NCBI GenBank assembly: GCA_013362785.1
Contig: JABFVM010000208.1
Coordinates: 1-64,000, forward strand
DNA length: 64,000 nucleotides
Direction of reading: 5' to 3'
Source of the DNA: Streptomyces sp.
GTDB lineage: Bacteria > Actinomycetota > Actinomycetes > Streptomycetales > Streptomycetaceae
Of this stretch, positions 1 through 64,000 are shown piece by piece. The notes beneath the pieces were generated by a model. The model was not told the DNA's origin, did not search any database, and was given only the letters and a program-made list of their open reading frames with translations. A program made the position numbers and the translations under genes. Positions within the stretch are counted from its first letter, which is position 1. The number at the start of each line of letters is the position of its first letter.

Positions 1-2052
1 CTTCTTGCGGTCGCGCAGCTGCTCCAGCTGGGAGACCAGCAGGCTCGCGCCGATCAGCGCCATGACACAGACGGCGCCGACGAACAGACCGGTGCGGATG
101 GTGCCGTAGCGGTCGGACGTCTTGGTGGAGTACCAGGTCATGGGGTACGACAGCGAGTCCACGGCCGTCGCCGTGTTGCGCACCCGGTCCCACACGTCCG
201 GCACGGAGGCGTCCAGCTTGAGGTACGCGTTCCCCCGCAGCGCCGGCGCGGCCGTCGCGGGCAGGGCCTTCGGGGTGGCCAGGAAGCCGCCCCGCTCCTG
301 CCCGGTCAGGTCCGGGCGCGTCCGCGCCTTCTTCAGGTCCTTCGGCACGGTCCAGGCGATCTCGTGGCTGCGCATGCTGCCCTCGTACGACGGGTCGAGG
401 TACATCTTCTTGCCCGGCTGCGCGGCCAGCTTCGCGGTGTCCTCGTCGTACTCGGCGTTCGCCACATAGAAGATGTCGCCGTCCTTGCACGAACCCAGCT
501 CGGCCACCTGGCGCAGCGACTCGCAGTCGCCGACGGTGATCTGGGCACCGGTCTCCGGGTCCATACGTCGGTCGCCCAGGTAGCCCTCGCCGTAGGCGTA
601 GACGTCCTGGACGCCGTCGGTGGCCCGGAACTTCGCCACCGCGGGGACGAGTTGGGTGTCACTGGGCAGCGACACCTGCATCTGCGCGCGCTGGGTGTCG
701 TACTCGGTGTCCTCGGTGTACTGGCTCTCCACCCCGGCGAACAGCATCTGCAGCGCGATCGCCCCGGCGACCGCCACCGCGACGCCGTTGACCATGCGGG
801 CCGCCGTGCCGCTGCTCAACTGGAGCCTGCGGACGGCGAGTTGCCAGGCGACACCGCCCGAGCCGAGCCGGGCGACGACCGCCTCGACGACCCAGGGCAG
901 CAGGGTGGTCACGCCGATCAGCAGCAGGAGCACACCGCCGATGACCAGGTACTCGTTGAAGGAGCCGTTGTCACGGCCCTGGCCGACCATCGGGTAGAGC
1001 ATCGCCAGGCCGCCCAGCGGCAGCAGCAGCCGCCACCACAGCCGGCGCCGCGAGGGCTTCGCCGTACGCACCACGCCGAGCGGCTCGATCACCACCCCGC
1101 GCATCGCGAACAGCGTGACCAGTACGGCCGCCGCCGGGACCGCGAGGCCGACCAGCAGGGCCAGCACGGGCGAGGGGTTGAGGTAGCTCGGGAACACGCT
1201 GATGTCGAACACCTCGACCGAGCCCGCGATCTGACGGCCGACCAGGAAGAAGCCGGTGCCGAAGACCAGCCCGAGCACCGCACCGGCCAGGGCCTCGCCG
1301 GCCGCGATCCGCCGGGTCATCCAGCCGTCGGAGCCGACCAGCCGCAGTGCCGCGAGCCGGCGGTCGCGCCGCTCGCCGCCGAAGCGCACGGCCGCGGCGA
1401 TGAACACGGCGACCGGCATCAGCAGCACCACGAAGACGACGAGGACCAGCAGGAGCAGCACCGGGTCGGTCCGCTCCTCGGACGGATCCGGGTCCCCGAA
1501 CCGGTCGATACGGGCCACCCGGCCGCCGTCGATGTGCGCCGCGAGGCCGTCACCGCCCCGGTAGAAGGCGAGTTCCTGAGAGCCGATCAGCCCGCTCTCC
1601 CCGATGGTCCCGACGATCTGCTGGGGCAGCCGCTCGCGCAGCAGCTTCGCGCCGTCCGACTCCAGCAGCCGCTTCAGCGCGGGAGAGACGACCATCTCGC
1701 CCTCCGCCGGGAACCTGTCCAGCCCCGGCGGCAGCGGCGCGCGGGCGCCCTCGGGCTCCAGCGCGCGGCCCCGGATGTCCTCGTCGCGGAACTCGGTGTC
1801 GACGTCCGCCACGACCAGGGTGGCGTCCGAGCGCTTCATGACCGTGTCGTTGTAGGTGATGTCGGTGCGGGCGGTCTCCCGGTCGTGCCGGACGGACTGC
1901 ATGCTCGGGAACGCCGTCGTCAGCAGCAGCAGCGCCACGCCGAGCCCGACTCCGACGGCCGTCAGCAGGGCCCGGACCCATCCCTCGCGTCCGCCGGCGA
2001 AGGCGAACCGGACCCCCATCCCCAGGTCCTTGGCCCACTGACCCATGCTCAT
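1..2052 (-). CDS. ABC transporter permease, FtsX-like (partial, runs off left edge)
   Basis: Membrane permease of a MacB/LolCE-like exporter. 684 codons are visible and the gene continues leftward past base 1. A first hydrophobic segment lies near residues 25-47. A second group of membrane helices starts around residue 190 with a run rich in Leu and Val, followed by further helices to about residue 400 and another near the left edge, separated by hydrophilic extracytoplasmic stretches. This is the usual FtsX-domain layout of actinobacterial 800-aa permeases. The ATG at 2052 is chosen because it overlaps the TGA of the ATPase gene (ATGA); a second Met follows two codons later. It forms one operon with the ATPase and the PadR regulator upstream. 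The substrate cannot be told from sequence. Confidence 0.88.
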   Translation of the reverse strand, partial: MSMGQWAKDLGMGVRFAFAGGREGWVRALLTAVGVGLGVALLLLTTAFPSMQSVRHDRETARTDITYNDTVMKRSDATLVVADVDTEFRDEDIRGRALEPEGARAPLPPGLDRFPAEGEMVVSPALKRLLESDGAKLLRERLPQQIVGTIGESGLIGSQELAFYRGGDGLAAHIDGGRVARIDRFGDPDPSEERTDPVLLLLVLVVFVVLLMPVAVFIAAAVRFGGERRDRRLAALRLVGSDGWMTRRIAAGEALAGAVLGLVFGTGFFLVGRQIAGSVEVFDISVFPSYLNPSPVLALLVGLAVPAAAVLVTLFAMRGVVIEPLGVVRTAKPSRRRLWWRLLLPLGGLAMLYPMVGQGRDNGSFNEYLVIGGVLLLLIGVTTLLPWVVEAVVARLGSGGVAWQLAVRRLQLSSGTAARMVNGVAVAVAGAIALQMLFAGVESQYTEDTEYDTQRAQMQVSLPSDTQLVPAVAKFRATDGVQDVYAYGEGYLGDRRMDPETGAQITVGDCESLRQVAELGSCKDGDIFYVANAEYDEDTAKLAAQPGKKMYLDPSYEGSMRSHEIAWTVPKDLKKARTRPDLTGQERGGFLATPKALPATAAPALRGNAYLKLDASVPDVWDRVRNTATAVDSLSYPMTWYSTKTSDRYGTIRTGLFVGAVCVMALIGASLLVSQLEQLRDRKK

Positions 2053-2738
2053 ATGGCCCGCTCCATGTCCCGGGACTTTCCGTCCCGTACGACGATCTCG
2101 CGGTCGGAGTAGGCGGCGACCCGGGCCTCGTGCGTGACCAGCACGACGGCGGCGTTGGTGGAGCGCGCGGCGTCCGTCAGCAGCTCCATCACCCGCTCGC
2201 CGTTGAGGGAGTCGAGCGCGCCGGTCGGCTCGTCGGCGAACAGCACGCGCGGGTTGGTGACCAGCGCGCGGGCGACGGCGACGCGCTGCCCCTGACCGCC
2301 GGAGACCTCGCCGGGCCGCTTCTTGCGGAGGTCGTCGACCTCCAGCCGCTCCATCCAGGTCAGGGCGGCCTTCTCGGCGTCCTTGCGGGAGGTCCCGTTG
2401 AGCCGCAGCGGCAGGGCGACGTTCTCGACGCAGGTGAGCTCCGGCACGAGCTGGCCGAACTGGAAGACGAACCCGAACTCGGACCGTCTGAGCTGACTGC
2501 GCTGGGCGTCGCTCATGGTGGCCAGCTCACGCCCGTTGTACGTGATGGACCCGGAGTCGGGCGGCACGATGCCGGCGAGGCAGTGCAGCAGCGTCGACTT
2601 GCCGGAGCCGGACGGCCCCATCACGGCGACGACCTCGCCGGGGTGGATGGAGAACTCGGCGCCGTCGAGGGCGACGGTCGGGCCGTAGGCCTTGCGCAGC
2701 TCTTCGGCCGCGAGCAGGGAACCCGGAGGCGGAGTCAC
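2049..2738 (-). CDS. ABC transporter ATP-binding protein (LolD/MacB type)
   Basis: 229-aa nucleotide-binding subunit powering the FtsX-like permease encoded just downstream. Walker A GPSGSGKST is at residues 41-49, signature VSGGQGQRVA near 145-154, Walker B RVLFADEP near 164-171 followed by a D-loop GALD, and the H-loop His near 203. The GTG at 2738 overlaps the stop of padR (GTGA), and an in-frame open stretch upstream has no coding character, so the short start is preferred. Length is normal for a single-domain exporter ATPase. Transcription is probably controlled by the PadR protein encoded first in the operon. Confidence 0.93.
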   Translation of the reverse strand: MTPPPGSLLAAEELRKAYGPTVALDGAEFSIHPGEVVAVMGPSGSGKSTLLHCLAGIVPPDSGSITYNGRELATMSDAQRSQLRRSEFGFVFQFGQLVPELTCVENVALPLRLNGTSRKDAEKAALTWMERLEVDDLRKKRPGEVSGGQGQRVAVARALVTNPRVLFADEPTGALDSLNGERVMELLTDAARSTNAAVVLVTHEARVAAYSDREIVVRDGKSRDMERAI

Positions 2739-3259
2739 TTGACCACCACCTCGGCCAGCTTGTCGAGACGCGCGGCGGTGAGTTCCAGCCAGCGCAGATC
2801 GGCCTCCAGATGGAACAGGGCGTGGTCGCAGATCAGCTGATCGGCGAGGTCCCCCTTCCGCTTGCGGTCGGTGAGGATCCGCATCATCCGCAGATGCTCG
2901 GCACGCTGGGTGTCGAGGATGTCGGCCGCGTCGCGCCGGGTGAGCAGGGCCAGGACGACCTTGGTGTACAGGGTCGACTGGAGATACGGCTCCGGCTTCT
3001 CGGGCGTCGCGAGCCACCGCTGTACGTCGGTGATCCCGGCGTCGGTGATCGCGTACCGCTTCCGCTCGGGGCCGCCGCCGGGCTCGATGCCGTCGACCTC
3101 GACGAGGCCGTTCTTCAGCAGCCGGGACATCGTCGAGTAGACCTGGCCGTAGTGCAGCGGCCGGTCGTGACCGAACTTCTCGTCGAAGGCCCGCTTGAGG
3201 TCGTAACCGTGGCGGGGACCCGACTCCAGGAGCCCTAGAAGGGTGTGACCGATGGACAT
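2735..3259 (-). CDS. PadR-family transcriptional regulator
   Basis: 174-aa winged-helix repressor. The N-terminal 80 residues carry the PadR fold, including the motif GPRHGYDLKRAFDE and the wing segment YGQVYSTMSRLLKNGLVE. The C-terminal half is the Vir-type helical dimerisation domain. It is the first gene of an operon with an ABC ATPase and permease, linked by 4-bp overlaps, which is the common arrangement for PadR proteins that sense an exported compound. The upstream region contains two inverted repeats (3271-3299), a likely site of autorepression. The ligand is unknown. Confidence 0.93.
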   Translation of the reverse strand: MSIGHTLLGLLESGPRHGYDLKRAFDEKFGHDRPLHYGQVYSTMSRLLKNGLVEVDGIEPGGGPERKRYAITDAGITDVQRWLATPEKPEPYLQSTLYTKVVLALLTRRDAADILDTQRAEHLRMMRILTDRKRKGDLADQLICDHALFHLEADLRWLELTAARLDKLAEVVVK

Positions 3260-3270
3260 GCCAAGGACTC

Positions 3271-3299
3271 TACACGGGGTGTATACGCCCCCTGTATAC
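3271..3299. promoter_or_regulatory. Probable PadR operator: two overlapping inverted repeats
   Basis: TACAC-GGG-GTGTA at 3271-3283 is followed, sharing bases, by GTATAC-N7-GTATAC at 3281-3299. The pair lies 12-40 bp upstream of the padR start codon. PadR repressors typically bind short TA-rich dyads of this kind at their own promoter. The assignment is inferred from symmetry and position only. Confidence 0.6.
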
Positions 3300-3375
3300 G
3301 CAGAGTGTGTAGGCCACGGCAGGGGGTGTAGGTGCCGGGTAACGGCCCAGGTGGGGGCCGATTGTCACGGTTCTG

Positions 3376-3621
3376 CTACTGGGATTCGGGTGGATTCACT
3401 GGCGGGCGCCCGCGGCGCGGAATCGGTTTGGCCTCACCCGGCAGCCGACCCGCCTCGGCGAGGGCGCGGCGCAGCAGGAACTCGATCTGCGCGTTGGCGG
3501 ACCGCAGTTCGTCCCCGGCCCAGCGCGCGAGCGCCTCGTACACGGACGGGTCGAGCCGCAGCAGCACCTGCTTGCGCTGCGGCCGACCCTGCGGGGCCGA
3601 ACCCCCGGACGGAACCGTCAC
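3376..3621 (-). CDS. Small ribbon-helix-helix-like protein
   Basis: 81-aa protein. The central segment around residues 20-53 (KQVLLRLDPSVYEALARWA then DELRSANAQIEFLLRRAL) reads like an RHH/Arc DNA-binding motif. The tail is basic and proline-rich. The GTG at 3621 overlaps the stop of the SPFH gene (GTGA), indicating coupled translation; a longer in-frame start at 3672 would lie inside the SPFH gene. The function is unknown. Partnership with the SPFH protein is inferred from the overlap. Confidence 0.7.
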   Translation of the reverse strand: MTVPSGGSAPQGRPQRKQVLLRLDPSVYEALARWAGDELRSANAQIEFLLRRALAEAGRLPGEAKPIPRRGRPPVNPPESQ

Positions 3622-4562
3622 TGGTAGAGCGTCCCGGTGTTGAGGACCGGCTGCGGGGACCTGTCGCCGCACAGCACCACCATCAGGTTCGACACCATCG
3701 CCGCCTTACGCTCCTCGTCCAGCTCCACTATGTCCTGCTCGGAGATCCGCGCGAGCGCCGCCTCGACCATGCCCACCGCTCCGTCGACGATCTGCCGCCG
3801 GGCCGCGACGACCGCCCCGGCCTGCTGCCGCTGGAGCATCGCGGAGGCGATCTCGGGAGCGTACGCGAGATGCGTGAAGCGCGACTCGATGATCTGCACG
3901 CCGGCCGCCTCCACGCGCGCGTGCAGTTCGACGGCGAGCTTCTCGGTGATCTCCTCGGCGTTGCCGCGCAGCGAGAGGCCGCCCTCGTCATGGGCGTCGT
4001 AGGGGTACTCGATGGCGATGTGCCGCACGGCCGCCTCGGTCTGGGTGGACACGAACTCCAGGAAGTCGTCCACCTCGAAGCTGGCCTGCGCGGTGTCCTC
4101 GACCCTCCACACGACGACCGCGGCGAGCTCGATCGGGTTGCCGTAGGCGTCGTTGACCTTGAGGACGGCGGTCTCGTGGTTGCGGACCCGGGTCGAGATC
4201 TTCGTACGCGAGGTGAAGGGGTTCACCCAGCGCAGCCCGTCCTGCCGGATCGTCCCCCGGTACCGACCGAAGAGCTGCACGACCCGCGCCTCGCCCGGCG
4301 CGACCATGTTCAGCCCGGACATCGCCAGCAGTGCGGCGACGGCGACCAGGGCGCCGGTGATGATCAGCGCCGCCTGGGCGCCGACGCCGGAGACGGCGGT
4401 GGCGGTGGCGATGAGTCCGCCGCCGAGCACCAGCCCGAGCAGCCCGAGCAGCAGGGCGAACCCGCCGCCGATGCTGTGCGCCGTGAACTCGCGCACACGT
4501 GGGGCGGGCATGTCGGGTACGTCGGCGGTGGCGGATGTGCCGTTGTTCTTGGTGTTCGGCAT
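3618..4562 (-). CDS. SPFH/Band 7 (stomatin-like) membrane protein
   Basis: 314-aa protein with two adjacent hydrophobic segments near residues 30-60 and 65-90. A Band 7/SPFH domain follows ([19 protein letters not shown] at about 91-110, the [12 protein letters not shown] segment, then [13 protein letters not shown]), and an Ala/Glu-rich coiled-coil C-terminal part ends it. SPFH proteins scaffold membrane microdomains. The ATG at 4562 is preceded by a purine-rich stretch and is better than an upstream in-frame Met at 4673, which would use non-coding-looking sequence. It is divergent from the penicillin-binding protein gene, sharing a 258-bp AT-richer promoter region. The small RHH-like gene is translationally coupled behind it. 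Confidence 0.88.
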
Positions 4563-4820
4563 GGGTGGTACCCCCCGTTTCCTGCGAAGCCACTGGGATT
4601 CCTGCGATGCCGCCGGTCGACATCGACTAGCTTCGGTATATCTAACTGTTATCACTTTACCCCGCGAGAGCAACCCTACGCATCGCTGAGCCGTCGGTTC
4701 CGTTGGGACAGGTGCTGATTGTCACGTCCGTAAAAGGCCGGATCGACCAGTCTTTGTCACAACTTCCGGTGTTAGCTTTCGGAGCTGACCTGAGAGATCG
4801 AAGCGGAGCGGAACGGACCC

Positions 4821-7229
4821 ATGGGACGAGCGGAAGACAGACGAGCGCGGCAGCGCGGTGGCCGCCGCGCGGTGCCCCGGCGTTCCTCCCGGTCCCCGTC
4901 GAACACCGGGACAGCCGAGTCGACGACCGTCATCGGCACGCCGTCGGAGGCCGTCGGCGGCCGGGCCGCGGCCCGCCGGGCGGCCAAGGCCGGGAGCAGG
5001 GGCGGCGCCAAGGGAGGCGACGGCAAGGGCCGAATACGCCGGCTCTTCACCTGGAAGAAGATCCTCGGCACATTCCTCGGCGTCTGCCTGCTCGGCATCG
5101 GCTCCTTCATCGCGCTGTACCTCTACGTGGACATCCCGAAGGACAACGCCGCCGCCCAGGCGGCCCAACGCCAGAGCAACGTCTACAAGTTCAGCGACGG
5201 CTCGCCCCTGGCCCGCGACGGCGAGGTCAACCGCGAGATCGTGGACCTGTCCAAGGTGCCGAAACAGGTGCAGGACACCTTCGTCGCCGCGGAGAACAAG
5301 AGCTTCTACCACGACAACGGCATCGACCTGAAGGGCACCGCCCGCGGTCTGCTCAACACGGTGATGGGCAAGGGCGCGCAGGGTGGTTCGACGATCACCC
5401 AGCAGTACGTCAAGAACTACTACCTCAGCCAGGAACAGACGGTCAGCCGCAAGCTCAGGGAGATGGTCATCTCCCTGAAGGTCGACCGCCAGATGTCCAA
5501 GGACGAGATCCTCGCCGGCTACATCAACACCAGCTACTACGGCCGCAACGCCTACGGCATCCAGGCCGCGGCCCAGGCCTACTACCGCGTCGACGCCGAG
5601 AAGCTCAGCGTCGCACAGGGCGCCTATCTCGCCGCGTTGCTCCAGGCGCCGAGCCAGTACGACTGGCAGGCGGCGTCCGAGACCGGCAGGAAGCTCGTCA
5701 CGGCCCGCTGGAACTACGTCCTGGACAACATGGTCGAGGAGGGCTGGCTCGACAAGTCCGACCGCCAGGACATGAAGTTCCCGACGCCGAGGGAGCCGAA
5801 GCCCACCGCCGGCAAGGAAGGGCAGAAGGGCTACCTGATCGACCTCGCCAACCGTCAGCTGGAGGACCAGCTGATGAAGCAGAAGGGCCTCACGCGCAGC
5901 CAGGCCGAGGCCGCGGTCGTCGACCAGGGCTGGACCATCACGCTGAACGTCGACAAGAAGAAGCAGGCCGCGCTGGAGAAGTCGGTCAAGGCGCAGCTCA
6001 CCAGCAAGCTGGACAAGAAGAAGCGGCCGGTCGACGCGGACGTCCAGGCCGGCGCGGTCTCGGTCGACCCCAAGACGGGCAAGGTCGTCGCGCTGTACGG
6101 CGGCGTGGACTACTTCAAGCACTTCCTGAGCAACGCGACCCGCTCGGACTACCAGCCCGCCTCCACGTTCAAGCCGGTGATCCTGGCCGCCGCCCTGGAG
6201 GAGAACGCCAAGACGCAGTCCGGCAAGCCGATCACCGCGAACACGATCTACGACGGCACCAGCAAGCGGCCGGCCGTGGACAACGGCAGGAAGGTCGGGT
6301 TCGCCCCCGAGAACGAGGACGACACGGACTACGGCGACATCACCGTCCAGCGGGCGATGAACGCGTCGGTCAACTCGGTCTTCGCCCAGATGGGCATCGA
6401 CGTCGGCATGAAGAACGTCATGGACGTGGCCGGCAAGCTCGGCATGGACACCAGCAACGAGCAGCCCGTACCCGCCCAGACCCTGGGCTCCATGGGCGCG
6501 AGCCCGCTGCAGATGGCCGGGGTCTACGCCACCCTCGACAACCACGGCAAGAAGGTCACGCCGAGCATCGTCAAGAAGGCCGAGCACAACAGCCAGTCGG
6601 TCGAGATGCCGAACCCGATCGGCGAGCAGGTCATCAGCCCCGAGTCCGCCGACACGGTGACCTCGGTACTGACGGGCGTGGTCGACGACGGTACGGCCCG
6701 CAAGTCGGTGCGCGGCAACCCGGCGCGTGACGGCCGGGTGGTGGCCGGCAAGACGGGCACGTCCGACGACAACAAGTCGGCCTGGTTCACGGGTTACACG
6801 CCGGACCTGGTGACGTCGGTGGGGCTGTTCGGCGAGGACGACAAGGCTCCGCACCCGCAGGCCAAGATGTACGGCGCGGGCGGCCACGACCGTGTCAACG
6901 GCGGTGGCTACCCGGCGGAGATCTGGGCGGCGTACATGTTCGGCGTGACGAAGACGGACGCCGAGTTCGACCTCGACACCGACCAGGGCGCGGCGGTCCA
7001 GCCGACCTGGACGCCGACTCCGACCCAGGCGCCGACGACCAAGGCGCCGACCGAGGAACCGACGACCCAGAAGCCGACGGAGACACCGACGACCGAGGAG
7101 CCGACGGAGGAACCGACGACTCAGGAGCCGACGGAGACGCCGACGACCGAGGAGCCGACGGTGGAGCCGACGGACAAACCGACGGACGACATCACCCTGG
7201 ACCCGGTCAACCCCGGCGACGACCAGTAG
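4821..7229 (+). CDS. Class A penicillin-binding protein (transglycosylase/transpeptidase)
   Basis: 802-aa bifunctional peptidoglycan synthase. A basic cytoplasmic tail of about 80 residues is followed by one membrane anchor near 81-103. The GT51 domain shows AAENKSFYHDNG at 156-167 (catalytic Glu) and the GGSTITQQ motif near 188-195. The transpeptidase domain has the nucleophile S448 in the SxxK motif STFK, the SxN motif at 516-518, and KTGT at 644-647. The last 70 residues are a Thr/Pro/Glu repeat tail, probably a wall-spanning linker. The ATG has a GGAACGGA ribosome site and a strong terminator follows. It looks like a housekeeping PBP of Streptomyces. Confidence 0.96.
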   Translation: MGRAEDRRARQRGGRRAVPRRSSRSPSNTGTAESTTVIGTPSEAVGGRAAARRAAKAGSRGGAKGGDGKGRIRRLFTWKKILGTFLGVCLLGIGSFIALYLYVDIPKDNAAAQAAQRQSNVYKFSDGSPLARDGEVNREIVDLSKVPKQVQDTFVAAENKSFYHDNGIDLKGTARGLLNTVMGKGAQGGSTITQQYVKNYYLSQEQTVSRKLREMVISLKVDRQMSKDEILAGYINTSYYGRNAYGIQAAAQAYYRVDAEKLSVAQGAYLAALLQAPSQYDWQAASETGRKLVTARWNYVLDNMVEEGWLDKSDRQDMKFPTPREPKPTAGKEGQKGYLIDLANRQLEDQLMKQKGLTRSQAEAAVVDQGWTITLNVDKKKQAALEKSVKAQLTSKLDKKKRPVDADVQAGAVSVDPKTGKVVALYGGVDYFKHFLSNATRSDYQPASTFKPVILAAALEENAKTQSGKPITANTIYDGTSKRPAVDNGRKVGFAPENEDDTDYGDITVQRAMNASVNSVFAQMGIDVGMKNVMDVAGKLGMDTSNEQPVPAQTLGSMGASPLQMAGVYATLDNHGKKVTPSIVKKAEHNSQSVEMPNPIGEQVISPESADTVTSVLTGVVDDGTARKSVRGNPARDGRVVAGKTGTSDDNKSAWFTGYTPDLVTSVGLFGEDDKAPHPQAKMYGAGGHDRVNGGGYPAEIWAAYMFGVTKTDAEFDLDTDQGAAVQPTWTPTPTQAPTTKAPTEEPTTQKPTETPTTEEPTEEPTTQEPTETPTTEEPTVEPTDKPTDDITLDPVNPGDDQ

Positions 7230-7236
7230 CCGCGAC

Positions 7237-7267
7237 AAGGGCGCCCGGCAGCACGCCGGGCGCCCTT
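7237..7267. terminator. Rho-independent terminator after PBP gene
   Basis: A 13-bp perfect GC-rich stem (AAGGGCGCCCGGC / GCCGGGCGCCCTT) with a 5-base loop, ending in a short T run. It begins 8 bp after the PBP stop codon. Confidence 0.85.
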
Positions 7268-7376
7268 TCCATGCAAGGTCAGGCGGTGCCGTGCGACCCG
7301 GCGTTGGCGAGCGCCGAGGCGAGCTTCACCGGGCATCCGAGCCCTGCTCGGCTCGCGGCGCAGCGAGCCCGCCGGG

Positions 7377-9518
7377 TCACCCCCGGTTCAGCTCGAACCA
7401 GACGACCTTTCCGGTGCTCAGCCGCGTCGCCCCCCACCTCCGGGCCAGCCGGTTCACGAGGTACAGGCCGCGGCCGCCCTCGTCCGTGGCCCGGGCCTGC
7501 CGCAGGCGGGGCAGTTGCGGTACGTCGTCGCCGACCTCGCAGCGCAGTACGTCGGTGCGCAGCAGCCGCAACGTCACCGGCCGTGAGGCGTAGCGCACCG
7601 CGTTTGTGACGACCTCGCTGACCAGCAGCTCGACCGAGTCGGTGAGTTCCTCCAGACCCCAGCGGGCCAGGGCGCGGCGGGCCAGCCGGCGGGCGCGGCC
7701 GGGTGCCGCGTCCTCGGGCTCCAGGAACCAGTACGCCACGTCGCTGGGCGCGATCCCGTCGAAGCGGGCGGCGAGGAGCGCGATGTCGTCGTCCCGGTCG
7801 CCCGGCCCGAGCATGTCGAGCACCTCGTCGCACAGGGCCTCCAGCGGCGGCGGGTGGTCCGGGCCCGTGAGCTGCGCGGTCGCGGCGAGCTTCTCGCGCA
7901 GCTGCTCTATGCCGGTCCACACGTCGCGCAGCCGGGACTCGACCAGGCCGTCGGTGTAGAGGAGCAGGGTGGCTCCGGCCGGCGCGTCCAGTTCCACGGC
8001 CTCGAAGTCGACGCCGCCGACGCCGATCGGGGCACCCGCGGGGACCCGCAGCACCTCCGCACGGCCGCCCAGGTGGAGCAGGACGGGCGGCGGATGACCG
8101 GCGTTGGCGATGGTGATGCGGTGCGATACCGGGTCGTAGACGGCGTAGAGGCAGGTCGCCATGCGGTCGGTGCCGAGCCGCTGGGCCTGTTCGTCCAGGT
8201 GGTGCAGGACCTCCTGCGGGGGCAGGTCGAGCCCGGCGAGGGTCTGGGCCGTCGTCCGCAGCTGGCCCATGATCGCGGCCGAGGTCATGGAGTGGCCCAT
8301 GACGTCACCGACGACCAGCGCGACCCGGCTGCCGGGCAGCGGGATGGCGTCGTACCAGTCGCCGCCCACCCGGGCCGTCTCGGCCGCCGGGAGGTAGCGG
8401 GAGGCCAGCCGTACACCGGTCGGGCGGGGGAGGGTCTCCGGCAGCATGGTGCGCTGCAGCTCGTCGGCGATGTACGCCTCACGGCCGTACAGCACCGCCT
8501 TGTCGATGCCCAGCGCGCTGTGCGTGGCCAGTTGGGCGGCGACGAGGAGGTCGTCGGGCTCGAAGGCGATGCGGTCGGGGCGGCGCAGGAAGACGGCGGC
8601 GCCGATGACACGGCGCCGGCCGCGCAGCGGGGCGAGGATCGCGCGCTGGCCGTCCGGAATGATCAATTCGCCGTCGTCGCCGAGGAGTTCGGGCAGTGCG
8701 GCGCGGGCGGCGGGCGCGTCGGCGAAGACCGGACGTACGCCGCGCAGCACCTCGGCGAGCGCACCGCCGGGCCGTACCTCGCACAGCTCGGAGGTGAGGG
8801 CGGACAGCTCGGACAGCTCGCTCGGCTCCGGCTGGGCCTGCGCGGGCAGGAAGCCGCCGCTCTCGGTGTCGCGCTCCTCCGGGATGCGGTCGGTGCGGCG
8901 CAGCCGCAGCACGACGGGACCGGTGGGCCGCTCGTCGCCGACCGGCAGCGGGTCGCGCAGATAGACGAGGATCGCGTCGGAGAAGGTCGGCACGGTCGCC
9001 CGGCACAGCCCCATCACGATCTCGTCCAGGTCTATGCCGCGGGCGATCCGCCGGGTGGCGGCGCCCACGAAGCGCAGCCGGTCGCCGTCCCGCCGCATGG
9101 GCGTGGGCCGGCCGGGCTGCACGCCCTGTCCGGTGCGCCGCTCGGCGGAGCCCGCCGGCTGCTCGGCGCCGGGCTGCGGCGGTATGGCCTCCGGAACGGG
9201 CCGCGGCCGGTGTGCGTCGGGCTCGGCGGCGACGGAGGGCTGGGAGTGCTCGGGGCCGTTGCCGACGATGTCTGGGGGCTCCTTGCTCGGGCCGGACGGC
9301 GTGGTGGTGCCCGGCGTGGAAGGGGTCTCTCCGGCGCGCGCCTGCGAGGGTAAGGCGGTGCCCCCGCGGGTGTCACCGCCGGGGGTGCTCGGCGGCGTGG
9401 AGTGCGTCGTCGACGGTGTCGAGGTACGCACGAGCGCCCCGCGGGGCTCCGCGGGGTCGACGCCCGTCTCGGGGCGTTCGAAGGAGGTCGGCTGCTCCGT
9501 CACGCCTTTCGAATCCAT
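7377..9518 (-). CDS. SpoIIE/RsbU-type PP2C phosphatase with GAF and C-terminal HATPase
   Basis: 713-aa cytoplasmic signalling protein. Residues 1-150 are a low-complexity Pro/Ser/Thr/Glu segment. A GAF-like sensor region follows to about 350. The PP2C-type Ser/Thr phosphatase domain has GGDWYDAIPL near 384, GDVMGHS, ANAGHPPP, LLLYTDGLVESR and DDDIALLAAR. The last 120 residues are an HATPase_c anti-sigma-kinase-like domain (ELLVSEVVTNAV, then GGRGLYLVNRLARRWG). Such fusions act in partner-switching control of sigma factors in Streptomyces. Start ATG 9518 is chosen because the protein motif set begins soon after. A longer frame to 9710 is open but of uncertain use. Confidence 0.9.
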   Translation of the reverse strand: MDSKGVTEQPTSFERPETGVDPAEPRGALVRTSTPSTTHSTPPSTPGGDTRGGTALPSQARAGETPSTPGTTTPSGPSKEPPDIVGNGPEHSQPSVAAEPDAHRPRPVPEAIPPQPGAEQPAGSAERRTGQGVQPGRPTPMRRDGDRLRFVGAATRRIARGIDLDEIVMGLCRATVPTFSDAILVYLRDPLPVGDERPTGPVVLRLRRTDRIPEERDTESGGFLPAQAQPEPSELSELSALTSELCEVRPGGALAEVLRGVRPVFADAPAARAALPELLGDDGELIIPDGQRAILAPLRGRRRVIGAAVFLRRPDRIAFEPDDLLVAAQLATHSALGIDKAVLYGREAYIADELQRTMLPETLPRPTGVRLASRYLPAAETARVGGDWYDAIPLPGSRVALVVGDVMGHSMTSAAIMGQLRTTAQTLAGLDLPPQEVLHHLDEQAQRLGTDRMATCLYAVYDPVSHRITIANAGHPPPVLLHLGGRAEVLRVPAGAPIGVGGVDFEAVELDAPAGATLLLYTDGLVESRLRDVWTGIEQLREKLAATAQLTGPDHPPPLEALCDEVLDMLGPGDRDDDIALLAARFDGIAPSDVAYWFLEPEDAAPGRARRLARRALARWGLEELTDSVELLVSEVVTNAVRYASRPVTLRLLRTDVLRCEVGDDVPQLPRLRQARATDEGGRGLYLVNRLARRWGATRLSTGKVVWFELNRG

Positions 9519-9795
9519 CCGTCCGGGGCTGCGCGCCACGCGTGCAGTTCGTCCCGCCGAAACTCCGATACCCGGAATACGTGCCCCAGGAACGGAATTC
9601 CCGCGGGGCCAGCGGCAGTTCCTGTGCCGCCGGCCGGCCGTCTGGCCGTACCGGCATTGCCCTGGTAACCCTCGCTCACGTCCTGCCGCCCCTCGGTGAC
9701 GATCGGTCAAGCCCGGCGCCCACTCCGGCAGTTGCCGACGCGCGCCCTTGCGGAGGACGATCCTACGTTTGTTGCCCTGGGGCGCATCAAGGGTC

Positions 9796-10491
9796 TCACG
9801 ACGACAGGTGCGCGGGTGTGCGATCCCAGTCCTCCGGCAAAGAAGGTACAGCCCAGGAGGGATCCGGGCGCCAGTGCGGCCAGCCGTCCGAGAACGGCGG
9901 TCCCCAGGCGCGGATCACCTCCACCGCGTCGCGCCCCGCCTCCCGCACCCGCGCGGCGAGCCGTTCGTCGATCAGTCCGTCCCGCTGGGCCTGCGCGAAC
10001 TCGTCCTCGTCCCGCCAGTGCCAACTGCGGTCCGGATGCACGGAGATGTCGAGGAAATGGTCCTCGGAGTCCACCCCGCCCGCCCAACGGGCCAGCGGCT
10101 CCTCCAGGTTCACGTACCAGTTCTTGAACTGCCACCCGGGCTCCCAGAACAACCACACCGACCACGGCTCACCGGGCCGCGCTAGCTTCAGCACCCCGGT
10201 CCCGAACCAGTGGTCGCGCTGGACGGAACGCGGCTTGGTGTACCGCGTCTCAAGGGGTTCCAGATGCACGGACGTTCCGTCGGCGAGCACCGGCTTCACG
10301 CACTCCGTCCCCGGGGCCAGCCATACGGCGAGGATCTCGTCGTCGTCCCGGACCACGGTGACGGGACGCGCGATGTGGAAGCGAGGGCCGGCGTTCTCCC
10401 GGTACCGCCACAGGATCTGCGTCCCGGGCGCCCAGAAGCCCGTCGACCCGCCCGCTTCCACGTCCCTCGTCACCGCTCCACCGTCTGCCAT
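9796..10491 (-). CDS. DUF402 (FomD-like) hydrolase
   Basis: 231-aa soluble protein of the DUF402 family. The N-terminal part forms the barrel (GTQILWRYRE, IARPVTVVRDDDEILAVWLAPGT). The hallmark acidic segment WYVNLEEPLARWAGGVDSEDHFLDI is near residues 125-150, followed by WHWRDEDEFAQAQRDGLI. FomD and related proteins are metal-dependent nucleotide or phosphonate-nucleotide hydrolases; the WYVNLEEP and D-x-D-x-x-x-D region supplies metal ligands in the family. It is monocistronic here. The substrate is not predictable. Confidence 0.85.
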   Translation of the reverse strand: MADGGAVTRDVEAGGSTGFWAPGTQILWRYRENAGPRFHIARPVTVVRDDDEILAVWLAPGTECVKPVLADGTSVHLEPLETRYTKPRSVQRDHWFGTGVLKLARPGEPWSVWLFWEPGWQFKNWYVNLEEPLARWAGGVDSEDHFLDISVHPDRSWHWRDEDEFAQAQRDGLIDERLAARVREAGRDAVEVIRAWGPPFSDGWPHWRPDPSWAVPSLPEDWDRTPAHLSS

Positions 10492-10563
10492 GCACAGATA
10501 TTAGGTGCCCCGGGCATACGACGCTGCGGCGCCGGTCACGGTTCACGCGGCCGTGATCATCGG

Positions 10564-11949
<1,386 letters not shown>

Positions 11950-12014
11950 ACCCGGTACAGCGATCGGGAGGGGGCGGATGTTCCGGCACTCACGGGGGTT
12001 ATGCGAGGGCATGT

Positions 12015-12030
12015 CTTAAAGCGCTTTAAG
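12015..12030. promoter_or_regulatory. Perfect 16-bp palindrome (LacI-like operator?)
   Basis: CTTAAAGCGCTTTAAG is a perfect dyad centred on a CG step, flanked by AAAG/CTTT arms. It lies in the divergent region between fumC (66 bp upstream of its start) and the AOC-like gene (102 bp upstream). AGCGCT-centred dyads are typical of LacI/GalR-family operators. The cognate regulator is not in the window. Confidence 0.5.
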
Positions 12031-12131
12031 GATGCTTCAAGGACCGGCCTGCCAGCAGGCGGACCTGGAGTGACCGTCGGAGAATGAGGGAGGCAGGAGG
12101 GGAGAGGCCCACACCCCACAGGAGGCAGCAC

Positions 12132-12629
12132 ATGCTTCCCCACCTAAGGAACCTCGGCGCGCTCGGCGCCTGCCTGACCGCGGCCGTCGCCCTCACCGCC
12201 CCGCTCCCCGCGTCCGCCGCTCCCGCCCAGGACGACGAGACGTTCACTCTCTTCGCCAGGGAAGTCGCGGGTCAGGGCGAGGAGACCGAGGGTGAGCAGC
12301 AGGCACCCGACATAGGGGACAGCTTCGCCTTCGCGGACGACCTGTATCAGACCAAGGGCGGCGAGAAGGTCGGCAGAGACGGCGTGACCTGCACCGTGGT
12401 ACGCCTCGGCAACCCCGGCGACCTGCTGTGCGTGGGCACCTTCGTGGTGCCGGGCGGCCATATCGCCGGTCAGGCCTTGCTGCCACTCCAGGAGACGGAG
12501 GGAACGCCCACCTTCGACATCGCGATCACGGGCGGAACCGGCGACTACGAGGCGGCACGCGGCTCCATTCACTCGACCGATGCCGGCGGGGACTACCAGA
12601 AGCTGGAGTTCCTCGTGCACACGGACTGA
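12132..12629 (+). CDS. Secreted allene-oxide-cyclase/dirigent-fold protein
   Basis: 165-aa protein with a Sec signal peptide: basic start, a hydrophobic core near residues 8-26 and an Ala-x-Ala type cleavage site near residue 30. The mature part (FTLFAREV, DLYQTKGGEKVGRD, CTVVRLGNPGDLLCVGTFVVPGG, IAITGGTGDYEAARGSI) matches the allene oxide cyclase/dirigent barrel found in secreted actinobacterial proteins. The TGGTGxYxxARG segment is the family hallmark. ATG 12132 has a clear AGGAGG site 7 bp upstream. The enzymatic role in bacteria is not established. Confidence 0.8.
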   Translation: MLPHLRNLGALGACLTAAVALTAPLPASAAPAQDDETFTLFAREVAGQGEETEGEQQAPDIGDSFAFADDLYQTKGGEKVGRDGVTCTVVRLGNPGDLLCVGTFVVPGGHIAGQALLPLQETEGTPTFDIAITGGTGDYEAARGSIHSTDAGGDYQKLEFLVHTD

Positions 12630-12645
12630 GCCCAGGGACCCTCGG

Positions 12646-12668
12646 CCCGTCCGGCGTTTGAGGACGGG
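12646..12668. repeat. Short hairpin of a dispersed Streptomyces intergenic motif
   Basis: CCCGTCC and GGACGGG (7-bp stem) flank GGCGTTTGA. The core TCCGGCGTTTGAGGAC is a sequence I recall as dispersed in many Streptomyces intergenic regions. It sits between two convergent genes and could aid termination. Confidence 0.5.
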
Positions 12669-12713
12669 CAGGGGCGGCGGGGACGAGAACCGTCTCCCGC
12701 CGCACCCGAGGCG

Positions 12714-14381
<1,668 letters not shown>

Positions 14382-14557
14382 CTCAGCCCATTCCTCACTC
14401 GACAGACGGCTGCCGCCTCCATTGGCGGCCTCATCAGCGTAGAACCTGTCCAAGGCCGGAAGCTTGTGAGGTAAGGCTCAGTTAGTCGTCCCCAAGGTCA
14501 TGCGGGCTTCATCCACAGGGGGTATCGCGATCTATCGTGTTTGGGTACGCTGCTGCC

Positions 14558-15241
14558 GTGGACCTTCAGAAGCAGACCGCACCGGCTGCCACCACCGAGC
14601 TGCGCGCCTCCGACGCCGATCGCGACCGGATCGCCGACATCCTGCGCGACGCCCTGGCCGAGGGCCGCCTGACCGCCGACGAGCACGCCGAGCGCGTCGA
14701 GGGCGTGCTGGCGGCCAAGACGGTCGGCGAACTGGACGTGTTCATACGGGACCTGCCCGCCGCCCACCAGCCCCGCGCACCCCGCGCCCCGGCCTACGAC
14801 CGCCCGGCCCCCGGCGCCATCCCGGCCGACCCCGACGACAACGTGGTCGCGGTCTTCAGCGCCGCCGTCCGCAAGGGCCGCTGGCGTGCGGGCCGCCGTA
14901 TCCACGCGTACGCGATCTTCGGCAGCGTGGAGATAGACCTCAGCGAGGCGATCTTCGAGTACCAGCAGGTCGTGATCCGCGCGATATCGGTCTTCGGCAG
15001 CGTCGACGTCCGCGTCCCGGAGAACGTCTCGCTGCGGGGCGCCGGCGGCGGCGTGCTCGGCAACTTCGAGGTGGACACGCTCGACGCGGAGGACCCGGCG
15101 GCGCCGGTCGTCCATGTCGACGGCTGGGCCGTGCTCGGCAGCATCGAGGGCAGGCCGAAGCGGGGGAAACTCGTCGCCGACATTCTCGATCGTGTGGAAC
15201 GCAGGCTGGATCGGAGTTTGCGCAAGCATTTCGACCGTTGA
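14558..15241 (+). CDS. DUF1707 (SHOCT-like) domain protein
   Basis: 227-aa protein. The N-terminal DUF1707 motif is LRASDADRDRIADILRDAL followed by EGRLTADEHAERV at residues 14-45. The rest is a beta-rich domain with two FGSVxxxV repeats (AIFGSVEIDL and SVFGSVDVRVPE), resembling LiaF/DUF2154-type cell-wall-active domains. No membrane helix is obvious. GTG 14558 is selected; another GTG at 14537 is possible and would add seven residues. It is divergent from the class I fumarase. Its function is not known. Confidence 0.85.
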   Translation: MDLQKQTAPAATTELRASDADRDRIADILRDALAEGRLTADEHAERVEGVLAAKTVGELDVFIRDLPAAHQPRAPRAPAYDRPAPGAIPADPDDNVVAVFSAAVRKGRWRAGRRIHAYAIFGSVEIDLSEAIFEYQQVVIRAISVFGSVDVRVPENVSLRGAGGGVLGNFEVDTLDAEDPAAPVVHVDGWAVLGSIEGRPKRGKLVADILDRVERRLDRSLRKHFDR

Positions 15242-15415
15242 CGGTTGTGAATCGAACCGATTCCCACGCCTCTCCGAGGCCCCCCGGACACCCCGCAACG
15301 GTGCTCAGGACCCCCCGAAATCCAGCGGTTCGAAACTGACTGCATAGGCGCGCGTACAGCGGGTAGACCTTGCTGCATCGTCTCTCGCTCGCGAAGCCGT
15401 CGTCAGGAGTAGACC

Positions 15416-15793
15416 GTGCTGCAACCGCCGCATTCGTCCCTGCAGGTAGCTGCCGTTCCGGCCCAGCGGGTGCCAGCGCGAGACAGGGATCAAGACGCCC
15501 CATGGCATACGGAGGCCGTGTGCCGGCGCGACGAGGCCGGCCTGTTCTTCGCCCCCTCGAAGGAGCCCACGGCGGCCCGGCTCTCCCGTGAGGAGGCCGC
15601 CAAGCGGGTCTGCGCCCGCTGCCCGGTCATGGTCGAGTGTCGCGAACACGCCCTCCTCCAGCCCGAACCGTACGGCGTCTGGGGCGGCCTCACGGCGGCC
15701 GAGCGCCGGGTGGTCCTGGCCAGGCGCCGCCGCCGCGAAATGGAACTGAAGAAGGCGGCGCGGGCGACGAACCGGATAGCGCAGGCGGGCTGA
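15416..15793 (+). CDS. wblI: WhiB-like iron-sulfur transcription factor
   Basis: 125-aa Wbl protein binding a [4Fe-4S] cluster. The four ligands are C36, C66, C69 and C75 (C-x29-C-x2-C-x5-C), followed by the G[V/I]WGG turn at 87-91 and a basic C-terminal region (ARRRRREMELKKA) for DNA or sigma-factor contact. GTG start at 15416. The neighbouring order DUF1707 - wbl - glpX matches the S. coelicolor locus of wblI as I recall it, hence the symbol. Wbl proteins act with HrdB-type sigma factors. A bidirectional terminator follows. Confidence 0.88.
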   Translation: MLQPPHSSLQVAAVPAQRVPARDRDQDAPWHTEAVCRRDEAGLFFAPSKEPTAARLSREEAAKRVCARCPVMVECREHALLQPEPYGVWGGLTAAERRVVLARRRRREMELKKAARATNRIAQAG

Positions 15794-15805
15794 GAAGCAA
15801 AGAAA

Positions 15806-15837
15806 TTGGGCGCCCCCTCCGCACGGGGGGCGCCCAA
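15806..15837. terminator. Bidirectional terminator between wblI and glpX
   Basis: A 12-bp stem, TTGGGCGCCCCC with GGGGGCGCCCAA, with an 8-base loop lies between the two convergent genes. Confidence 0.85.
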
Positions 15838-15871
15838 CGTCTTAAGGGCCGCGCAGCAGCGTGGCGCTAAT

Positions 15872-16909
15872 TCACTTCGCCCTGTCGAAGTCAATCGCGC
15901 TGTAAGCCCGCAGCTTCCTGAGCCGGTGCTCGGAATCAATCCGCCGCACCGTCCCCGACTTCGACCGCATCACAATCGAGTCGGTGGTCGCGGTGTCCGA
16001 CCGATACCGCACTCCGCGCAGCAACTCACCGTCCGTGATGCCGGTGGCGACGAAGAACACGTTGTCCCCGGCGACCAGGTCATCGGTCATCAGCACGCGG
16101 TCCAGGTCGTGCCCGGCGTCGATCGCCCGCTGCCGCTCCTCGTCGTCCTTCGGCCACAGCTTGCCCTGGATGGTCCCGCCGAGGCACTTCACGGCACAGG
16201 CCGAGATGATGCCCTCCGGCGTACCGCCGATACCGAGCAGCATGTCGACGCCGGTGCCCTCGCGCAGCGCGTAGATCGACCCCGCGACATCACCGTCGGA
16301 GATCAGCTTGATCCGCGCTCCGGCGTCCCGGATCTCCTTGATGATGCCCTCGTGCCGGGGCCGGTCGAGGATGACGACGGTGACGTCCTCCGGCGTCGAC
16401 CGCTTCGCCTTGGCGACCCGGCGGATGTTCACCGCCACGGGCGCGTTGATGTCGACGAAGTCGGCGGCCTCGGGGCCGGTGACCAGCTTGTCCATGTAGA
16501 ACACGGCGGACGGGTCGAACATCGACCCCCGGTCCGCGGCCGCGAGGACGGCGATCGCGTTCGGCATGCCTTTCGCGGTCAGCGTGGTGCCGTCGATCGG
16601 GTCGACGGCGATGTCGCACTCCGGTCCGGTCCCGTCGCCGACCTGCTCCCCGTTGAAGAGCATCGGTGCCTCGTCCTTCTCGCCCTCACCGATGACGACG
16701 ACGCCGTTCATCGACACGGTGGAGACGAGGGTCCGCATGGCGCGCACCGCGGCACCGTCGGCGCCGTTCTTGTCGCCGCGCCCGACCCAGCGGCCCGCGG
16801 CCATCGCCGCGGCTTCGGTCACACGGACCAGTTCCAGGGCCAGGTTGCGGTCGGGGGCTTCGCTGGGTACTTCGAGCTCGGACGGCAGATGATGATGATT
16901 CTCGGTCAT
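15872..16909 (-). CDS. glpX: Fructose-1,6-bisphosphatase, class II (GlpX)
   Basis: 345-aa Mg/Mn-dependent phosphatase of gluconeogenesis. GEGEKDEAP at 74-82 and the metal-binding DPIDGTT at 103-109 are present. Further GlpX motifs are VVILDRPRH, the [14 protein letters not shown] stretch, and [21 protein letters not shown] carrying the substrate-binding segment. ATG 16909 has an AAAGGTG ribosome site; the open frame extends further up but into non-coding sequence. It is divergent from the DUF4245 gene. Confidence 0.96.
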
Positions 16910-17036
16910 CGAGGCGCACCTTTCTGATACGACGACGGCCGGATGAGGGTTCGACCCTGACTCTATCCTCGGGCGGACAGAATGAGCAGGGGGCCCCACG
17001 GATGAGCAGACCAGGGCACCTGCGACGATAGGGGGC

Positions 17037-17558
17037 GTGGCAGGTTCGAACGGCAAGCAGAAGTCGGTCCGGAACATGGTGCTCTCCCTGGGAGTGACCG
17101 TGCTCGCGGCCGGAGTCATCTATCTCTTCGTTCCCCGTGAGGGCGGCACCCCCGACCTCCCGCGGGTCGACTACCGCGTCGAACTGCTGACGGCCCGCCG
17201 GGCGGCGTCCTACCCGGTGGCCGCGCCCCAGGGTCTGCCCGACACCTGGAAGCCGACCTCCGTCCGCTTCCGGGGCGACAAGGCCGACGCCTGGCATCTC
17301 GGTTTCCACACCCCCGACGGGCAGTACGTGCAGATCGAGCAGTCCACTCAGAAGCCGGCGGAGTTCATCGAAGAGGCCAGCCAGGGCGGCCGGGAGACCA
17401 AGGGCGCCCAGAAGATCGGCGACCGGACGTGGACGCGGTACACGGGCGGCCGGTACGACGCGCTGGTCCACCAGGAGAACGGCGCGACGACCGTGGTGGC
17501 GGGCACGGGTTCGTTCGAGCAGCTGAAGCAGATGGCGGCGGCGCTGAAGACGGCGTGA
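17037..17558 (+). CDS. DUF4245 membrane-anchored protein
   Basis: 173-aa protein with one N-terminal membrane segment at residues 13-32 ([21 protein letters not shown] in part), then an extracytoplasmic domain with the DUF4245 pattern [33 protein letters not shown], and [15 protein letters not shown] at the end. GTG start at 17037. A strong bidirectional terminator lies 60 bp downstream. Function unknown; the family is widespread in actinobacteria next to glpX. Confidence 0.88.
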
Positions 17559-17618
17559 GCGACCGGGTGTGACTCGGTCGGCTGTGAGTCGAGCGGCCGT
17601 GACCCGACAGGCGTGACG

Positions 17619-17648
17619 AAGGCCCCCGGCATCGACGCCGGGGGCCTT
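17619..17648. terminator. Bidirectional terminator
   Basis: A perfect 12-bp stem (AAGGCCCCCGGC / GCCGGGGGCCTT) with a 6-base loop separates the convergent DUF4245 and nitroreductase genes. Confidence 0.88.
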
Positions 17649-17665
17649 CCTCATGCGCGCTCGGT

Positions 17666-18256
17666 TCAGACCGTGGTGACGACCTGGTCGAACTCCAGGC
17701 GCGGGGAGCGCGGGTACCAGGCGTCCGGGCCCGGCTTGCCGATGTTGACGACCATCAGCGGGGTGTGGTCGTCGTCCAGGAACTCCTTGCGGACGCCCTC
17801 GAAGTCGAAGCCGGTCATCGGGCCGGCGGCCAGCCCGGCGGCGCGGACGCCGACGATGAAGTACGCGGCCTGCAGGGCGGCGTTCATCCCGGCGGCGTTC
17901 TCACGGGCGGCGCGCTCGCTGAAGAAGACGTCCTTGGCCTGCGGGAACGCCGGGAACAGGGCGGGCAGCTCCTCGTGGAACTCGTTGTCCGCGGAGAGGA
18001 TCGCGACCAGCGGGGCGGCGGCGGTCTTGGCCTGGTTGCCCTCGGCCATGTGCTGCACCAGACGCTCACGGGCCTCGGCGGAGCGGACCAGGGTGATGCG
18101 CAGCGGGGTCTGGTTGAAGGCGGTGGGGCCGTACTTGACCAGGTCGTAGATCGCCTGGACCTGCTCCTCGGTCACCGGCTCGTCGGTGAAGGCGTTCGCG
18201 GTGCGGGCCTCGCGGAACAGCAGGTCCTGGGCGGCGGGGTCAAGGGCGAGAGACAT
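17666..18256 (-). CDS. Nitroreductase family protein (RutE/malonic semialdehyde reductase-like)
   Basis: 196-aa flavin-dependent oxidoreductase. The FMN-binding pattern R-x-A-NAFTDEPV, the YDLVKYGPTAFNQTPLRITLVRS stretch (residues about 41-62), and the late GPMTGFDFEGVRKEF match the HadB/RutE subgroup, which reduces malonic semialdehyde-like substrates with NAD(P)H. ATG 18256 is preceded by GAGAAGG. It stands alone between a terminator and xseB, with a 213-bp gap upstream. Confidence 0.88.
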   Translation of the reverse strand: MSLALDPAAQDLLFREARTANAFTDEPVTEEQVQAIYDLVKYGPTAFNQTPLRITLVRSAEARERLVQHMAEGNQAKTAAAPLVAILSADNEFHEELPALFPAFPQAKDVFFSERAARENAAGMNAALQAAYFIVGVRAAGLAAGPMTGFDFEGVRKEFLDDDHTPLMVVNIGKPGPDAWYPRSPRLEFDQVVTTV

Positions 18257-18469
18257 GCGTGAACCTTCTCGGGTTGTGCGGCGTGCGGATAAGGCGTGCG
18301 GATAAACGGACCGGGGACCGGTTTCGTCCTCGACGGTACGCGACACAAGTTCAAGGTTCAACAAAAAGCCGGGCGTGGTGATCCGCTTCACAGCCGCGCC
18401 ATGCTTTACGGCGCCCGAGGCCTGACGCCCGACGCCGACACGGTGTTCTACGCCTCGCCGCCCCGACGG

Positions 18470-18721
18470 CTACGACTCGCCTGCGCCGTCTTCCTGCTCG
18501 GCCCCCGCCCCGGCCTCGGCCTCCTCGGCGAGCGCGGCGTCCAGGCGTGCCCGCGCCCCCTCCAGCCAGCGCCGGCACACCTTGGCCAGCTCCTCGCCCC
18601 GCTCCCACAGCGCGAGGGACTCCTCCAGCGTCGTGCCGCCCGCCTCCAGTCGCCGTACGACATCGATCAGCTCGTCCCGGGCCTGCTCGTAGCCCAGTGC
18701 CTCTTCCACCTTGCTGGTCAT
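18470..18721 (-). CDS. xseB: Exodeoxyribonuclease VII small subunit
   Basis: 83-aa helical subunit of ExoVII, which degrades single-stranded DNA. The family core [18 protein letters not shown] then [19 protein letters not shown] spans residues 11-50. The C-terminal 20 residues are acidic and variable. It lies 9 bp downstream of xseA in the same operon. Confidence 0.95.
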
Positions 18722-18730
18722 TCGCCCACC

Positions 18731-19951
18731 CTATGCATCGGCTCGTGCGTCGACTCGTACGGAGACCTCACCCTCGGCGACCCGCGCCCGCAGTGCCTCG
18801 TCCGCGGTCACCTCGTCCGGGTCGCGGACCACGTGCCCGTCGGCCTTCTGCAGCACCGCGTACCCCCGCTTCAGGGTCGCGGCGGGGGAGAGGGCCACTA
18901 CGCGTGCGTGCGTGTGCGTCAGCTCGGAGTCGGCGCGGTCGAGGTGGTGGCCGAGGCAGCGGCGGCCACGGTCGAGCAGGGACGCCACATGATCGGCACG
19001 CTCGTCGATCATGCGGTGCGGGTCCTCTATCGAGGGCCGCGCGAGGGCGTGCGCGAGCCCGCGCTCCTCCCGCTCGATGAGCGCCTCGACACAGCGCCGG
19101 GCCCGGTCGCGCAGCAGCCGTACGCGTTCGTACTCCTCGCCCACGTCCGGTACGACCTTCTTGGCGGCGTCGGTGGGGGTGGAGGCGCGCAGGTCGGCGA
19201 CGTAGTCCAGGAGGGGGGTGTCGGGCTCGTGCCCGATGGCGGAGACGACCGGGGTGCGGCAGGACGCCACGGCGCGCACCAGCTGCTCGTCGGAGAAGGG
19301 CAGCAGGTCCTCGACGCTGCCGCCGCCGCGGGCGACGATGATCACGTCCACGGCGTCGATCTCGTCGAGTTCCTTCACCGCCTGGACGACCTGCGGCACG
19401 GCGTGCACGCCCTGGACGGGGACGTTGCGCACCTCGAAGCGGACGGCGGGCCAGCGGTGCCGGGCGTTCTCCAGGACGTCCCGCTCGGCGGCGGACGCCC
19501 GGCCGCAGACGAGGCCGATCAGCTGGGGCAGGAAGGGGAGCGGCTTCTTGCGCTCCGGGGCGAAGAGCCCCTCGGCGGTGAGCGCCTTCTTCAGCATCTC
19601 CAGCCGGGCGAGGAGCTCGCCGACGCCGACCGGCCTTATCTCGGTGGCCCGCAGGGAGAGCTGGCCGCGGGGGGCGTACCACTCGGGTTTGGCGAGTACG
19701 ACGACGCGGGCGCCCTCGCTCACCACGTCGGCGACGGCGTCGAAGACCTGGCGGTAGGCCGTCACGCTGACGGAGATGTCGTACGACGGGTCGCGCAGGG
19801 TGAGGAACACGACGCCGGCGCCGGGGCGTCTCGACAGCTGGGTGATCTGGCCCTCGACCCACACCGCGCCGAGGCGGTCGATCCAGCCGCCGATGAGGCG
19901 TGACACCTCGCCGACGGGCAGGGGGGATTCGGGGGACGTGTTCACAGCCAT
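18731..19951 (-). CDS. xseA: Exodeoxyribonuclease VII large subunit
   Basis: 406-aa catalytic subunit. An N-terminal OB-fold ([22 protein letters not shown]) is followed by the nuclease domain with [20 protein letters not shown] and the conserved [21 protein letters not shown] segment near residues 190-212, then [27 protein letters not shown] coiled-coil C-terminal region comes last. Start ATG 19951 fits homologues. The frame remains open upstream through a tandem-repeat region (20031-20117) that would encode a repeated PLLVPPPx tract, and that extension is judged non-coding. Confidence 0.95.
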
Positions 19952-20030
19952 GCGCCGAGCGTAACGGGCGGCACTGACAGGGACGGGCGAGTGGCGCGGG
20001 CCGCGGCGCGTGGGTGACGGGCAGCGGAAG

Positions 20031-20117
20031 ACGAGCAGTGGGACGGGCGGTGGAACGAGCAGTGGGGCGGGCGGTGGAACGAGCAGTGGAACGGGCGAGG
20101 GAGGACGAGCGGTGGAA
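20031..20117. repeat. 24-bp tandem repeat upstream of xseA/ispH
   Basis: About 3.5 copies of the unit ACGAGCAGTGGGRCGGGCGGTGGA occur within the 346-bp divergent region between xseA and ispH. Copies differ by one to four bases and the last is truncated. Otherwise the region holds no gene; the ispH promoter probably lies between the array and 20298. Confidence 0.85.
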
Positions 20118-20297
20118 GCCGAGGTTCCGGCCTGCCTCGGTCCGTCATCCGGCGTACTTCCGCCGCGCCCCACCCGGTCGTCACGCCCCTCCTCCGCCTC
20201 GCCGGCCCTCTCCGCCCCCTCCCCTCACACCCCGTCGTCAATCCCGGCACCAAGCCGTCACCTGCGCGATCTTCGGCGTCCCTGGCGCACCCTTACG

Positions 20298-21323
20298 ATG
20301 GGGTGCATGACTGCTTCGCCTGGCCGCCGTGTCCTGCTCGCCGCCCCCCGTGGCTACTGCGCGGGCGTGGACCGCGCCGTGATCGCCGTCGAGAAAGCCC
20401 TGGAGCAGTACGGCGCTCCGGTGTACGTCCGGCACGAGATCGTCCACAACAAGTACGTCGTGCAGACCCTGGAGAAGAAGGGTGCCGTCTTCGTCGAGCG
20501 GACGGAGGAGGTGCCGCCGGGCAACATCGTGATGTTCTCGGCGCACGGCGTCGCCCCCGTCGTCCACGAAGAGGCCGCGCGCGGCAAGCTCGCCACCATC
20601 GACGCGACCTGCCCGCTGGTCACCAAGGTCCACAAGGAAGCCGTCCGCTTCGCCAACGAGGACTACGACATCCTCCTGATCGGGCACGAGGGCCACGAAG
20701 AGGTCATCGGCACGTCCGGCGAGGCCCCCGAGCACATCCAGCTCGTAGACGGCCCGGCCGATGTCGCCAAGGTCGAGGTCCGCGACCCGTCGAAGATCGT
20801 GTGGCTGTCACAGACCACCCTCTCCGTCGACGAGACCATGGAGACCGTCGACGCGCTGAAGGAGAAGTTCCCGCAGCTGATCTCCCCGCCCAGCGACGAC
20901 ATCTGCTACGCCACGCAGAACCGCCAGCTCGCGGTGAAGCAGATGGGCGCCGAGGCCGAGCTGGTCATCGTGGTCGGCTCCCGCAACTCCTCCAACTCCA
21001 AGCGGCTGGTCGAGGTCGCCAAGCTGGCCGGCTCCCGTGAGGCCTACCTCGTGGACTTCGCCAGCGAGATCGACGAGGCCTGGCTGGAGGGCGTGACCAC
21101 GGTGGGCGTCACCTCCGGCGCCTCCGTACCGGAGGTGCTGGTCGAGGAGGTCCTGGAGTGGCTCGCCGAGCGCGGCTACGGCGACGTGGAGCTCGTCAAG
21201 GCCGCCGAGGAGTCCATCACTTTCTCGCTGCCCAAGGAACTGCGCCGCGACCTGCGTGAGGAGGCGGCGGCGCTGATCGCCGAGCGCACGGGGGCCGGTG
21301 ACTCCGGTGACTCCGGGGAGTGA
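20298..21323 (+). CDS. ispH: 4-hydroxy-3-methylbut-2-enyl diphosphate reductase
   Basis: 341-aa final enzyme of the MEP pathway, converting HMBPP to IPP and DMAPP with an iron-sulfur cluster. The three cluster cysteines are C21 ([13 protein letters not shown]), C105 ([11 protein letters not shown]) and C203 ([11 protein letters not shown]). The substrate-binding [11 protein letters not shown] is near 232-242 and SGASVPE near 280. ATG 20298 (MGCMTASPG) is used; a second ATG at 20307 is equally possible. The C-terminal GDSGDSGE tail is poorly conserved. Confidence 0.96.
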
Positions 21324-21352
21324 CTGTCAGTCCTGCGTCGTAACGTAGAGCC

Positions 21353-22102
21353 ATGCAGATCTTCGGCTTGGACATCGGTGGATCCGGGATCAAGGGCGCC
21401 CCGGTGGACCTGGACAGGGGCGACCTCGCGGAGGAGCGCTTCAAGGTGCTCACTCCGCACCCGGCCACACCCGACGGCGTGGCCGACGGGGTGAAGCAGG
21501 TGGTCGAGCACTACGGCTGGACGGGGCCGGTCGGGCTCACGTTCCCCGGCGTGGTCACCGACGGCTCCACGATCCGCACGGCGGCGAACGTCGACAAGAG
21601 CTGGATCGACACCGACGCGCGCGCGTTGTTCAGCGAACGCCTCGGCGGCCACCCGGTGACGGTGGTCAACGACGCGGACGCGGCCGGCGTCGCCGAGATG
21701 CACTTCGGCGCGGGCCGCGACCGCCGGGGCACGGTGATCCTCCTCACCTTCGGCACGGGCATCGGCAGCGCGCTGTTCGTCGACGGCACCCTCGTCCCCA
21801 ACACCGAGCTGGGCCACCTCGAACTCCACGGCCACGACGCCGAGAAGCGCGCCTCCAGCAAGGCCAAGGAGGACGAGGAGCTGACCTGGGAGCACTGGGC
21901 CCACCGCGTCCGCAAGTACCTCGCCCATGTCGAGATGCTGTTCTCCCCGGAGCTGTTCATCATCGGCGGCGGGGTGAGCCGGAAGTCCCACAAGTTCCTG
22001 CACTACATCGAGGGCATCAAGGCGGAGATCGTCCCGGCCCAGCTGCAGAACAACGCGGGGATCGTGGGGGCGGCGATGCGGGCGGCCGAGAAGGCCGACT
22101 AG
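21353..22102 (+). CDS. ppgK: Polyphosphate glucokinase
   Basis: 249-aa ROK-family kinase that phosphorylates glucose with polyphosphate (or ATP). The phosphate-binding loop FGLDIGGSGIKGAPVD is at residues 4-19. The ATPase core has VVNDADAAGVAEMHFGAG (catalytic Asp in NDAD) and LLTFGTGIGSALFVDG. The ELGHLELHGHDAEKRAS segment is characteristic of the polyphosphate glucokinase subgroup, and FIIGGGVSRK ends the domain. It lies 29 bp after ispH, probably co-transcribed. Confidence 0.95.
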   Translation: MQIFGLDIGGSGIKGAPVDLDRGDLAEERFKVLTPHPATPDGVADGVKQVVEHYGWTGPVGLTFPGVVTDGSTIRTAANVDKSWIDTDARALFSERLGGHPVTVVNDADAAGVAEMHFGAGRDRRGTVILLTFGTGIGSALFVDGTLVPNTELGHLELHGHDAEKRASSKAKEDEELTWEHWAHRVRKYLAHVEMLFSPELFIIGGGVSRKSHKFLHYIEGIKAEIVPAQLQNNAGIVGAAMRAAEKAD

Positions 22103-22121
22103 CAGGACGGCCGGCCGACGG

Positions 22122-22823
22122 TCACTGCGGCCGGCGGCGGGCCGCAGCCCTGCGTGCCAGCAGGGCGGCCTTGCGTACGGTCACGATGAGGCCGGCGATC
22201 AGCGTCCCGCCGTACAGCCACCCGGCCTGGGTGGCGAGGGCGGTGAACAGTCCCATCAGGTGGTCGCCGAGTCCCCCGCCGGTGTCGGCCACCGGGATCA
22301 GCCCCACCGTGAACGCGATCGGCAGGACCACCGGCGCGGTCATCAGGTCGCCGTTGCGCACCCAGACCGCGGTCAGCACGCACACCGGCAGGAACAGCAC
22401 GCTGTACGCCGTGAGCGAGGACCCGAACAGCAGCGCGTCGACGTAGCCGAGCACCAGCATCGCGGCGGCGCCGAACAGGCCGCTGCCCAGCCCCGTGAGC
22501 CGGGGGTTGGGGAACCGGCGTACCGGCTGCGGCGGTGGGGGCGGCCCCGGGCGTCGTACCGCCTCCGCCGCCGGGGCCGTACCCGGACGGCGCTGGGCGA
22601 CGGGCCGGGCCGAGCGGGCGGGCGGGGAAGGGCGGCCGCGGCGGGCGGGCCGGGAAGAGCGAGCCGGTCGGGTGGCCCCCGCCGACCGATTCGGGCCGAA
22701 CCCCTCTCCCGTGAATCGCCCCTCACCCCGGACCGGTCCGTCCCCACCCCGTGCCAAACCCCACTCACCCCTCATCGGTCCGTACCCACCCCGTGCAAAG
22801 CCACCGTCACCCCTCATCGACAT
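22122..22823 (-). CDS. DUF6542-type membrane protein with repetitive basic N-terminus
   Basis: 233-aa protein. Residues 1-110 are Arg/Gly/Pro-rich and low complexity. The first 40 residues are made of degenerate repeats (GGYGPMRGEWGLARGGDGPVRGEG in outline). The C-terminal 120 residues hold four hydrophobic segments (GLFGAAAMLVLGYVDALLFG, SVLFLPVCVLTAVWV, VLPIAFTVGLIPVA, QAGWLYGGTLIAGLIVTV) with the actinobacterial DUF6542 look. The gene is convergent with ppgK, 19 bp between stops. Three partly repeated 40-45-bp DNA units underlie the N-terminus (about 22718-22840). The true start may be internal. Confidence 0.7.
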   Translation of the reverse strand: MSMRGDGGFARGGYGPMRGEWGLARGGDGPVRGEGRFTGEGFGPNRSAGATRPARSSRPARRGRPSPPARSARPVAQRRPGTAPAAEAVRRPGPPPPPQPVRRFPNPRLTGLGSGLFGAAAMLVLGYVDALLFGSSLTAYSVLFLPVCVLTAVWVRNGDLMTAPVVLPIAFTVGLIPVADTGGGLGDHLMGLFTALATQAGWLYGGTLIAGLIVTVRKAALLARRAAARRRPQ

Positions 22824-23157
22824 CGGTCCGTCCCCGCCCGCGATGGCGGTGACGGCAGCGACGGCGGTGCCGGACCGCGTCGCGACTCGTACCCGGCAGG
22901 TCGCGCCCTGTCTTGCTCCACTGCACCAACCTAGGTCGGTTTATGTGCTGAATCGGCCCTCAGACACGCCTTGGGGCGGACCTTGGCCACGTGTTCGACG
23001 GGACGCCGGGGCCGGGCCCGGCACGCCGTAGACTGGTGGATCGGCCCGTGCATCTGCGTCGAAGACCGATCGGTATCGAAGATCGGCATCGAAGACCGAA
23101 GAAGGACCGGGCCCCAGCCCAGCCCCTGAAGTCCTCTCACGTACGGGAAGTCGCAAC
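22824..23157. other. Intergenic region between DUF6542 gene and ychF
   Basis: 334 bp without a supportable gene; it should hold the divergent promoters. The 23060-23105 part has imperfect repeats of TCGAAGACCGA / TCGAAGATCGG. No tRNA or strong hairpin is seen. Confidence 0.5.
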
Positions 23158-24246
<1,089 letters not shown>

Positions 24247-24294
24247 CGGGTGACCCACCACCACGTCACTGATCTGGCAAACACACAGGTCATA

Positions 24295-24322
24295 GGGGCT
24301 CGGCTCTTCGGAGCCGGGCCCC
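24295..24322. terminator. Terminator after ychF
   Basis: A 12-bp stem, GGGGCTCGGCTC with GAGCCGGGCCCC (one mismatch or G-T pair), around a stable TTCG tetraloop. Confidence 0.8.
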
Positions 24323-24355
24323 TGATTCCTTCAGCGTGACTTAGCGTGTTGTGGC

Positions 24356-25180
24356 ATGACGGTGCTGATCATCGGTGGCAGTGGGTTCCTGGGGGCCGAG
24401 TTGCTGCGCAAGGCGCGGGCGGAGGGCTGGGATGCGGCTGCGACGTTCCACTCCTGTCCCGGCGACCCCGCAGTCGACGCCTGGCATCAGCTGGACATTC
24501 GTGATCCCGTACGCGTGGAGGCGGTGCTGACGGCGGTCGCACCGCGTGCGGTGATCGAGGTGACCAGCGGCGGGGCGGACTGGAAGGTCACCGCCGACGG
24601 CTCCATCCACGTCGCCATGGCCACCGCGAAGCTCGGGATCCGTCTGGTGCACGTCTCCAGCGACGCCGTCTTCTCCGGCAGCCGGGTCCACTACGACGAG
24701 ACCTGCGCCCCGGACCCGGTCACCCCGTACGGTGCCGCGAAGGCCGCCGCCGAGACGGCTGTACGGCTCCTGTGTCCGGACGCGGCCGTCGCCCGCACCT
24801 CGCTGATCATCGGGAACGGCCGGTCCGAACACGAACGCCTGGCGCACGCGCTGATCGCCGGAACGCGGGAAGGCGTTCTCTTCACCGACGACGTGCGCTG
24901 CCCCGTGCACGTCGAGGACCTGGCCGCCGCCTTGTGGGAACTCGCACGGTCCGACGCGGCCGGCCTCTTCCACCTCGCCGGCCCCGACGCTCTCAGTCGC
25001 TACGACCTCGGCATGCACATCGCCCGGCGCGACGGCCTCGACACATCGCGTCTGCCGGCTGGGCGCAGGGTGGATGCGCGCCTGCCGGGGCCCCTCGACG
25101 TGCGTCTCGACAGCCGCGCCACTCAACATCGACTGAGCACCAGGCTCCGTGGCGCCCGGGAATTCCTCGGCGAGGGGTAG
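24356..25180 (+). CDS. RmlD-like NAD(P)-dependent sugar reductase/epimerase
   Basis: 274-aa extended SDR protein. The Rossmann motif IIGGSGFLGAE is at residues 5-15, VHVSSDAVFSG near 98-108 and the catalytic YGAAK near 124-128. The overall shape fits dTDP-4-dehydrorhamnose reductase (RmlD). It is the last gene before the orthosomycin cluster. A 230-bp gap and no shared operon make it unclear whether it belongs to the core genome or serves sugar supply for the antibiotic. No good ribosome site is seen upstream of ATG 24356, so it may be leaderless or start elsewhere. Confidence 0.85.
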   Translation: MTVLIIGGSGFLGAELLRKARAEGWDAAATFHSCPGDPAVDAWHQLDIRDPVRVEAVLTAVAPRAVIEVTSGGADWKVTADGSIHVAMATAKLGIRLVHVSSDAVFSGSRVHYDETCAPDPVTPYGAAKAAAETAVRLLCPDAAVARTSLIIGNGRSEHERLAHALIAGTREGVLFTDDVRCPVHVEDLAAALWELARSDAAGLFHLAGPDALSRYDLGMHIARRDGLDTSRLPAGRRVDARLPGPLDVRLDSRATQHRLSTRLRGAREFLGEG

Positions 25181-25336
25181 GTGCCGCACCGCACAGTGCG
25201 ACGGCCGAGCGCGAGCAGGCCGACCCCGCAGGTCGCGGATGGAACGGTCCCCCTTCGACCGGCACGACCTGGCAACGGGCCGGGTCTCGAAGCCGCCTAC
25301 GGCCCCGACGATCTGCTGGCGGCATGGCCGCTGTGA
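25181..25336 (+). pseudogene. Possible 51-codon remnant ORF at the core/cluster junction
   Basis: A GTG directly abuts the TAG of the RmlD-like gene and opens a 51-codon frame ending at 25336. Only the last part (GLEAAYGPDDLLAAWPL) looks like real protein, with Streptomyces codon bias, while the start is Arg/Pro-rich noise. It could be the truncated 3' end of a gene lost when the cluster arrived, or chance. No product is recognised. Confidence 0.2.
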
Positions 25337-25410
25337 GTGGCGAAATGCGGCAGCGGCAAGGGGCTTCAGTCATTTTGTAAGTGCCCGGACCGAAAGATAG
25401 GGTCCTGAGA

Positions 25411-26274
25411 ATGGCAAGATCACGTGGAGAGCGGATCCCGTCGGCCCGGCGGATCACCTCACGCAACGCTCGCTTCCAGCAGTGGCAGGCATTGCTCGGC
25501 AACCGCAACAAGCGCACGCGCGCCGGTGAGTTCCTGGTGCTGGGAGTCCGCCCGATCTCGCTCGCGGTGGAGCACGGCTGGCCCGTACGCACGCTCCTCT
25601 ACGACGGACAGCGGGAGCTGTCGAAGTGGGCGCGGGAGCTCCTTCGTACGGTGAGCACGGAGCAGATCGCGATGGCCCCGGACCTGCTGATGGAGCTGGG
25701 GGAGAAGAGCGAGGCCCCGCCCGAGATCGTCGCCGTGGTGGAGATGCCGGCCGACGACCTCGGCCGGATCACGGTCGGGGACGATTTCCTGGGCGTACTG
25801 TTCGACCGGCCGACCAGTCCGGGGAACATCGGCAGCATCATTCGCTCGGCGGATGCCCTGGGCGCCCATGGTCTGATCGTGGCCGGCCACGCCGCCGACG
25901 TCTACGACCCGAAGGCGGTCCGGTCGAGCACCGGCTCGATGTTCTCCCTGCCCGCCGTCCGGGTGCCGTCACCGGGCGAGGTGATGGAGTGGGTGGAGGC
26001 TCGCCGGGCCGCCGGAACACCGATCGTCCTGGTCGGTACGGACGAGCAGGGCGACTGCGATGTGTTCGACTTCGACTTCACCCAGCCGACCCTGCTGCTG
26101 ATCGGCAATGAGACGGCCGGGCTCAGCAACACCTGGCGCACGTTGTGCGACTACACGGTCAGCATCCCGATGACCGGCTCCGCGAGCTCGCTGAACGCGG
26201 CGAATGCCGCGACCGCGATCCTCTACGAAGCCGTTCGGCAGCGGATCAGCGGAAGAAGGCCAACAGCTCCGTGA
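25411..26274 (+). CDS. aviRb: 23S rRNA (uridine-2'-O)-methyltransferase, avilamycin resistance type (AviRb)
   Basis: 287-aa SPOUT/TrmH-family RNA methyltransferase, exactly the length I recall for AviRb of S. viridochromogenes Tu57, which 2'-O-methylates U2479 of 23S rRNA and protects the ribosome from orthosomycins. An N-terminal substrate-binding domain (1-110, starting MARSRGERIPSARRITS) precedes the knotted domain. Its motif 1 has N139 and R145 (GNIGSIIRSADALGA), motif 2 is LLLIGNETAGLS at 228-239, and motif 3 is IPMTGSASSLNAANAA from 252. ATG 25411. Its 3' end overlaps the convergent glycosyltransferase gene by 29 bp. It marks the left edge of the cluster. Confidence 0.95.
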   Translation: MARSRGERIPSARRITSRNARFQQWQALLGNRNKRTRAGEFLVLGVRPISLAVEHGWPVRTLLYDGQRELSKWARELLRTVSTEQIAMAPDLLMELGEKSEAPPEIVAVVEMPADDLGRITVGDDFLGVLFDRPTSPGNIGSIIRSADALGAHGLIVAGHAADVYDPKAVRSSTGSMFSLPAVRVPSPGEVMEWVEARRAAGTPIVLVGTDEQGDCDVFDFDFTQPTLLLIGNETAGLSNTWRTLCDYTVSIPMTGSASSLNAANAATAILYEAVRQRISGRRPTAP

Positions 26275-27277
26275 GCAACCGGGGATAGCTGTACCTGGCG
26301 CGCGCCCGGTCCTGGATCCGTCCCACGGTCTCCGCGTGCCGCTCGAAGTCGCCTGCCAGACGGCCCAACGTCGCGGCGGGGTCCGAGCCCAGCGTCAGGG
26401 ACTCGACGTCGCCCCCGTACATGGGGGACATAAATTCCGCTTCGGTCGGCAGCACCGGCAGTGAGCCCGACGCGAGCGTTTCGAGCATCCGGGCCGTGAG
26501 CAGCTGCGTGTCGGCCACGAGCGGACTGACCAGCACCGGCGTGATCATGGCCCGCCCCATCTCCGGGACGACATGTCCGAACGGCACCGGCGGCTGGACC
26601 TCGACGCCTGCCAACCGCTCCGGCTCGGCGGAGGTGATGTCCTCGAACCCGGGGCAGGTCTCCTCGTCCCACCACCGCCCGCAGACCCGCATGCGCCGCA
26701 GCCGGGCCGCCCTGGCGGCCTCCACGACCTCGATGAACGGTTCCCACCGCCCCCAGTTGCTGCCGATGTACTGAAGCTCGTAGTCCCGCTCACGGCCGAG
26801 TTCCAGTGGATGCCGTACCAGTCGAGGCATTCCGAAACACGGGAAGAACTCCGCCCCGTCCGGCAAGGGGCCCAGCTTTGGCTGCAGTACGAGGTCGCTG
26901 AGCGCGGAGTAGAGCCGCCGCCAGTTTTCGATCGAGTGGGTGCCGACGGAGCTGTCGTCGGCCGTGGCGACGCCGCCCCAGTGGCCGTCGAAGTCGATTA
27001 TCAAGCGCCGGTCCCTGGGCACCGAGCAGGCCAGCTCGATCTGTTCGTCCGAAAGGTACTGCCGGGCCTCGAACATGAACACCAGATGGGTTCCCCATCG
27101 CACGTCGGGCTCCACCGGCAGATGCCGCGGGATCTGCTCATCCATCCGCGAAAGCGGGCCGCTGACCCGGACCTCACAGCCCGCCTCACCCGCCGCCTCC
27201 ACATAGGCGGCAACGGTCTGGCTGAATCCCGCCTGCCAATGAAGATTCCCGGCCACGAGCACCCGGGCTCCCGCCAT
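26246..27277 (-). CDS. GT-B glycosyltransferase (CgeB-like, family 1/4 type)
   Basis: 343-aa protein. The N-terminal Rossmann-like half begins RVLVAGNLHWQAGFSQTV. The C-terminal half contains TQLLTARMLETLASGSLPVLPTE, the donor-binding pattern of GT-B enzymes of the CgeB/spore-protein glycosyltransferase type, and DFERHAETVGRIQDRARARYSYPRL, a common closing helix. It probably adds one sugar of the oligosaccharide chain. ATG 27277 is preceded by GGAGGGTGGG; a TTG four codons upstream is less likely. The stop overlaps the end of aviRb on the opposite strand. A 10-bp tandem repeat array lies directly upstream. Confidence 0.8.
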   Translation of the reverse strand: MAGARVLVAGNLHWQAGFSQTVAAYVEAAGEAGCEVRVSGPLSRMDEQIPRHLPVEPDVRWGTHLVFMFEARQYLSDEQIELACSVPRDRRLIIDFDGHWGGVATADDSSVGTHSIENWRRLYSALSDLVLQPKLGPLPDGAEFFPCFGMPRLVRHPLELGRERDYELQYIGSNWGRWEPFIEVVEAARAARLRRMRVCGRWWDEETCPGFEDITSAEPERLAGVEVQPPVPFGHVVPEMGRAMITPVLVSPLVADTQLLTARMLETLASGSLPVLPTEAEFMSPMYGGDVESLTLGSDPAATLGRLAGDFERHAETVGRIQDRARARYSYPRLLTELLAFFR

Positions 27278-27290
27278 CCCACCCTCCAAA

Positions 27291-27340
27291 GAACACCGAA
27301 GAACACCGAAGAACAGCGAAGGACATCAGAGAACAACACA
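27291..27340. repeat. Five tandem 10-bp units upstream of the glycosyltransferase gene
   Basis: GAACACCGAA, GAACACCGAA, GAACAGCGAA, GGACATCAGA and GAACAACACA follow each other without gaps, in the leader/promoter region of the minus-strand glycosyltransferase gene. The period of about one helical turn places each unit on the same DNA face. Confidence 0.85.
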
Positions 27341-27410
27341 CTTGAAGCCGTCACTGGCGCTGTGAGTCTAGGGAAAAGGAACTGGGGAAAAATTCAGCCC
27401 GGCCCGCTGC

Positions 27411-28163
27411 TCAGGAGCAGGCGTCCAGTACATCGGCCGCCCGGACCAGCACGGCCGACCGTGTCCCGATCTTCAGCCGCTCCAGGGTCCGTACCGGAGC
27501 CACCGGGATCTTCCGGCTGCGGTCGGTGACGGCGATCACCGCATGCGCGGGCAGTACGGACGCGAGGGAACGCAGCATGCCCGTCACCGGCTGCCCGGGC
27601 ACCTGCCCTTCCCAGTGCGTCCGCTCGCCGTACGGCAGGTCGGTCAGTACGACATCGGGTGCGGACCCGGCGACGGCGGCGGACAGGGAACGGGGATCGA
27701 AGACGTCCGCGGTCCGGATGGCGAACGGCAGGGCACCGCCATCCGCCGTCAGGCGCTCCCGCAGCCGGCCGGCGGCATGCGCGGCCTCCAGGTACGAGGG
27801 CTTCGCGAATCGCTCGCTCTGCTCGCGCCGCTGCAGCTCGCGAGCGGTCAGCCCGTCCGGTGAGAGCAGGGCGAGATTCTTGGCGGCGAGTTCCAGCGGG
27901 GCGGGATCCACATCGGAGGCGATCACCCGGCGCAGCGAGCCGCGGTGCAGCATCCCCAGCACCGTCAGGAGGTAACCGCTGCCGCAGCACGGGTCCCACA
28001 GCGTCACCGGACCGTCGCCCGGGAGCAGGGCCTTGGCCCGCAGGAAGATCTCCGTCGCCAGACGGACGGGGAAGGCGGGGTAGCCCGGTGCGGAGTGGAG
28101 CACGACACCGCAGGCGAGATCGGAACTGTCGATCCGCTCCACGGCGTGGCGGTACGAACTCAC
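27411..28163 (-). CDS. aviRa: 23S rRNA (guanine-N1)-methyltransferase, avilamycin resistance type (AviRa)
   Basis: 250-aa class I SAM-dependent RNA methyltransferase; the length and N-terminal YRHAVERIDSSDLACGVVL match AviRa as I recall it (m1G2535 of 23S rRNA). SAM-binding motif I is TLWDPCCGSGYLL at 54-66, the acidic strand-2 end is SDVDPAPLEL at 83-92, and the catalytic motif IV is TDLPYGERTHW at 174-184. Start GTG 28163 with GGGGAG upstream. With aviRb it gives two-site ribosome protection, and both are needed for full resistance in the known system. It is divergent from the SDR gene at 28345. Confidence 0.95.
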   Translation of the reverse strand: MSSYRHAVERIDSSDLACGVVLHSAPGYPAFPVRLATEIFLRAKALLPGDGPVTLWDPCCGSGYLLTVLGMLHRGSLRRVIASDVDPAPLELAAKNLALLSPDGLTARELQRREQSERFAKPSYLEAAHAAGRLRERLTADGGALPFAIRTADVFDPRSLSAAVAGSAPDVVLTDLPYGERTHWEGQVPGQPVTGMLRSLASVLPAHAVIAVTDRSRKIPVAPVRTLERLKIGTRSAVLVRAADVLDACS

Positions 28164-28344
28164 CTGTCCACTCCCCAGCAATTCGGAACCGCCTCCATCG
28201 CAGCCCTGAAGCGATCATAGTGCCGCGTCCGGTGAGGTTCGGGTCACCGGCAAGGCCTCCTCGCGGAAACTCTGGGGATTTCCCGAGTGCGTCCCGACCT
28301 AGGATTGCCGCGCTCCGATGCCGTAGTCGCTAGGAAGGCGGGCC

Positions 28345-29313
28345 ATGTCCATGTTCCCGGGGTTCTCAGACGGAACACGTCTGCTGGTGACCGGAGGGGC
28401 GGGCTTCATCGGCTCGCACGTCGTCGACGCCTTCCTGGAGGCCGGCGCCGAGGTCACCGTGCTGGACGACCTGACCACCGGTGACCCGGAACGTCTGGAC
28501 CCACGTGCGATCAGCCGCCGCGTCGACGTGACCGATGCCGCCGCCCTCGACGAGGCCGTGCGGTCGGCACGCCCCGACGTCATCTGCCATCTCGCCGCGC
28601 AGATCGACGTCCGTGTCTCGGTGGCCACCCCGGCCGTCGACGCGCGGGTCAACGTGGAGGGCACGATCAATGTCCTGGAAGCGGCGCATGCCGTAGGCGC
28701 GCGGGTCGTGTTCGCCTCCACCGGCGGGGCCCTCTACGGGGAAGGCGTTCCCGTCCCGACGAACGAGGACACGCTGCCCAGGCCGGGGGCGCCCTATGGC
28801 ACGGCCAAGTACTGCGCGGAGCAGTACATCGGCCTGTTCAACCGGCTGCACGGAACCGAGCACAGCGTGCTGCGACTCGGCAACGTGTACGGGCCCCGGC
28901 AGAGCCCGGGTGGTGAGGCGGGCGTCATCGCCATCTATTGCGGGCTGGCTTGCGAAGGCGGAGTGCCCACGGTGTTCGGCGATGGTTCGCAGACCCGCGA
29001 CTACGTGTACGTCGGTGACGTCGCCGCCGCGTTCGTCGCCGCCGTACGGCACCGTCGGCCCGGCGTCTGGAACATCGGAACGGGCAAGGGGAGCACGGTC
29101 GTCGAGGTCCTCGACCACATCGCCGCCGCCTCCGGGCGCGACCCGCGTCCCCGTTTCGCGCCGCGCCGGCCGGGCGAGATCCAGCACAGCACCCTGGACG
29201 TCACCCGCGCGGAGGCCGACCTGGGCTGGACCGCGGCCGTCCCGCTGGAGAAGGGCGTCGCCGCCACCTACGACTGGGTCCGTTCCGGCTCGCCCGTCCG
29301 GCAGCGGGCCTGA
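28345..29313 (+). CDS. NAD-dependent epimerase/dehydratase (GalE-like)
   Basis: 322-aa extended SDR protein. TGGAGFIGSH lies at 16-25, the FASTGGALYGE loop at 123-133 and the catalytic pair Y151 and K155 (PYGTAK). Substrate-side motifs NVYGPRQSPGGEAGVIAIY and VFGDGSQTRDYVYVGDVA are those of UDP-glucose/galactose-type 4-epimerases and related nucleotide-sugar enzymes. It likely supplies one of the galacto-configured sugars of the orthosomycin chain. ATG 28345 has GGAAGG upstream. It is divergent from aviRa. Confidence 0.85.
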   Translation: MSMFPGFSDGTRLLVTGGAGFIGSHVVDAFLEAGAEVTVLDDLTTGDPERLDPRAISRRVDVTDAAALDEAVRSARPDVICHLAAQIDVRVSVATPAVDARVNVEGTINVLEAAHAVGARVVFASTGGALYGEGVPVPTNEDTLPRPGAPYGTAKYCAEQYIGLFNRLHGTEHSVLRLGNVYGPRQSPGGEAGVIAIYCGLACEGGVPTVFGDGSQTRDYVYVGDVAAAFVAAVRHRRPGVWNIGTGKGSTVVEVLDHIAAASGRDPRPRFAPRRPGEIQHSTLDVTRAEADLGWTAAVPLEKGVAATYDWVRSGSPVRQRA

Positions 29314-29365
29314 CCCGGCGGACGGCGGACGGGATCCGGCGTCCCTCGCGCGTGTGGCCGCGGAC

Positions 29366-30247
29366 TCACTTGCGCAGGCGCAGCAGGAGTCCGTGGCCGA
29401 CGCCGACCGCGGTGGCCGTCCCGTACAAGCAGAACAGCAGTGGTGTGCAGCGGGACTCCGGTGCGGTGCGGTGCCGGGTCAGCTCCTTGCGGAGCCCCGC
29501 CGCCGACTGGTGGCGCCGTGCCTCCGAACGCCCCTGCCAGTAGGCCCGGCGCAGGAGGTAGCGGAGGGTGAGCCGGCCGGGGTCGACATCGTGGACGACC
29601 GAGTGTCCGGGCAGCAGGGTCTCCCGGGCACCGGCCTCCTTCATCAGCGCGATGAAGGAAGTGTCCTCACCGGACTGCAGGTTGCCGCCGGTACGGCTCA
29701 ACTCCAGGTCGAAGGTGAGGCCTTGGCGGTGCGCGAAGTCGCCGTCGACACCCATGCAGGCGCCCCAGATCTTGATGTCCCCGCGGTCGCGGTGCCAGCC
29801 GACGAGGTGGTACTGCCCCGAGGACAGGAACCAGGGCAGCCGGCCGAACTCCCGCGGCGGTCGCAGCCGCGCGCCGACGACGTGAGCCCCGGCGCGGAAC
29901 GCGGTGCGGACGGCGTCCACGGCGGCGGCGTCGAGCCGTACGTCGTCGTCCACGAACAGCACATGCCGCCCGGCCCACTCCCGCAGCACCGTGTTACGGG
30001 ACGCCGACAGCCCTCGTGTGGCGCCCAGGACGCGCATCGTCCCCCCGGCCTCGTTCACCTGGGTGGCGACCTTCTCGGCCTCAGGTGTCACCGGCCGGTC
30101 CAGCAGCACGACGTATTCGTCACCGTTCAACTGGTCGAGGTTGTGCCGCAGATGGCGGCGGACGTTCTCCAGACGGAAGGCACAGACCGCCACCACCATC
30201 GGACGCCGGCTGGGGGAGTTCCGATCCGGAGTCTCTTTCTTGTCCAC
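29366..30247 (-). CDS. Family 2 (GT-A) glycosyltransferase
   Basis: 293-aa protein with a GT-A fold: MVVAVCAFRLENVRRHL near the start, ATRGLSASRNTVL, the metal-binding FVDDDVRLD (DxD) near residue 100, and GEDTSFIALMKEAGA as the catalytic-base region. A hydrophobic stretch at the C-terminus may be a membrane contact. GTG 30247 is preferred since GGGAG lies 5 bp before it; the GTG at 30253 overlaps that site. It converges on the SDR gene and is divergent from the SGNH gene. It likely attaches one sugar of the heptasaccharide. Confidence 0.82.
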   Translation of the reverse strand: MDKKETPDRNSPSRRPMVVAVCAFRLENVRRHLRHNLDQLNGDEYVVLLDRPVTPEAEKVATQVNEAGGTMRVLGATRGLSASRNTVLREWAGRHVLFVDDDVRLDAAAVDAVRTAFRAGAHVVGARLRPPREFGRLPWFLSSGQYHLVGWHRDRGDIKIWGACMGVDGDFAHRQGLTFDLELSRTGGNLQSGEDTSFIALMKEAGARETLLPGHSVVHDVDPGRLTLRYLLRRAYWQGRSEARRHQSAAGLRKELTRHRTAPESRCTPLLFCLYGTATAVGVGHGLLLRLRK

Positions 30248-30415
30248 AGTCACTCCCGTATGGCTGCGTTCCGTGGGGGCACTTGCGCGTGCCAGTCGTC
30301 ATTCATCGTAGGAACTGCTGTCTAAGAAATCTGCTAAAGAATCCGTGACTTCCCCTGTATTACCTGCTGTTAGTCTCGATGGGTCGGCCGATCAGAACGA
30401 CTGGACGGGTGAAAG

Positions 30416-31483
30416 ATGTCAGAAGCAGGGCGCCTCATCCGGGCGAACGACCCGGTGCTGACCTATCGCGGTGCGGTCTCCCTCCAGGACGTCGACGGTG
30501 GAATAGCGCCCTGGCGAATACCTTTTCAAGAACGGCACCTGTTCTTTCCCGAGGGCGGCGTGGGGCGCGCCGCGATGCCATCAGGGGTGCGGGTCGCTTT
30601 CCGCACCGACGCCGATAGGTTCGCATTCAAGTACGCGGCCCGTCCTGCCCCCGAGATGCCGGGTCCGCCCGCGACGGCACACGTCGACGTACGCGTGGAC
30701 GGCAAGCCGGTCATCAGCCTCCCCCTGGTGGCCGACGGGGAGATCCACACGTGCCGGGCCGAGGAGCTGCCGAGCGGCGGCAGCCGTCTCGTGGAGCTGT
30801 GGCTGCCGGGCCTGAACCAGTTCGTCCTGCACGGTGTGGAGGTGCCGACGGGCGCCGAGGTGGGCCGGGACACCCAGACCGCGCCCCGCTGGCTCCACTA
30901 CGGGTCGTCCGAGTCGCAGGGCCGGGGAGCGCTGTCGCCCACCCGCAACTGGACCGCGAGCGTCGCCACCGAACTCGGGCTGGACCTGACGTCGTTGGCG
31001 ATCGGGGCGGGGTGCTACCTGCAGCCGCTCTTCGCGACCCTGATCCGTGACCTGCCCGCCGACCTGATCACTTGCATCGTCGGCATGAACATCTATGGCA
31101 CGCGTGCCCTGAACCAGTTCACCTACCGGCCGAACCTGGTCGGAATGATCCGGATCATCCGGGAGCGGCACCCCTCGACCCCGCTGGTCATCGCGTCCCA
31201 CCACTACTCGCCCTGGCACGACCCGCTGGAAGGAGACGGATACCTGTCCTTGACGGAGGTCCGGGAGCAGACCCGCGAGGTGGTCGAGCTGCTGCGCGCG
31301 GACGGCGATGAGAACGTCCACTACGTCCACGGCCCGAGCCTCGCCGGCCCCGACACCGCCCACCTGTACATCGAGCCGTGGCCTCTTGACCCACTGCACT
31401 TCAATCAAGAGGGACACGACCTGCTGGCAGCCGCCTTCCGGCGGAAGCTGGTGGAACTGGTGCCGGACCTGGCGCGGAGTTAA
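30416..31483 (+). CDS. SGNH/GDSL-type hydrolase or acyltransferase with N-terminal beta domain
   Basis: 355-aa protein. Residues 1-150 form a beta-rich accessory domain as in two-domain carbohydrate esterases. The SGNH part begins at HYGSSESQGRG (near 162-172), where GSSES replaces the usual GDS block. GMNIYG supplies the G-x-N block III, and DPLHFNQEGHDLLA near 325-338 gives the D-x-x-H block V. The family cleaves or transfers O-acyl groups on sugars. In this cluster it could install or edit the small acyl esters found on avilamycins, but nothing in the sequence fixes direction or substrate. Its stop overlaps that of the LuxR gene (TTAA). Confidence 0.78.
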   Translation: MSEAGRLIRANDPVLTYRGAVSLQDVDGGIAPWRIPFQERHLFFPEGGVGRAAMPSGVRVAFRTDADRFAFKYAARPAPEMPGPPATAHVDVRVDGKPVISLPLVADGEIHTCRAEELPSGGSRLVELWLPGLNQFVLHGVEVPTGAEVGRDTQTAPRWLHYGSSESQGRGALSPTRNWTASVATELGLDLTSLAIGAGCYLQPLFATLIRDLPADLITCIVGMNIYGTRALNQFTYRPNLVGMIRIIRERHPSTPLVIASHHYSPWHDPLEGDGYLSLTEVREQTREVVELLRADGDENVHYVHGPSLAGPDTAHLYIEPWPLDPLHFNQEGHDLLAAAFRRKLVELVPDLARS

Positions 31484-31803
31484 CCCGTCACATCGGGCGG
31501 AAGGGTCGAGCCTTCTGATGTGCCGATGTGCGCCGGGAGTTTGTGGGCGAACGAAACGAGTCCGGCCTGTAGGCGGGACTCGACCCCGAGCTTCGCGAGT
31601 ATCTGGGCCATATGGGCCTTCACCGTGCGCTCGGTGACCCCGAGCAGCGCGGCGAGCTCACGGTTGGAGTAGCCATGGCTCAGCAGGGAGAAGACCTGGA
31701 GTTCGCGCTCGGAGAGTAAATGAACCTGGCTCAGCCCTTCCAGCCAGGGGAACTGGGTCTCGTGGAGAATTTGGTCGTAGGTATCGAAACCGAAACATGG
31801 CAT
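31480..31803 (-). CDS. Small LuxR-type (GerE) DNA-binding regulator with a TTA codon
   Basis: 107-aa protein made of little more than a LuxR helix-turn-helix: LSERELQVFSLLSHGYSNREL, then LLGVTERTVKAHMAQILAKLGV spans residues 30-80. There is no receiver or sensor domain. Leu29 is encoded by TTA (31717-31719), so full translation should require the bldA tRNA, linking it to development. ATG 31803 (MPCFGFDTYD) is the likely start; an upstream Met at 31896 is open. Avilamycin clusters are reported to carry two activators, aviC1 and aviC2, and this and the next gene are the natural candidates. Confidence 0.8.
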   Translation of the reverse strand: MPCFGFDTYDQILHETQFPWLEGLSQVHLLSERELQVFSLLSHGYSNRELAALLGVTERTVKAHMAQILAKLGVESRLQAGLVSFAHKLPAHIGTSEGSTLPPDVTG

Positions 31804-32217
31804 GGTCTGGCCCCCGTATGAGCGTGTGGTCCTTGCATGCCCTGGGGAGTCATTCGACGCAATTGAGTGTCGAGGCAAAATGTCCCAAGACATCACTCAT
31901 CTTGATGATCTTACCGCATCAACGGCCGGGTGGTGGCCTCTTGGTGGTGCCGTCTGTTTGGTGCTGCCTACTGCCGTGAGCAGGATCCGCCGACGTGGCG
32001 GGAAAGTCGGATAAAGCGTCCAGTGCCTGGTGTGTGGGCCCGGTAATGGCGCTGCAGCGAAGGGGAATCTTACCTTCCGCTTGACGCTGTGGCCGCCGGC
32101 CGCAGTGGTGCGTGCCACTCGCTTCGAGCGGTGAGCCCGCTCACTTCGTAATTCTGTGAGCCTTTTCGGGCGATATAAAGGCCGCTTCAATGAGCTTACG
32201 CGTTGGTGATATGCGGC
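31804..32217. other. 414-bp non-coding region between two LuxR-type genes
   Basis: No gene is supportable. The region is clearly less GC-rich than its surroundings and should contain the promoter of the downstream minus-strand LuxR gene and the end of the upstream one. It includes the GTGAGC half-site cluster at 32131-32161 and a small inverted repeat near 32075 (GGAATCTTACCTTCC). Confidence 0.6.
32131..32161. promoter_or_regulatory. Cluster of three GTGAGC half-sites
   Basis: GTGAGC-CC-GCTCAC at 32131-32144 is a perfect dyad. A third copy, GTGAGC, lies at 32156-32161, 11 bp further on and forming a second dyad with the middle copy. Position between two LuxR genes suggests an operator for one of them or another regulator. 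Inferred from symmetry only. Confidence 0.5.
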
Positions 32218-32469
32218 TCAATTGACGCGATCCTGCAGAACCTTGGGGGGCCATACCTCGGAGCTCAGGATTCCCTGCGCGTAGGCCTTGGCGACGAGGG
32301 CGGTGCGGTTGGGCACCCGGAAGCGCTCCATCATCTTGCTCACGTGATACTCGACCCCCTGGCGGCTGAGGTAGAGCTTGTTCGCGATGCAGGTAGTGCG
32401 CTCACCTGCGGCGATGCGCTCCATGATCTTGGCGTCCAGGCTGGACAGGGTTGTGGGGGCGGTTTTCAC
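32218..32469 (-). CDS. Very small LuxR-type (GerE) DNA-binding protein
   Basis: 83-aa protein, essentially a lone LuxR helix-turn-helix: LSSLDAKIMERIAAGERTTCIANKLYLSRQGVEYHVSKMMERFRV in outline spans residues 8-52, with the recognition helix at RQGVEYHVSKM. GTG 32469 with GGGAG upstream. It has no TTA codon. It lies in the same direction as the LuxR gene at 31803 but 414 bp apart, so each probably has its own promoter. It is divergent from the sugar-gene operon starting at 32756, which it may control. Candidate second pathway regulator (aviC1/aviC2 type). Confidence 0.78.
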   Translation of the reverse strand: MKTAPTTLSSLDAKIMERIAAGERTTCIANKLYLSRQGVEYHVSKMMERFRVPNRTALVAKAYAQGILSSEVWPPKVLQDRVN

Positions 32470-32755
32470 CGAGGACTCCCTGGGGGAAGAGTACTGAGGG
32501 GTCGAGAGTGCCGCGGCGGGGCCGGGCGCCGACAGCTGACTTCATTTAACCCAACACTCCCGCGCCGAAAATAGTGGACTTTTGTTCAAGCGGGGACCAC
32601 AGTAGTTGCGCATTGAATGTTTAGCGGGTGAGACCGGGACGTACCGGACACATCCCGAATCAGGGTGCTGTCGACAGGACTAGCAATTTCCTTATGCGCG
32701 TACGCCCTATCCTCGACGTCTGCGAATATTGTGGCGTGGAACGAGTGGAGACGGC

Positions 32756-33166
32756 ATGAAAATCGATGTGCTCCAGCCGACCTGCAACCTGGACACGGTC
32801 CGGGACGGGCGTGGCGGAATTTTTACCTGGGTGCCCCCGGAGCCCATCCTGGAATTCAATATGCTGCACTTGTACCCGGGAAAGGTGCGCGGCCTTCACT
32901 ATCATCCGCACTTCGTCGAGTACCTGCTCTTCGTCGAGGGCGAGGGCGTGCTGATCACCAAGGACGACGCCGATGACCCGGACTGCAAAGAGGAATTCAT
33001 CCATGTCTCGCGCGGGGTCTGCACCAGGACGCCGGCCGGGGTCATGCACGCCGTACACGCCATCTCGTCCCTGACGTTCATCGCCATGCTCACCAAGCCC
33101 TGGGACACCTGCAATCCCCCGCTGGTCCAGGTCGAGCCGCTGCCGCACACCCTGGAGCGCGGGTGA
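32756..33166 (+). CDS. Small cupin, RmlC-like sugar epimerase candidate
   Basis: 136-aa single-domain cupin. The segment KVRGLHYHPHFVEYLLFVEGEGVLITKDD (residues about 42-70) resembles the core of dTDP-4-keto-sugar 3,5-epimerases (RGLH motif) and of FdtA-type ketoisomerases. The rest of the RmlC fold is shortened compared with the usual 180-200 aa. It probably epimerises or isomerises a dTDP-4-keto-6-deoxysugar made by AviD/AviE1. ATG 32756 with GGAG 7 bp upstream. The stop overlaps the next gene (GTGA), starting a coupled set with the SDR and C-methyltransferase. Confidence 0.72.
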   Translation: MKIDVLQPTCNLDTVRDGRGGIFTWVPPEPILEFNMLHLYPGKVRGLHYHPHFVEYLLFVEGEGVLITKDDADDPDCKEEFIHVSRGVCTRTPAGVMHAVHAISSLTFIAMLTKPWDTCNPPLVQVEPLPHTLERG

Positions 33167-33858
33167 GGGTCGCGGTGGTCGGTGCCGGGGGGTTCGTCGG
33201 CACGGCCGTCACCCGGGCGCTGGGTTCCGCGGCCGTTCCCGTGACCCGTGCGAACTACGAGGAGGCGCGCCGTAGCGGCCCCTTCGATGTTCTGGTCAAC
33301 GCGGCCTGCTCGTCACGGCGTTACTGGGCCCGGCAGCACCCCGACGACGACCGCCGCGAGACGCTCGACAAGACCCGGGCGCTCCTTCGCGACTGGGAGT
33401 GGGACCGCTTCGTCCAGATCAGCACCATCTCCGCGCGCACCCAACTGGACACCCCCTACGGCAGGAACCGGGCCGAGGCCGAGGAGCTCTGCGCGGGCCA
33501 CCTGGTCGTCCGCCTCGGTCCCATGTACGGCGACAGCAACACCAAGGGCGTTCTCATGGACATCCTCAAGGAGCAGCCGGTCTACGCGCACGGCGAGTCG
33601 CGCCAGAGCTTCGCCCCCGTCGAGTGGTGCGGCGACTGGGTGGCCTCCCACCTCGGCGCCGAGGGCGTGCGGGAGGTGGGCGCGCGGACGACGGTCACCC
33701 TGCGGGAGATCAGAGACGCGGTCGGCTCGCGTTCCGAATTCGCCGGCGACCGCAACGACGACCAGTTCCCCCTGGCCGCCGAACCCGACTGGCCGGACGC
33801 CGCGGATGTCATCGGCTGGCTCAGGGCCCGTAGCCGAGCACTGACTGGAGAATCATGA
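33163..33858 (+). CDS. Short SDR-family nucleotide-sugar reductase-like protein, Arg for catalytic Lys
   Basis: 231-aa Rossmann protein. VAVVGAGGFVGTA is at residues 3-15, and the QISTISARTQLDTPYGRNR segment at 85-103 holds Tyr99. The residue four after it, normally the catalytic Lys, is Arg103. The later part LRLGPMYGD-like and the SFAPVEWCGDW motif fit extended SDR proteins, but the protein is about 80 aa shorter than typical. It is coupled to the cupin before it and the C-methyltransferase after it (GTGA and ATGA overlaps), so a ketosugar reductase role in a branched deoxysugar branch is likely. Confidence 0.75.
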   Translation: MRVAVVGAGGFVGTAVTRALGSAAVPVTRANYEEARRSGPFDVLVNAACSSRRYWARQHPDDDRRETLDKTRALLRDWEWDRFVQISTISARTQLDTPYGRNRAEAEELCAGHLVVRLGPMYGDSNTKGVLMDILKEQPVYAHGESRQSFAPVEWCGDWVASHLGAEGVREVGARTTVTLREIRDAVGSRSEFAGDRNDDQFPLAAEPDWPDAADVIGWLRARSRALTGES

Positions 33859-35078
33859 CCACGATCGGTCACTCGACAGTTATCGACCGTTGCCGGATCT
33901 GCGACAACACCGAGTTGTTGCCCGTACTCGACCTCGGTTCGCAGGCGCTCACCGGCGTCTTCCCGCGGACCCGCGGCGAGGACGTGCCGTACGTCCCGCT
34001 GGAGCTGGTCCGCTGCTCGCCCGGCGGCTGCGGGCTGGTGCAGCTGCGCCACACCGCCGACTTCGGCCTCATGTACGGCGAGGGCTACGGCTATAGGTCC
34101 AGCCTCAACCGTTCCATGGCGGACCACTTGCGCGGCAAGGTCGCCGCCATCACGAACCTGGTCGACCTCGGCCCCGGTGACCTGGTCGTGGACATCGGCA
34201 GCAACGACGGAACCCTGCTCGCGGCCTACCCCGCCGACGGGCCCTCCCTGGTCGGCGTCGACCCCGCCGCCACAGTCTTCGCCGGGTCCTATCCGCCGGG
34301 CGTCGAGCTGATCCCCGACTTCTTCGCCTGCGACCTGCTCGGCGGGCGCCGCGCCAAGGTCGTCACCTCGATCGCGATGTTCTACGACCTGCCGCGTCCG
34401 ATGGAGTTCATGCGGGAGGTCGGCCGCCTTCTGACGGACGACGGCATCTGGGTGACCGAGCAGAGCTACCTGCCGTCGATGCTCCAGGCCTCCGCCTACG
34501 ACGTGGTCTGCCATGAACATCTGGACTACTACGGCCTCCGCCAGATCGAGTGGATGGCCGAGCGCACCGGCCTGAAGGTGGTGGACGCCGAGCTGACCCC
34601 CGTCTACGGCGGCAGCCTCTCGGTCGTGCTGGCCCGGCGCGGCTCCACCCGCCAGGTCAACGAGCCGGCCCTGGCCCGCATCCGCGCCGGTGAGACGGAC
34701 CTGCCCTTCACGGAGTTCGCCCGGCGGACCGAGGAGTCCCGCGACCGGCTCCTGGAATTCCTCACCGCCTCGCGGGACAAGGGACTGTGCACCCTTGGCT
34801 ACGGCGCCTCGACGAAGGGCAACGTCATCCTCCAGTACTGCGGTCTGGATGACACCCTCCTGCCCTGCATCGCCGAGGTGAACGAGGACAAGTTCGGCTG
34901 CTACACGCCCGGCACCGGAATCCCGATCGTCTCCGAGGAGGAGGCCCGGGCGCTGCGGCCCGATCAGTTCCTCGTCCTCCCGTGGATCTACCGGGACGCG
35001 ATGGTCGCCCGGGAACGCGACTTCCTGGCCTCCGGCGGCAACCTCGTGTTCCCGCTGCCCGCCCTGGAAGTGGTGTGA
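33855..35078 (+). CDS. aviG1: NDP-deoxyhexose C-methyltransferase
   Basis: 407-aa three-domain enzyme of the TylC3/EryBIII/EvaC type, which transfers a methyl from SAM to carbon 3 of a dTDP-4-keto-dideoxysugar. The N-terminal zinc site uses C13, C16 (RCRICDN) and C54, C59. The SAM domain has VVDIGSNDGTLLA at about 112-124. The catalytic region QSYLPSMLQASAYDVVCHEHLDYYG (about 207-231) holds the conserved Tyr/His/Glu residues. The C-terminal lobe has GYGASTKGNVILQYCG. In avilamycin this fits the methyl-branched deoxy-evalose sugar. The symbol follows avilamycin nomenclature as I recall it. Confidence 0.88.
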   Translation: MTTIGHSTVIDRCRICDNTELLPVLDLGSQALTGVFPRTRGEDVPYVPLELVRCSPGGCGLVQLRHTADFGLMYGEGYGYRSSLNRSMADHLRGKVAAITNLVDLGPGDLVVDIGSNDGTLLAAYPADGPSLVGVDPAATVFAGSYPPGVELIPDFFACDLLGGRRAKVVTSIAMFYDLPRPMEFMREVGRLLTDDGIWVTEQSYLPSMLQASAYDVVCHEHLDYYGLRQIEWMAERTGLKVVDAELTPVYGGSLSVVLARRGSTRQVNEPALARIRAGETDLPFTEFARRTEESRDRLLEFLTASRDKGLCTLGYGASTKGNVILQYCGLDDTLLPCIAEVNEDKFGCYTPGTGIPIVSEEEARALRPDQFLVLPWIYRDAMVARERDFLASGGNLVFPLPALEVV

Positions 35079-35082
35079 TCAG

Positions 35083-36510
35083 GTGCCGAACGTGAAGGCA
35101 CGCGGCACCACGCGGGTGCTCGCCGTGGTGCTGCTGTCGGTGCTGCCGCTGCTGGCCGCGGCCCTGCTGCTGTGGCACGGCGCCACGGGCCGGGACGACG
35201 CGGAGCACCCCGGGTCCGCGAGCAGCGCGCCGGGTGCGTCGCATGTCGAGGGGTGGCAGTTGCTGCTCGCCCTCGCCGTGGTGGTGGCCGCCGCGCGGGC
35301 CGTCGGAGCGCTGGTCAGCCGGTATCTGGGCCAGCCGCGCGTGGTGGGCGAGATGATCTCCGGGATCGTCCTCGGCCCTTCGGCGCTCGGCCTCGCCGCC
35401 CCCGGGGTCTACGACGCCCTCTTCCCCGCCGCCCTCCACTCCTATCTCAATCTCGTCGCCCAGATCGGGCTGGCGCTGTTCATGTTCCTGATCGGCATGG
35501 AGTTCGGTGAGAGCAGGCACGAACGCGCGGGCCGCACAGGCGTCGCCGTAGGTGTCGTCGGCGTCTGCCTGTCGCTCGCCCTCGGCTGCGGCCTCGGGTA
35601 CGCGCTGTACTCCGGCTACGCTCCGGACGGCATCGGCTTCCTGCCGTTCACCCTCTTCCTGGGTATCGCCATGAGCGTGACGGCCTTCCCGGTGCTGGCC
35701 CGGCTGCTGATGGAACGCGGCATGCTCCAGTCCCGGGCGGGCGCGTACGCCATCGTGGGCGCCGCCACCGCCGATCTCGTCTGCTGGCTGATGCTCGCGG
35801 GGGTCGTCGCGCTGTTGCGCAGCGACTCGCCTCTGGGGGTGCTGCGCACCCTCCTACTCACGGCGGTCTTCTTCGCCGTCATGGTGTGGCTCGTCCGCCC
35901 CGCCCTGCGGCGCGTCCTGCGGCGGCCCGAGCGCTGGCTCCCCGACGGCGGGATGCTCGCGCTGATCATCCCCTGCGCGCTGCTGTCGGGGGTCGCCACC
36001 GAACTCATAGGCATCCACCTCATCTTCGGCGCGTTCCTGTTCGGCGCCATCTGTCCGAAGAACGAACCGGCCCTGGTCGGCGCCCGAGGCAAACTGCAGG
36101 AACTCGTCACCGCCGTGCTGCTGCCGCCGTTCTTCGCCTCGGTCGGCCTGAAGACGGACCTGCTGCAGCTCGGCCAGAGCGGCGGAGCCCTGTGGGCGTG
36201 GGCCGGCGTCGCTCTGCTGGTGGCCGTCGCCGGCAAGTTGGCGGGCAGCGCGGCGGCAGCGGCGCTGATGTCGGTGGAACGCATCGACGCCCTGCGCATC
36301 GGCGTGCTCATGAACTGCCGCGGACTGACCGAGCTGGTGATCCTCACCATCGGGCTCGAACTCGGCGTTCTGACACCGGCGTTGTTCACCATGCTGGTCA
36401 TGGTCACCCTGTGCGCCACCGTCATGACCGCGCCCCTGCTCGACCTGCTCGACCGCGCCGAGCGGCGCTTCACGCCCGCCCGCACAAAGGCCAGGTCCGT
36501 CGTCGGCTGA
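35083..36510 (+). CDS. Cation/proton antiporter (CPA2 family)
   Basis: 475-aa membrane protein. A signal-like first hydrophobic segment lies at residues 11-30. The Na_H_Exchanger domain has about 12 helices from residue 58 on, including RYLGQPRVVGEMISGIVLGPS and the LALFMFLIGMEF helix. GTG start 4 bp after the C-methyltransferase stop, so it is probably in the same transcript. A comparable antiporter gene is part of known orthosomycin clusters as I recall. It may counter ion or pH stress linked to product export; direct drug efflux is not shown. Confidence 0.85.
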   Translation: MPNVKARGTTRVLAVVLLSVLPLLAAALLLWHGATGRDDAEHPGSASSAPGASHVEGWQLLLALAVVVAAARAVGALVSRYLGQPRVVGEMISGIVLGPSALGLAAPGVYDALFPAALHSYLNLVAQIGLALFMFLIGMEFGESRHERAGRTGVAVGVVGVCLSLALGCGLGYALYSGYAPDGIGFLPFTLFLGIAMSVTAFPVLARLLMERGMLQSRAGAYAIVGAATADLVCWLMLAGVVALLRSDSPLGVLRTLLLTAVFFAVMVWLVRPALRRVLRRPERWLPDGGMLALIIPCALLSGVATELIGIHLIFGAFLFGAICPKNEPALVGARGKLQELVTAVLLPPFFASVGLKTDLLQLGQSGGALWAWAGVALLVAVAGKLAGSAAAAALMSVERIDALRIGVLMNCRGLTELVILTIGLELGVLTPALFTMLVMVTLCATVMTAPLLDLLDRAERRFTPARTKARSVVG

Positions 36511-36659
36511 CGAGAGCGCGGCGAATTCCGACCACGAAATGCCGGGGCCGGTCTAGGTGATTCCCTCAAGAATGCCGACAACTCACTGACTATGATCGTC
36601 ACGGAATGCGGATTTATGCGCGCCGGGTCCAGTAAGCCTGAAAACAGGGAGGTGGGTTG

Positions 36660-37694
36660 GTGCAAATAGCCGACCTGTACATCGGTGCTCTCGGCGTCTT
36701 CGTACCGCCCGTGGTGAGCGTCGAATGGGCCGTGGAACGCGGCCTCTACCCGGTCGAAGAGGCCGAGGCACATGAACTCGGCGGAGTCGCCGTCGCCGGC
36801 GACATCCCCCCTCCGGAAATGGCCTTGCGGGCGGCGCAACAGGCGGTGAAGAGGTGGGGCGGATCGCCGACGGAATTCGATCTGCTGCTTTATGCGAGCA
36901 CCTGGCACCAGGGCCCGGACGGCTGGCCGCCGCAGGCGTACCTGCAGCGGCACCTGGTGGGCGGGGACATGCTCGCCCTGGAGATCAGACAGGGCTGCAA
37001 CGGCGTGTTCAGCGCGCTGGAACTCGCCGCCGCCTATCTGCAGGCCGATCCGAACCGCACGAGCGCGCTGATCGTCGCCGCCGACAACTACGGAACCCCG
37101 CTGATCGACCGGTGGCGGATGGGGCCCGGCTTCATCGGCGGTGATGCCGCCTCGGCCCTGGTGCTGACCAAGCGGCCCGGCTTCGCCCGGCTCTGCTCGC
37201 TGTCCTCCAAGGGGCTGCCGGAGATCGAGTCGCTGCACCGGGGGGACGAGCCGCTGTTCCCGCCGAGCATCACCCGGGGCCGGCCCACCGACTTCAGCGC
37301 CCGCATCGGCCAGCAGTTCGCCACCCGCAGCCCTGCCTCCATAGCGATGGCCGATATCCAGGACCATATGACGGACGTGGCCGAGCGCGCCTTGGCGGGG
37401 GCCGGCATCGGAATGTCGGACGTCGCCCGCGTCTCCTTCATGAACTACTCGCGAGAAGTGGTCGAGCAGCGCTGCATGGCGGCCTGGGAGCTGCCGCTGT
37501 CCCGTTCCACCTGGGAATTCGGCCGGGAGATCGGCCACTGCGGGGCCAGCGACCACTTGCTGTCCATGGAACACCTCGTACGGACCGGTGAGCTCGCCCC
37601 CGGCGACCATGTCCTGCAACTCGCCACCGCCCCGGGCCTGGTGGTGTCCAGCGCCGTCCTTCAAGTTCTCGAATCGCCGGACTGGGACGAATGA
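36660..37694 (+). CDS. aviN: KAS III-like acyltransferase partner of the orsellinate synthase (AviN)
   Basis: 344-aa thiolase-fold protein. The nucleophile C113 lies in EIRQGCNGVFSALELA. The places of the His and Asn of true KAS III enzymes read FMNYSREV (N262) and IGHCGASDHL. This gives H293 and D298, a Cys-His-Asp set as described for acyl-transferring KAS III relatives (CerJ, ChlB3 group). Such proteins move an aromatic polyketide from the PKS to its acceptor; AviN is also linked to starter choice. GTG 36660 has GGGAGG 7 bp upstream. The stop overlaps the PKS start (ATGA). Confidence 0.9.
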   Translation: MQIADLYIGALGVFVPPVVSVEWAVERGLYPVEEAEAHELGGVAVAGDIPPPEMALRAAQQAVKRWGGSPTEFDLLLYASTWHQGPDGWPPQAYLQRHLVGGDMLALEIRQGCNGVFSALELAAAYLQADPNRTSALIVAADNYGTPLIDRWRMGPGFIGGDAASALVLTKRPGFARLCSLSSKGLPEIESLHRGDEPLFPPSITRGRPTDFSARIGQQFATRSPASIAMADIQDHMTDVAERALAGAGIGMSDVARVSFMNYSREVVEQRCMAAWELPLSRSTWEFGREIGHCGASDHLLSMEHLVRTGELAPGDHVLQLATAPGLVVSSAVLQVLESPDWDE

Positions 37695-40600
37695 TGAATA
37701 CCGGCAACGACGAACGGAATATGCCCGTGATATCCCTTGATCGCCCGGCGGACTCCCTCCCCCCGGTGGCCGTGGTCGGGATCGGATGCCGGTTCCCCGG
37801 TGGCGTCAACTCACCCGAGGAATTCTGGGACCTGCTGACGGCCGGACGTAACACCGTCGGCGAGATGCCCGCCGACCGCTGGGAAGGCTACCGGGACTTC
37901 GGTCCGCGATTCGACGCGGCGCTGCGGAAGGCGATTCGCTCCGGCAGCTTCCTGGACGGCGACATCGCGGGTTTCGACGCCGAGTTCTTCGGTATCTCGC
38001 CGCGCGAGGCCGAACTGATGGACCCGCAGCAGCGCCTCATGCTGGAGGTGGCCTGGCAGGCGCTGGAGCACGCCGGCATCCCGCCGCACGCACTGGCCGG
38101 GACCGACACCGGTGTGTTCGCCGGGGTCTGCACCTACGACTACGGCGCCGGCCAGCTGGAAGACCTGCCGAACATCGACGCGTGGACGGGGATCGGCGCG
38201 GCGGTGTGCGCCGTGTCGAACCGCGTCTCGCACGCGCTCGACCTGCGCGGGCCCAGCCTCTCCATCGACACCGCGTGCTCGGCCTCGCTGGTGGCGCTGC
38301 ACACCGCCGCGCAGAGCCTGCGGCTCGGCGAGTGCACCCTGGCGGTGGCCGGAGGCGTCAACCTGGTGGTGTCACCGGGCCAGACGCTCGCCCTGGGCAC
38401 GGCCGGCGCGCTGGCGCCCGACGGCCGCAGCAAGCCCTTCGCCGCGTCGGCCGACGGCTACGGCCGGGGCGAGGGCTGCGGCGTCCTCGTCCTCAAACTG
38501 CTGGCGGACGCCGAACGCGACGGCGACCGGGTGCTGGCGGTGCTGCGCGGCAGCGCCGTCAACCAGGACGGACGTACCAACGGCATCATGGCCCCCTGCG
38601 GTCAGGCCCAGGAGCACGTCATGCGGCGCGCCCTGACGGCCGCCGGCGTCGCGGCCGACACCGTCGACTTCGTAGAGGCCCACGGCACCGGCACCCGCCT
38701 CGGCGACCCCATGGAAATCGGCGCGATCGGCGCGGTCTACGGACGCGACCGCTCCGACTCGGAGCCCTGCGCGGTCGGGTCGGTGAAGTCCAACATCGGG
38801 CATCTGGAAGGCGCCGCCGGCGTCGCGGGCGTCATCAAGGCGGTCCTCGCCCTCGGCCAGGACCGGATCCCGGCCACCCTGCTGGACGGCGACCCGAATC
38901 CCGAGATCGACTGGGACGGCCTCGACATCCGGCTGGCGACCCGGGCCCTGCCGTGGCCCGAGCGTCCCCACCCGCGCCGTGCCGCGGTGTCCGGGTTCGG
39001 CTACGGCGGCACCGTGGCCCATGTGATCCTCGAACAGGCGCCCACCGCGTCCGCCCGCCCCGAGCCGGAGTCGGCCGGAGCCCTGTTCCCGGTGTCCGCC
39101 GCCTCCCCGGAGGCGCTGCGGGACCGCGCGGGCGCGCTCGCCGAGCTGGTCGAAGGGGGAGCGGACCTGGCTTCGGTCGGGCACACCCTGGCCCATCGGC
39201 AGTCCTCGCTCGGCCACCGGGCAGCCGTGGTGGCGACCGACCGCGACGAACTGGCCGCCACGCTGCGCGCGTTGGCCACCGCGGAGCCCGCGTCCGGTCT
39301 GGTCACCGGGGCCGCGCTGCCGGACGCCGGCAATCCCGTCTGGGTGTTCTCGGGGCACGGTTCCCAATGGGCCGGGATGGGCCGGGAACTGCTGGAGTCC
39401 GAGCCGGTCTTCGCCGAGGTGATCGACGCTCTGGAGCCGGTGTTCAAGGAAGAGATCGGGTTCTCGCCCCGGCAGATGCTGCTGGAGGGCGAGCACACCG
39501 AGGTCGACTGCGCCCAGACCATGATCTTCGCGATGCAGCTCGGGCTCGCCGCGCTGTGGCGGTCCCAGGGCGTCGTACCGGCCGCTGTCATCGGCCACTC
39601 GGTCGGTGAGATCGCCGCCGCGGTCACCGCGGGGACGCTGACCATGGCCGACGGGGCCCGGCTGATCTGCCGCAGGTCGCTGCTACTGCGCGAGGCCGCG
39701 GGCCGTGGCGCGATGGCGATGGTCACCCTGCCCTTCGACGAGGCCGCCGAGCGGCTCGCGGGGAACGAGGCGGTCGTCGCGGCCATCGCGTCCTCGACGA
39801 CGTCCACCGTGATCTCGGGTGATCCCGCGGAGATGGACAAGGTCGTCGACCGCTGGACCGACGAGGGGCTGATCGTGCGGCGGGTCGCCTCCGACGTGGC
39901 CTTCCACAGCCCGCACATGGAGCCCCTGCTCGACCGGCTGCGCGCGGCCGCCGCCGAGCTCAGTCCGCGCGCACCGCACACGCCCCTCTACACGACGGCG
40001 CTGGCGGACCCGCGGGCCACGGTGACCGCCGACGGCGCGTACTGGGCGGCGAACCTGCGCAACCCGGTGCGGCTCGCCGCGGCGATCACCGCCGCGGCCG
40101 AGGACGGCCACCGGGCGTTCGTCGAGCTCGCCCCGCACCCCGTCGTCGCGCACTCGATCCACGAGACGCTCGCCGAGCGCGGCGTGGAGGACGTGTTCGT
40201 CGGCACGACGCTGCGCCGGAACCGACCCGAGGTCCACACCTTCCGCACCAACGTGGGTGCGGCCCACTGCCACGGCGTGAGCGTGGACTGGACGGCGCTC
40301 CAGCCGGCGCAAGGCACCCTCGAAACACTGCCGCCCTACCCCTGGCAGCACCGCTCGCTCTGGCGTTCCATCGCCGGTTCGCGCGGGGCCGAGCGGGGCC
40401 ACGACGTCGACTCCCACACGCTGCTGGGCACACCCGGCGGCGTCGCGGGCAGCGACCTGCGGCTGTGGCACAGCACGCTGGACGACGACAGCCGCCCGTA
40501 CCCGGGCAGCCACGCCCTCAACGGCGTGGAGATCGTCCCGGCCGCCGTGCTGGTGGCCACGTTCCTGGCCGCCGGGGCCGAGGGCGACGAGGGCCGCGCC

Positions 40601-41527
40601 CTGCGGGACATGACGATGACCCACCCGGTACTGACGGCGGGTCAGCGGCAGCTCCAGGTCGTCCGCGACGGCGACGCGGTGCGCCTGGCCTCGCGTACGG
40701 TCGCGGACGCGTCCGACCCGAACCCCGCCTGGCTCGTGCACTCCGAGGCCGCGACCGCCGCGCCCGACCTCGCCGCCCTGGCGGCCCGGACGCTGCTGGA
40801 CCCGGCCGAGCACCGGCTCGAACCAGCCGACCCCGGCCTGGTCTCCCGGCGGCTCGCCGAGGTGGGTGTGCCCTCGACCGGCTTCGAATGGAGCGTCGAG
40901 AGCCTGTCCGCCGGCCTCGGTGTGCTGCGCGCCCAGGTCGTCTCGCCCGACACCGGCTCCTGGGCCCCGCTGCTGGACGCGGTGATGTCGATCGCGCCCG
41001 CCGCCTTCGCGGGCATCCCCCTGCTCCGTATGGTCGTGCACGTCGACGAGATCACGGTCGACGGCACACCACCGGAAGCGGCGACGGTCGAGGTCGTACC
41101 CGATCCCGGTGCCGCCGATACGGTGCACGCCCTGGTCACGGACCGGGACGGCCGCCCCGTGGCGAGCCTGCGCGGTCTGCGGTACCCGGTGGTCGAGCAG
41201 CCGGCCGCACCGGACACCGACGAGTCGGGGAGCGAAGCGGCCGCGGACGCGGTGTCGTTCGAGGGTCTGTCGCCGGACGAGCTGCGGGCCCGGGTGCTCG
41301 AAGAGGTGCGCGATCAGATCGCGCAGGAGATGCGACTCGCACCCACGGCCCTCCATGTCCGCCGCCCGCTGGTGGAGCAGGGGCTCGACTCGGTGATGAC
41401 GGTGGTGGTCCGCCGCCGGCTGGAGAAGCGCCTCGGCCGGGACGTGCCCGCCAATATCTTCTGGAAGCTGCCCACCATCAGCGCCATCGTCGATCACCTG
41501 ACGGAACGCCTCGCTGAACAGCATTAG
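37691..41527 (+). CDS. aviM: Iterative type I polyketide synthase, orsellinic acid synthase (AviM)
   Basis: 1278-aa single-module iterative PKS that condenses acetyl and malonyl units to orsellinic acid, the precursor of dichloroisoeverninic acid. KS: about residues 22-450, with C196 in DTACSASL, H331 in EAHGTGT and H371 in NIGHLEG. AT: about 550-840, with S637 in GHSVGE and VAFHSPHM near 736-743, a malonyl-type pattern. A DH-like or thioester-hydrolase-like domain spans about 905-1190, with H941 in the H-x3-G-x4-P motif. ACP: about 1210-1275, with S1234 in LDSVM. No ketoreductase and no thioesterase are present, as expected for an unreduced product released through AviN. ATG 37691 or 37694. 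Confidence 0.95.
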
Positions 41528-41640
41528 GGAAAACCTGAAGAACGCGCCACTACGATCGTTGTTGGGCGGAGAAAGCCGATGCCATCTGGAGTTCCCTTGA
41601 AACGACCTGATCTGACGGCGTTGACGGCAAGGTGCGGGAT

Positions 41641-42708
41641 ATGAAGGCACTCATATTGGTGGGTGGGGTTGGTTCGAGGTTGCGGCCTATAACGCATACC
41701 TCGGCCAAGCAATTGGTTCCGGTAGCCAACAGGACCGTTCTCTCCTATGTTCTGGATTCCGTGAAGGAGGCCGGAATAACGGAGGTCGGGATTGTCGTCG
41801 GGGCGACCGCGGCGGAGATCCAGGCTTCCGTGGGAGACGGTGCGGAGTTCGGCCTGGACGTCACCTACATCCAGCAGGACGCCCCGCGCGGGCTGGCCGA
41901 CGCCGTGCTCGTGTCCCGTGACTTCCTCGGCGACGACGCCTTCGTCATGTACCTGGGCGACAACTACGTCGTGGACGGCATCGTCGACTTCGTCGCGGAC
42001 TTCCGCCGCGATGAGCCCGCAGCGCAGGTCATGCTCGCCCGGGTCGCCGACCCGCGCGCGTTCGGCGTGGCCGAGCTGGACGAGAACGGCCGGCTGACCG
42101 CGGTGGTGGAGAAGCCCCAGGACCCCAGGAGCGACCTGGCGATCGTCGGCGTGTACGCCTTCGGCCCGCAGGTGCACGAGGCCGTCGCCGGCATCCGGCC
42201 CTCCTGGCGGAACGAGCTGGAGATCACCGACGCGCTGCAGTGGCTGGTCGACCAGGGGCACGAGGTCGGCTCCACGGTGATCGACCGGTACTGGAAGGAC
42301 GTCGCGAGCGTCACCGACATCCTGGAGATGAACCGGCATCTGCTGGAGTCCCTGGAGACCCGCATCGACGGCGAGGTGGACGAGGCCAGCGAACTGGTGG
42401 GCCGAGTCGTGGTGGAGGCGGGAGCGAAGATCTCCGGCTCCCGCATCGTCGGTCCCGCCGTCATCGGCCCGGACACGGTGGTGCAGGACTCCTACGTCGG
42501 CCCCTTCACGTCCATCGAGGGCAACTGCCGGGTCGCGCTCAGTGAGATCCAGTACTCGATCGTGCTGCGGGGCGCTTCGATCGACGGAGTCGCCCGGGTC
42601 GAGGACTCGGTGATCGGCCGGGAGACCGAGGTGAACGCCGCCCCCCGGACGTCGACCGCGCACCGTCTGGTGCTGGGAGACCACAGCCGGGTCCAGGTCC
42701 CGGTGTGA
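41641..42708 (+). CDS. aviD: Glucose-1-phosphate thymidylyltransferase (long form)
   Basis: 355-aa enzyme making dTDP-glucose from glucose-1-phosphate and dTTP, the entry to all dTDP-deoxysugars of the chain. The nucleotide-binding loop is LILVGGVGSRLRPITHTSAKQLVPVAN at residues 4-30, with MYLGDNYV and VEKPQDPRS further on. The C-terminal 100 residues form a left-handed beta-helix (ISGSRIVGPAVIGPDTVVQDSYVGPFTS in outline), the long type found in antibiotic clusters. ATG 41641 with a weak AAGG site; a GTG three codons earlier is possible. The stop overlaps aviE1 (GTGA). Confidence 0.94.
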   Translation: MKALILVGGVGSRLRPITHTSAKQLVPVANRTVLSYVLDSVKEAGITEVGIVVGATAAEIQASVGDGAEFGLDVTYIQQDAPRGLADAVLVSRDFLGDDAFVMYLGDNYVVDGIVDFVADFRRDEPAAQVMLARVADPRAFGVAELDENGRLTAVVEKPQDPRSDLAIVGVYAFGPQVHEAVAGIRPSWRNELEITDALQWLVDQGHEVGSTVIDRYWKDVASVTDILEMNRHLLESLETRIDGEVDEASELVGRVVVEAGAKISGSRIVGPAVIGPDTVVQDSYVGPFTSIEGNCRVALSEIQYSIVLRGASIDGVARVEDSVIGRETEVNAAPRTSTAHRLVLGDHSRVQVPV

Positions 42709-43793
42709 GCAGGCTTCCAATGGCGGGGGACGCGACGATGAAGGCGGCGTACGGGGACGTGCGGGACGACGGCGCGGGCGCGGAACAGGGACTGCACGTC
42801 CTGGTCATCGGTGGGGCCGGCTTCATCGGCTCCCACTACGTGCGCGAACTGATCCGCGACGGCGGTCCGGCGCGGGTGACCGTGCTGGACAAGCTGACCT
42901 ACGCCGGGAACCTGGCGAACCTGGAGCCGGTCGCGGGCCGGTACACCTTCGTCCACGGCGACATCTGCGACGCCCGGCTGCTCGCCGAAGTGGTCCCCGG
43001 CCACGATCTGGTGGTCAACTTCGCGGCCGAGTCGCACGTCGACCGGTCGATCGCCGACGCGGCCCCGTTCATCCACACCAATGTGCAGGGCGTCCAGACA
43101 CTCATGCAGGCGTGCGTGGAGGCCGGCACACCCAAGGTCGTGCAGATCTCCACCGACGAGGTGTACGGCAGCATCGCGACGGGCTCGTGGGACGAGGACG
43201 CGCCGATCGCCCCCAACTCGCCCTACGCGGCGTCCAAGGCGGGCGGCGACATGGTTGCCCTCGCCTACGCCCGCACGCATGGGCTGCCGGTGAGCGTGAC
43301 GCGGTGCGGCAACAACTACGGGCCCTATCAGTTCCCGGAGAAGGTCGTTCCGCTGTTCACCACCCGGCTGCTGGACGGGCACGGCATCCCGCTGTACGGG
43401 GATGGCGGCAACGTCCGGGACTGGGTGCACGTGTCCGACCATGTGCGGGGCATCCGGCTGGTCGCCGAACGCGGCCTGCCGGGGCAGATCTACCACATCG
43501 CGGGCTCGGCCGAGCTGACCAATCTGGAACTCACGCGACGGCTGCTGCACACCCTGGGCGCCGACTGGGACCGGGTCGAGCGTGTACCCGACCGCAAGGG
43601 ACACGACCGGCGCTACTCGCTCTCCGACGCCCGGCTCGGCGCGCTCGGCTACGCGCCCCGCGTGTCGTTCGAGCAGGGCCTCGCCGACACCGTGCGCTGG
43701 TACGCCGAGAACCGGGACTGGTGGGAGCCGCTGAACGAGCGCGCGCTGTCCGCCGGCGCGGCTCTGGCGGGCGCCGGCCGCACCCATGACTAG
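42705..43793 (+). CDS. aviE1: dTDP-glucose 4,6-dehydratase
   Basis: 362-aa SDR enzyme that turns dTDP-glucose into dTDP-4-keto-6-deoxyglucose. GGAGFIGSHY is at 36-45, and the family-specific acid/base pair D151-E152 sits in ISTDEVYG, with Y174 and K178 in YAASK. NNYGPYQFPEKVVPLF and GDGGNVRDWVHVSDH are RmlB hallmarks. GTG 42705 overlaps the aviD stop. The first 30 residues are an unusual extension, so ATG 42720 or a later Met could be the true start. It pairs with aviD as the deoxysugar entry module. Confidence 0.94.
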   Translation: MSRLPMAGDATMKAAYGDVRDDGAGAEQGLHVLVIGGAGFIGSHYVRELIRDGGPARVTVLDKLTYAGNLANLEPVAGRYTFVHGDICDARLLAEVVPGHDLVVNFAAESHVDRSIADAAPFIHTNVQGVQTLMQACVEAGTPKVVQISTDEVYGSIATGSWDEDAPIAPNSPYAASKAGGDMVALAYARTHGLPVSVTRCGNNYGPYQFPEKVVPLFTTRLLDGHGIPLYGDGGNVRDWVHVSDHVRGIRLVAERGLPGQIYHIAGSAELTNLELTRRLLHTLGADWDRVERVPDRKGHDRRYSLSDARLGALGYAPRVSFEQGLADTVRWYAENRDWWEPLNERALSAGAALAGAGRTHD

Positions 43794-43838
43794 GGGAAAC
43801 GCGGCCCGCGATATTCCCCTGCACTGACGACATTCCAT

Positions 43839-43868
43839 TTCGCGTTGTTTCCCTTCGCGTTATTTTCC
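43839..43868. repeat. Adjacent 15-bp imperfect direct repeat
   Basis: TTCGCGTTGTTTCCC is followed at once by TTCGCGTTATTTTCC (12 or more identities in 15) in the 85-bp gap upstream of the SDR gene at 43879, next to its ribosome site. It may be a regulator site or chance in a T-rich leader. Confidence 0.5.
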
Positions 43869-43878
43869 AGGAGACTTG

Positions 43879-44907
43879 ATGGCGCACTGTCTGGTGACCG
43901 GCGGAGCCGGCTTCATCGGCTCGCATGTGGCGGAGGCCCTGCTCAGCCGCGGGCACCGGGTATCGGTCCTCGACGATCTCAGCGGCGGCAGCGCCGAACG
44001 CGTCCCCGACGGTGCGGAGTTGTTCACCGGCTCGGTGACCGATGTGGAGCTGGTCGACAAGCTCTTCGCCGAGCAGCGATTCGACCACGTCTTCCACTTC
44101 GCGGCGTTCGCTGCGGAGGCGATCAGCCATTCGGTGAAGAGCCTCAACTACGGCACCAACGTGATGGGCAGCGTGAACCTGGTCAACGCGGCGCTGCGGA
44201 CCGGCGTTTCCTTCTTCTGTTTCGCCTCCTCGGTCGCTGTCTACGGGCACGGCGAGACTCCGATGCGGGAGTCTTCGATCCCGGTGCCGGCCGACAGTTA
44301 CGGCAATGCGAAACTCACCGTCGAGCGCGAGCTGGAAACGACGATGCGGACCCAGGGCCTGCCCTTCACCGCATTCCGTATGCACAACGTGTACGGCGAA
44401 TGGCAGAACATGCGCGACCCCTATCGCAACGCGGTCGCCATTTTCTTCAACCAGATCCTGCGCGGTGAGCCGATCTCGGTCTACGGCGACGGCGGTCAGG
44501 TCCGCGCCTTCAGCTATGTGAAGGACATCGTGGACGTCATCGTGCGCGCCCCCGAGAACGAGCAGGCCTGGGGCCGGGCCTTCAACGTCGGCTCGTCCCG
44601 CACCAACACGGTGCTGGAGCTGGCCCAGGCCGTACGCCAGGCGGCCGGAGTCCCCGGTCATCCCATCGCGCACCTGCCCGCCCGGGACGAGGTGATGGTC
44701 GCCTACACCGCCACCGACGAGGCCCGCGAGGTCTTCGGTGACTGGGCGGACACCCCCCTCGCGGACGGGCTGGCCCGGACCGCCGCGTGGGCCGCTTCCG
44801 TCGGCCCCGCCGAACTGCGCTCCTCCTTCGAGATCGAGATCGGCGGAGAGCGCGTCCCGGAGTGGGCGCAGTGCGTGGCCGACCGGCTGAGCACCGCCGA
44901 CCGGTGA
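43879..44907 (+). CDS. NAD-dependent nucleotide-sugar epimerase/dehydratase
   Basis: 342-aa extended SDR protein. TGGAGFIGSH is at residues 7-16, FASSVAVYGHG near 115-125, and catalytic Y and K lie in DSYGNAK. RMHNVYGEWQNMRDPYRNAVAIFF and SVYGDGGQVRAFSYVKDI resemble UDP-glucose 4-epimerase and GDP-mannose-3,5-epimerase-like proteins. Probably one of the 4- or 3,5-epimerases making galacto- or manno-configured sugars. ATG 43879 with AGGAG 8 bp upstream. It is preceded by an 85-bp gap, so it may start a new transcript after aviE1. Confidence 0.83.
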   Translation: MAHCLVTGGAGFIGSHVAEALLSRGHRVSVLDDLSGGSAERVPDGAELFTGSVTDVELVDKLFAEQRFDHVFHFAAFAAEAISHSVKSLNYGTNVMGSVNLVNAALRTGVSFFCFASSVAVYGHGETPMRESSIPVPADSYGNAKLTVERELETTMRTQGLPFTAFRMHNVYGEWQNMRDPYRNAVAIFFNQILRGEPISVYGDGGQVRAFSYVKDIVDVIVRAPENEQAWGRAFNVGSSRTNTVLELAQAVRQAAGVPGHPIAHLPARDEVMVAYTATDEAREVFGDWADTPLADGLARTAAWAASVGPAELRSSFEIEIGGERVPEWAQCVADRLSTADR

Positions 44908-44964
44908 TCCCCGGCCCAGGCCGGTCTCGTTCCGAAGCGCAGCTGACAGTGGAGGTAGGACCCA

Positions 44965-45672
44965 GTGAACGATCTTGAGATTCGGCGTCGGGTGAGTGAG
45001 CTCGAACCGTGGGTGAACGACTTTGTCTACAACGGGGTCCGGTACGCCACCGCCTCCACGCGTGACTACCTGCTGAGCCATCCGCCGCAGGAGCGCGCCG
45101 ACGCGTTCTACGCGGCGTTCCCGAAGGCCGAGCGCGTCCTGGAGCTCGGCGCGCTGGAGGGCGCGGACACGCTGGCGTTGGCGGGGCAGCCGGGCGTGGG
45201 GATCCTCGCCCTGGAGGGCCGCGAGGAGAACCTGCGCCGTGCCGAGTTCGTCATGGAGGTGAACGGGGTCACCAATGTGGAACTCCGGCTCGCCGACGTG
45301 GAGTCGATGGACTTCGCCGAACTCGGCCACTTCGACGCCACGTTGTGTGCCGGGCTCCTCTACCACGTGCAGCGCCCCTGGGAGCTGCTCGCCGACATCG
45401 GTTCCGTCTCCGACTGCCTCTACCTCTCCACCCACTACTGGGGCAGCTCGGAAGGGCTGACCGACGTGGACGGCTACGCGTTCCACCCGGTGCGCGAGGA
45501 CCACCCCGAGCCCCAGGCCCGCGGTCTCAGCGTCGATGTGCGCTGGCTGGACCGGCCGTCGCTGATGCGCGCTCTGGAGCGGGCGGGCTTCACCGAGATC
45601 GAGGTCCTTCAGGAGCGGGTCACGCCGGAGGTCTGCAACATCGTCACGGCCTGCCGCAAGGCCGGTGGATGA
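44965..45672 (+). CDS. SAM-dependent methyltransferase
   Basis: 235-aa class I methyltransferase. Motif I is RVLELGALEGADTLALA near residues 57-73, the acidic residue after strand 2 is in LALEGREENLRRAEFV, and motif IV is FDATLCAGLLYHVQRPWELL near 120-139. No metal-dependent or zinc motif is visible. Likely one of the sugar O-methyltransferases; it could also be the one that methylates the orsellinate hydroxyl. The sequence does not decide. GTG 44965 with GGAGGT 10 bp upstream. It is followed after 4 bp by an oxygenase gene. Confidence 0.82.
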   Translation: MNDLEIRRRVSELEPWVNDFVYNGVRYATASTRDYLLSHPPQERADAFYAAFPKAERVLELGALEGADTLALAGQPGVGILALEGREENLRRAEFVMEVNGVTNVELRLADVESMDFAELGHFDATLCAGLLYHVQRPWELLADIGSVSDCLYLSTHYWGSSEGLTDVDGYAFHPVREDHPEPQARGLSVDVRWLDRPSLMRALERAGFTEIEVLQERVTPEVCNIVTACRKAGG

Positions 45673-45676
45673 TTCC

Positions 45677-46348
45677 ATGACCACGGTGACACCCGACCGG
45701 ACCGCGGCGATCGAGCAGTTCCGGCGGGACGGCTTCGCGAACGCGGGCCCGGTGCTCGCCCCGGACCTGATCGCCCGTCTCAAGGCGGGCGCCGAACGGC
45801 TCATCGCCCGCTTCACCGACGAGGGCCTGCGCTCCGACGACTACTGGAACTTCCCCGTCGAGGGCGACGATCGTCCCGTTCTCTACCGCGTGCACAACCT
45901 GGAGAAGCAGGACTGGGCCCCGGAACGGGACCTGTTGCACCGCGCGGAACTGGCGGAGCTCGCCGCCGCGTTCGTGGACGGGCCGGTCGTGCCCACCGCC
46001 TACGCACTCGTCCTCAAGGAGCCGTACCGGGCCGCGGAGGTGCCCTGGCACCGGGACCGCGTCAACGTCGGCCCGCGCACGGTCTGCAATCTGAGCATCT
46101 GCCTGGACGAGGCGGGACCGGAGAACGGATGCCTGGTGGCGGTCCCGGGATCGCATCTGCTCCCCGACGACGCCCAGGTGGCGGAGGTGCGCGGCACCGG
46201 ACCCGTGGTTCCGGTGCCGTCGCGGCAGGGCGACGTGATGGTGCACGACGTCCGGCTCGTCCACGGTTCGGGCCCGAACAGCAACGGCTCATGGCGGCGG
46301 ACCATCGTCATCGAGTACGCCGACCCGGCCGCACCGCCGGCGCCCTGA
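45677..46348 (+). CDS. PhyH-type Fe(II)/2-oxoglutarate oxygenase (orthosomycin bridge-forming type)
   Basis: 223-aa protein with the facial triad H125-x-D127 (PWHRDRVNVG) and H196 in DVRLVHGSGPNS, with R207/R208 as the 2-oxoglutarate anchor. The EAGPENGCLVAVPGSH segment is common to PhyH proteins. The length and the HGSGPN motif are like the short oxygenases (AviO1, EvdO1/O2, HygX) that oxidatively close orthoester or methylenedioxy bridges. Start at ATG 45677; a GTG four codons earlier is possible. It lies directly behind a methyltransferase gene in the same transcript. Confidence 0.87.
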   Translation: MTTVTPDRTAAIEQFRRDGFANAGPVLAPDLIARLKAGAERLIARFTDEGLRSDDYWNFPVEGDDRPVLYRVHNLEKQDWAPERDLLHRAELAELAAAFVDGPVVPTAYALVLKEPYRAAEVPWHRDRVNVGPRTVCNLSICLDEAGPENGCLVAVPGSHLLPDDAQVAEVRGTGPVVPVPSRQGDVMVHDVRLVHGSGPNSNGSWRRTIVIEYADPAAPPAP

Positions 46349-46405
46349 GCGCTGCGCCGCCGAGCGCCCGGCAACTATCGAACGGCAGGTCAGGGAGTCT
46401 TTCGG

Positions 46406-47698
46406 ATGAGGATTATGTTCACCGCCTCGAACTGGGCGGGACATTACATGTGCATGGTGCCCCTGGCCTGGGCGCTGCGCGGTGCCGGGCACGAGGTCCG
46501 GGTGGCGTGCTCGCCGTCGCAGGAACGCGGGGTCGCCTCGACCGGCCTGATGCCGGTCCCGGTGCTCGACGGGCCGGACATGATGGAGAGCGCCCGGCTG
46601 GCGTTCTACGTACAGGCCATGTACACACCGCCGCAGGCCGGCCCGCGGCCGCTGCCGCTGCACCCGTTCACCGGGCGGCCGATGGAGTCGCTCAACGACT
46701 TCGACGCCGGTGAGCTGCGCGACTTCTGGAAGAAGTCGATCGAAGCGGTGCAGCGCAGCTATGACAACGCGGTGAGCTTCGGCGACCACTGGCGGCCCGA
46801 CCTCGTGGTGCACGACATCATGGCCGTCGAGGGCGCCCTGGTCGCCGCGCTGAGGGGCGTACCGAGTGTCTACGCGTCTCCCGGGTTCATCGGGACCGTG
46901 GAGACCGAGCCGGGGCTCGACCTGGTCTCGGCGGACCCGCTGTCGTGCTTCGAGAAGTACGGCGTCGAGTGGGGCCGCGACCGGATCCAGTACGCCGTGG
47001 ACCCCTCGCCGGATGTGGCCGTGCCGCCGCTGGGCGGCGCGCTGCGGCTGCCCATGCGCTATGTGCCCTACAACGGCGCACAGGGCGTGGACCCGTGGCA
47101 GCTGGGACCGGTCCGGGGCAAACGCGTGTGCATCGTCTGGGGCAACTCGGCCTCGGGCGTCTTCGGCGCCAACGTGCCGGCGCTGCGCCACGCGGTCGAC
47201 GCGGCCGTGCAGCAGGGCGCCGAGGTGGTGCTCACGGCACCGGCGGAACAGGTGGAGGAGCTGGGAACCCTGCCGGCCGGCGTCCGGGTGCTGCGCAACT
47301 GCCCGGTGGAACTCATCCTTCCGCACTGCGACCTGCTGGTTCATCACGGCAGCGCCAACTGCTACATGAACGGCATCGTGGCCGGGATTCCGCAGCTCGC
47401 CCTCGCCCTCAACTACGACACGCTGATCTGCGGCCGCCGTATCGACCCGGCCGGCGCGACGGTGACCCTCTCCGGCCTGGAGGCCACCGCCGAGAAGGTC
47501 GAGGAGGCGCTGCGCAAGGCGCTGTTCGACCACCGCTACCGCCTGGCGGCGGAGAAGCTGCGGGACGGCGTCGAGCGGGCGCCCTCGCCCGCCGTGGTCG
47601 CCGGGCTGCTGACCCGCCTCGCGGCGGAGGGCGGGCTGACGGCGCAGGACGTCGCCGAGGCCATGGACAACGACACCGAGGCCCGGAGGGTCGCGTGA
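46406..47698 (+). CDS. GT1/GT28-type antibiotic glycosyltransferase
   Basis: 430-aa GT-B protein of the macrolide/aglycone glycosyltransferase family. The N-terminal half starts RIMFTASNWAGHYMCMVPLAWALRGAGHEV (acceptor domain). The nucleotide-sugar-binding C-terminal half has CIVWGNSASGVFG, then LPHCDLLVHHGSANCYMNGIVAGIPQLAL, where the H-H-G-S segment is the pyrophosphate-binding signature. It probably transfers a dTDP-deoxysugar. ATG 46406. It is the first gene of a long run of overlapping genes and its stop is shared with aviE2 (GTGA). Confidence 0.88.
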   Translation: MRIMFTASNWAGHYMCMVPLAWALRGAGHEVRVACSPSQERGVASTGLMPVPVLDGPDMMESARLAFYVQAMYTPPQAGPRPLPLHPFTGRPMESLNDFDAGELRDFWKKSIEAVQRSYDNAVSFGDHWRPDLVVHDIMAVEGALVAALRGVPSVYASPGFIGTVETEPGLDLVSADPLSCFEKYGVEWGRDRIQYAVDPSPDVAVPPLGGALRLPMRYVPYNGAQGVDPWQLGPVRGKRVCIVWGNSASGVFGANVPALRHAVDAAVQQGAEVVLTAPAEQVEELGTLPAGVRVLRNCPVELILPHCDLLVHHGSANCYMNGIVAGIPQLALALNYDTLICGRRIDPAGATVTLSGLEATAEKVEEALRKALFDHRYRLAAEKLRDGVERAPSPAVVAGLLTRLAAEGGLTAQDVAEAMDNDTEARRVA

Positions 47699-48708
47699 CA
47701 ATCGGGCTGAAGCAGGGACAGCGGGCCGTGGTCACCGGGGGAGCCGGCTTCATCGGCTCCCACCTGTGCGAACGGCTCATCGAGCTGGGGCTGTCGGTGA
47801 CCTGCGTGGACAACCTGTCGACCGGCAGGACCGCGAACGTCGAAGCGCTGGCGGACGAGGAGCGGTTCACGCTGCTGCGGGCCGACGTGACCGAGCCGTT
47901 CTCCGTCGACGGGCCGGTCCACCACGTCGTCCACCTGGCGTCGCCGGCGTCCCCCCTGGACTATCTGGCGCGGCCCCTGGAGACGCTGCGGGTCGGCTCG
48001 GCCGGCACCGAGAACGCGCTGCGGCTGGCGCTGGAGCACGGCGCCCGCTTCGTGGTCGCCTCCACTTCGGAGATCTACGGGGATCCCGCGCAGCACCCGC
48101 AGTCCGAGAGCTACTGGGGCAACGTCAACCCGATCGGTCCGCGTTCGGTGTACGACGAGGCCAAACGGTTCACCGAGGCGTTGACCGCCGCCTACGCGCG
48201 CACCCTCGGCGCGGACACCGGCATCGCCCGTCTGTTCAACTCCTACGGGCCGCGGATGCGCCGCGACGACGGGCGGGTGGTGCCGACCTTCATCGACCAG
48301 GCGCTCGCCGGATCGCCGCTCACCATCAACGGGACCGGTGAGCAGACCCGGTCGCTGTGCTACGTCGAGGACACGGTCCGCGGACTGCTGGCCCTGATGG
48401 ACTCCTCCTTCCCGGGCCCGGTCAACATCGGCGCGACCGGTGAGATGACCGTCCGCGAGATCGCGGAAGCGATCGCCGGACACGCGGGGGTGGAGCTGCG
48501 GACCGAGTTCCGCGCGCCCGCCGAGGACGAGCCCGGCCGGCGCTGCCCCGACATCGAGACCGCCAGGACGAAGCTGGGCTGGAAGCCCGAGGTGCCGCTC
48601 GCCGAAGGGCTCAAGCGCACCCTGCTCTGGTGGGAGAGCGCCTACCCGCAGGACACGGCCCGCGACGGCGTGAATGGTTCCAGCGAGATCAGGAGTGGAG
48701 CGGCATGA
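47695..48708 (+). CDS. aviE2: UDP-glucuronate decarboxylase (UDP-xylose synthase)
   Basis: 337-aa SDR enzyme. TGGAGFIGSHL lies near residues 14-24. The UXS-specific motif HLASPASPLDYLARPLETL is at about 79-97, followed by TSEIYGDP, and the diagnostic GNVNPIGPRSVYDEAKR near 139-155 contains catalytic Tyr and Lys. It decarboxylates UDP-glucuronate to UDP-xylose, the pentose precursor; in avilamycin work aviE2 was linked to the L-lyxose residue. GTG 47695 and both ends overlap neighbours. Confidence 0.93.
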   Translation: MTIGLKQGQRAVVTGGAGFIGSHLCERLIELGLSVTCVDNLSTGRTANVEALADEERFTLLRADVTEPFSVDGPVHHVVHLASPASPLDYLARPLETLRVGSAGTENALRLALEHGARFVVASTSEIYGDPAQHPQSESYWGNVNPIGPRSVYDEAKRFTEALTAAYARTLGADTGIARLFNSYGPRMRRDDGRVVPTFIDQALAGSPLTINGTGEQTRSLCYVEDTVRGLLALMDSSFPGPVNIGATGEMTVREIAEAIAGHAGVELRTEFRAPAEDEPGRRCPDIETARTKLGWKPEVPLAEGLKRTLLWWESAYPQDTARDGVNGSSEIRSGAA

Positions 48709-49427
48709 CAAGCGAGACACCGGTGGGCAAGGGGGTGCGCATGCCCAGGAGCGTCGAGGACCTCAACGTGGTCTGGGAATGGGACGACCCCGAGGGAATG
48801 CAGGTGCGGCTGGCGGGCTATCAGCCGCGTGACGAGTATCTGCGCGACCGTGCCGGGCGCATCGACGACATAGCCGGGGCGCTGTCCCTGGACCCGGGCA
48901 CCGATCTGTTCGAGATCGGCAGCGGCGAGGGCGTCATGGCCCGTGAGCTGGCGCCGAGGGTCAACAGCCTGCTGTGCGCGGACGTCAGCCGGTCCTTCCT
49001 GGACAAGGCCCGCGCCACCTGTGAGGGGACACCGAACGTCGCCTTCCACCACATCGAGAACGACTATCTGGCCGGACTTGAGGACGCCTCGTTCGACGCC
49101 GGGTTCGCGCTCAACGTGTTCATCCACCTGAACGCCTTCGAGGTCTACCTCTACCTGCGCGAGATCCGGCGGGTGCTGCGGCCCGGCGGCCGATTCCTGT
49201 TCAACTACCTCGACTTCGGCGAGGTCACCCGGCCGCAGTTCCACGAGTACGTCAAGAGCTACCCCGGGGCGCACCCGGTCGCCGTGAAGGGATTCATGTC
49301 CTGGCTCGGCACCGACGTGGTCCACAAGCTCGCGGCGGAGGCCGGACTGACACCGGTACCCGGGTCACTGGACGACCACGGCGGCGTCTGCTTCCTCACC
49401 CTGCGCAGGGAACAGGAGTCCGCGTGA
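48705..49427 (+). CDS. SAM-dependent methyltransferase
   Basis: 240-aa class I methyltransferase (Methyltransf_11-like). Motif I is DLFEIGSGEGVMAREL near residues 66-81, with CADVSRSFLDKAR after strand 2, motif IV FDAGFALNVFIHL and post-motif IRRVLRPGGRFLFNYLDFGE. Likely a sugar O-methyltransferase. ATG 48705 overlaps the aviE2 stop, and its own stop overlaps the small ORF at 49424 (GTGA). Confidence 0.85.
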   Translation: MTSETPVGKGVRMPRSVEDLNVVWEWDDPEGMQVRLAGYQPRDEYLRDRAGRIDDIAGALSLDPGTDLFEIGSGEGVMARELAPRVNSLLCADVSRSFLDKARATCEGTPNVAFHHIENDYLAGLEDASFDAGFALNVFIHLNAFEVYLYLREIRRVLRPGGRFLFNYLDFGEVTRPQFHEYVKSYPGAHPVAVKGFMSWLGTDVVHKLAAEAGLTPVPGSLDDHGGVCFLTLRREQESA

Positions 49428-49645
49428 GCTACCGCACTCCGGGCCGGCAAGGTCCCCAGGCCTCGTCGAACCGCCTGAACACCTGGACGCTGAGCGGGTT
49501 CTGGGGCAGCCGGACCGAGCCGGGCGGCCGGGCGGTCCGGCGCGGGTTCGGCCTGGGCGTCGACTACTTCGGCAGCGCGCACGCCTATGGCGTGGGCGGG
49601 GCCGACGCGGGACTGGCCCCGGGACACGCGGAGAGGTCGGTCTGA
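49424..49645 (+). CDS. Small hypothetical protein within the biosynthetic operon
   Basis: 73-aa ORF not recognised. It starts with a GTG overlapping the stop of the preceding methyltransferase and ends 1 bp before the ATG of the next. Third codon positions are almost all G or C, as in real Streptomyces genes. The protein is basic at first, then rich in Gly and aromatic residues (LNTWTLSGFWGSR, GFGLGVDYFGSAHAYGVGG). No signal peptide, membrane helix or metal motif is seen. It could be a small accessory protein, a remnant of a larger enzyme, or a spacer kept for translational coupling. Confidence 0.5.
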   Translation: MSYRTPGRQGPQASSNRLNTWTLSGFWGSRTEPGGRAVRRGFGLGVDYFGSAHAYGVGGADAGLAPGHAERSV

Positions 49646-49646
49646 G

Positions 49647-50378
49647 ATGACTTCCGAGGTGCCCGTACCCCAGCTCAACGACTGGTACGACCAGTTGACC
49701 GTCGAGATCATCGAGCGTGTCTGTGCCCCGGACTCCGGCTGTCTGGACATCGGTGCCGGCGGTGGCGAGATCCTCACGCACATGCGGCGGGCCGCCCCGC
49801 AGGGCCGGCACCTCGCGGTCGAGCCGTTGCCGTACTACGCCGACCAACTGCGCCGTGATTTCCCCGAAGTCACCGTGTGGCAGGCCGCCGCGGCCGACAG
49901 CAACGGCCGGGACAGCTTCGTCCACGTGGTCTCCAACCCCGGTTACAGCGGCCTGCGCCGCCGTCCGTACGACCGCGCCGACGAAACCCTGGAAGAGATC
50001 GCGGTGGACACCGTACGGCTGGACGACGTCGTCCCCGAGGACGCCCGCGTCGATCTGGTGAAGGTGGATGTGGAGGGGGGTGAGGTGGGCGCCCTGCGCG
50101 GGGCGGCGGAGCTGCTGCGCCGGCAGTCACCCGTCGTGGTCTTCGAGCACGGCGGCGATCACGCGATGCGCGACTACGGCACCACCAGCGACGAACTGTG
50201 GGCGCTGCTGGTCGACGACCTCGGCTACACGCTGTACACCCTGCCGGCCTGGCTGGCGGCGGATCCGGGACTCGACCGGGACGCCTTCGCCGCCGAGCTG
50301 CGCACGCAGTGGTACTTCGTCGCCGATCGCGCGCCCCTGTCCGCCCGTTCCCCCCGAGGAGATGTGCATCCGTCATGA
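49647..50378 (+). CDS. FkbM-family SAM-dependent methyltransferase
   Basis: 243-aa protein. Motif I is GCLDIGAGGGEILTHM near residues 31-46, LAVEPLPYYADQL follows strand 2, and the FkbM signature DLVKVDVEGGEVGALRGA is near 138-155. FkbM enzymes O-methylate hydroxyls on macrolides and sugars, so this is a good candidate for one of the sugar methyl ethers. ATG 49647 is 1 bp after the small ORF; the ribosome site GGAGAGGT lies within that ORF. The stop overlaps the oxygenase start. Confidence 0.87.
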   Translation: MTSEVPVPQLNDWYDQLTVEIIERVCAPDSGCLDIGAGGGEILTHMRRAAPQGRHLAVEPLPYYADQLRRDFPEVTVWQAAAADSNGRDSFVHVVSNPGYSGLRRRPYDRADETLEEIAVDTVRLDDVVPEDARVDLVKVDVEGGEVGALRGAAELLRRQSPVVVFEHGGDHAMRDYGTTSDELWALLVDDLGYTLYTLPAWLAADPGLDRDAFAAELRTQWYFVADRAPLSARSPRGDVHPS

Positions 50379-51316
50379 CCGATACCACTTCCCCCTCCCT
50401 CACCTCCCTCGCGGTCCCCGAATGCCATATCCGTGAGACCGGCCTGCTCCCCGAGCACGTCACCGCGTTCCGGCGGCAGGGTGTGCTGGCCGTGCGCGGC
50501 CTGCTGAGCCCCGCCGAACTGGAGTCGGTGCAAGAGGCGGCGGCCGGCCTGATCGACGACGCCTGGCGCACCCGGTCCCTGCACGACACCATCTGGACGC
50601 TGGAGCCCGACGACCCCGACGCGGCCCCGGTCCGCATCGAGTACGTCGTGGACAAGTCCCCGGTGATGGCCAGGCTCGCGGGCCATCCGCTGCTGCTGCA
50701 GGCCATGGAGGCCCTGGTCGGCCCGAACCTGATCCCGACCTGGGACAGCATGGTGTTCAAGACCACCGCGGGCGCGCCCCGGCTGGCCTGGCACCGCGAC
50801 GGCCAGATGTACGACGAGCCGGTCGCCGTCACCGGCGGCGGCCGGGTCATCGACGTGGGCGTCTACCTGGACCCCGCGCCCGAGGACAACTGCGTCTGGG
50901 CCATCCCGCAGTCCAACTACTGGCCGGACGAGCAGATCACCGAGACCGCCGGGCGGCTCAACGCCACCGAGTGGGACGCGACCGGGGCCGTACCGGCCGT
51001 GATGAACCCGGGCGACGCCCTGCTGCACAACATCCTGACGCTGCACGGCGCTCCGGCGGTGGTGGGCAAGCAGCGCAGGGTCGTCTACTACGAGTACCGG
51101 CCCGGCGAGGTGGAGCGTCACATCGGCCCGCACACGCCCGAGTACGTGGGGCTCAAGCAGCAGGTGCTGCGCTCCTGCCTGGAGCAGCGGGCCGCGTCCG
51201 CGGCGCACCGGGACGAGGAGCCCTTCGAGTACCGCCCGGTGGAGCAGTACCGGCTGTGGGACGAGTCCCCGGCCATCTCCGGCCTGCGGTTCCCGCACGA
51301 GGAGTACTGGCGGTGA
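50375..51316 (+). CDS. PhyH-type Fe(II)/2-oxoglutarate oxygenase (long form)
   Basis: 313-aa oxygenase. The iron ligands are H140-x-D142 (LAWHRDGQMYD) and H224 (NILTLHGAP), with R235 as the likely 2-oxoglutarate Arg. The VGVYLDPAPEDNCVWAIPQSN segment is typical of PhyH. At 313 aa it is longer than the other oxygenases here, with an extra C-terminal part after residue 245. In everninomicin work an EvdMO1-like long oxygenase is distinguished from the shorter EvdO1/O2, and this may be its counterpart. ATG 50375 is coupled to the FkbM gene. Confidence 0.86.
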   Translation: MTDTTSPSLTSLAVPECHIRETGLLPEHVTAFRRQGVLAVRGLLSPAELESVQEAAAGLIDDAWRTRSLHDTIWTLEPDDPDAAPVRIEYVVDKSPVMARLAGHPLLLQAMEALVGPNLIPTWDSMVFKTTAGAPRLAWHRDGQMYDEPVAVTGGGRVIDVGVYLDPAPEDNCVWAIPQSNYWPDEQITETAGRLNATEWDATGAVPAVMNPGDALLHNILTLHGAPAVVGKQRRVVYYEYRPGEVERHIGPHTPEYVGLKQQVLRSCLEQRAASAAHRDEEPFEYRPVEQYRLWDESPAISGLRFPHEEYWR

Positions 51317-52149
51317 CGAACCTGCTGAACCGTCTGCCGCTGGTGGGTGCGCTGGCCCCGGCGAGGACCCGCTCAGGCGGTGTGCCCACCGCGGAGGAGG
51401 TCATCGCCGAGCGTTACCGGGAGCGGACCGATCCGCGTCCCGGCGACTGGGCCTACGCCCATCTGCTCGACCTGCGCCTGGCGCTGGCCGAGCAGCTCGC
51501 CGGGGCGACGGGTCGCTGGCTCGACTTCGGTGCGGGCACCTCGCCGTACCGCGATCTGCTCCCCGGCGCCCGGCTGGAGACCGCCGAGATGCGCGGCGGT
51601 GAGGACCTGACGGCGGACCACGAACTCGACGAGGCCGGGCTGAGCGCCCTTCCGGACGGCACGTTCGACGGTGTGCTCTCCACCCAGGTCCTGGAGCATG
51701 TGACGGACCCGGACACGCACCTGCGAGAGGCGCTGCGGCTGCTGCGGCCGGGCGGCAGGCTGGTGCTGTCCACGCACGGCGTCTGGGAGGAGCACGGCGG
51801 CCAGGACCTGTGGCGCTGGACCGCCGACGGACTCGCGGCCCAGGCCGAGCGGGCCGGGTTCACGGTGGACCGCGCGGTCAAGCTCACCTGCGGACCCCGA
51901 GGACTGCTGCTCCTGCTGCGCCACCACGGCCGGCAGCACGGCTGGCCGGCGGGCGGTCCGGTGGGCCTGCTGCTGCGCACCCTGACCCTGGCCGACCGGC
52001 TGCGCCCGCGCATCGTCGACGACTACCTCGACCGGGTCTTCGCCGACCGGGGCCGTGTCGAGGGCCCGACCGAGCCCTTCTACCTGGACATCCTGCTGAC
52101 CGCCACCAAGCCGGGCGCACCAAAGAAGCCGGAGAGGCACGCGACATGA
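51313..52149 (+). CDS. SAM-dependent methyltransferase
   Basis: 278-aa class I methyltransferase. Motif I is WLDFGAGTSPYRDLLPG near residues 71-87, motif IV FDGVLSTQVLEHVTDPDTHL near 117-136, and LRLLRPGGRLVLSTHG follows. The C-terminal 80 residues (LLLLRHHGRQHGWPAGG then LLLRTLTLADRLRP) are more hydrophobic than in usual methyltransferases and may contact the membrane or a partner. GTG 51313 overlaps the oxygenase stop and the gene ends on the ATG of the radical SAM gene. Confidence 0.84.
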   Translation: MTNLLNRLPLVGALAPARTRSGGVPTAEEVIAERYRERTDPRPGDWAYAHLLDLRLALAEQLAGATGRWLDFGAGTSPYRDLLPGARLETAEMRGGEDLTADHELDEAGLSALPDGTFDGVLSTQVLEHVTDPDTHLREALRLLRPGGRLVLSTHGVWEEHGGQDLWRWTADGLAAQAERAGFTVDRAVKLTCGPRGLLLLLRHHGRQHGWPAGGPVGLLLRTLTLADRLRPRIVDDYLDRVFADRGRVEGPTEPFYLDILLTATKPGAPKKPERHAT

Positions 52150-53332
52150 CCGAGCACCAGCCGAGCCCCACCATGTGCGTGCTGCCGTGGATCCACCAGT
52201 GCGCCTCCATCGACGGTGTCTACGGCCGCTGCTGTGTGGACGACTCCATGTACCACAACGAGCTGTACGAATCCGCGGACGAGCCGGTCTTCAAGCTCAA
52301 CGCCGACGCGCTCGGCTGTGCGCCCAACTCCCGCTACGCGCGCGACAATCCCGACGAGGTCAGGGGCCTGACCGAGGCGTTCAACAGCCCCAACATGCGC
52401 CGGACCCGGCTGGCGATGCTGGCCGGCGAGCGGGTGTCCGCGTGCGACTACTGCTATCACCGCGAGGACCGGGGCGCGACCTCCTACCGGCAGAGCATCA
52501 ACGAGCGGTTCGCCGACACGGTGGACTTCGCCGATCTGGCCGAACGCACCGCTCCCGACGGCACGTTCGACGAGTTCCCGTTCTTCCTCGACATCCGGTT
52601 CGGCAACACCTGCAACCTGCGGTGCGTGATGTGCGCCTACCCGGTCAGCTCCGGCTGGGGTGCCAAGAAGCGGCCGCCGTGGTCGTCCGCGGTGATCGAC
52701 CCCTACCGGGAGGACGAGGAGCTCTGGGCGACGCTGCGCGAGAACGCCCACCTCATCAGGCGGCTGTACTTCGCGGGCGGCGAGCCGTTCATGCAGCCCG
52801 GCCACTTCGCGCTGCTGGACCTGCTGATCGAGACCGGCAACGCGGGCAACGTCGACATCGTCTACAACTCCAACCTCACGGTGCTGCCGGAGAAGGTCTT
52901 CGAACGCTTCACGCACTTCAAGAGCGTCGGGATCGGCGCGTCCTGCGACGGCGTCGGCGAGGTCTTCGAGCAGATCCGCCAGCCCGCGAAGTGGGACGTA
53001 TTCGTCGCGAACGTACGCCGCGCCAAGACCGAGGTGAACCTGTGGCTCCAGGTCGCACCGCAGCGGCTGAACCTGTGGGGGCTGCGCGACCTGCTGCACT
53101 TCGCCCGCGAGGAGGGCCTCGACGCGGACCTGGCCAATGTCGTGCAGTGGCCCGACGACCTGTCCGTCGCCAATCTCCCGGACGAGGAGAAGCAGCGGGC
53201 GACCGTCGAACTCACCGAACTCGCCGAGTGGTGCGACGGCCTGGACTGGGCCAAGCCCGCCGGACACCTGCGGGCACTGACCGCGTTCATGAACGCCGCC
53301 GACCCGTCCGAACTCATCGCCGAAGGAGGAGC

Positions 53333-53336
<4 letters not shown>
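52146..53336 (+). CDS. aviX12: Radical SAM epimerase with N-terminal twitch-type cysteines (AviX12)
   Basis: 396-aa radical SAM enzyme. The [4Fe-4S] motif is C156-x3-C160-x2-C163 (TCNLRCVMC), preceded by FFLDIRFGN and followed by the SAM-binding YFAGGEPFMQPGH. Cysteines at 11, 19, 29, 30, 58, 100 and 103 lie before the core (TMCVLPWIHQCA, RCC, CDYCYH), a permuted twitch/SPASM-like arrangement suggesting an auxiliary cluster. In the avilamycin system AviX12 was reported to epimerise a glucose unit to the mannose unit needed for activity. The coupling to exporter genes places it late in the pathway. Confidence 0.92.
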
Positions 53337-54300
<964 letters not shown>

Positions 54301-54304
<4 letters not shown>

Positions 54305-55098
54305 CGGCCTTGCTGGGAAGGGCCCGGTGGGCTCTCGCCGACGGATGGGTGGTCGGCCGCGCCAACATGATCAACTGGCGGCGCAATCCCGGGCTGATCT
54401 TCTACTGCATGATGTTCCCGATCATGACGGTGGTCTTCGGGTACGTGTTCGGCAGTGCCATGTCGGTGGCGGGCGGCGGGGACTACCGCCAGTTCCTGAT
54501 GCCGGGGCTGTTCGGACAGGCGATGATGTTCGGCGTCGTGACGAGCATGCTGGCCGTCACCAGCGCCGTCTCCCGGGGCGTGACCGACCGGTTCCGCTCG
54601 ATGCCCATGGCACAGTCGGGCGTAGCGCTGGGCCGCAGCTTCGCCGACATGTTCAGCTCGCTGATCGAGCTGACGATCCTCCTCGGATGCGGACTGCTCG
54701 TCGGCTGGCGCTGGCACGAGGGCCCCGGCAAGGCGCTGGCGGCGCTCGGACTGCTGCTGCTCTGGCGCTACTCGCTCATCTGGGTCGGGATCTACCTGGG
54801 GCTGCTGCTGCCCCCGGAGGCCGCGGGGGCCGCGTATGTGCCCCTGCTGCCCTTGACGATGCTGGCGAACACGTTTGTCTCGCCGGAGAAGATGCCCGGC
54901 TGGCTGGGCCACATCGCGGAGTGGAACCCGCTGTCGTCGACGGTGTCCGCCTGCCGGGAGCTGTTCGGCAACCCGGGCGTCACCGGCGGCTCGTGGGTCG
55001 CCGAGCACGCGATCGGGCTGGCCTTCGCCTGGCCCGCCGTACTGCTGCTGCTCTTCGTTCCGCTGTCGGTGCGCCGCTACCGGACGCTCAGCCGATGA
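54301..55098 (+). CDS. aviABC2: ABC-2 type permease (DrrB type)
   Basis: 265-aa membrane protein with six predicted helices: near residues 30-50, 68-95, 118-140, 148-170, 175-195 and 235-255. The ABC-2 signature region RSMPMAQSGVALGRSFADM is in the first cytoplasmic loop and LANTFVSPEKMPGWLGHIAEWNPLS near the C-terminal part. It forms the membrane half of the exporter with aviABC1; the genes overlap by 4 bp. Confidence 0.93.
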
Positions 55099-56099
55099 CC
55101 ATAGGAGAGGTGAAACCGGCGATGAACGCCGAGTCGCGCGCCGTCCGGCTCTACCGGACCATGCGCCTGATCAGGGAATTCGAGGAACGCTGCCTGGCGA
55201 TGTCGCTCTCCGGAGAGATCGTCGGCGGCATCCATCCGTACATCGGCCAGGAGGCGGTCGCCGCCGGGGTCTGCGCGGCGCTCACCAAGGACGACGTCGT
55301 CACCAGCACCCACCGCGGCCATGGCCACGTCCTCGCCAAGGGAGCCGACCCGAAGCGGACGCTGGCCGAGCTGTGCGGCACGACCGCCGGCCTGAACCGG
55401 GGCCGGGGCGGCTCGATGCACGCCGCCGACGTCGGCCTCGGCATCTACGGCGCGAACGGCATCGTGGGGGCGGGCGCGCCCATCGCCGCCGGTGCGGCCT
55501 GGACGTTCCAGCGGCACGGCGACGGCCGGGTGGCGGTGGCCTTCTTCGGCGACGGCGCGCTCAGCCAGGGCGTGGTGCTGGAAGCCTTCAACCTGGCGGC
55601 CCTGTGGAAACTGCCGGTGGTGTTCGTCTGCGAGAACAACGGCTACGCGACCAGCCTGCCGCTGAACCGGGCGCTGGCCGGCGACCCGGTGGAACGCGCG
55701 GCCGGGTTCGGTCTGACGGCGCGCTCGGTGGACGGAATGGACGCCGACGCCACCGCCGACGCGGCCGCCGAGGCCGTTGAACGCTGCCGCGAGGGCGGCG
55801 GTCCGACGTTCCTGGACTGCCGGACCTACCGGTTCAACGGCCACCACTCCTTCGAGGAGCAGTTCGGGCTGAACTACCGGGACGACGCCGAGGTCGGCGA
55901 CTGGCGTGCGCGCGACCCGCTGCGGACCCAGAGCACCCGGATCGACGGTGCGACGGCGCACGCCATCGACGCCGAGATCGGCACGCTGATCGACGAGGCC
56001 GTGGAGTTCGCCCGCGCGGGCCGGGCCCCCGACCCCGACGAGGCGCTGCACCACCTTTACGCCGACGGCACGACAGCACGGCCCGGAGTGATGATCTGA
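55095..56099 (+). CDS. aviB1: TPP-dependent dehydrogenase E1 component, alpha subunit
   Basis: 334-aa alpha subunit of a pyruvate/acetoin-dehydrogenase-type E1. The TPP/Mg motif GDGALSQG at 152-159 ends at N181/N182 (CENNGYATS). RGHGHVLAKGADP and GRGGSMHAADVGLGIYGANGIVGAG are E1 alpha hallmarks. Genetic work on avilamycin ties aviB1/aviB2 to the acetyl-derived two-carbon branch of the terminal eurekanate unit. No E2 or E3 gene is nearby, which fits acyl transfer to a sugar ketone, not acyl-CoA formation. The start ATG 55095 overlaps the permease stop; ATG 55122 is an alternative. Confidence 0.92.
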   Translation: MTIGEVKPAMNAESRAVRLYRTMRLIREFEERCLAMSLSGEIVGGIHPYIGQEAVAAGVCAALTKDDVVTSTHRGHGHVLAKGADPKRTLAELCGTTAGLNRGRGGSMHAADVGLGIYGANGIVGAGAPIAAGAAWTFQRHGDGRVAVAFFGDGALSQGVVLEAFNLAALWKLPVVFVCENNGYATSLPLNRALAGDPVERAAGFGLTARSVDGMDADATADAAAEAVERCREGGGPTFLDCRTYRFNGHHSFEEQFGLNYRDDAEVGDWRARDPLRTQSTRIDGATAHAIDAEIGTLIDEAVEFARAGRAPDPDEALHHLYADGTTARPGVMI

Positions 56100-57061
56100 T
56101 GGCTGCACTCGCGTACATCACAGCGCTGAACCAGGCGCTCCACGACGAGATGGCGAGCGACGACCGCGTCTGCGTCTTCGGCGAGGACGTGCGGATCGGC
56201 CTCACCCAGGTCGCCGCGGGGCTGCACGACCGCTTCGGCGACGGACGCGTCGTCGACACACCGCTGTCGGAACAGGCCTTCACCAGCCTGGCCACCGGCG
56301 CGGCGATGGCGGGGCAGCGACCGGTCGTGGAGTACCAGATCCCGTCGCTGCTGTATCTGGTGTTCGAGCAGATCGCCAACCAGGCACACAAGTTCTCGCT
56401 GATGACCGGCGGACAGGTGGAGGTCCCGGTCACCTATCTGGTGCCGGGCTCCGGTTCCCGGTCGGGCATGGCCGGCCAGCACTCCGACCATCCCTACAGC
56501 CTGTTCGCGCACGTCGGCATCAAGACCGTGCTGCCCGCGACCGCTTCCGACGCCTACGGCCTGCTCCTCTCGGCCGTCCGCGACCCGGACCCGGTGGCCG
56601 TCTTCGCGCCGAGCGCGCTGATGGGGACGGTCGAGGAGGTGTCCGGCGAGCTGGGCCCGGTGCCGCTCGGCAAGGCCCGGATCCATCGCCCGGGCGAGGA
56701 CGTCACCGTCGTAGCCACCGGGCAGTTCGTCCATGTCGCCCTGGCTGTCGCGGCGGCGATGGAGGACGAGGCGTCGATCGAGGTCGTGGACCCGCGCACC
56801 ATCTACCCGGTGGACTGGGACACGATCCGGGCGTCGGTGGCGAAGACCGGGCGGCTGGTCGTGATCGACGACGCCAACCGGATGTGCGGATTCGGCGCCG
56901 AGGTACTGGCCACCGCGGCGGAGCAGTTCGATCTGGTGGCCCCGCCCAAGCGGGTGACCCGGCCGGACGGCGCGGTCATCCCCTACGCGCTCGTGCTCGA
57001 CCAGGCGTTGCTGCCGAACGCGACCCAACTGACCGACGCCATCCGCGCCGTTCTGAAGTGA
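56099..57061 (+). CDS. aviB2: TPP-dependent dehydrogenase E1 component, beta subunit
   Basis: 320-aa beta subunit pairing with the preceding gene product to form the alpha2-beta2 enzyme. Typical segments are VCVFGEDVRIG, RVVDTPLSEQAFTSLATGAAMAG (catalytic Glu near residue 58), YLVPGSGSRSGMAGQHSDHPYSLFAHV, and the transketolase C-terminal domain IEVVDPRTIYPVDWDTIRASV. ATG 56099 overlaps the alpha stop by 1 bp (TGATG). It ends 28 bp before a glycosyltransferase gene. Confidence 0.92.
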   Translation: MAALAYITALNQALHDEMASDDRVCVFGEDVRIGLTQVAAGLHDRFGDGRVVDTPLSEQAFTSLATGAAMAGQRPVVEYQIPSLLYLVFEQIANQAHKFSLMTGGQVEVPVTYLVPGSGSRSGMAGQHSDHPYSLFAHVGIKTVLPATASDAYGLLLSAVRDPDPVAVFAPSALMGTVEEVSGELGPVPLGKARIHRPGEDVTVVATGQFVHVALAVAAAMEDEASIEVVDPRTIYPVDWDTIRASVAKTGRLVVIDDANRMCGFGAEVLATAAEQFDLVAPPKRVTRPDGAVIPYALVLDQALLPNATQLTDAIRAVLK

Positions 57062-57089
57062 CGCGGTCCTGATGCGAACGGGAGAGAAG

Positions 57090-58109
57090 ATGAATTCCGA
57101 GCGTCGGCCGCGGGTCATGACGATCACCGTGGGGACCAACGAGCTGCGCTGGCTGGACCGTTGTCTCGGATCCTTGCTGGCCAGCGACACCACCGGCTTC
57201 GACCTGGAGGTCTGCTACGTCGACAACGACTCGGCGGACGGCAGTGTCGAGCATGTGCGCGCGACCTATCCCGAAGTGACGATCATCCGCAACGACCGCA
57301 ATCTGGGCTTCGCCGGGGCGAACAACGTCGGCATGCGCCGGGCCCTGGAGTCCGGTGTGGATCACGTGTTCCTCGTCAACCCCGACACCTGGACGCCGCC
57401 CGGCCTGGTGCGCGGGCTCACCGAACTGGCCGAGGAATGGCCGGAGTACGGCATCGTGGGCCCGTTGCAGTACCGCTACGACCCGGACTCCACGGCGCTC
57501 GACGAGTTCAACGAGTGGACGCACACGGCCCTGTGGCTGGGCGAGCAGCACGCCTTCGCCGGCGACGGGCTCGCCCACCCCTCCTCCGCGGGCCCCCCGA
57601 AGGGACGGGCCCCGCGGACGCTGGAGCACGCCTACGTACAGGGGTCGGCGCTCTTCGCCCGGACCGCGATGCTGCGCGAGATCGGGCTGCTCGACGAGGT
57701 GCTGCACACCTACTACGAGGAGACCGACCTGTGCCGCCGGGCCCGATGGGCGGGCTGGCGGGTGGCCCTGCACCTGGACCTCGGCATCCAGCACCGGGGC
57801 GGCGGCGGGGCCGCCGTGCCCAGCACCTACAGCCGGGTCCACATGCGGCGCAACCGCTACTACTACCTCCTCACGGACGTCGACTGGCATCCGGCGAAGG
57901 CCGCCCGGCTCGCCGGACGCTGGCTCGTGGCGGACCTCCTGGGGCACAGCGTCGTCGGCCGGGTCCCGGCCGCGACGGGAGCGCGCGAGACGGTCGAGGC
58001 GCTGCGCTGGCTCGCCGACCGGGTGCCGACCATGCGCTCCCGCCGCCGGGACCACCGCGCGCTGCGCGCCCGGGGCCGGACCGGTGGGGCGAAGGGAGGG
58101 GCCCGATGA
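57090..58109 (+). CDS. Family 2 (GT-A) glycosyltransferase, rhamnosyltransferase-like
   Basis: 339-aa protein. The nucleotide-binding start is VMTITVGTNELRWLDRCLGSLLAS, then CYVDNDSADGSVEHV and NLGFAGANNVGMRRAL. The DxD-like motif is FLVNPDTW near residue 96, and YYEETDLCRRARWAGWRV supplies the catalytic base E-x-D. This layout is that of rhamnosyl- and mycolyl-galactan-type GT2 enzymes. ATG 57090 with GGGAGAG upstream is preferred over ATG 57072, which lacks a ribosome site. The stop overlaps the next glycosyltransferase. Confidence 0.86.
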   Translation: MNSERRPRVMTITVGTNELRWLDRCLGSLLASDTTGFDLEVCYVDNDSADGSVEHVRATYPEVTIIRNDRNLGFAGANNVGMRRALESGVDHVFLVNPDTWTPPGLVRGLTELAEEWPEYGIVGPLQYRYDPDSTALDEFNEWTHTALWLGEQHAFAGDGLAHPSSAGPPKGRAPRTLEHAYVQGSALFARTAMLREIGLLDEVLHTYYEETDLCRRARWAGWRVALHLDLGIQHRGGGGAAVPSTYSRVHMRRNRYYYLLTDVDWHPAKAARLAGRWLVADLLGHSVVGRVPAATGARETVEALRWLADRVPTMRSRRRDHRALRARGRTGGAKGGAR

Positions 58110-59134
58110 GGCCGTTGAAGGTCGCGCTGGTCAACATCCCGCTGCGGGTCCCCGGGAGCGATGAATGGATCTCCGTACCTCCCCAGGGGTACGGCGGCAT
58201 CCAGTGGGTCGTCGCCAACCTGATGGACGGACTGCTGGACCTCGGCCACGAGGTCTTCCTGCTGGGCGCCCCGGGCAGCCCGGCCGGGCGTCCGGGACTG
58301 ACCGTCGTACCGGCCGGCGAGCCGGAGGAGATCGAGCGGTGGCTGCGCACCGCGGATGTCGACGTGGTCCACGACCACAGCGGCGGGGTGATCGGCCCGG
58401 CCGGGCTGCCGCCGGGCACCGCGTTCATCAGCTCGCACCACTTCACCACCCGGCCGGTCAACCCCGTCGGCTGCACCTACAGTTCCCGGGCGCAGCGCGC
58501 GCACTGCGGGGGCGGCGACGCCGCGCCCGTGATTCCGATACCGGTCGACCCGGCCCGTTACCGGTCCGCCGCGGACGCCGTGGCCAAGGAGGACTTCCTG
58601 CTCTTCATGGGGCGGGTCTCGCCGCACAAGGGGGCGCTGGAAGCGGCCGCGTTCGCGCACGCCTGCGGCCGGCGCCTGGTGCTGGGCGGGCCCGTCTGGG
58701 AGCCGGACTACTTCGACGAGATCACTCGCCGGTACGGCTCGACCGTGGAGCCCATCGGTGAGGTGGGCGGCGAACGGCGCCTCGACCTGCTCGCCTCCGC
58801 ACATGCGGTGCTGGCCATGTCCCAGGCCGTCACCGGGCCGTGGGGCGGCATCTGGTGCGAGCCCGGCGCGACGGTGGTCTCCGAGGCCGCCGTGAGCGGC
58901 ACGCCGGTCGTGGGCACGGGCAACGGCTGCCTGGCGGAGATCGTGCCGTCGGTCGGCCAGGTCGTGGCGTACGGCACCGACTTCGCGCCCGACGAAGCAC
59001 GCCGGACCCTTGCGGAGCTGCCGACGGCCGGCGAGGTCCGGCGCGCGGCGGTCCGACTGTGGGGTCATGTCACCATCGCCGAACGGTATGTGGAGCAGTA
59101 CCGCAGGCTGCTGTCCGGAGTGACCTGGAAGTGA
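58106..59134 (+). CDS. Family 4 (GT-B) glycosyltransferase
   Basis: 342-aa protein. The N-terminal half begins KVALVNIPLRVPGSDEWISVPPQGYGGIQWVVANL, a GT4-type acceptor lobe with the Y-GG-I motif, then DVDVVHDHSGG. The C-terminal half has FMGRVSPHKGALEAAAFA and GGIWCEPGATVVSEAAVSGTPVVGTGNG, the E-x7-E donor site of GT4 enzymes. It is the last gene of the long coupled run (stop/start overlap with the preceding GT2 gene) and is followed by a strong hairpin. In avilamycin, aviGT4 attaches eurekanate; whether this is that gene is not decidable here. Confidence 0.87.
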   Translation: MRPLKVALVNIPLRVPGSDEWISVPPQGYGGIQWVVANLMDGLLDLGHEVFLLGAPGSPAGRPGLTVVPAGEPEEIERWLRTADVDVVHDHSGGVIGPAGLPPGTAFISSHHFTTRPVNPVGCTYSSRAQRAHCGGGDAAPVIPIPVDPARYRSAADAVAKEDFLLFMGRVSPHKGALEAAAFAHACGRRLVLGGPVWEPDYFDEITRRYGSTVEPIGEVGGERRLDLLASAHAVLAMSQAVTGPWGGIWCEPGATVVSEAAVSGTPVVGTGNGCLAEIVPSVGQVVAYGTDFAPDEARRTLAELPTAGEVRRAAVRLWGHVTIAERYVEQYRRLLSGVTWK

Positions 59135-59137
59135 GGA

Positions 59138-59175
59138 GCCGAGGTCCGCGGCGGGGGAACCCCACGGACCTCGGC
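59138..59175. terminator. Terminator at the end of the long biosynthetic operon
   Basis: An 11-bp perfect stem (GCCGAGGTCCG / CGGACCTCGGC) with an inner GGGG/CCCC pairing lies between the two convergent genes. It starts 4 bp after the glycosyltransferase stop. Confidence 0.82.
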
Positions 59176-59182
59176 ACGTCTT

Positions 59183-59230
59183 CAGCGCTTGTCCCAGCGC
59201 CTGTCTCAGTGCCTGTCTCAGTGCTTGTCG
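59183..59230. repeat. Four tandem 12-bp units spanning the 3' end of the oxygenase gene
   Basis: CAGCGCTTGTCC, CAGCGCCTGTCT, CAGTGCCTGTCT and CAGTGCTTGTCG follow each other. On the minus strand each unit reads GAC-ARG-CRC-TGA/TGG. The unit therefore carries the last three codons and the stop codon of the oxygenase gene, copied in frame behind the true stop at 59218. Confidence 0.85.
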
Positions 59231-59970
59231 AGCCAGGGGCGCGGCTCGGGGTCGGCGACCTCTTCGGCCGCCCCCATGAAGACCAGCACATACGCCCGGC
59301 GGGTCTGGTCGGTGAGGTTGGGGCCCGCGTAGTGCGGAGCGCGCACGTCGTGCACCACGGCCTCGCCCGGGGCGAGCGGGACGGGCACCCCGGCGGCCGG
59401 GTCCACCGCGTCGGTCACCAGCCCCCGGATGCGGTCGTCGTCGTCGATGTGCCGGTGCGGCAGTACGGGGCCCAGGTGGGCGCCGGGCAGGTAGTGCAGG
59501 CAGCCGCTGTCCACCGTGGCCTCGTCCAGCGGGGTCCAGATGCTGAGCCCGGGCCGGCGCCAGCGCGGGTCCATGTAGCCCTCGTCCTGGTGCCAGGGCG
59601 TTTCCGCGCCGTAGTTCGGCGGCTTCAGAATGGCATGCCCGTAGAAGTCGAGTTCGTCCTCCGGGATGTCCAGGAGCTGCGCGGCGATCGCCCGGCACCG
59701 CTTGAAATGCGCGCTCTCGACCAGCTCGGGTTCGAATTTCTCCGGGCGCACGATCTGCGGCAGCCGGGCCGGCGCGTCGGAATCCTGGCGGGCGGCGATG
59801 TCGAAGTAGTCGCCCGACGTGAAGTCGGCGTGCTCGGAGAACAGGCGATCGTAGACTCCGCGCAGCCACTCCAGCTCCGTGTCGTCCGCGAGCCGGGGCA
59901 GCGATGCGAACCCGTCACTCCGGAAGGCTGCGCGGCACTCCTCGTCGATCACAGTTTCCACGGACCCCAT
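59218..59970 (-). CDS. PhyH-type Fe(II)/2-oxoglutarate oxygenase
   Basis: 250-aa oxygenase. The metal triad is H127-x-D129 (TPWHQDEGYMD) and H213 (VRAPHYAGPNLTDQTRR), with R224 as the 2-oxoglutarate anchor. The DSGCLHYLPGAHLGPVLPHRHIDDDDR region is typical of PhyH. The H-x-A-G-P-N pattern resembles the H-x-x-G-P-N of the oxygenase at 45677, so both may be bridge formers of the AviO/EvdO group. ATG 59970 has AAAGGAG upstream. It is transcribed alone, divergent from the HAD gene, and ends in a 12-bp tandem repeat. Confidence 0.87.
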   Translation of the reverse strand: MGSVETVIDEECRAAFRSDGFASLPRLADDTELEWLRGVYDRLFSEHADFTSGDYFDIAARQDSDAPARLPQIVRPEKFEPELVESAHFKRCRAIAAQLLDIPEDELDFYGHAILKPPNYGAETPWHQDEGYMDPRWRRPGLSIWTPLDEATVDSGCLHYLPGAHLGPVLPHRHIDDDDRIRGLVTDAVDPAAGVPVPLAPGEAVVHDVRAPHYAGPNLTDQTRRAYVLVFMGAAEEVADPEPRPWLDKH

Positions 59971-60058
59971 ACGGTGGCTCCTTTCGTCAGGTATTCGAGG
60001 AGTACGTTACGTTCCTTCCCGGAATATGGCATCAGCTTTAGTCGGAGAATAGTGAATT

Positions 60059-60068
60059 GACTAGACTC
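60059..60068 (+). promoter_or_regulatory. GACTAGACTC element upstream of the HAD/SDR genes
   Basis: This 10-mer recurs exactly, oriented toward the gene, upstream of the halogenase (63469-63478, minus strand). Its core CTAGACTC also lies upstream of the glycosyltransferase at 27277 (27364-27371, minus strand). It contains TAGACT, which fits a sigma-70-type -10 box, so it may be a promoter element of cluster genes. Confidence 0.4.
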
Positions 60069-60168
60069 TTGCCGACAGCGGTGATTCTCCGGTCGCCGGG
60101 CCGCGATCCCAATGATGCGCGTGCAATACTCTCGGCGCGACGTATGTGAAATACGGGAGCGGGTTGCT

Positions 60169-60894
60169 ATGACTGGACACAGTGCGATTGCCTTGGATGT
60201 CGGAGGCGTCATCTACTACGACGAGCCTTTCGAACTGGCTTGGCTTCAGGGGACCTTCGACCTAGCGGTCACCGGTGATCCGAGTATCACCCTCCGAGAT
60301 TTCATCGAGGACACCGAGCGTTTCTATCTGGGCGAGAACGCGCCCGCGGAGCGGCCGAGCATTCTCGGTTCGCCGGCGGCCGACGAGAGCTGGGTCCGGA
60401 TTCGACGGGCCTGGCGGGAACTGGCCCAGGAGATTCCCGGTTCTATTGCGGCGGTGACCGGGCTCGCCCTCGAAATGCCGACGGCCGTGGTCGCCAACCA
60501 GCCGCCCGAGTGCGCCGACGTGCTCGCCGACTGGGGGCTGACCGCCGTTCTGAAGACGGTCGTCCTCGACTGCTTCGAGGGGGTCGCCAAGCCCGATCCA
60601 CGGCTGCTGGGCCTCGCCCTGACGCGGCTGGGGATCGCACCCGCCGAGCTGCTGGTGGTCGGCAACCGCGTCGACCACGACGTGGCACCTGCCCTTTCCC
60701 TGGGCTGTCCGGCGGTGTTCGTGCTGCAGGAGGACGGCTACCGCACGCCCTCGGGCGTCCACGCGGACATCGCCCGGGCCTACCGCGCGCTGCGCGCGAT
60801 CCGAACCGTGCCCCCGGCCGACGACGACGTGCCGCGGGTCGCCTCCCTTGCCGACCTGGCCGCGTCGCCCCTGGCGCGCGCGGGTGCGCTGTGA
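60169..60894 (+). CDS. HAD-superfamily phosphatase-like hydrolase
   Basis: 241-aa HAD protein. Motif I is AIALDVGGVIYYD with nucleophile D10; the residue two after it is Gly12, not the Asp usual for phosphatases. Motif III Lys is in GVAKPDPRLLGLAL and motif IV VGNRVDHDVAPALSLG. HAD proteins with the D-x-G-x-V form include sugar-phosphate phosphatases such as YihX. The avilamycin cluster has a putative phosphatase gene (aviP), so a sugar-phosphate dephosphorylation role is reasonable. ATG 60169 with GGGAGC upstream. The stop overlaps the following SDR gene. Confidence 0.8.
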   Translation: MTGHSAIALDVGGVIYYDEPFELAWLQGTFDLAVTGDPSITLRDFIEDTERFYLGENAPAERPSILGSPAADESWVRIRRAWRELAQEIPGSIAAVTGLALEMPTAVVANQPPECADVLADWGLTAVLKTVVLDCFEGVAKPDPRLLGLALTRLGIAPAELLVVGNRVDHDVAPALSLGCPAVFVLQEDGYRTPSGVHADIARAYRALRAIRTVPPADDDVPRVASLADLAASPLARAGAL

Positions 60895-61823
60895 CCACGG
60901 CGGACCCGCTGCCCGGGGACCGCACGGCGGTGATCGGGGCGACGGGCTTCATCGGCTCCCGGCTGATGGCCGGTCTCACCGCCGACGGTGCGCGAGCCCC
61001 GGCCGCCTTCAACCGGGCGTTCCCGCCGGTGGCCGGTGGCCGTGCCGCGCCTGGACTGGCGGAGGCCGACATCGTCTACTTCCTGGCGGCCGGTCTGAGC
61101 CCGGTCCTCGCCGAACGACGCCCCGACCTGGTGGAGGCCGAACGCAGGCTGCTGGTCGAGGTGCTGGAGGCGCTGGCCGCACGCGGACGCCGCCCGGTGT
61201 TCGTACTGGCCAGCTCCGGCGGGGCCGTCTACGCGCCCGAGGTCGAACCGCCGTACCGGGAGACCACCCCGACCCGGCCCGACTCCGTCTACGGGCACGC
61301 CAAGCTCCGCCTGGAACGCGAACTGTTCCAGCGCTCGGACGCCGTCCGTGCCGTGGTGGCGCGGTTGAGCAATGTCTACGGCCCCGACCAGCGCGCCGTA
61401 CGCGGGTTCGGCGTGCTGCCGCACTGGCTGACGGCGGCCGCCCGGGGCGAGCCCGTGCGGGTGTTCGGCGATCCGCATGTGGTCCGGGACTATGTCCACG
61501 TCGACGACGTCACCCGGTTCCTGCTCGCGCTGCGCGGCCGGATCGGCGGCGGCCCGCTGCCCGACGTGGTGAACGTCGGCTCGGGTGTGCCCACTTCACT
61601 GAGCGGCCTGCTGGACATCGTGTCCGGCGTGACCGGCGGCTCCGTCGCGGTGCGCTGGGAGCGGGGACGGTCCTTCGACCGGCGGGGCAACTGGCTGGAT
61701 GTCGCGAGGGCCCGCGCAGAACTCGACTGGCGGGCCGCCGTCCCCCTGGCCGAGGGGGTCCGGCAGTGCTGGGAGCGCGTGCTCGACGACGCCGGCCGGG
61801 CCCCCTCCGCCTCGGCGCGCTAG
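60891..61823 (+). CDS. NAD-dependent epimerase/dehydratase family protein
   Basis: 310-aa extended SDR protein. VIGATGFIGSR lies near residues 14-24, VLASSGGAVYAPE near 103-115, and catalytic Tyr and Lys are in SVYGHAK. RLSNVYGPDQRAVRGFGVLPHWL and VFGDPHVVRDYVHVDDV are nucleotide-sugar epimerase motifs. GTG 60891 overlaps the HAD stop, so the two are co-translated and perhaps act on one sugar. A bidirectional terminator separates it from the convergent halogenase gene. Confidence 0.83.
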   Translation: MTTADPLPGDRTAVIGATGFIGSRLMAGLTADGARAPAAFNRAFPPVAGGRAAPGLAEADIVYFLAAGLSPVLAERRPDLVEAERRLLVEVLEALAARGRRPVFVLASSGGAVYAPEVEPPYRETTPTRPDSVYGHAKLRLERELFQRSDAVRAVVARLSNVYGPDQRAVRGFGVLPHWLTAAARGEPVRVFGDPHVVRDYVHVDDVTRFLLALRGRIGGGPLPDVVNVGSGVPTSLSGLLDIVSGVTGGSVAVRWERGRSFDRRGNWLDVARARAELDWRAAVPLAEGVRQCWERVLDDAGRAPSASAR

Positions 61824-61860
61824 CGGGCGATCCGGGCGATCCGTGCGCGCCGGGCATGAC

Positions 61861-61901
61861 TTCGGGCTTCAGCCTCGCAACCACGAGGCGTGAAGCCCGA
61901 A
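61861..61901. terminator. Bidirectional terminator between SDR and halogenase genes
   Basis: A 17-bp stem, TTCGGGCTTCAGCCTCG with the complementary strand CGAGGC-G-TGAAGCCCGAA (one bulged G), around a 6-base loop, between two convergent genes. Confidence 0.88.
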
Positions 61902-61914
61902 ATCGATTCTCCGG

Positions 61915-63372
61915 TCAGGGCCTGGCCCGGCCGATTCCCAGGGTCGGGCTGGTCACCAGGTAGAGCCCCGTGGCGGGGTCGTAGAGGTCGTGGGCGTCCA
62001 TCTTGCCGGGAGCCTCGCTGACCGGTGCGCTCGGAGTCCGGGCCGCCGCCATCAGGCGGGCGTTCTCGGCCGCGGCGAGCAACTGACGGACGGAGTTGTC
62101 CTCCGGCAGGGCACCGGCGTCGGCGTGCGCCTGGTGGGCGCGGTCCTCGTGTGTTCCGGTGACGGCGTCATGGATGTCGGCGATCCCCGCGACCAGCTCG
62201 GCGAACGCCACCGCGCCGTCGACCTGCTTGTACTCGGTCGTGGCGCGCTCCGGGGTCATCGCGTCGGCGAGGCCGAAGTAGGCGGCCTTGCCGGCCTGTT
62301 GCTGGTAGACACCGGACACCAGGGTGAACAGCCGCTGGTAGGCGTTGCGGTAGAGCGACTCGTAGAACGCCCCGGCCTCGTCCTCCGTGACGTCCTCGTT
62401 CACCGTGGCGAGCACGGACGTCGCGGCCAGCATCCCGCTGTAGAGCGCCAGGTGGACGCCGGTGGACAGCAGCGGGTCGAGGAAGCAGGCGGCGTCGCCG
62501 GCGAGGTAGTAGCCGGGGCCGTGGAAGCTGTCGGCGACGTAGGAGAAGTCCTGCTCCACCCGCACGCCCGGCTGGTAGACGCCGTTCGCCATGAGATCGC
62601 GCACCGTCGGGGATTCCTCGACCAGCGCGGCCAGCATCGCCTCCAGGTCGTCGTGTTCCCGGCGGCGCTCCAGGAACCGGTCCTGGTGGCAGACGAAACC
62701 GACGCTGTACCGGTCTCCGCGCAGCGGGATCACCCAGTACCAGCCGTCCTTGGAGCTGACGACGTTGATGCCCCCGGTGGGCGAGCTGGGCAGCAGGGAG
62801 CCGCCCTCCCAGTAGCCCCAGATCGCGACATTGCGGAAGATCTCGTGCGGCTGGCGGTTCTTCAGGTGCTTGGAGACGACGCCGGCCCGCCCTGAGGCGT
62901 CGATGACGTAGTCGAACTCCTCACTGACCAGTTCACCGGTGTCGGGATCCAGCCACTCGGCGCCCTTCGCGCGGTCGCCGTCGAACAGCACGCGCTTGAC
63001 GGTGACGCCCTGGGTGACGTCGGCGCCCTGCTTGACGGCGTTGTTCAGGAGCACATGGTCGAAGTCGTCGCGGTCGACCTGCCAGGAGCGGACGTCCGGC
63101 CCGAAGATCTTCGGCCAGTCGATCGCCCAGTCCTCGTTGCCCCAGCGCAGCAGCACGCCGTTCTTGACCGTGTAACCGCGGGAGTCGACCTCCTCCAGCG
63201 CGCCGACCAGGTCGATGATGGTGCGGCACGAGGAGGCGATCGACTCACCGATGTGGTAGCGCGGGAACGTCTCCCGTTCCAGTAGCTTGACGGACATGCC
63301 GGCCTTGCTGAGCAAGGAGGCTGCCGTGGACCCGGCCGGCCCACCGCCGATCACGAGCACTTTTTTGGACAT
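61915..63372 (-). CDS. aviH: FAD-dependent halogenase (AviH type)
   Basis: 485-aa flavin halogenase. The FAD-binding GGGPAGSTAA is at residues 9-18, LLERETFPRYHIGES follows, and the halogenase signature W-x-W-x-I-P is at 211-216 (GWYWVIPL). The second FAD motif is GYYLAGDAACFLDPLLSTGVH. The family chlorinates phenolic substrates bound to carrier proteins or free; here the target should be the orsellinate ring, giving the dichlorinated cap. Start ATG 63372 with GGGGAG upstream. Its 5' region carries 13-bp and TCTAG repeats. Confidence 0.94.
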   Translation of the reverse strand: MSKKVLVIGGGPAGSTAASLLSKAGMSVKLLERETFPRYHIGESIASSCRTIIDLVGALEEVDSRGYTVKNGVLLRWGNEDWAIDWPKIFGPDVRSWQVDRDDFDHVLLNNAVKQGADVTQGVTVKRVLFDGDRAKGAEWLDPDTGELVSEEFDYVIDASGRAGVVSKHLKNRQPHEIFRNVAIWGYWEGGSLLPSSPTGGINVVSSKDGWYWVIPLRGDRYSVGFVCHQDRFLERRREHDDLEAMLAALVEESPTVRDLMANGVYQPGVRVEQDFSYVADSFHGPGYYLAGDAACFLDPLLSTGVHLALYSGMLAATSVLATVNEDVTEDEAGAFYESLYRNAYQRLFTLVSGVYQQQAGKAAYFGLADAMTPERATTEYKQVDGAVAFAELVAGIADIHDAVTGTHEDRAHQAHADAGALPEDNSVRQLLAAAENARLMAAARTPSAPVSEAPGKMDAHDLYDPATGLYLVTSPTLGIGRARP

Positions 63373-63392
63373 CGAGCTCCCCACTGGCAATT

Positions 63393-63430
63393 CAGGATTC
63401 ACGTGCAGGATTCACGTGCAGGATTCATGG
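63393..63430. repeat. 13-bp tandem repeats upstream of the halogenase gene
   Basis: CAGGATTCACGTG occurs twice in tandem followed by CAGGATTCATGG, starting 21 bp upstream of the aviH start codon. The unit contains the dyad CACGTG. The array lies in the 5' untranslated region or promoter. Confidence 0.8.
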
Positions 63431-63471
63431 CGACTAATCCGCCGTGAGTAATTGCGAAATACTTCTCCGAG

Positions 63472-63502
63472 TCTAGTCGCGACGCTCTAGTGGAATCTCT
63501 AG
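63472..63502. repeat. Three TCTAG boxes in the halogenase/oxygenase divergent region
   Basis: TCTAG occurs at 63472, 63486 and 63498 (spacing 14 and 12 bp). The CTAG tetramer is scarce in high-GC Streptomyces DNA, so three in 31 bp stand out. They lie about 100-130 bp upstream of aviH and 80-110 bp upstream of the divergent oxygenase gene. No gene lies between 63373 and 63580. Confidence 0.6.
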
Positions 63503-63580
63503 TTCTTCTTCGCGTACGGCTATGTAGCATCCGCTTCGGGATTAGTGCCGAGCTCGGCGATCGTCCTGCAAAGGAGCGTG

Positions 63581-64000
63581 ATGGGAACCCGCGTACTGAC
63601 CGACGCGCAGCTTGAGAGCTTCGTCTCCGACGGCTTCATCCACCTGCCGGGTGCGTTCCCCGGGGAGCTCGCCGAGGAGGCGCGCGCCCTGCTGTGGCGG
63701 CAACTGGCCATGGACCCCGACGACCCGGCCACCTGGACGCGGGAAGTGGTCCGGCTGGGGGTGCGTGACGACGACGTGTTCATACGCGCCGCCAACACCC
63801 CGGTGCTGCACGCCGCATACGACCAGCTCGCCGGAGAGGGCCGCTGGCAGCCGCTGACCCAGGTCGGCACGTTCCCGGTGCGGTTCCCCGTGTCGAAGCG
63901 GCCGGAGGAGACCGAGGACTACGGCTGGCACATCGACGCCAGCTTCCTCGCCGAGGACGCGGACGCCGACCGCGACTGGAGCGGCGAGCTGGATGTGATT
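63581..64000 (+). CDS. PhyH-type Fe(II)/2-oxoglutarate oxygenase (partial, cut by right edge)
   Basis: First 140 codons of a fourth oxygenase. SFVSDGFIHLPGAFPGE is the PhyH start (the enzyme F-x-x-D-G-F motif). The first two iron ligands are H117 and D119 in YGWHIDASF. The second His and the 2-oxoglutarate Arg lie beyond the window. ATG 63581 has AAGGAG 6 bp upstream. It is divergent from aviH across a repeat-rich 208-bp region. The VFIRAANTPVLHAAYDQL and FPVRFPVSKRPEE segments differ from the other three oxygenases, so it may serve a different step such as hydroxylation. Confidence 0.83.
   Translation, partial: MGTRVLTDAQLESFVSDGFIHLPGAFPGELAEEARALLWRQLAMDPDDPATWTREVVRLGVRDDDVFIRAANTPVLHAAYDQLAGEGRWQPLTQVGTFPVRFPVSKRPEETEDYGWHIDASFLAEDADADRDWSGELDVI

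What the first reader, a model, noticed from the sequence alone, without database searches (positions are those of the whole stretch)
45677..63999. Four PhyH oxygenases of different size and motif in one cluster
Genes at 45677 (223 aa), 50375 (313 aa), 59218 (250 aa) and 63581 (partial) all keep H-x-D, and the first three the distal His and Arg. Orthosomycins need two orthoesters plus a methylenedioxy bridge, three oxidative closures. A fourth enzyme implies an extra oxidation. The 45677 and 59218 proteins share an H-x-x-G-P-N motif after the distal His that the 313-aa one lacks.
Basis: partly seen in the sequence, partly recalled or inferred. Interest (0 to 1): 0.6.

Follow-up and report, generated by a model that had tools for sequence, protein, structure and literature searches.

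The report
Fourth oxygenase in orthosomycin antibiotic clusters
Three of the four oxygenase genes are close relatives of enzymes already linked to the unusual ring closures of avilamycin and everninomicin antibiotics, while the fourth is a different, uncharacterised enzyme that was present in each of the ten such gene clusters compared and so probably carries out a step that has not been assigned.

Summary
Four PhyH-type Fe(II)/2OG oxygenase genes lie within 19 kb of an orthosomycin cluster; the genome has eight PF05721 hits in all.

Three are known enzymes: 45677-46348 is the AviO1/EvdMO1-oxygenase ortholog (204/223 identical to 4xaa), 50375-51316 is EvdO1 (219/300 to 4xbz), 59218-59970 is EvdO2 (166/241 to 4xab). 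They match the three expected oxidative closures.

The fourth, cut by the window edge, is whole on the contig (283 aa, 63581-64432) with intact H117-x-D119, H229 and R240. It is not AviO/EvdO-type: no AviO/EvdO entry among its PDB hits, a separate branch in trees. Yet it is in 10 of 10 clusters compared, including one whose EvdO1, EvdO2 and EvdMO1-oxygenase match the PDB chains 100% over the compared parts. Its loop after H-x-D is 34-38 residues against 16-22 in measured outside relatives. It sits beside an orsellinate-type O-methyltransferase in 9/10. A variant cluster (G481) without close matches to the orsellinate PKS, halogenase or methyltransferase keeps it, so its substrate is probably the sugar core.

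Its reaction is unproven. Leading guess (about 0.3): C-2 hydroxylation of ring D (2-deoxy-D-evalose to D-evalose).

The parts
45677..46348 (+). P0001, AviO1 / oxygenase half of EvdMO1 ortholog (223 aa)
   Evidence: 204/223 identical to 4xaa, 156/207 to the 6ec3 oxygenase part; tree group support 100
44965..45672 (+). Methyltransferase that is fused to the P0001 ortholog in five of the other clusters (EvdMO1 arrangement); a separate gene here
   Evidence: open in one frame in G002, G666, G746, G501, G515; split but adjacent in G000, G001, G053, G003; unlinked in G481; Methyltransf_11/25/31
50375..51316 (+). P0002, EvdO1 ortholog (313 aa); start overlaps the end of the upstream FkbM-type methyltransferase by 4 bases
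   Evidence: 219/300 identical to 4xbz; tree group support 100
49647..50378 (+). FkbM-family methyltransferase directly upstream of P0002 (start codon not settled)
   Evidence: PF05050 70.2 bits
59218..59970 (-). P0003, EvdO2 ortholog (250 aa)
   Evidence: 166/241 identical to 4xab; tree group support 100
63581..64000 (+). P0004, fourth PhyH oxygenase; runs on to contig position 64432 (283 aa whole)
   Evidence: PF05721 28.8 bits; orthologs in 10/10 clusters; followed after 2 bases by an O-methyltransferase gene at contig 64435-65487
61915..63402 (-). Flavin-dependent halogenase-like protein (AviH-like), divergent from P0004
   Evidence: best NCBIfam match is CmlS halogenase, 232.6 bits, below its cut-off of 900; conserved in the other clusters except G481
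37691..41527 (+). Type I PKS, KS-AT-DH-ACP (AviM-like, orsellinate)
   Evidence: Pfam domains; orthologs 61-91% in the other clusters except G481
25381..26274 (+). AviRb-like SpoU rRNA methyltransferase; immediately upstream of the P0004 ortholog in five clusters of the Micromonospora family
   Evidence: PF00588/PF22655; maps
27411..28181 (-). AviRa rRNA methyltransferase
   Evidence: PF11599 250.3 bits

Best explanation
The region is an avilamycin/everninomicin-type orthosomycin cluster. P0001, P0002 and P0003 are the AviO1/EvdMO1, EvdO1 and EvdO2 enzymes; by the literature such enzymes close the two orthoesters and the methylenedioxy bridge (shown: orthology; inferred: which closes which). 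P0001 most likely closes the methylenedioxy bridge, because it is fused to a methyltransferase in five of ten clusters. P0004 is a separate Fe(II)/2OG oxygenase, apparently recruited from a PhyH family common in Streptomyces. It carries a cluster-specific longer loop after H-x-D and acts on the sugar core, not on the aromatic acid. It most likely hydroxylates a C-H bond instead of closing a ring. [quoted passage not shown]
For: Orthology of P0001-3. P0004 is in 10/10 genomes with EvdO2 orthologs; its nine orthologs are 65-95% identical, the level of P0001-3. It is in G666, whose EvdO1, EvdO2 and EvdMO1-oxygenase match the PDB chains at 300/300, 243/243 and 208/208 compared residues. dN/dS 0.17-0.23 in the three Streptomyces pairs, 0.07-0.35 over six pairs. 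Metal triad intact in 10/10. H-x-D to SR.R spacing 34-38 in 9 of 10 cluster copies (one not measured) against 16-22 in 25 of 27 outside homologs (two not measured). G481: best genome-wide matches to the orsellinate PKS and halogenase are 44% and 28%, against 67-72% and 71-76% in G003 and G666 searched alongside; best O-methyltransferase match in 109 kb is 28%; yet P0004 is kept. D-evalose is in everninomicin B, flambamycin and 13-384-1 (PMC12961483, passages); avilamycin A has 2-deoxy-D-evalose (PMC8234114, section).
Against: P0004 is universal in this set, but the ring D hydroxyl is not: avilamycin A lacks it, and the Tu57 cluster could not be read to see whether P0004 is intact there. D-evalose could instead come from a GDP-mannose-type route (a conserved GDP-mannose 4,6-dehydratase homolog lies close by, contig 65697-66671) without any hydroxylase. 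P0004 pairs with the aromatic-type O-methyltransferase in 9/10 clusters, which by itself points to the aromatic unit. I have no biochemical data and no usable structure model (mean pLDDT 35.5). In G481, the very cluster used to argue for the sugar core, the 2OG-binding Arg is replaced by Lys. The recruitment from the outside family depends on rooting: outside homologs are one side of a branch and not. The ten clusters include two close pairs.
Confidence: 0.55

Rival explanations
1. P0004 is a 2OG-dependent epimerase (as SnoN is in nogalamycin) acting on a sugar common to all members, for example in making L-lyxose of ring G from a xylose precursor.
For: Presence in all ten clusters matches a universal sugar better than it matches the variable ring D hydroxyl. 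The route to L-lyxose is open (PMC10338323, introduction and discussion passages). A PhyH-type epimerase, SnoN, is in the PDB (5ep9, listed); its reaction in nogalamycin is recalled.
Against: The evd cluster has seven other SDR enzymes of unassigned function that could do this (PMC10338323 passage). P0004 does not match SnoN among PDB hits up to E 10 (best hit a leucine hydroxylase, E 0.052).
Confidence: 0.15
2. P0004 performs one of the three ring closures, and one of P0001-P0003 does something else.
For: It is as widespread and as conserved as the other three. The passages I read report structures, not in vitro ring closure by any of them.
Against: P0001-3 are orthologs of the enzymes that the literature links to the closures (PMC8234114). 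P0004 lies in another family.
Confidence: 0.12
3. P0004 acts on the dichloroisoeverninic acid unit, together with the O-methyltransferase next to it.
For: Adjacent to an O-methyltransferase related to DtpM (E 5e-87) and CalO6 (E 1.1e-85) in 9/10 clusters.
Against: G481 shows no close match to that module and keeps P0004. The aromatic unit needs no oxygen beyond the PKS product (established chemistry).
Confidence: 0.07
4. P0004 belongs to self-protection, for example by acting on a modified nucleoside or a ribosomal target, since it neighbours AviRb or AviRa.
For: AviRb is directly upstream in 5 and AviRa directly downstream in 1 of the 7 clusters of the Micromonospora family; in the seventh AviRa follows the O-methyltransferase. 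PhyH-type enzymes that demethylate 2'-O-methyl nucleosides are known (PMC12709175, abstract and passages).
Against: In the three Streptomyces clusters AviRa and AviRb lie more than 30 kb from P0004. P0004 shows no match to PHYHD1. The nucleoside demethylases did not act on RNA (PMC12709175, abstract and passages).
Confidence: 0.06

Closest known systems
AviO1 (PDB 4xaa) and the oxygenase domain of EvdMO1 (6ec3)
   Same: P0001 is the ortholog: 91.5% and 75.4% identity, same triad and H-x-x-G-P-N
   Different: In the window the methyltransferase and oxygenase are two genes 4 bases apart, not a fusion as in EvdMO1
EvdO1 (4xbz)
   Same: P0002 is the ortholog, 73% over 300 residues, with H-G-A-P-A-V at the distal His
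   Different: Ordinary sequence divergence only
EvdO2 (4xab, 4xac)
   Same: P0003 is the ortholog, 69% over 241 residues
   Different: Ordinary sequence divergence only
Uncharacterised PhyH family of Streptomyces (no name; outside clusters)
   Same: P0004 is 47-55% identical to the 27 best outside homologs; shared GWHx(D/E), CHPFL(V/I)H and PR(F/L) motifs
   Different: Cluster copies have a 34-38 residue stretch after H-x-D (16-22 outside) and HTP(V/I)(A/T)N at the distal His; 21 of 27 outside copies have H-x-E, not H-x-D; no consistent neighbours found
GriE leucine hydroxylase (5nch; the name GriE is recalled, the PDB table says leucine hydroxylase)
   Same: Best solved relative of the P0004 family profile, E 8.4e-5
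   Different: Very distant; substrate not comparable

Membership tests
AviO/EvdO orthosomycin oxygenases | Full-length orthology to a crystallised member | tested here: met
   P0001, P0002, P0003:
AviO/EvdO orthosomycin oxygenases (P0004) | Full-length orthology to a crystallised member | tested here: not met
   P0004: no AviO/EvdO entry among PDB hits up to E 10 or, with the family profile, up to E 1
AviO/EvdO orthosomycin oxygenases | H-x-D...H facial triad and 2OG-binding Arg | tested here: met
   All four in the window; P0004 orthologs: triad 10/10, Arg 9/10, Lys in G481
AviO/EvdO orthosomycin oxygenases (P0004) | Groups with P0001-P0003 against other PhyH proteins | tested here: not met
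   AU p 3e-5 with the ten P0004 rows but not their outside kin (the absence of the kin makes this test easy to fail), p 0.009 with the kin included; 63 of the 80 rows used, long branches and a quick search, so supportive only
AviO/EvdO orthosomycin oxygenases | P0001, P0002 and P0003 form one exclusive clade | tested here: inconclusive
   AU p 0.025 against it, with long branches
AviO/EvdO/HygX group | Grouping with HygX | not tested
   No HygX sequence was obtained; it did not appear among the PDB matches shown (one search listed 60 of 70)
AviO/EvdO orthosomycin oxygenases | Oxidative ring closure on the oligosaccharide | not testable with these tools
   Needs enzyme assay or deletion strains
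PhyH (PF05721) | Score over the curated cut-off | tested here: met
   P0004 28.8 bits, cut-off 22; 16/16 members of its family alignment match at E 0.1 or better
Avilamycin/everninomicin-type cluster | Orsellinate-type PKS, halogenase, AviRa, AviRb, radical SAM enzyme, TPP-enzyme pair, deoxysugar genes | tested here: met
   Pfam and NCBIfam matches; orthologs in the compared clusters

The most novel reading that the evidence does not exclude
All avilamycin/everninomicin-type orthosomycins need a fourth, unassigned oxidative step on the sugar core, done by a PhyH subfamily that is not of the ring-closing AviO/EvdO type; it is either a hydroxylase of a 2-deoxy sugar inside the oligosaccharide or a 2OG-dependent sugar epimerase.
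Probability: 0.45. Interest if true: 0.6.

Novelty: new variant of a known kind. Interest (0 to 1): 0.45.

Why it matters
Orthosomycins bind a ribosomal site different from those of the ribosome-targeting agents now in the clinic (PMC8234114, section), and their biosynthesis is being mapped in order to make better analogs. The literature I could read names three oxygenases in each pathway (aviO1-aviO3; EvdO1, EvdO2, EvdMO1). A fourth that is in all ten clusters compared, under purifying selection and altered near its metal-binding motif means that the pathway probably has an unassigned step which one gene deletion could reveal. It also corrects the simple reading that the fourth is another ring-closing enzyme of the same group.

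Tried and rejected
Chance or bystander: rejected, because P0004 is in each of the ten clusters compared and is as conserved as P0001-3.

Aromatic-unit role: considered because of the O-methyltransferase neighbour, then down-weighted because G481 keeps P0004 without close matches to that module.

Role from outside homologs: 20 contexts fetched; my gene caller found the homolog in 17 of 20. No neighbour family was shared by more than 8 contexts. Pfam on 10 of the neighbours gave two cellulases, SDR, aldo-keto reductase, GH15, DoxX, TetR, peptidase, glycosyltransferase and FAD oxidoreductase; no functional lead.

Structure: AlphaFold2 on the S. curacoi ortholog as a single sequence failed (pLDDT 35.5), so no fold search was made.

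Tu57 avilamycin cluster: no new cluster (383 Streptomyces, partly the same genomes) or (61 genomes, the window's own among them). Search of 394 genomes of the class with P0002 found only the window's own genome; all these are samples of larger groups.

Trees: 80 rows = 40 cluster oxygenases, 23 of 27 outside P0004 homologs (four dropped for length or stops), 5 PDB sequences and 12 of 15 other PhyH loci tried (three gave no usable protein). Searches used 63 of these 80 (two long-branch rows and 15 outside homologs left out).

Literature: McCulloch 2015 and the EvdMO1 structure paper are not held. EvdO3, AviO4 and EvdO4 occur in no held paper (whole-word search); 'not in print' rests only on that library.

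Gene-model slips: searches failed on wrong coordinates (stop codons); 18 and 19 were repeated with corrected coordinates (43, 44), the others were replaced.
Full report
WHAT IS THERE. The window is the first 64 kb of an 84.8-kb contig (C468) of a draft genome in the genus of S. curacoi (G319, same genus), that is Streptomyces. The four genes are as described. The fourth is cut by the window but whole on the contig: 283 aa, positions 63581-64432, with a good ribosome-binding site. A Methyltransf_2 O-methyltransferase gene follows after 2 bases, closest among solved structures to DtpM and CalO6. The surroundings hold a KS-AT-DH-ACP PKS, a KSIII-like protein, a halogenase-like protein, AviRa, AviRb, a radical SAM enzyme, an ABC transporter, a TPP-dependent enzyme pair, glycosyltransferases and deoxysugar genes: an avilamycin/everninomicin-type orthosomycin cluster. 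The Avi names are by comparison with the gene list of PMC8234114 and recall.

THREE ARE KNOWN ENZYMES. phmmer against the PDB gives 4xaa (E 2.1e-139) for P0001, 4xbz EvdO1 (1.1e-152) for P0002 and 4xab EvdO2 (5.4e-115) for P0003. Identities are 204/223, 219/300 and 166/241. The PDB table names 4xaa only 'Putative oxygenase' and 6ec3 'Methyltransferase domain-containing protein'; that they are AviO1 of S. viridochromogenes Tu57 and EvdMO1 is recalled. PMC8234114 says that AviO1 was among the enzymes of that structural study. In a tree of 80 PhyH proteins each of the three groups with its PDB member has SH-aLRT 100. P0001 and its upstream methyltransferase are open in one frame in five clusters (the EvdMO1 arrangement), split but adjacent in four including this one, and unlinked in G481.

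THE FOURTH IS DIFFERENT. P0004 scores only 28.8 bits against PF05721 (cut-off 22), matches no NCBIfam model at E 0.001, and its best PDB hit is a leucine hydroxylase at E 0.052 alone and 8.4e-5 with a family profile. AU tests reject one clade of all four, with p 3e-5 (P0004 without its outside kin) and p 0.009 (kin included, 11 other PhyH proteins as the rest). P0001-P0003 as one exclusive clade is also disfavoured (p 0.025). These trees have long branches and a quick search.

IT IS A CORE CLUSTER GENE. Clusters were found with the EvdO2-type protein P0003: three named loci (S. curacoi DSM 40107, Catenuloplanes japonicus NRRL B-16061, Micromonospora sp. ATCC 39149), 3 of 392 Streptomyces at 88% identity or more (8 further genomes matched at only 35-42% and were not counted), and 7 of 350 genomes of the family of the Micromonospora strain. 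After removing overlaps there are ten genomes: G000, G001 (taken as the same as G319 from identical coordinates), G053, G003, G002, G666, G501, G515, G746, G481. P0004 orthologs are in 10 of 10, within about 31 kb of P0003, and P0001-P0003 are in 10 of 10. G501/G515 and G666/G746 are close pairs, so the independent number is smaller. G666 is 100% identical to the PDB EvdO1, EvdO2 and EvdMO1 oxygenase over the compared parts, so it is the everninomicin D (evd) producer or very near it; its cluster has P0004 at L129:8482-9318. S. curacoi AviO1 is 222/223 identical to 4xaa.

CONSERVATION AND REMODELLING. P0004 identity across clusters (65-95%) is like that of P0001-3 (66-94%). dN/dS is 0.17-0.23 for the three Streptomyces pairs, 0.07-0.35 over all six pairs; P0001-3 range from 0.02 to 0.50. 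Metal triad 10/10; 2OG-binding Arg 9/10 (Lys in G481). Homologs exist outside such clusters: 113 of 392 Streptomyces genomes had some match at E 1e-5, three of them the cluster copies; the 27 best outside ones are 47-55% identical (BLAST). The spacing from H-x-D to the SR.R motif is 34-38 in 9 of 10 cluster copies (one unmeasured) and 16-22 in 25 of 27 outside copies (two unmeasured). Whether P0004 homologs occur outside clusters in the Micromonospora family was not searched beyond the positives; G481 has a second, 46-47% match elsewhere.

NEIGHBOURS AND A NATURAL EXPERIMENT. The O-methyltransferase is adjacent to P0004 in 9 of 10 clusters; AviRb is directly upstream in five. The exception is G481: in 109 kb it has no close match to the orsellinate PKS, KSIII, halogenase or O-methyltransferase (best 27-28% for PKS and O-methyltransferase), and genome-wide the best PKS and halogenase matches are 44% and 28%, against 67-72% and 71-76% in G003 and G666 in the same searches. 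The O-methyltransferase was not searched genome-wide. G481 keeps all four oxygenases. So P0004 most likely serves the sugar core.

MECHANISM. Shown: orthology, intact ligands, presence in all ten, purifying selection, longer loop, persistence without the orsellinate module. Inferred: Fe(II)/2OG chemistry; P0001-3 make the three closures (two orthoesters and a methylenedioxy bridge, as described in PMC8234114, passages and section). Speculative: P0004 hydroxylates C-2 of ring D. D-evalose occurs in everninomicin B, flambamycin and 13-384-1 (PMC12961483, passages), while avilamycin A has 2-deoxy-D-evalose (PMC8234114). That ATCC 39149 makes 13,384-1, and that everninomicins B and D differ by this oxygen, is recalled. 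Against it: P0004 is in every cluster and avilamycin A lacks the oxygen; the Tu57 gene could not be read. Rivals (epimerase, closure, aromatic unit, self-protection) are scored separately.

KNOWN OR NEW. The three orthologs are ordinary. PMC8234114 lists aviO1-aviO3 only; EvdO3, EvdO4 and AviO4 are in no held paper. The primary evd and avi papers were not readable, so a specialist may already have this gene under another name.

Noticed in passing
G481 C1:5741000-5792000 (L133, L138, L140): An orthosomycin-type cluster without close matches to the orsellinate PKS, halogenase or O-methyltransferase. It instead carries two ketosynthase genes (type II PKS-like pair), a FabA-like dehydratase, a KSIII and an aromatic amino acid lyase, which suggests an orthosomycin with a different, lyase-primed acyl cap. 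PMC10338323 names stacking of the flanking aromatic rings as a potential mechanism of everninomicin A aggregation, so such a cap could be of interest.
   Followed up: partly
window 44965-46348 and orthologs: The methyltransferase-oxygenase pair is open in one frame in G002, G666, G746, G501 and G515, split but adjacent in G000, G001, G053 and G003, and unlinked in G481.
   Followed up: yes
L040-L066 (Streptomyces homologs of P0004): Most of the best non-cluster homologs of P0004 have H-x-E, not H-x-D, at the iron site (21 of 27); function and neighbours unknown.
   Followed up: no
window 26246-27289 (-): A 347-aa protein with no Pfam match, found at 57-92% identity in 9 of 9 other orthosomycin clusters.
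   Followed up: no
G163:C61:188741-189457 (L070): A PhyH protein 42% identical to P0003, the best Streptomyces match below the orthologs and its neighbour in the tree; context not examined.
   Followed up: no
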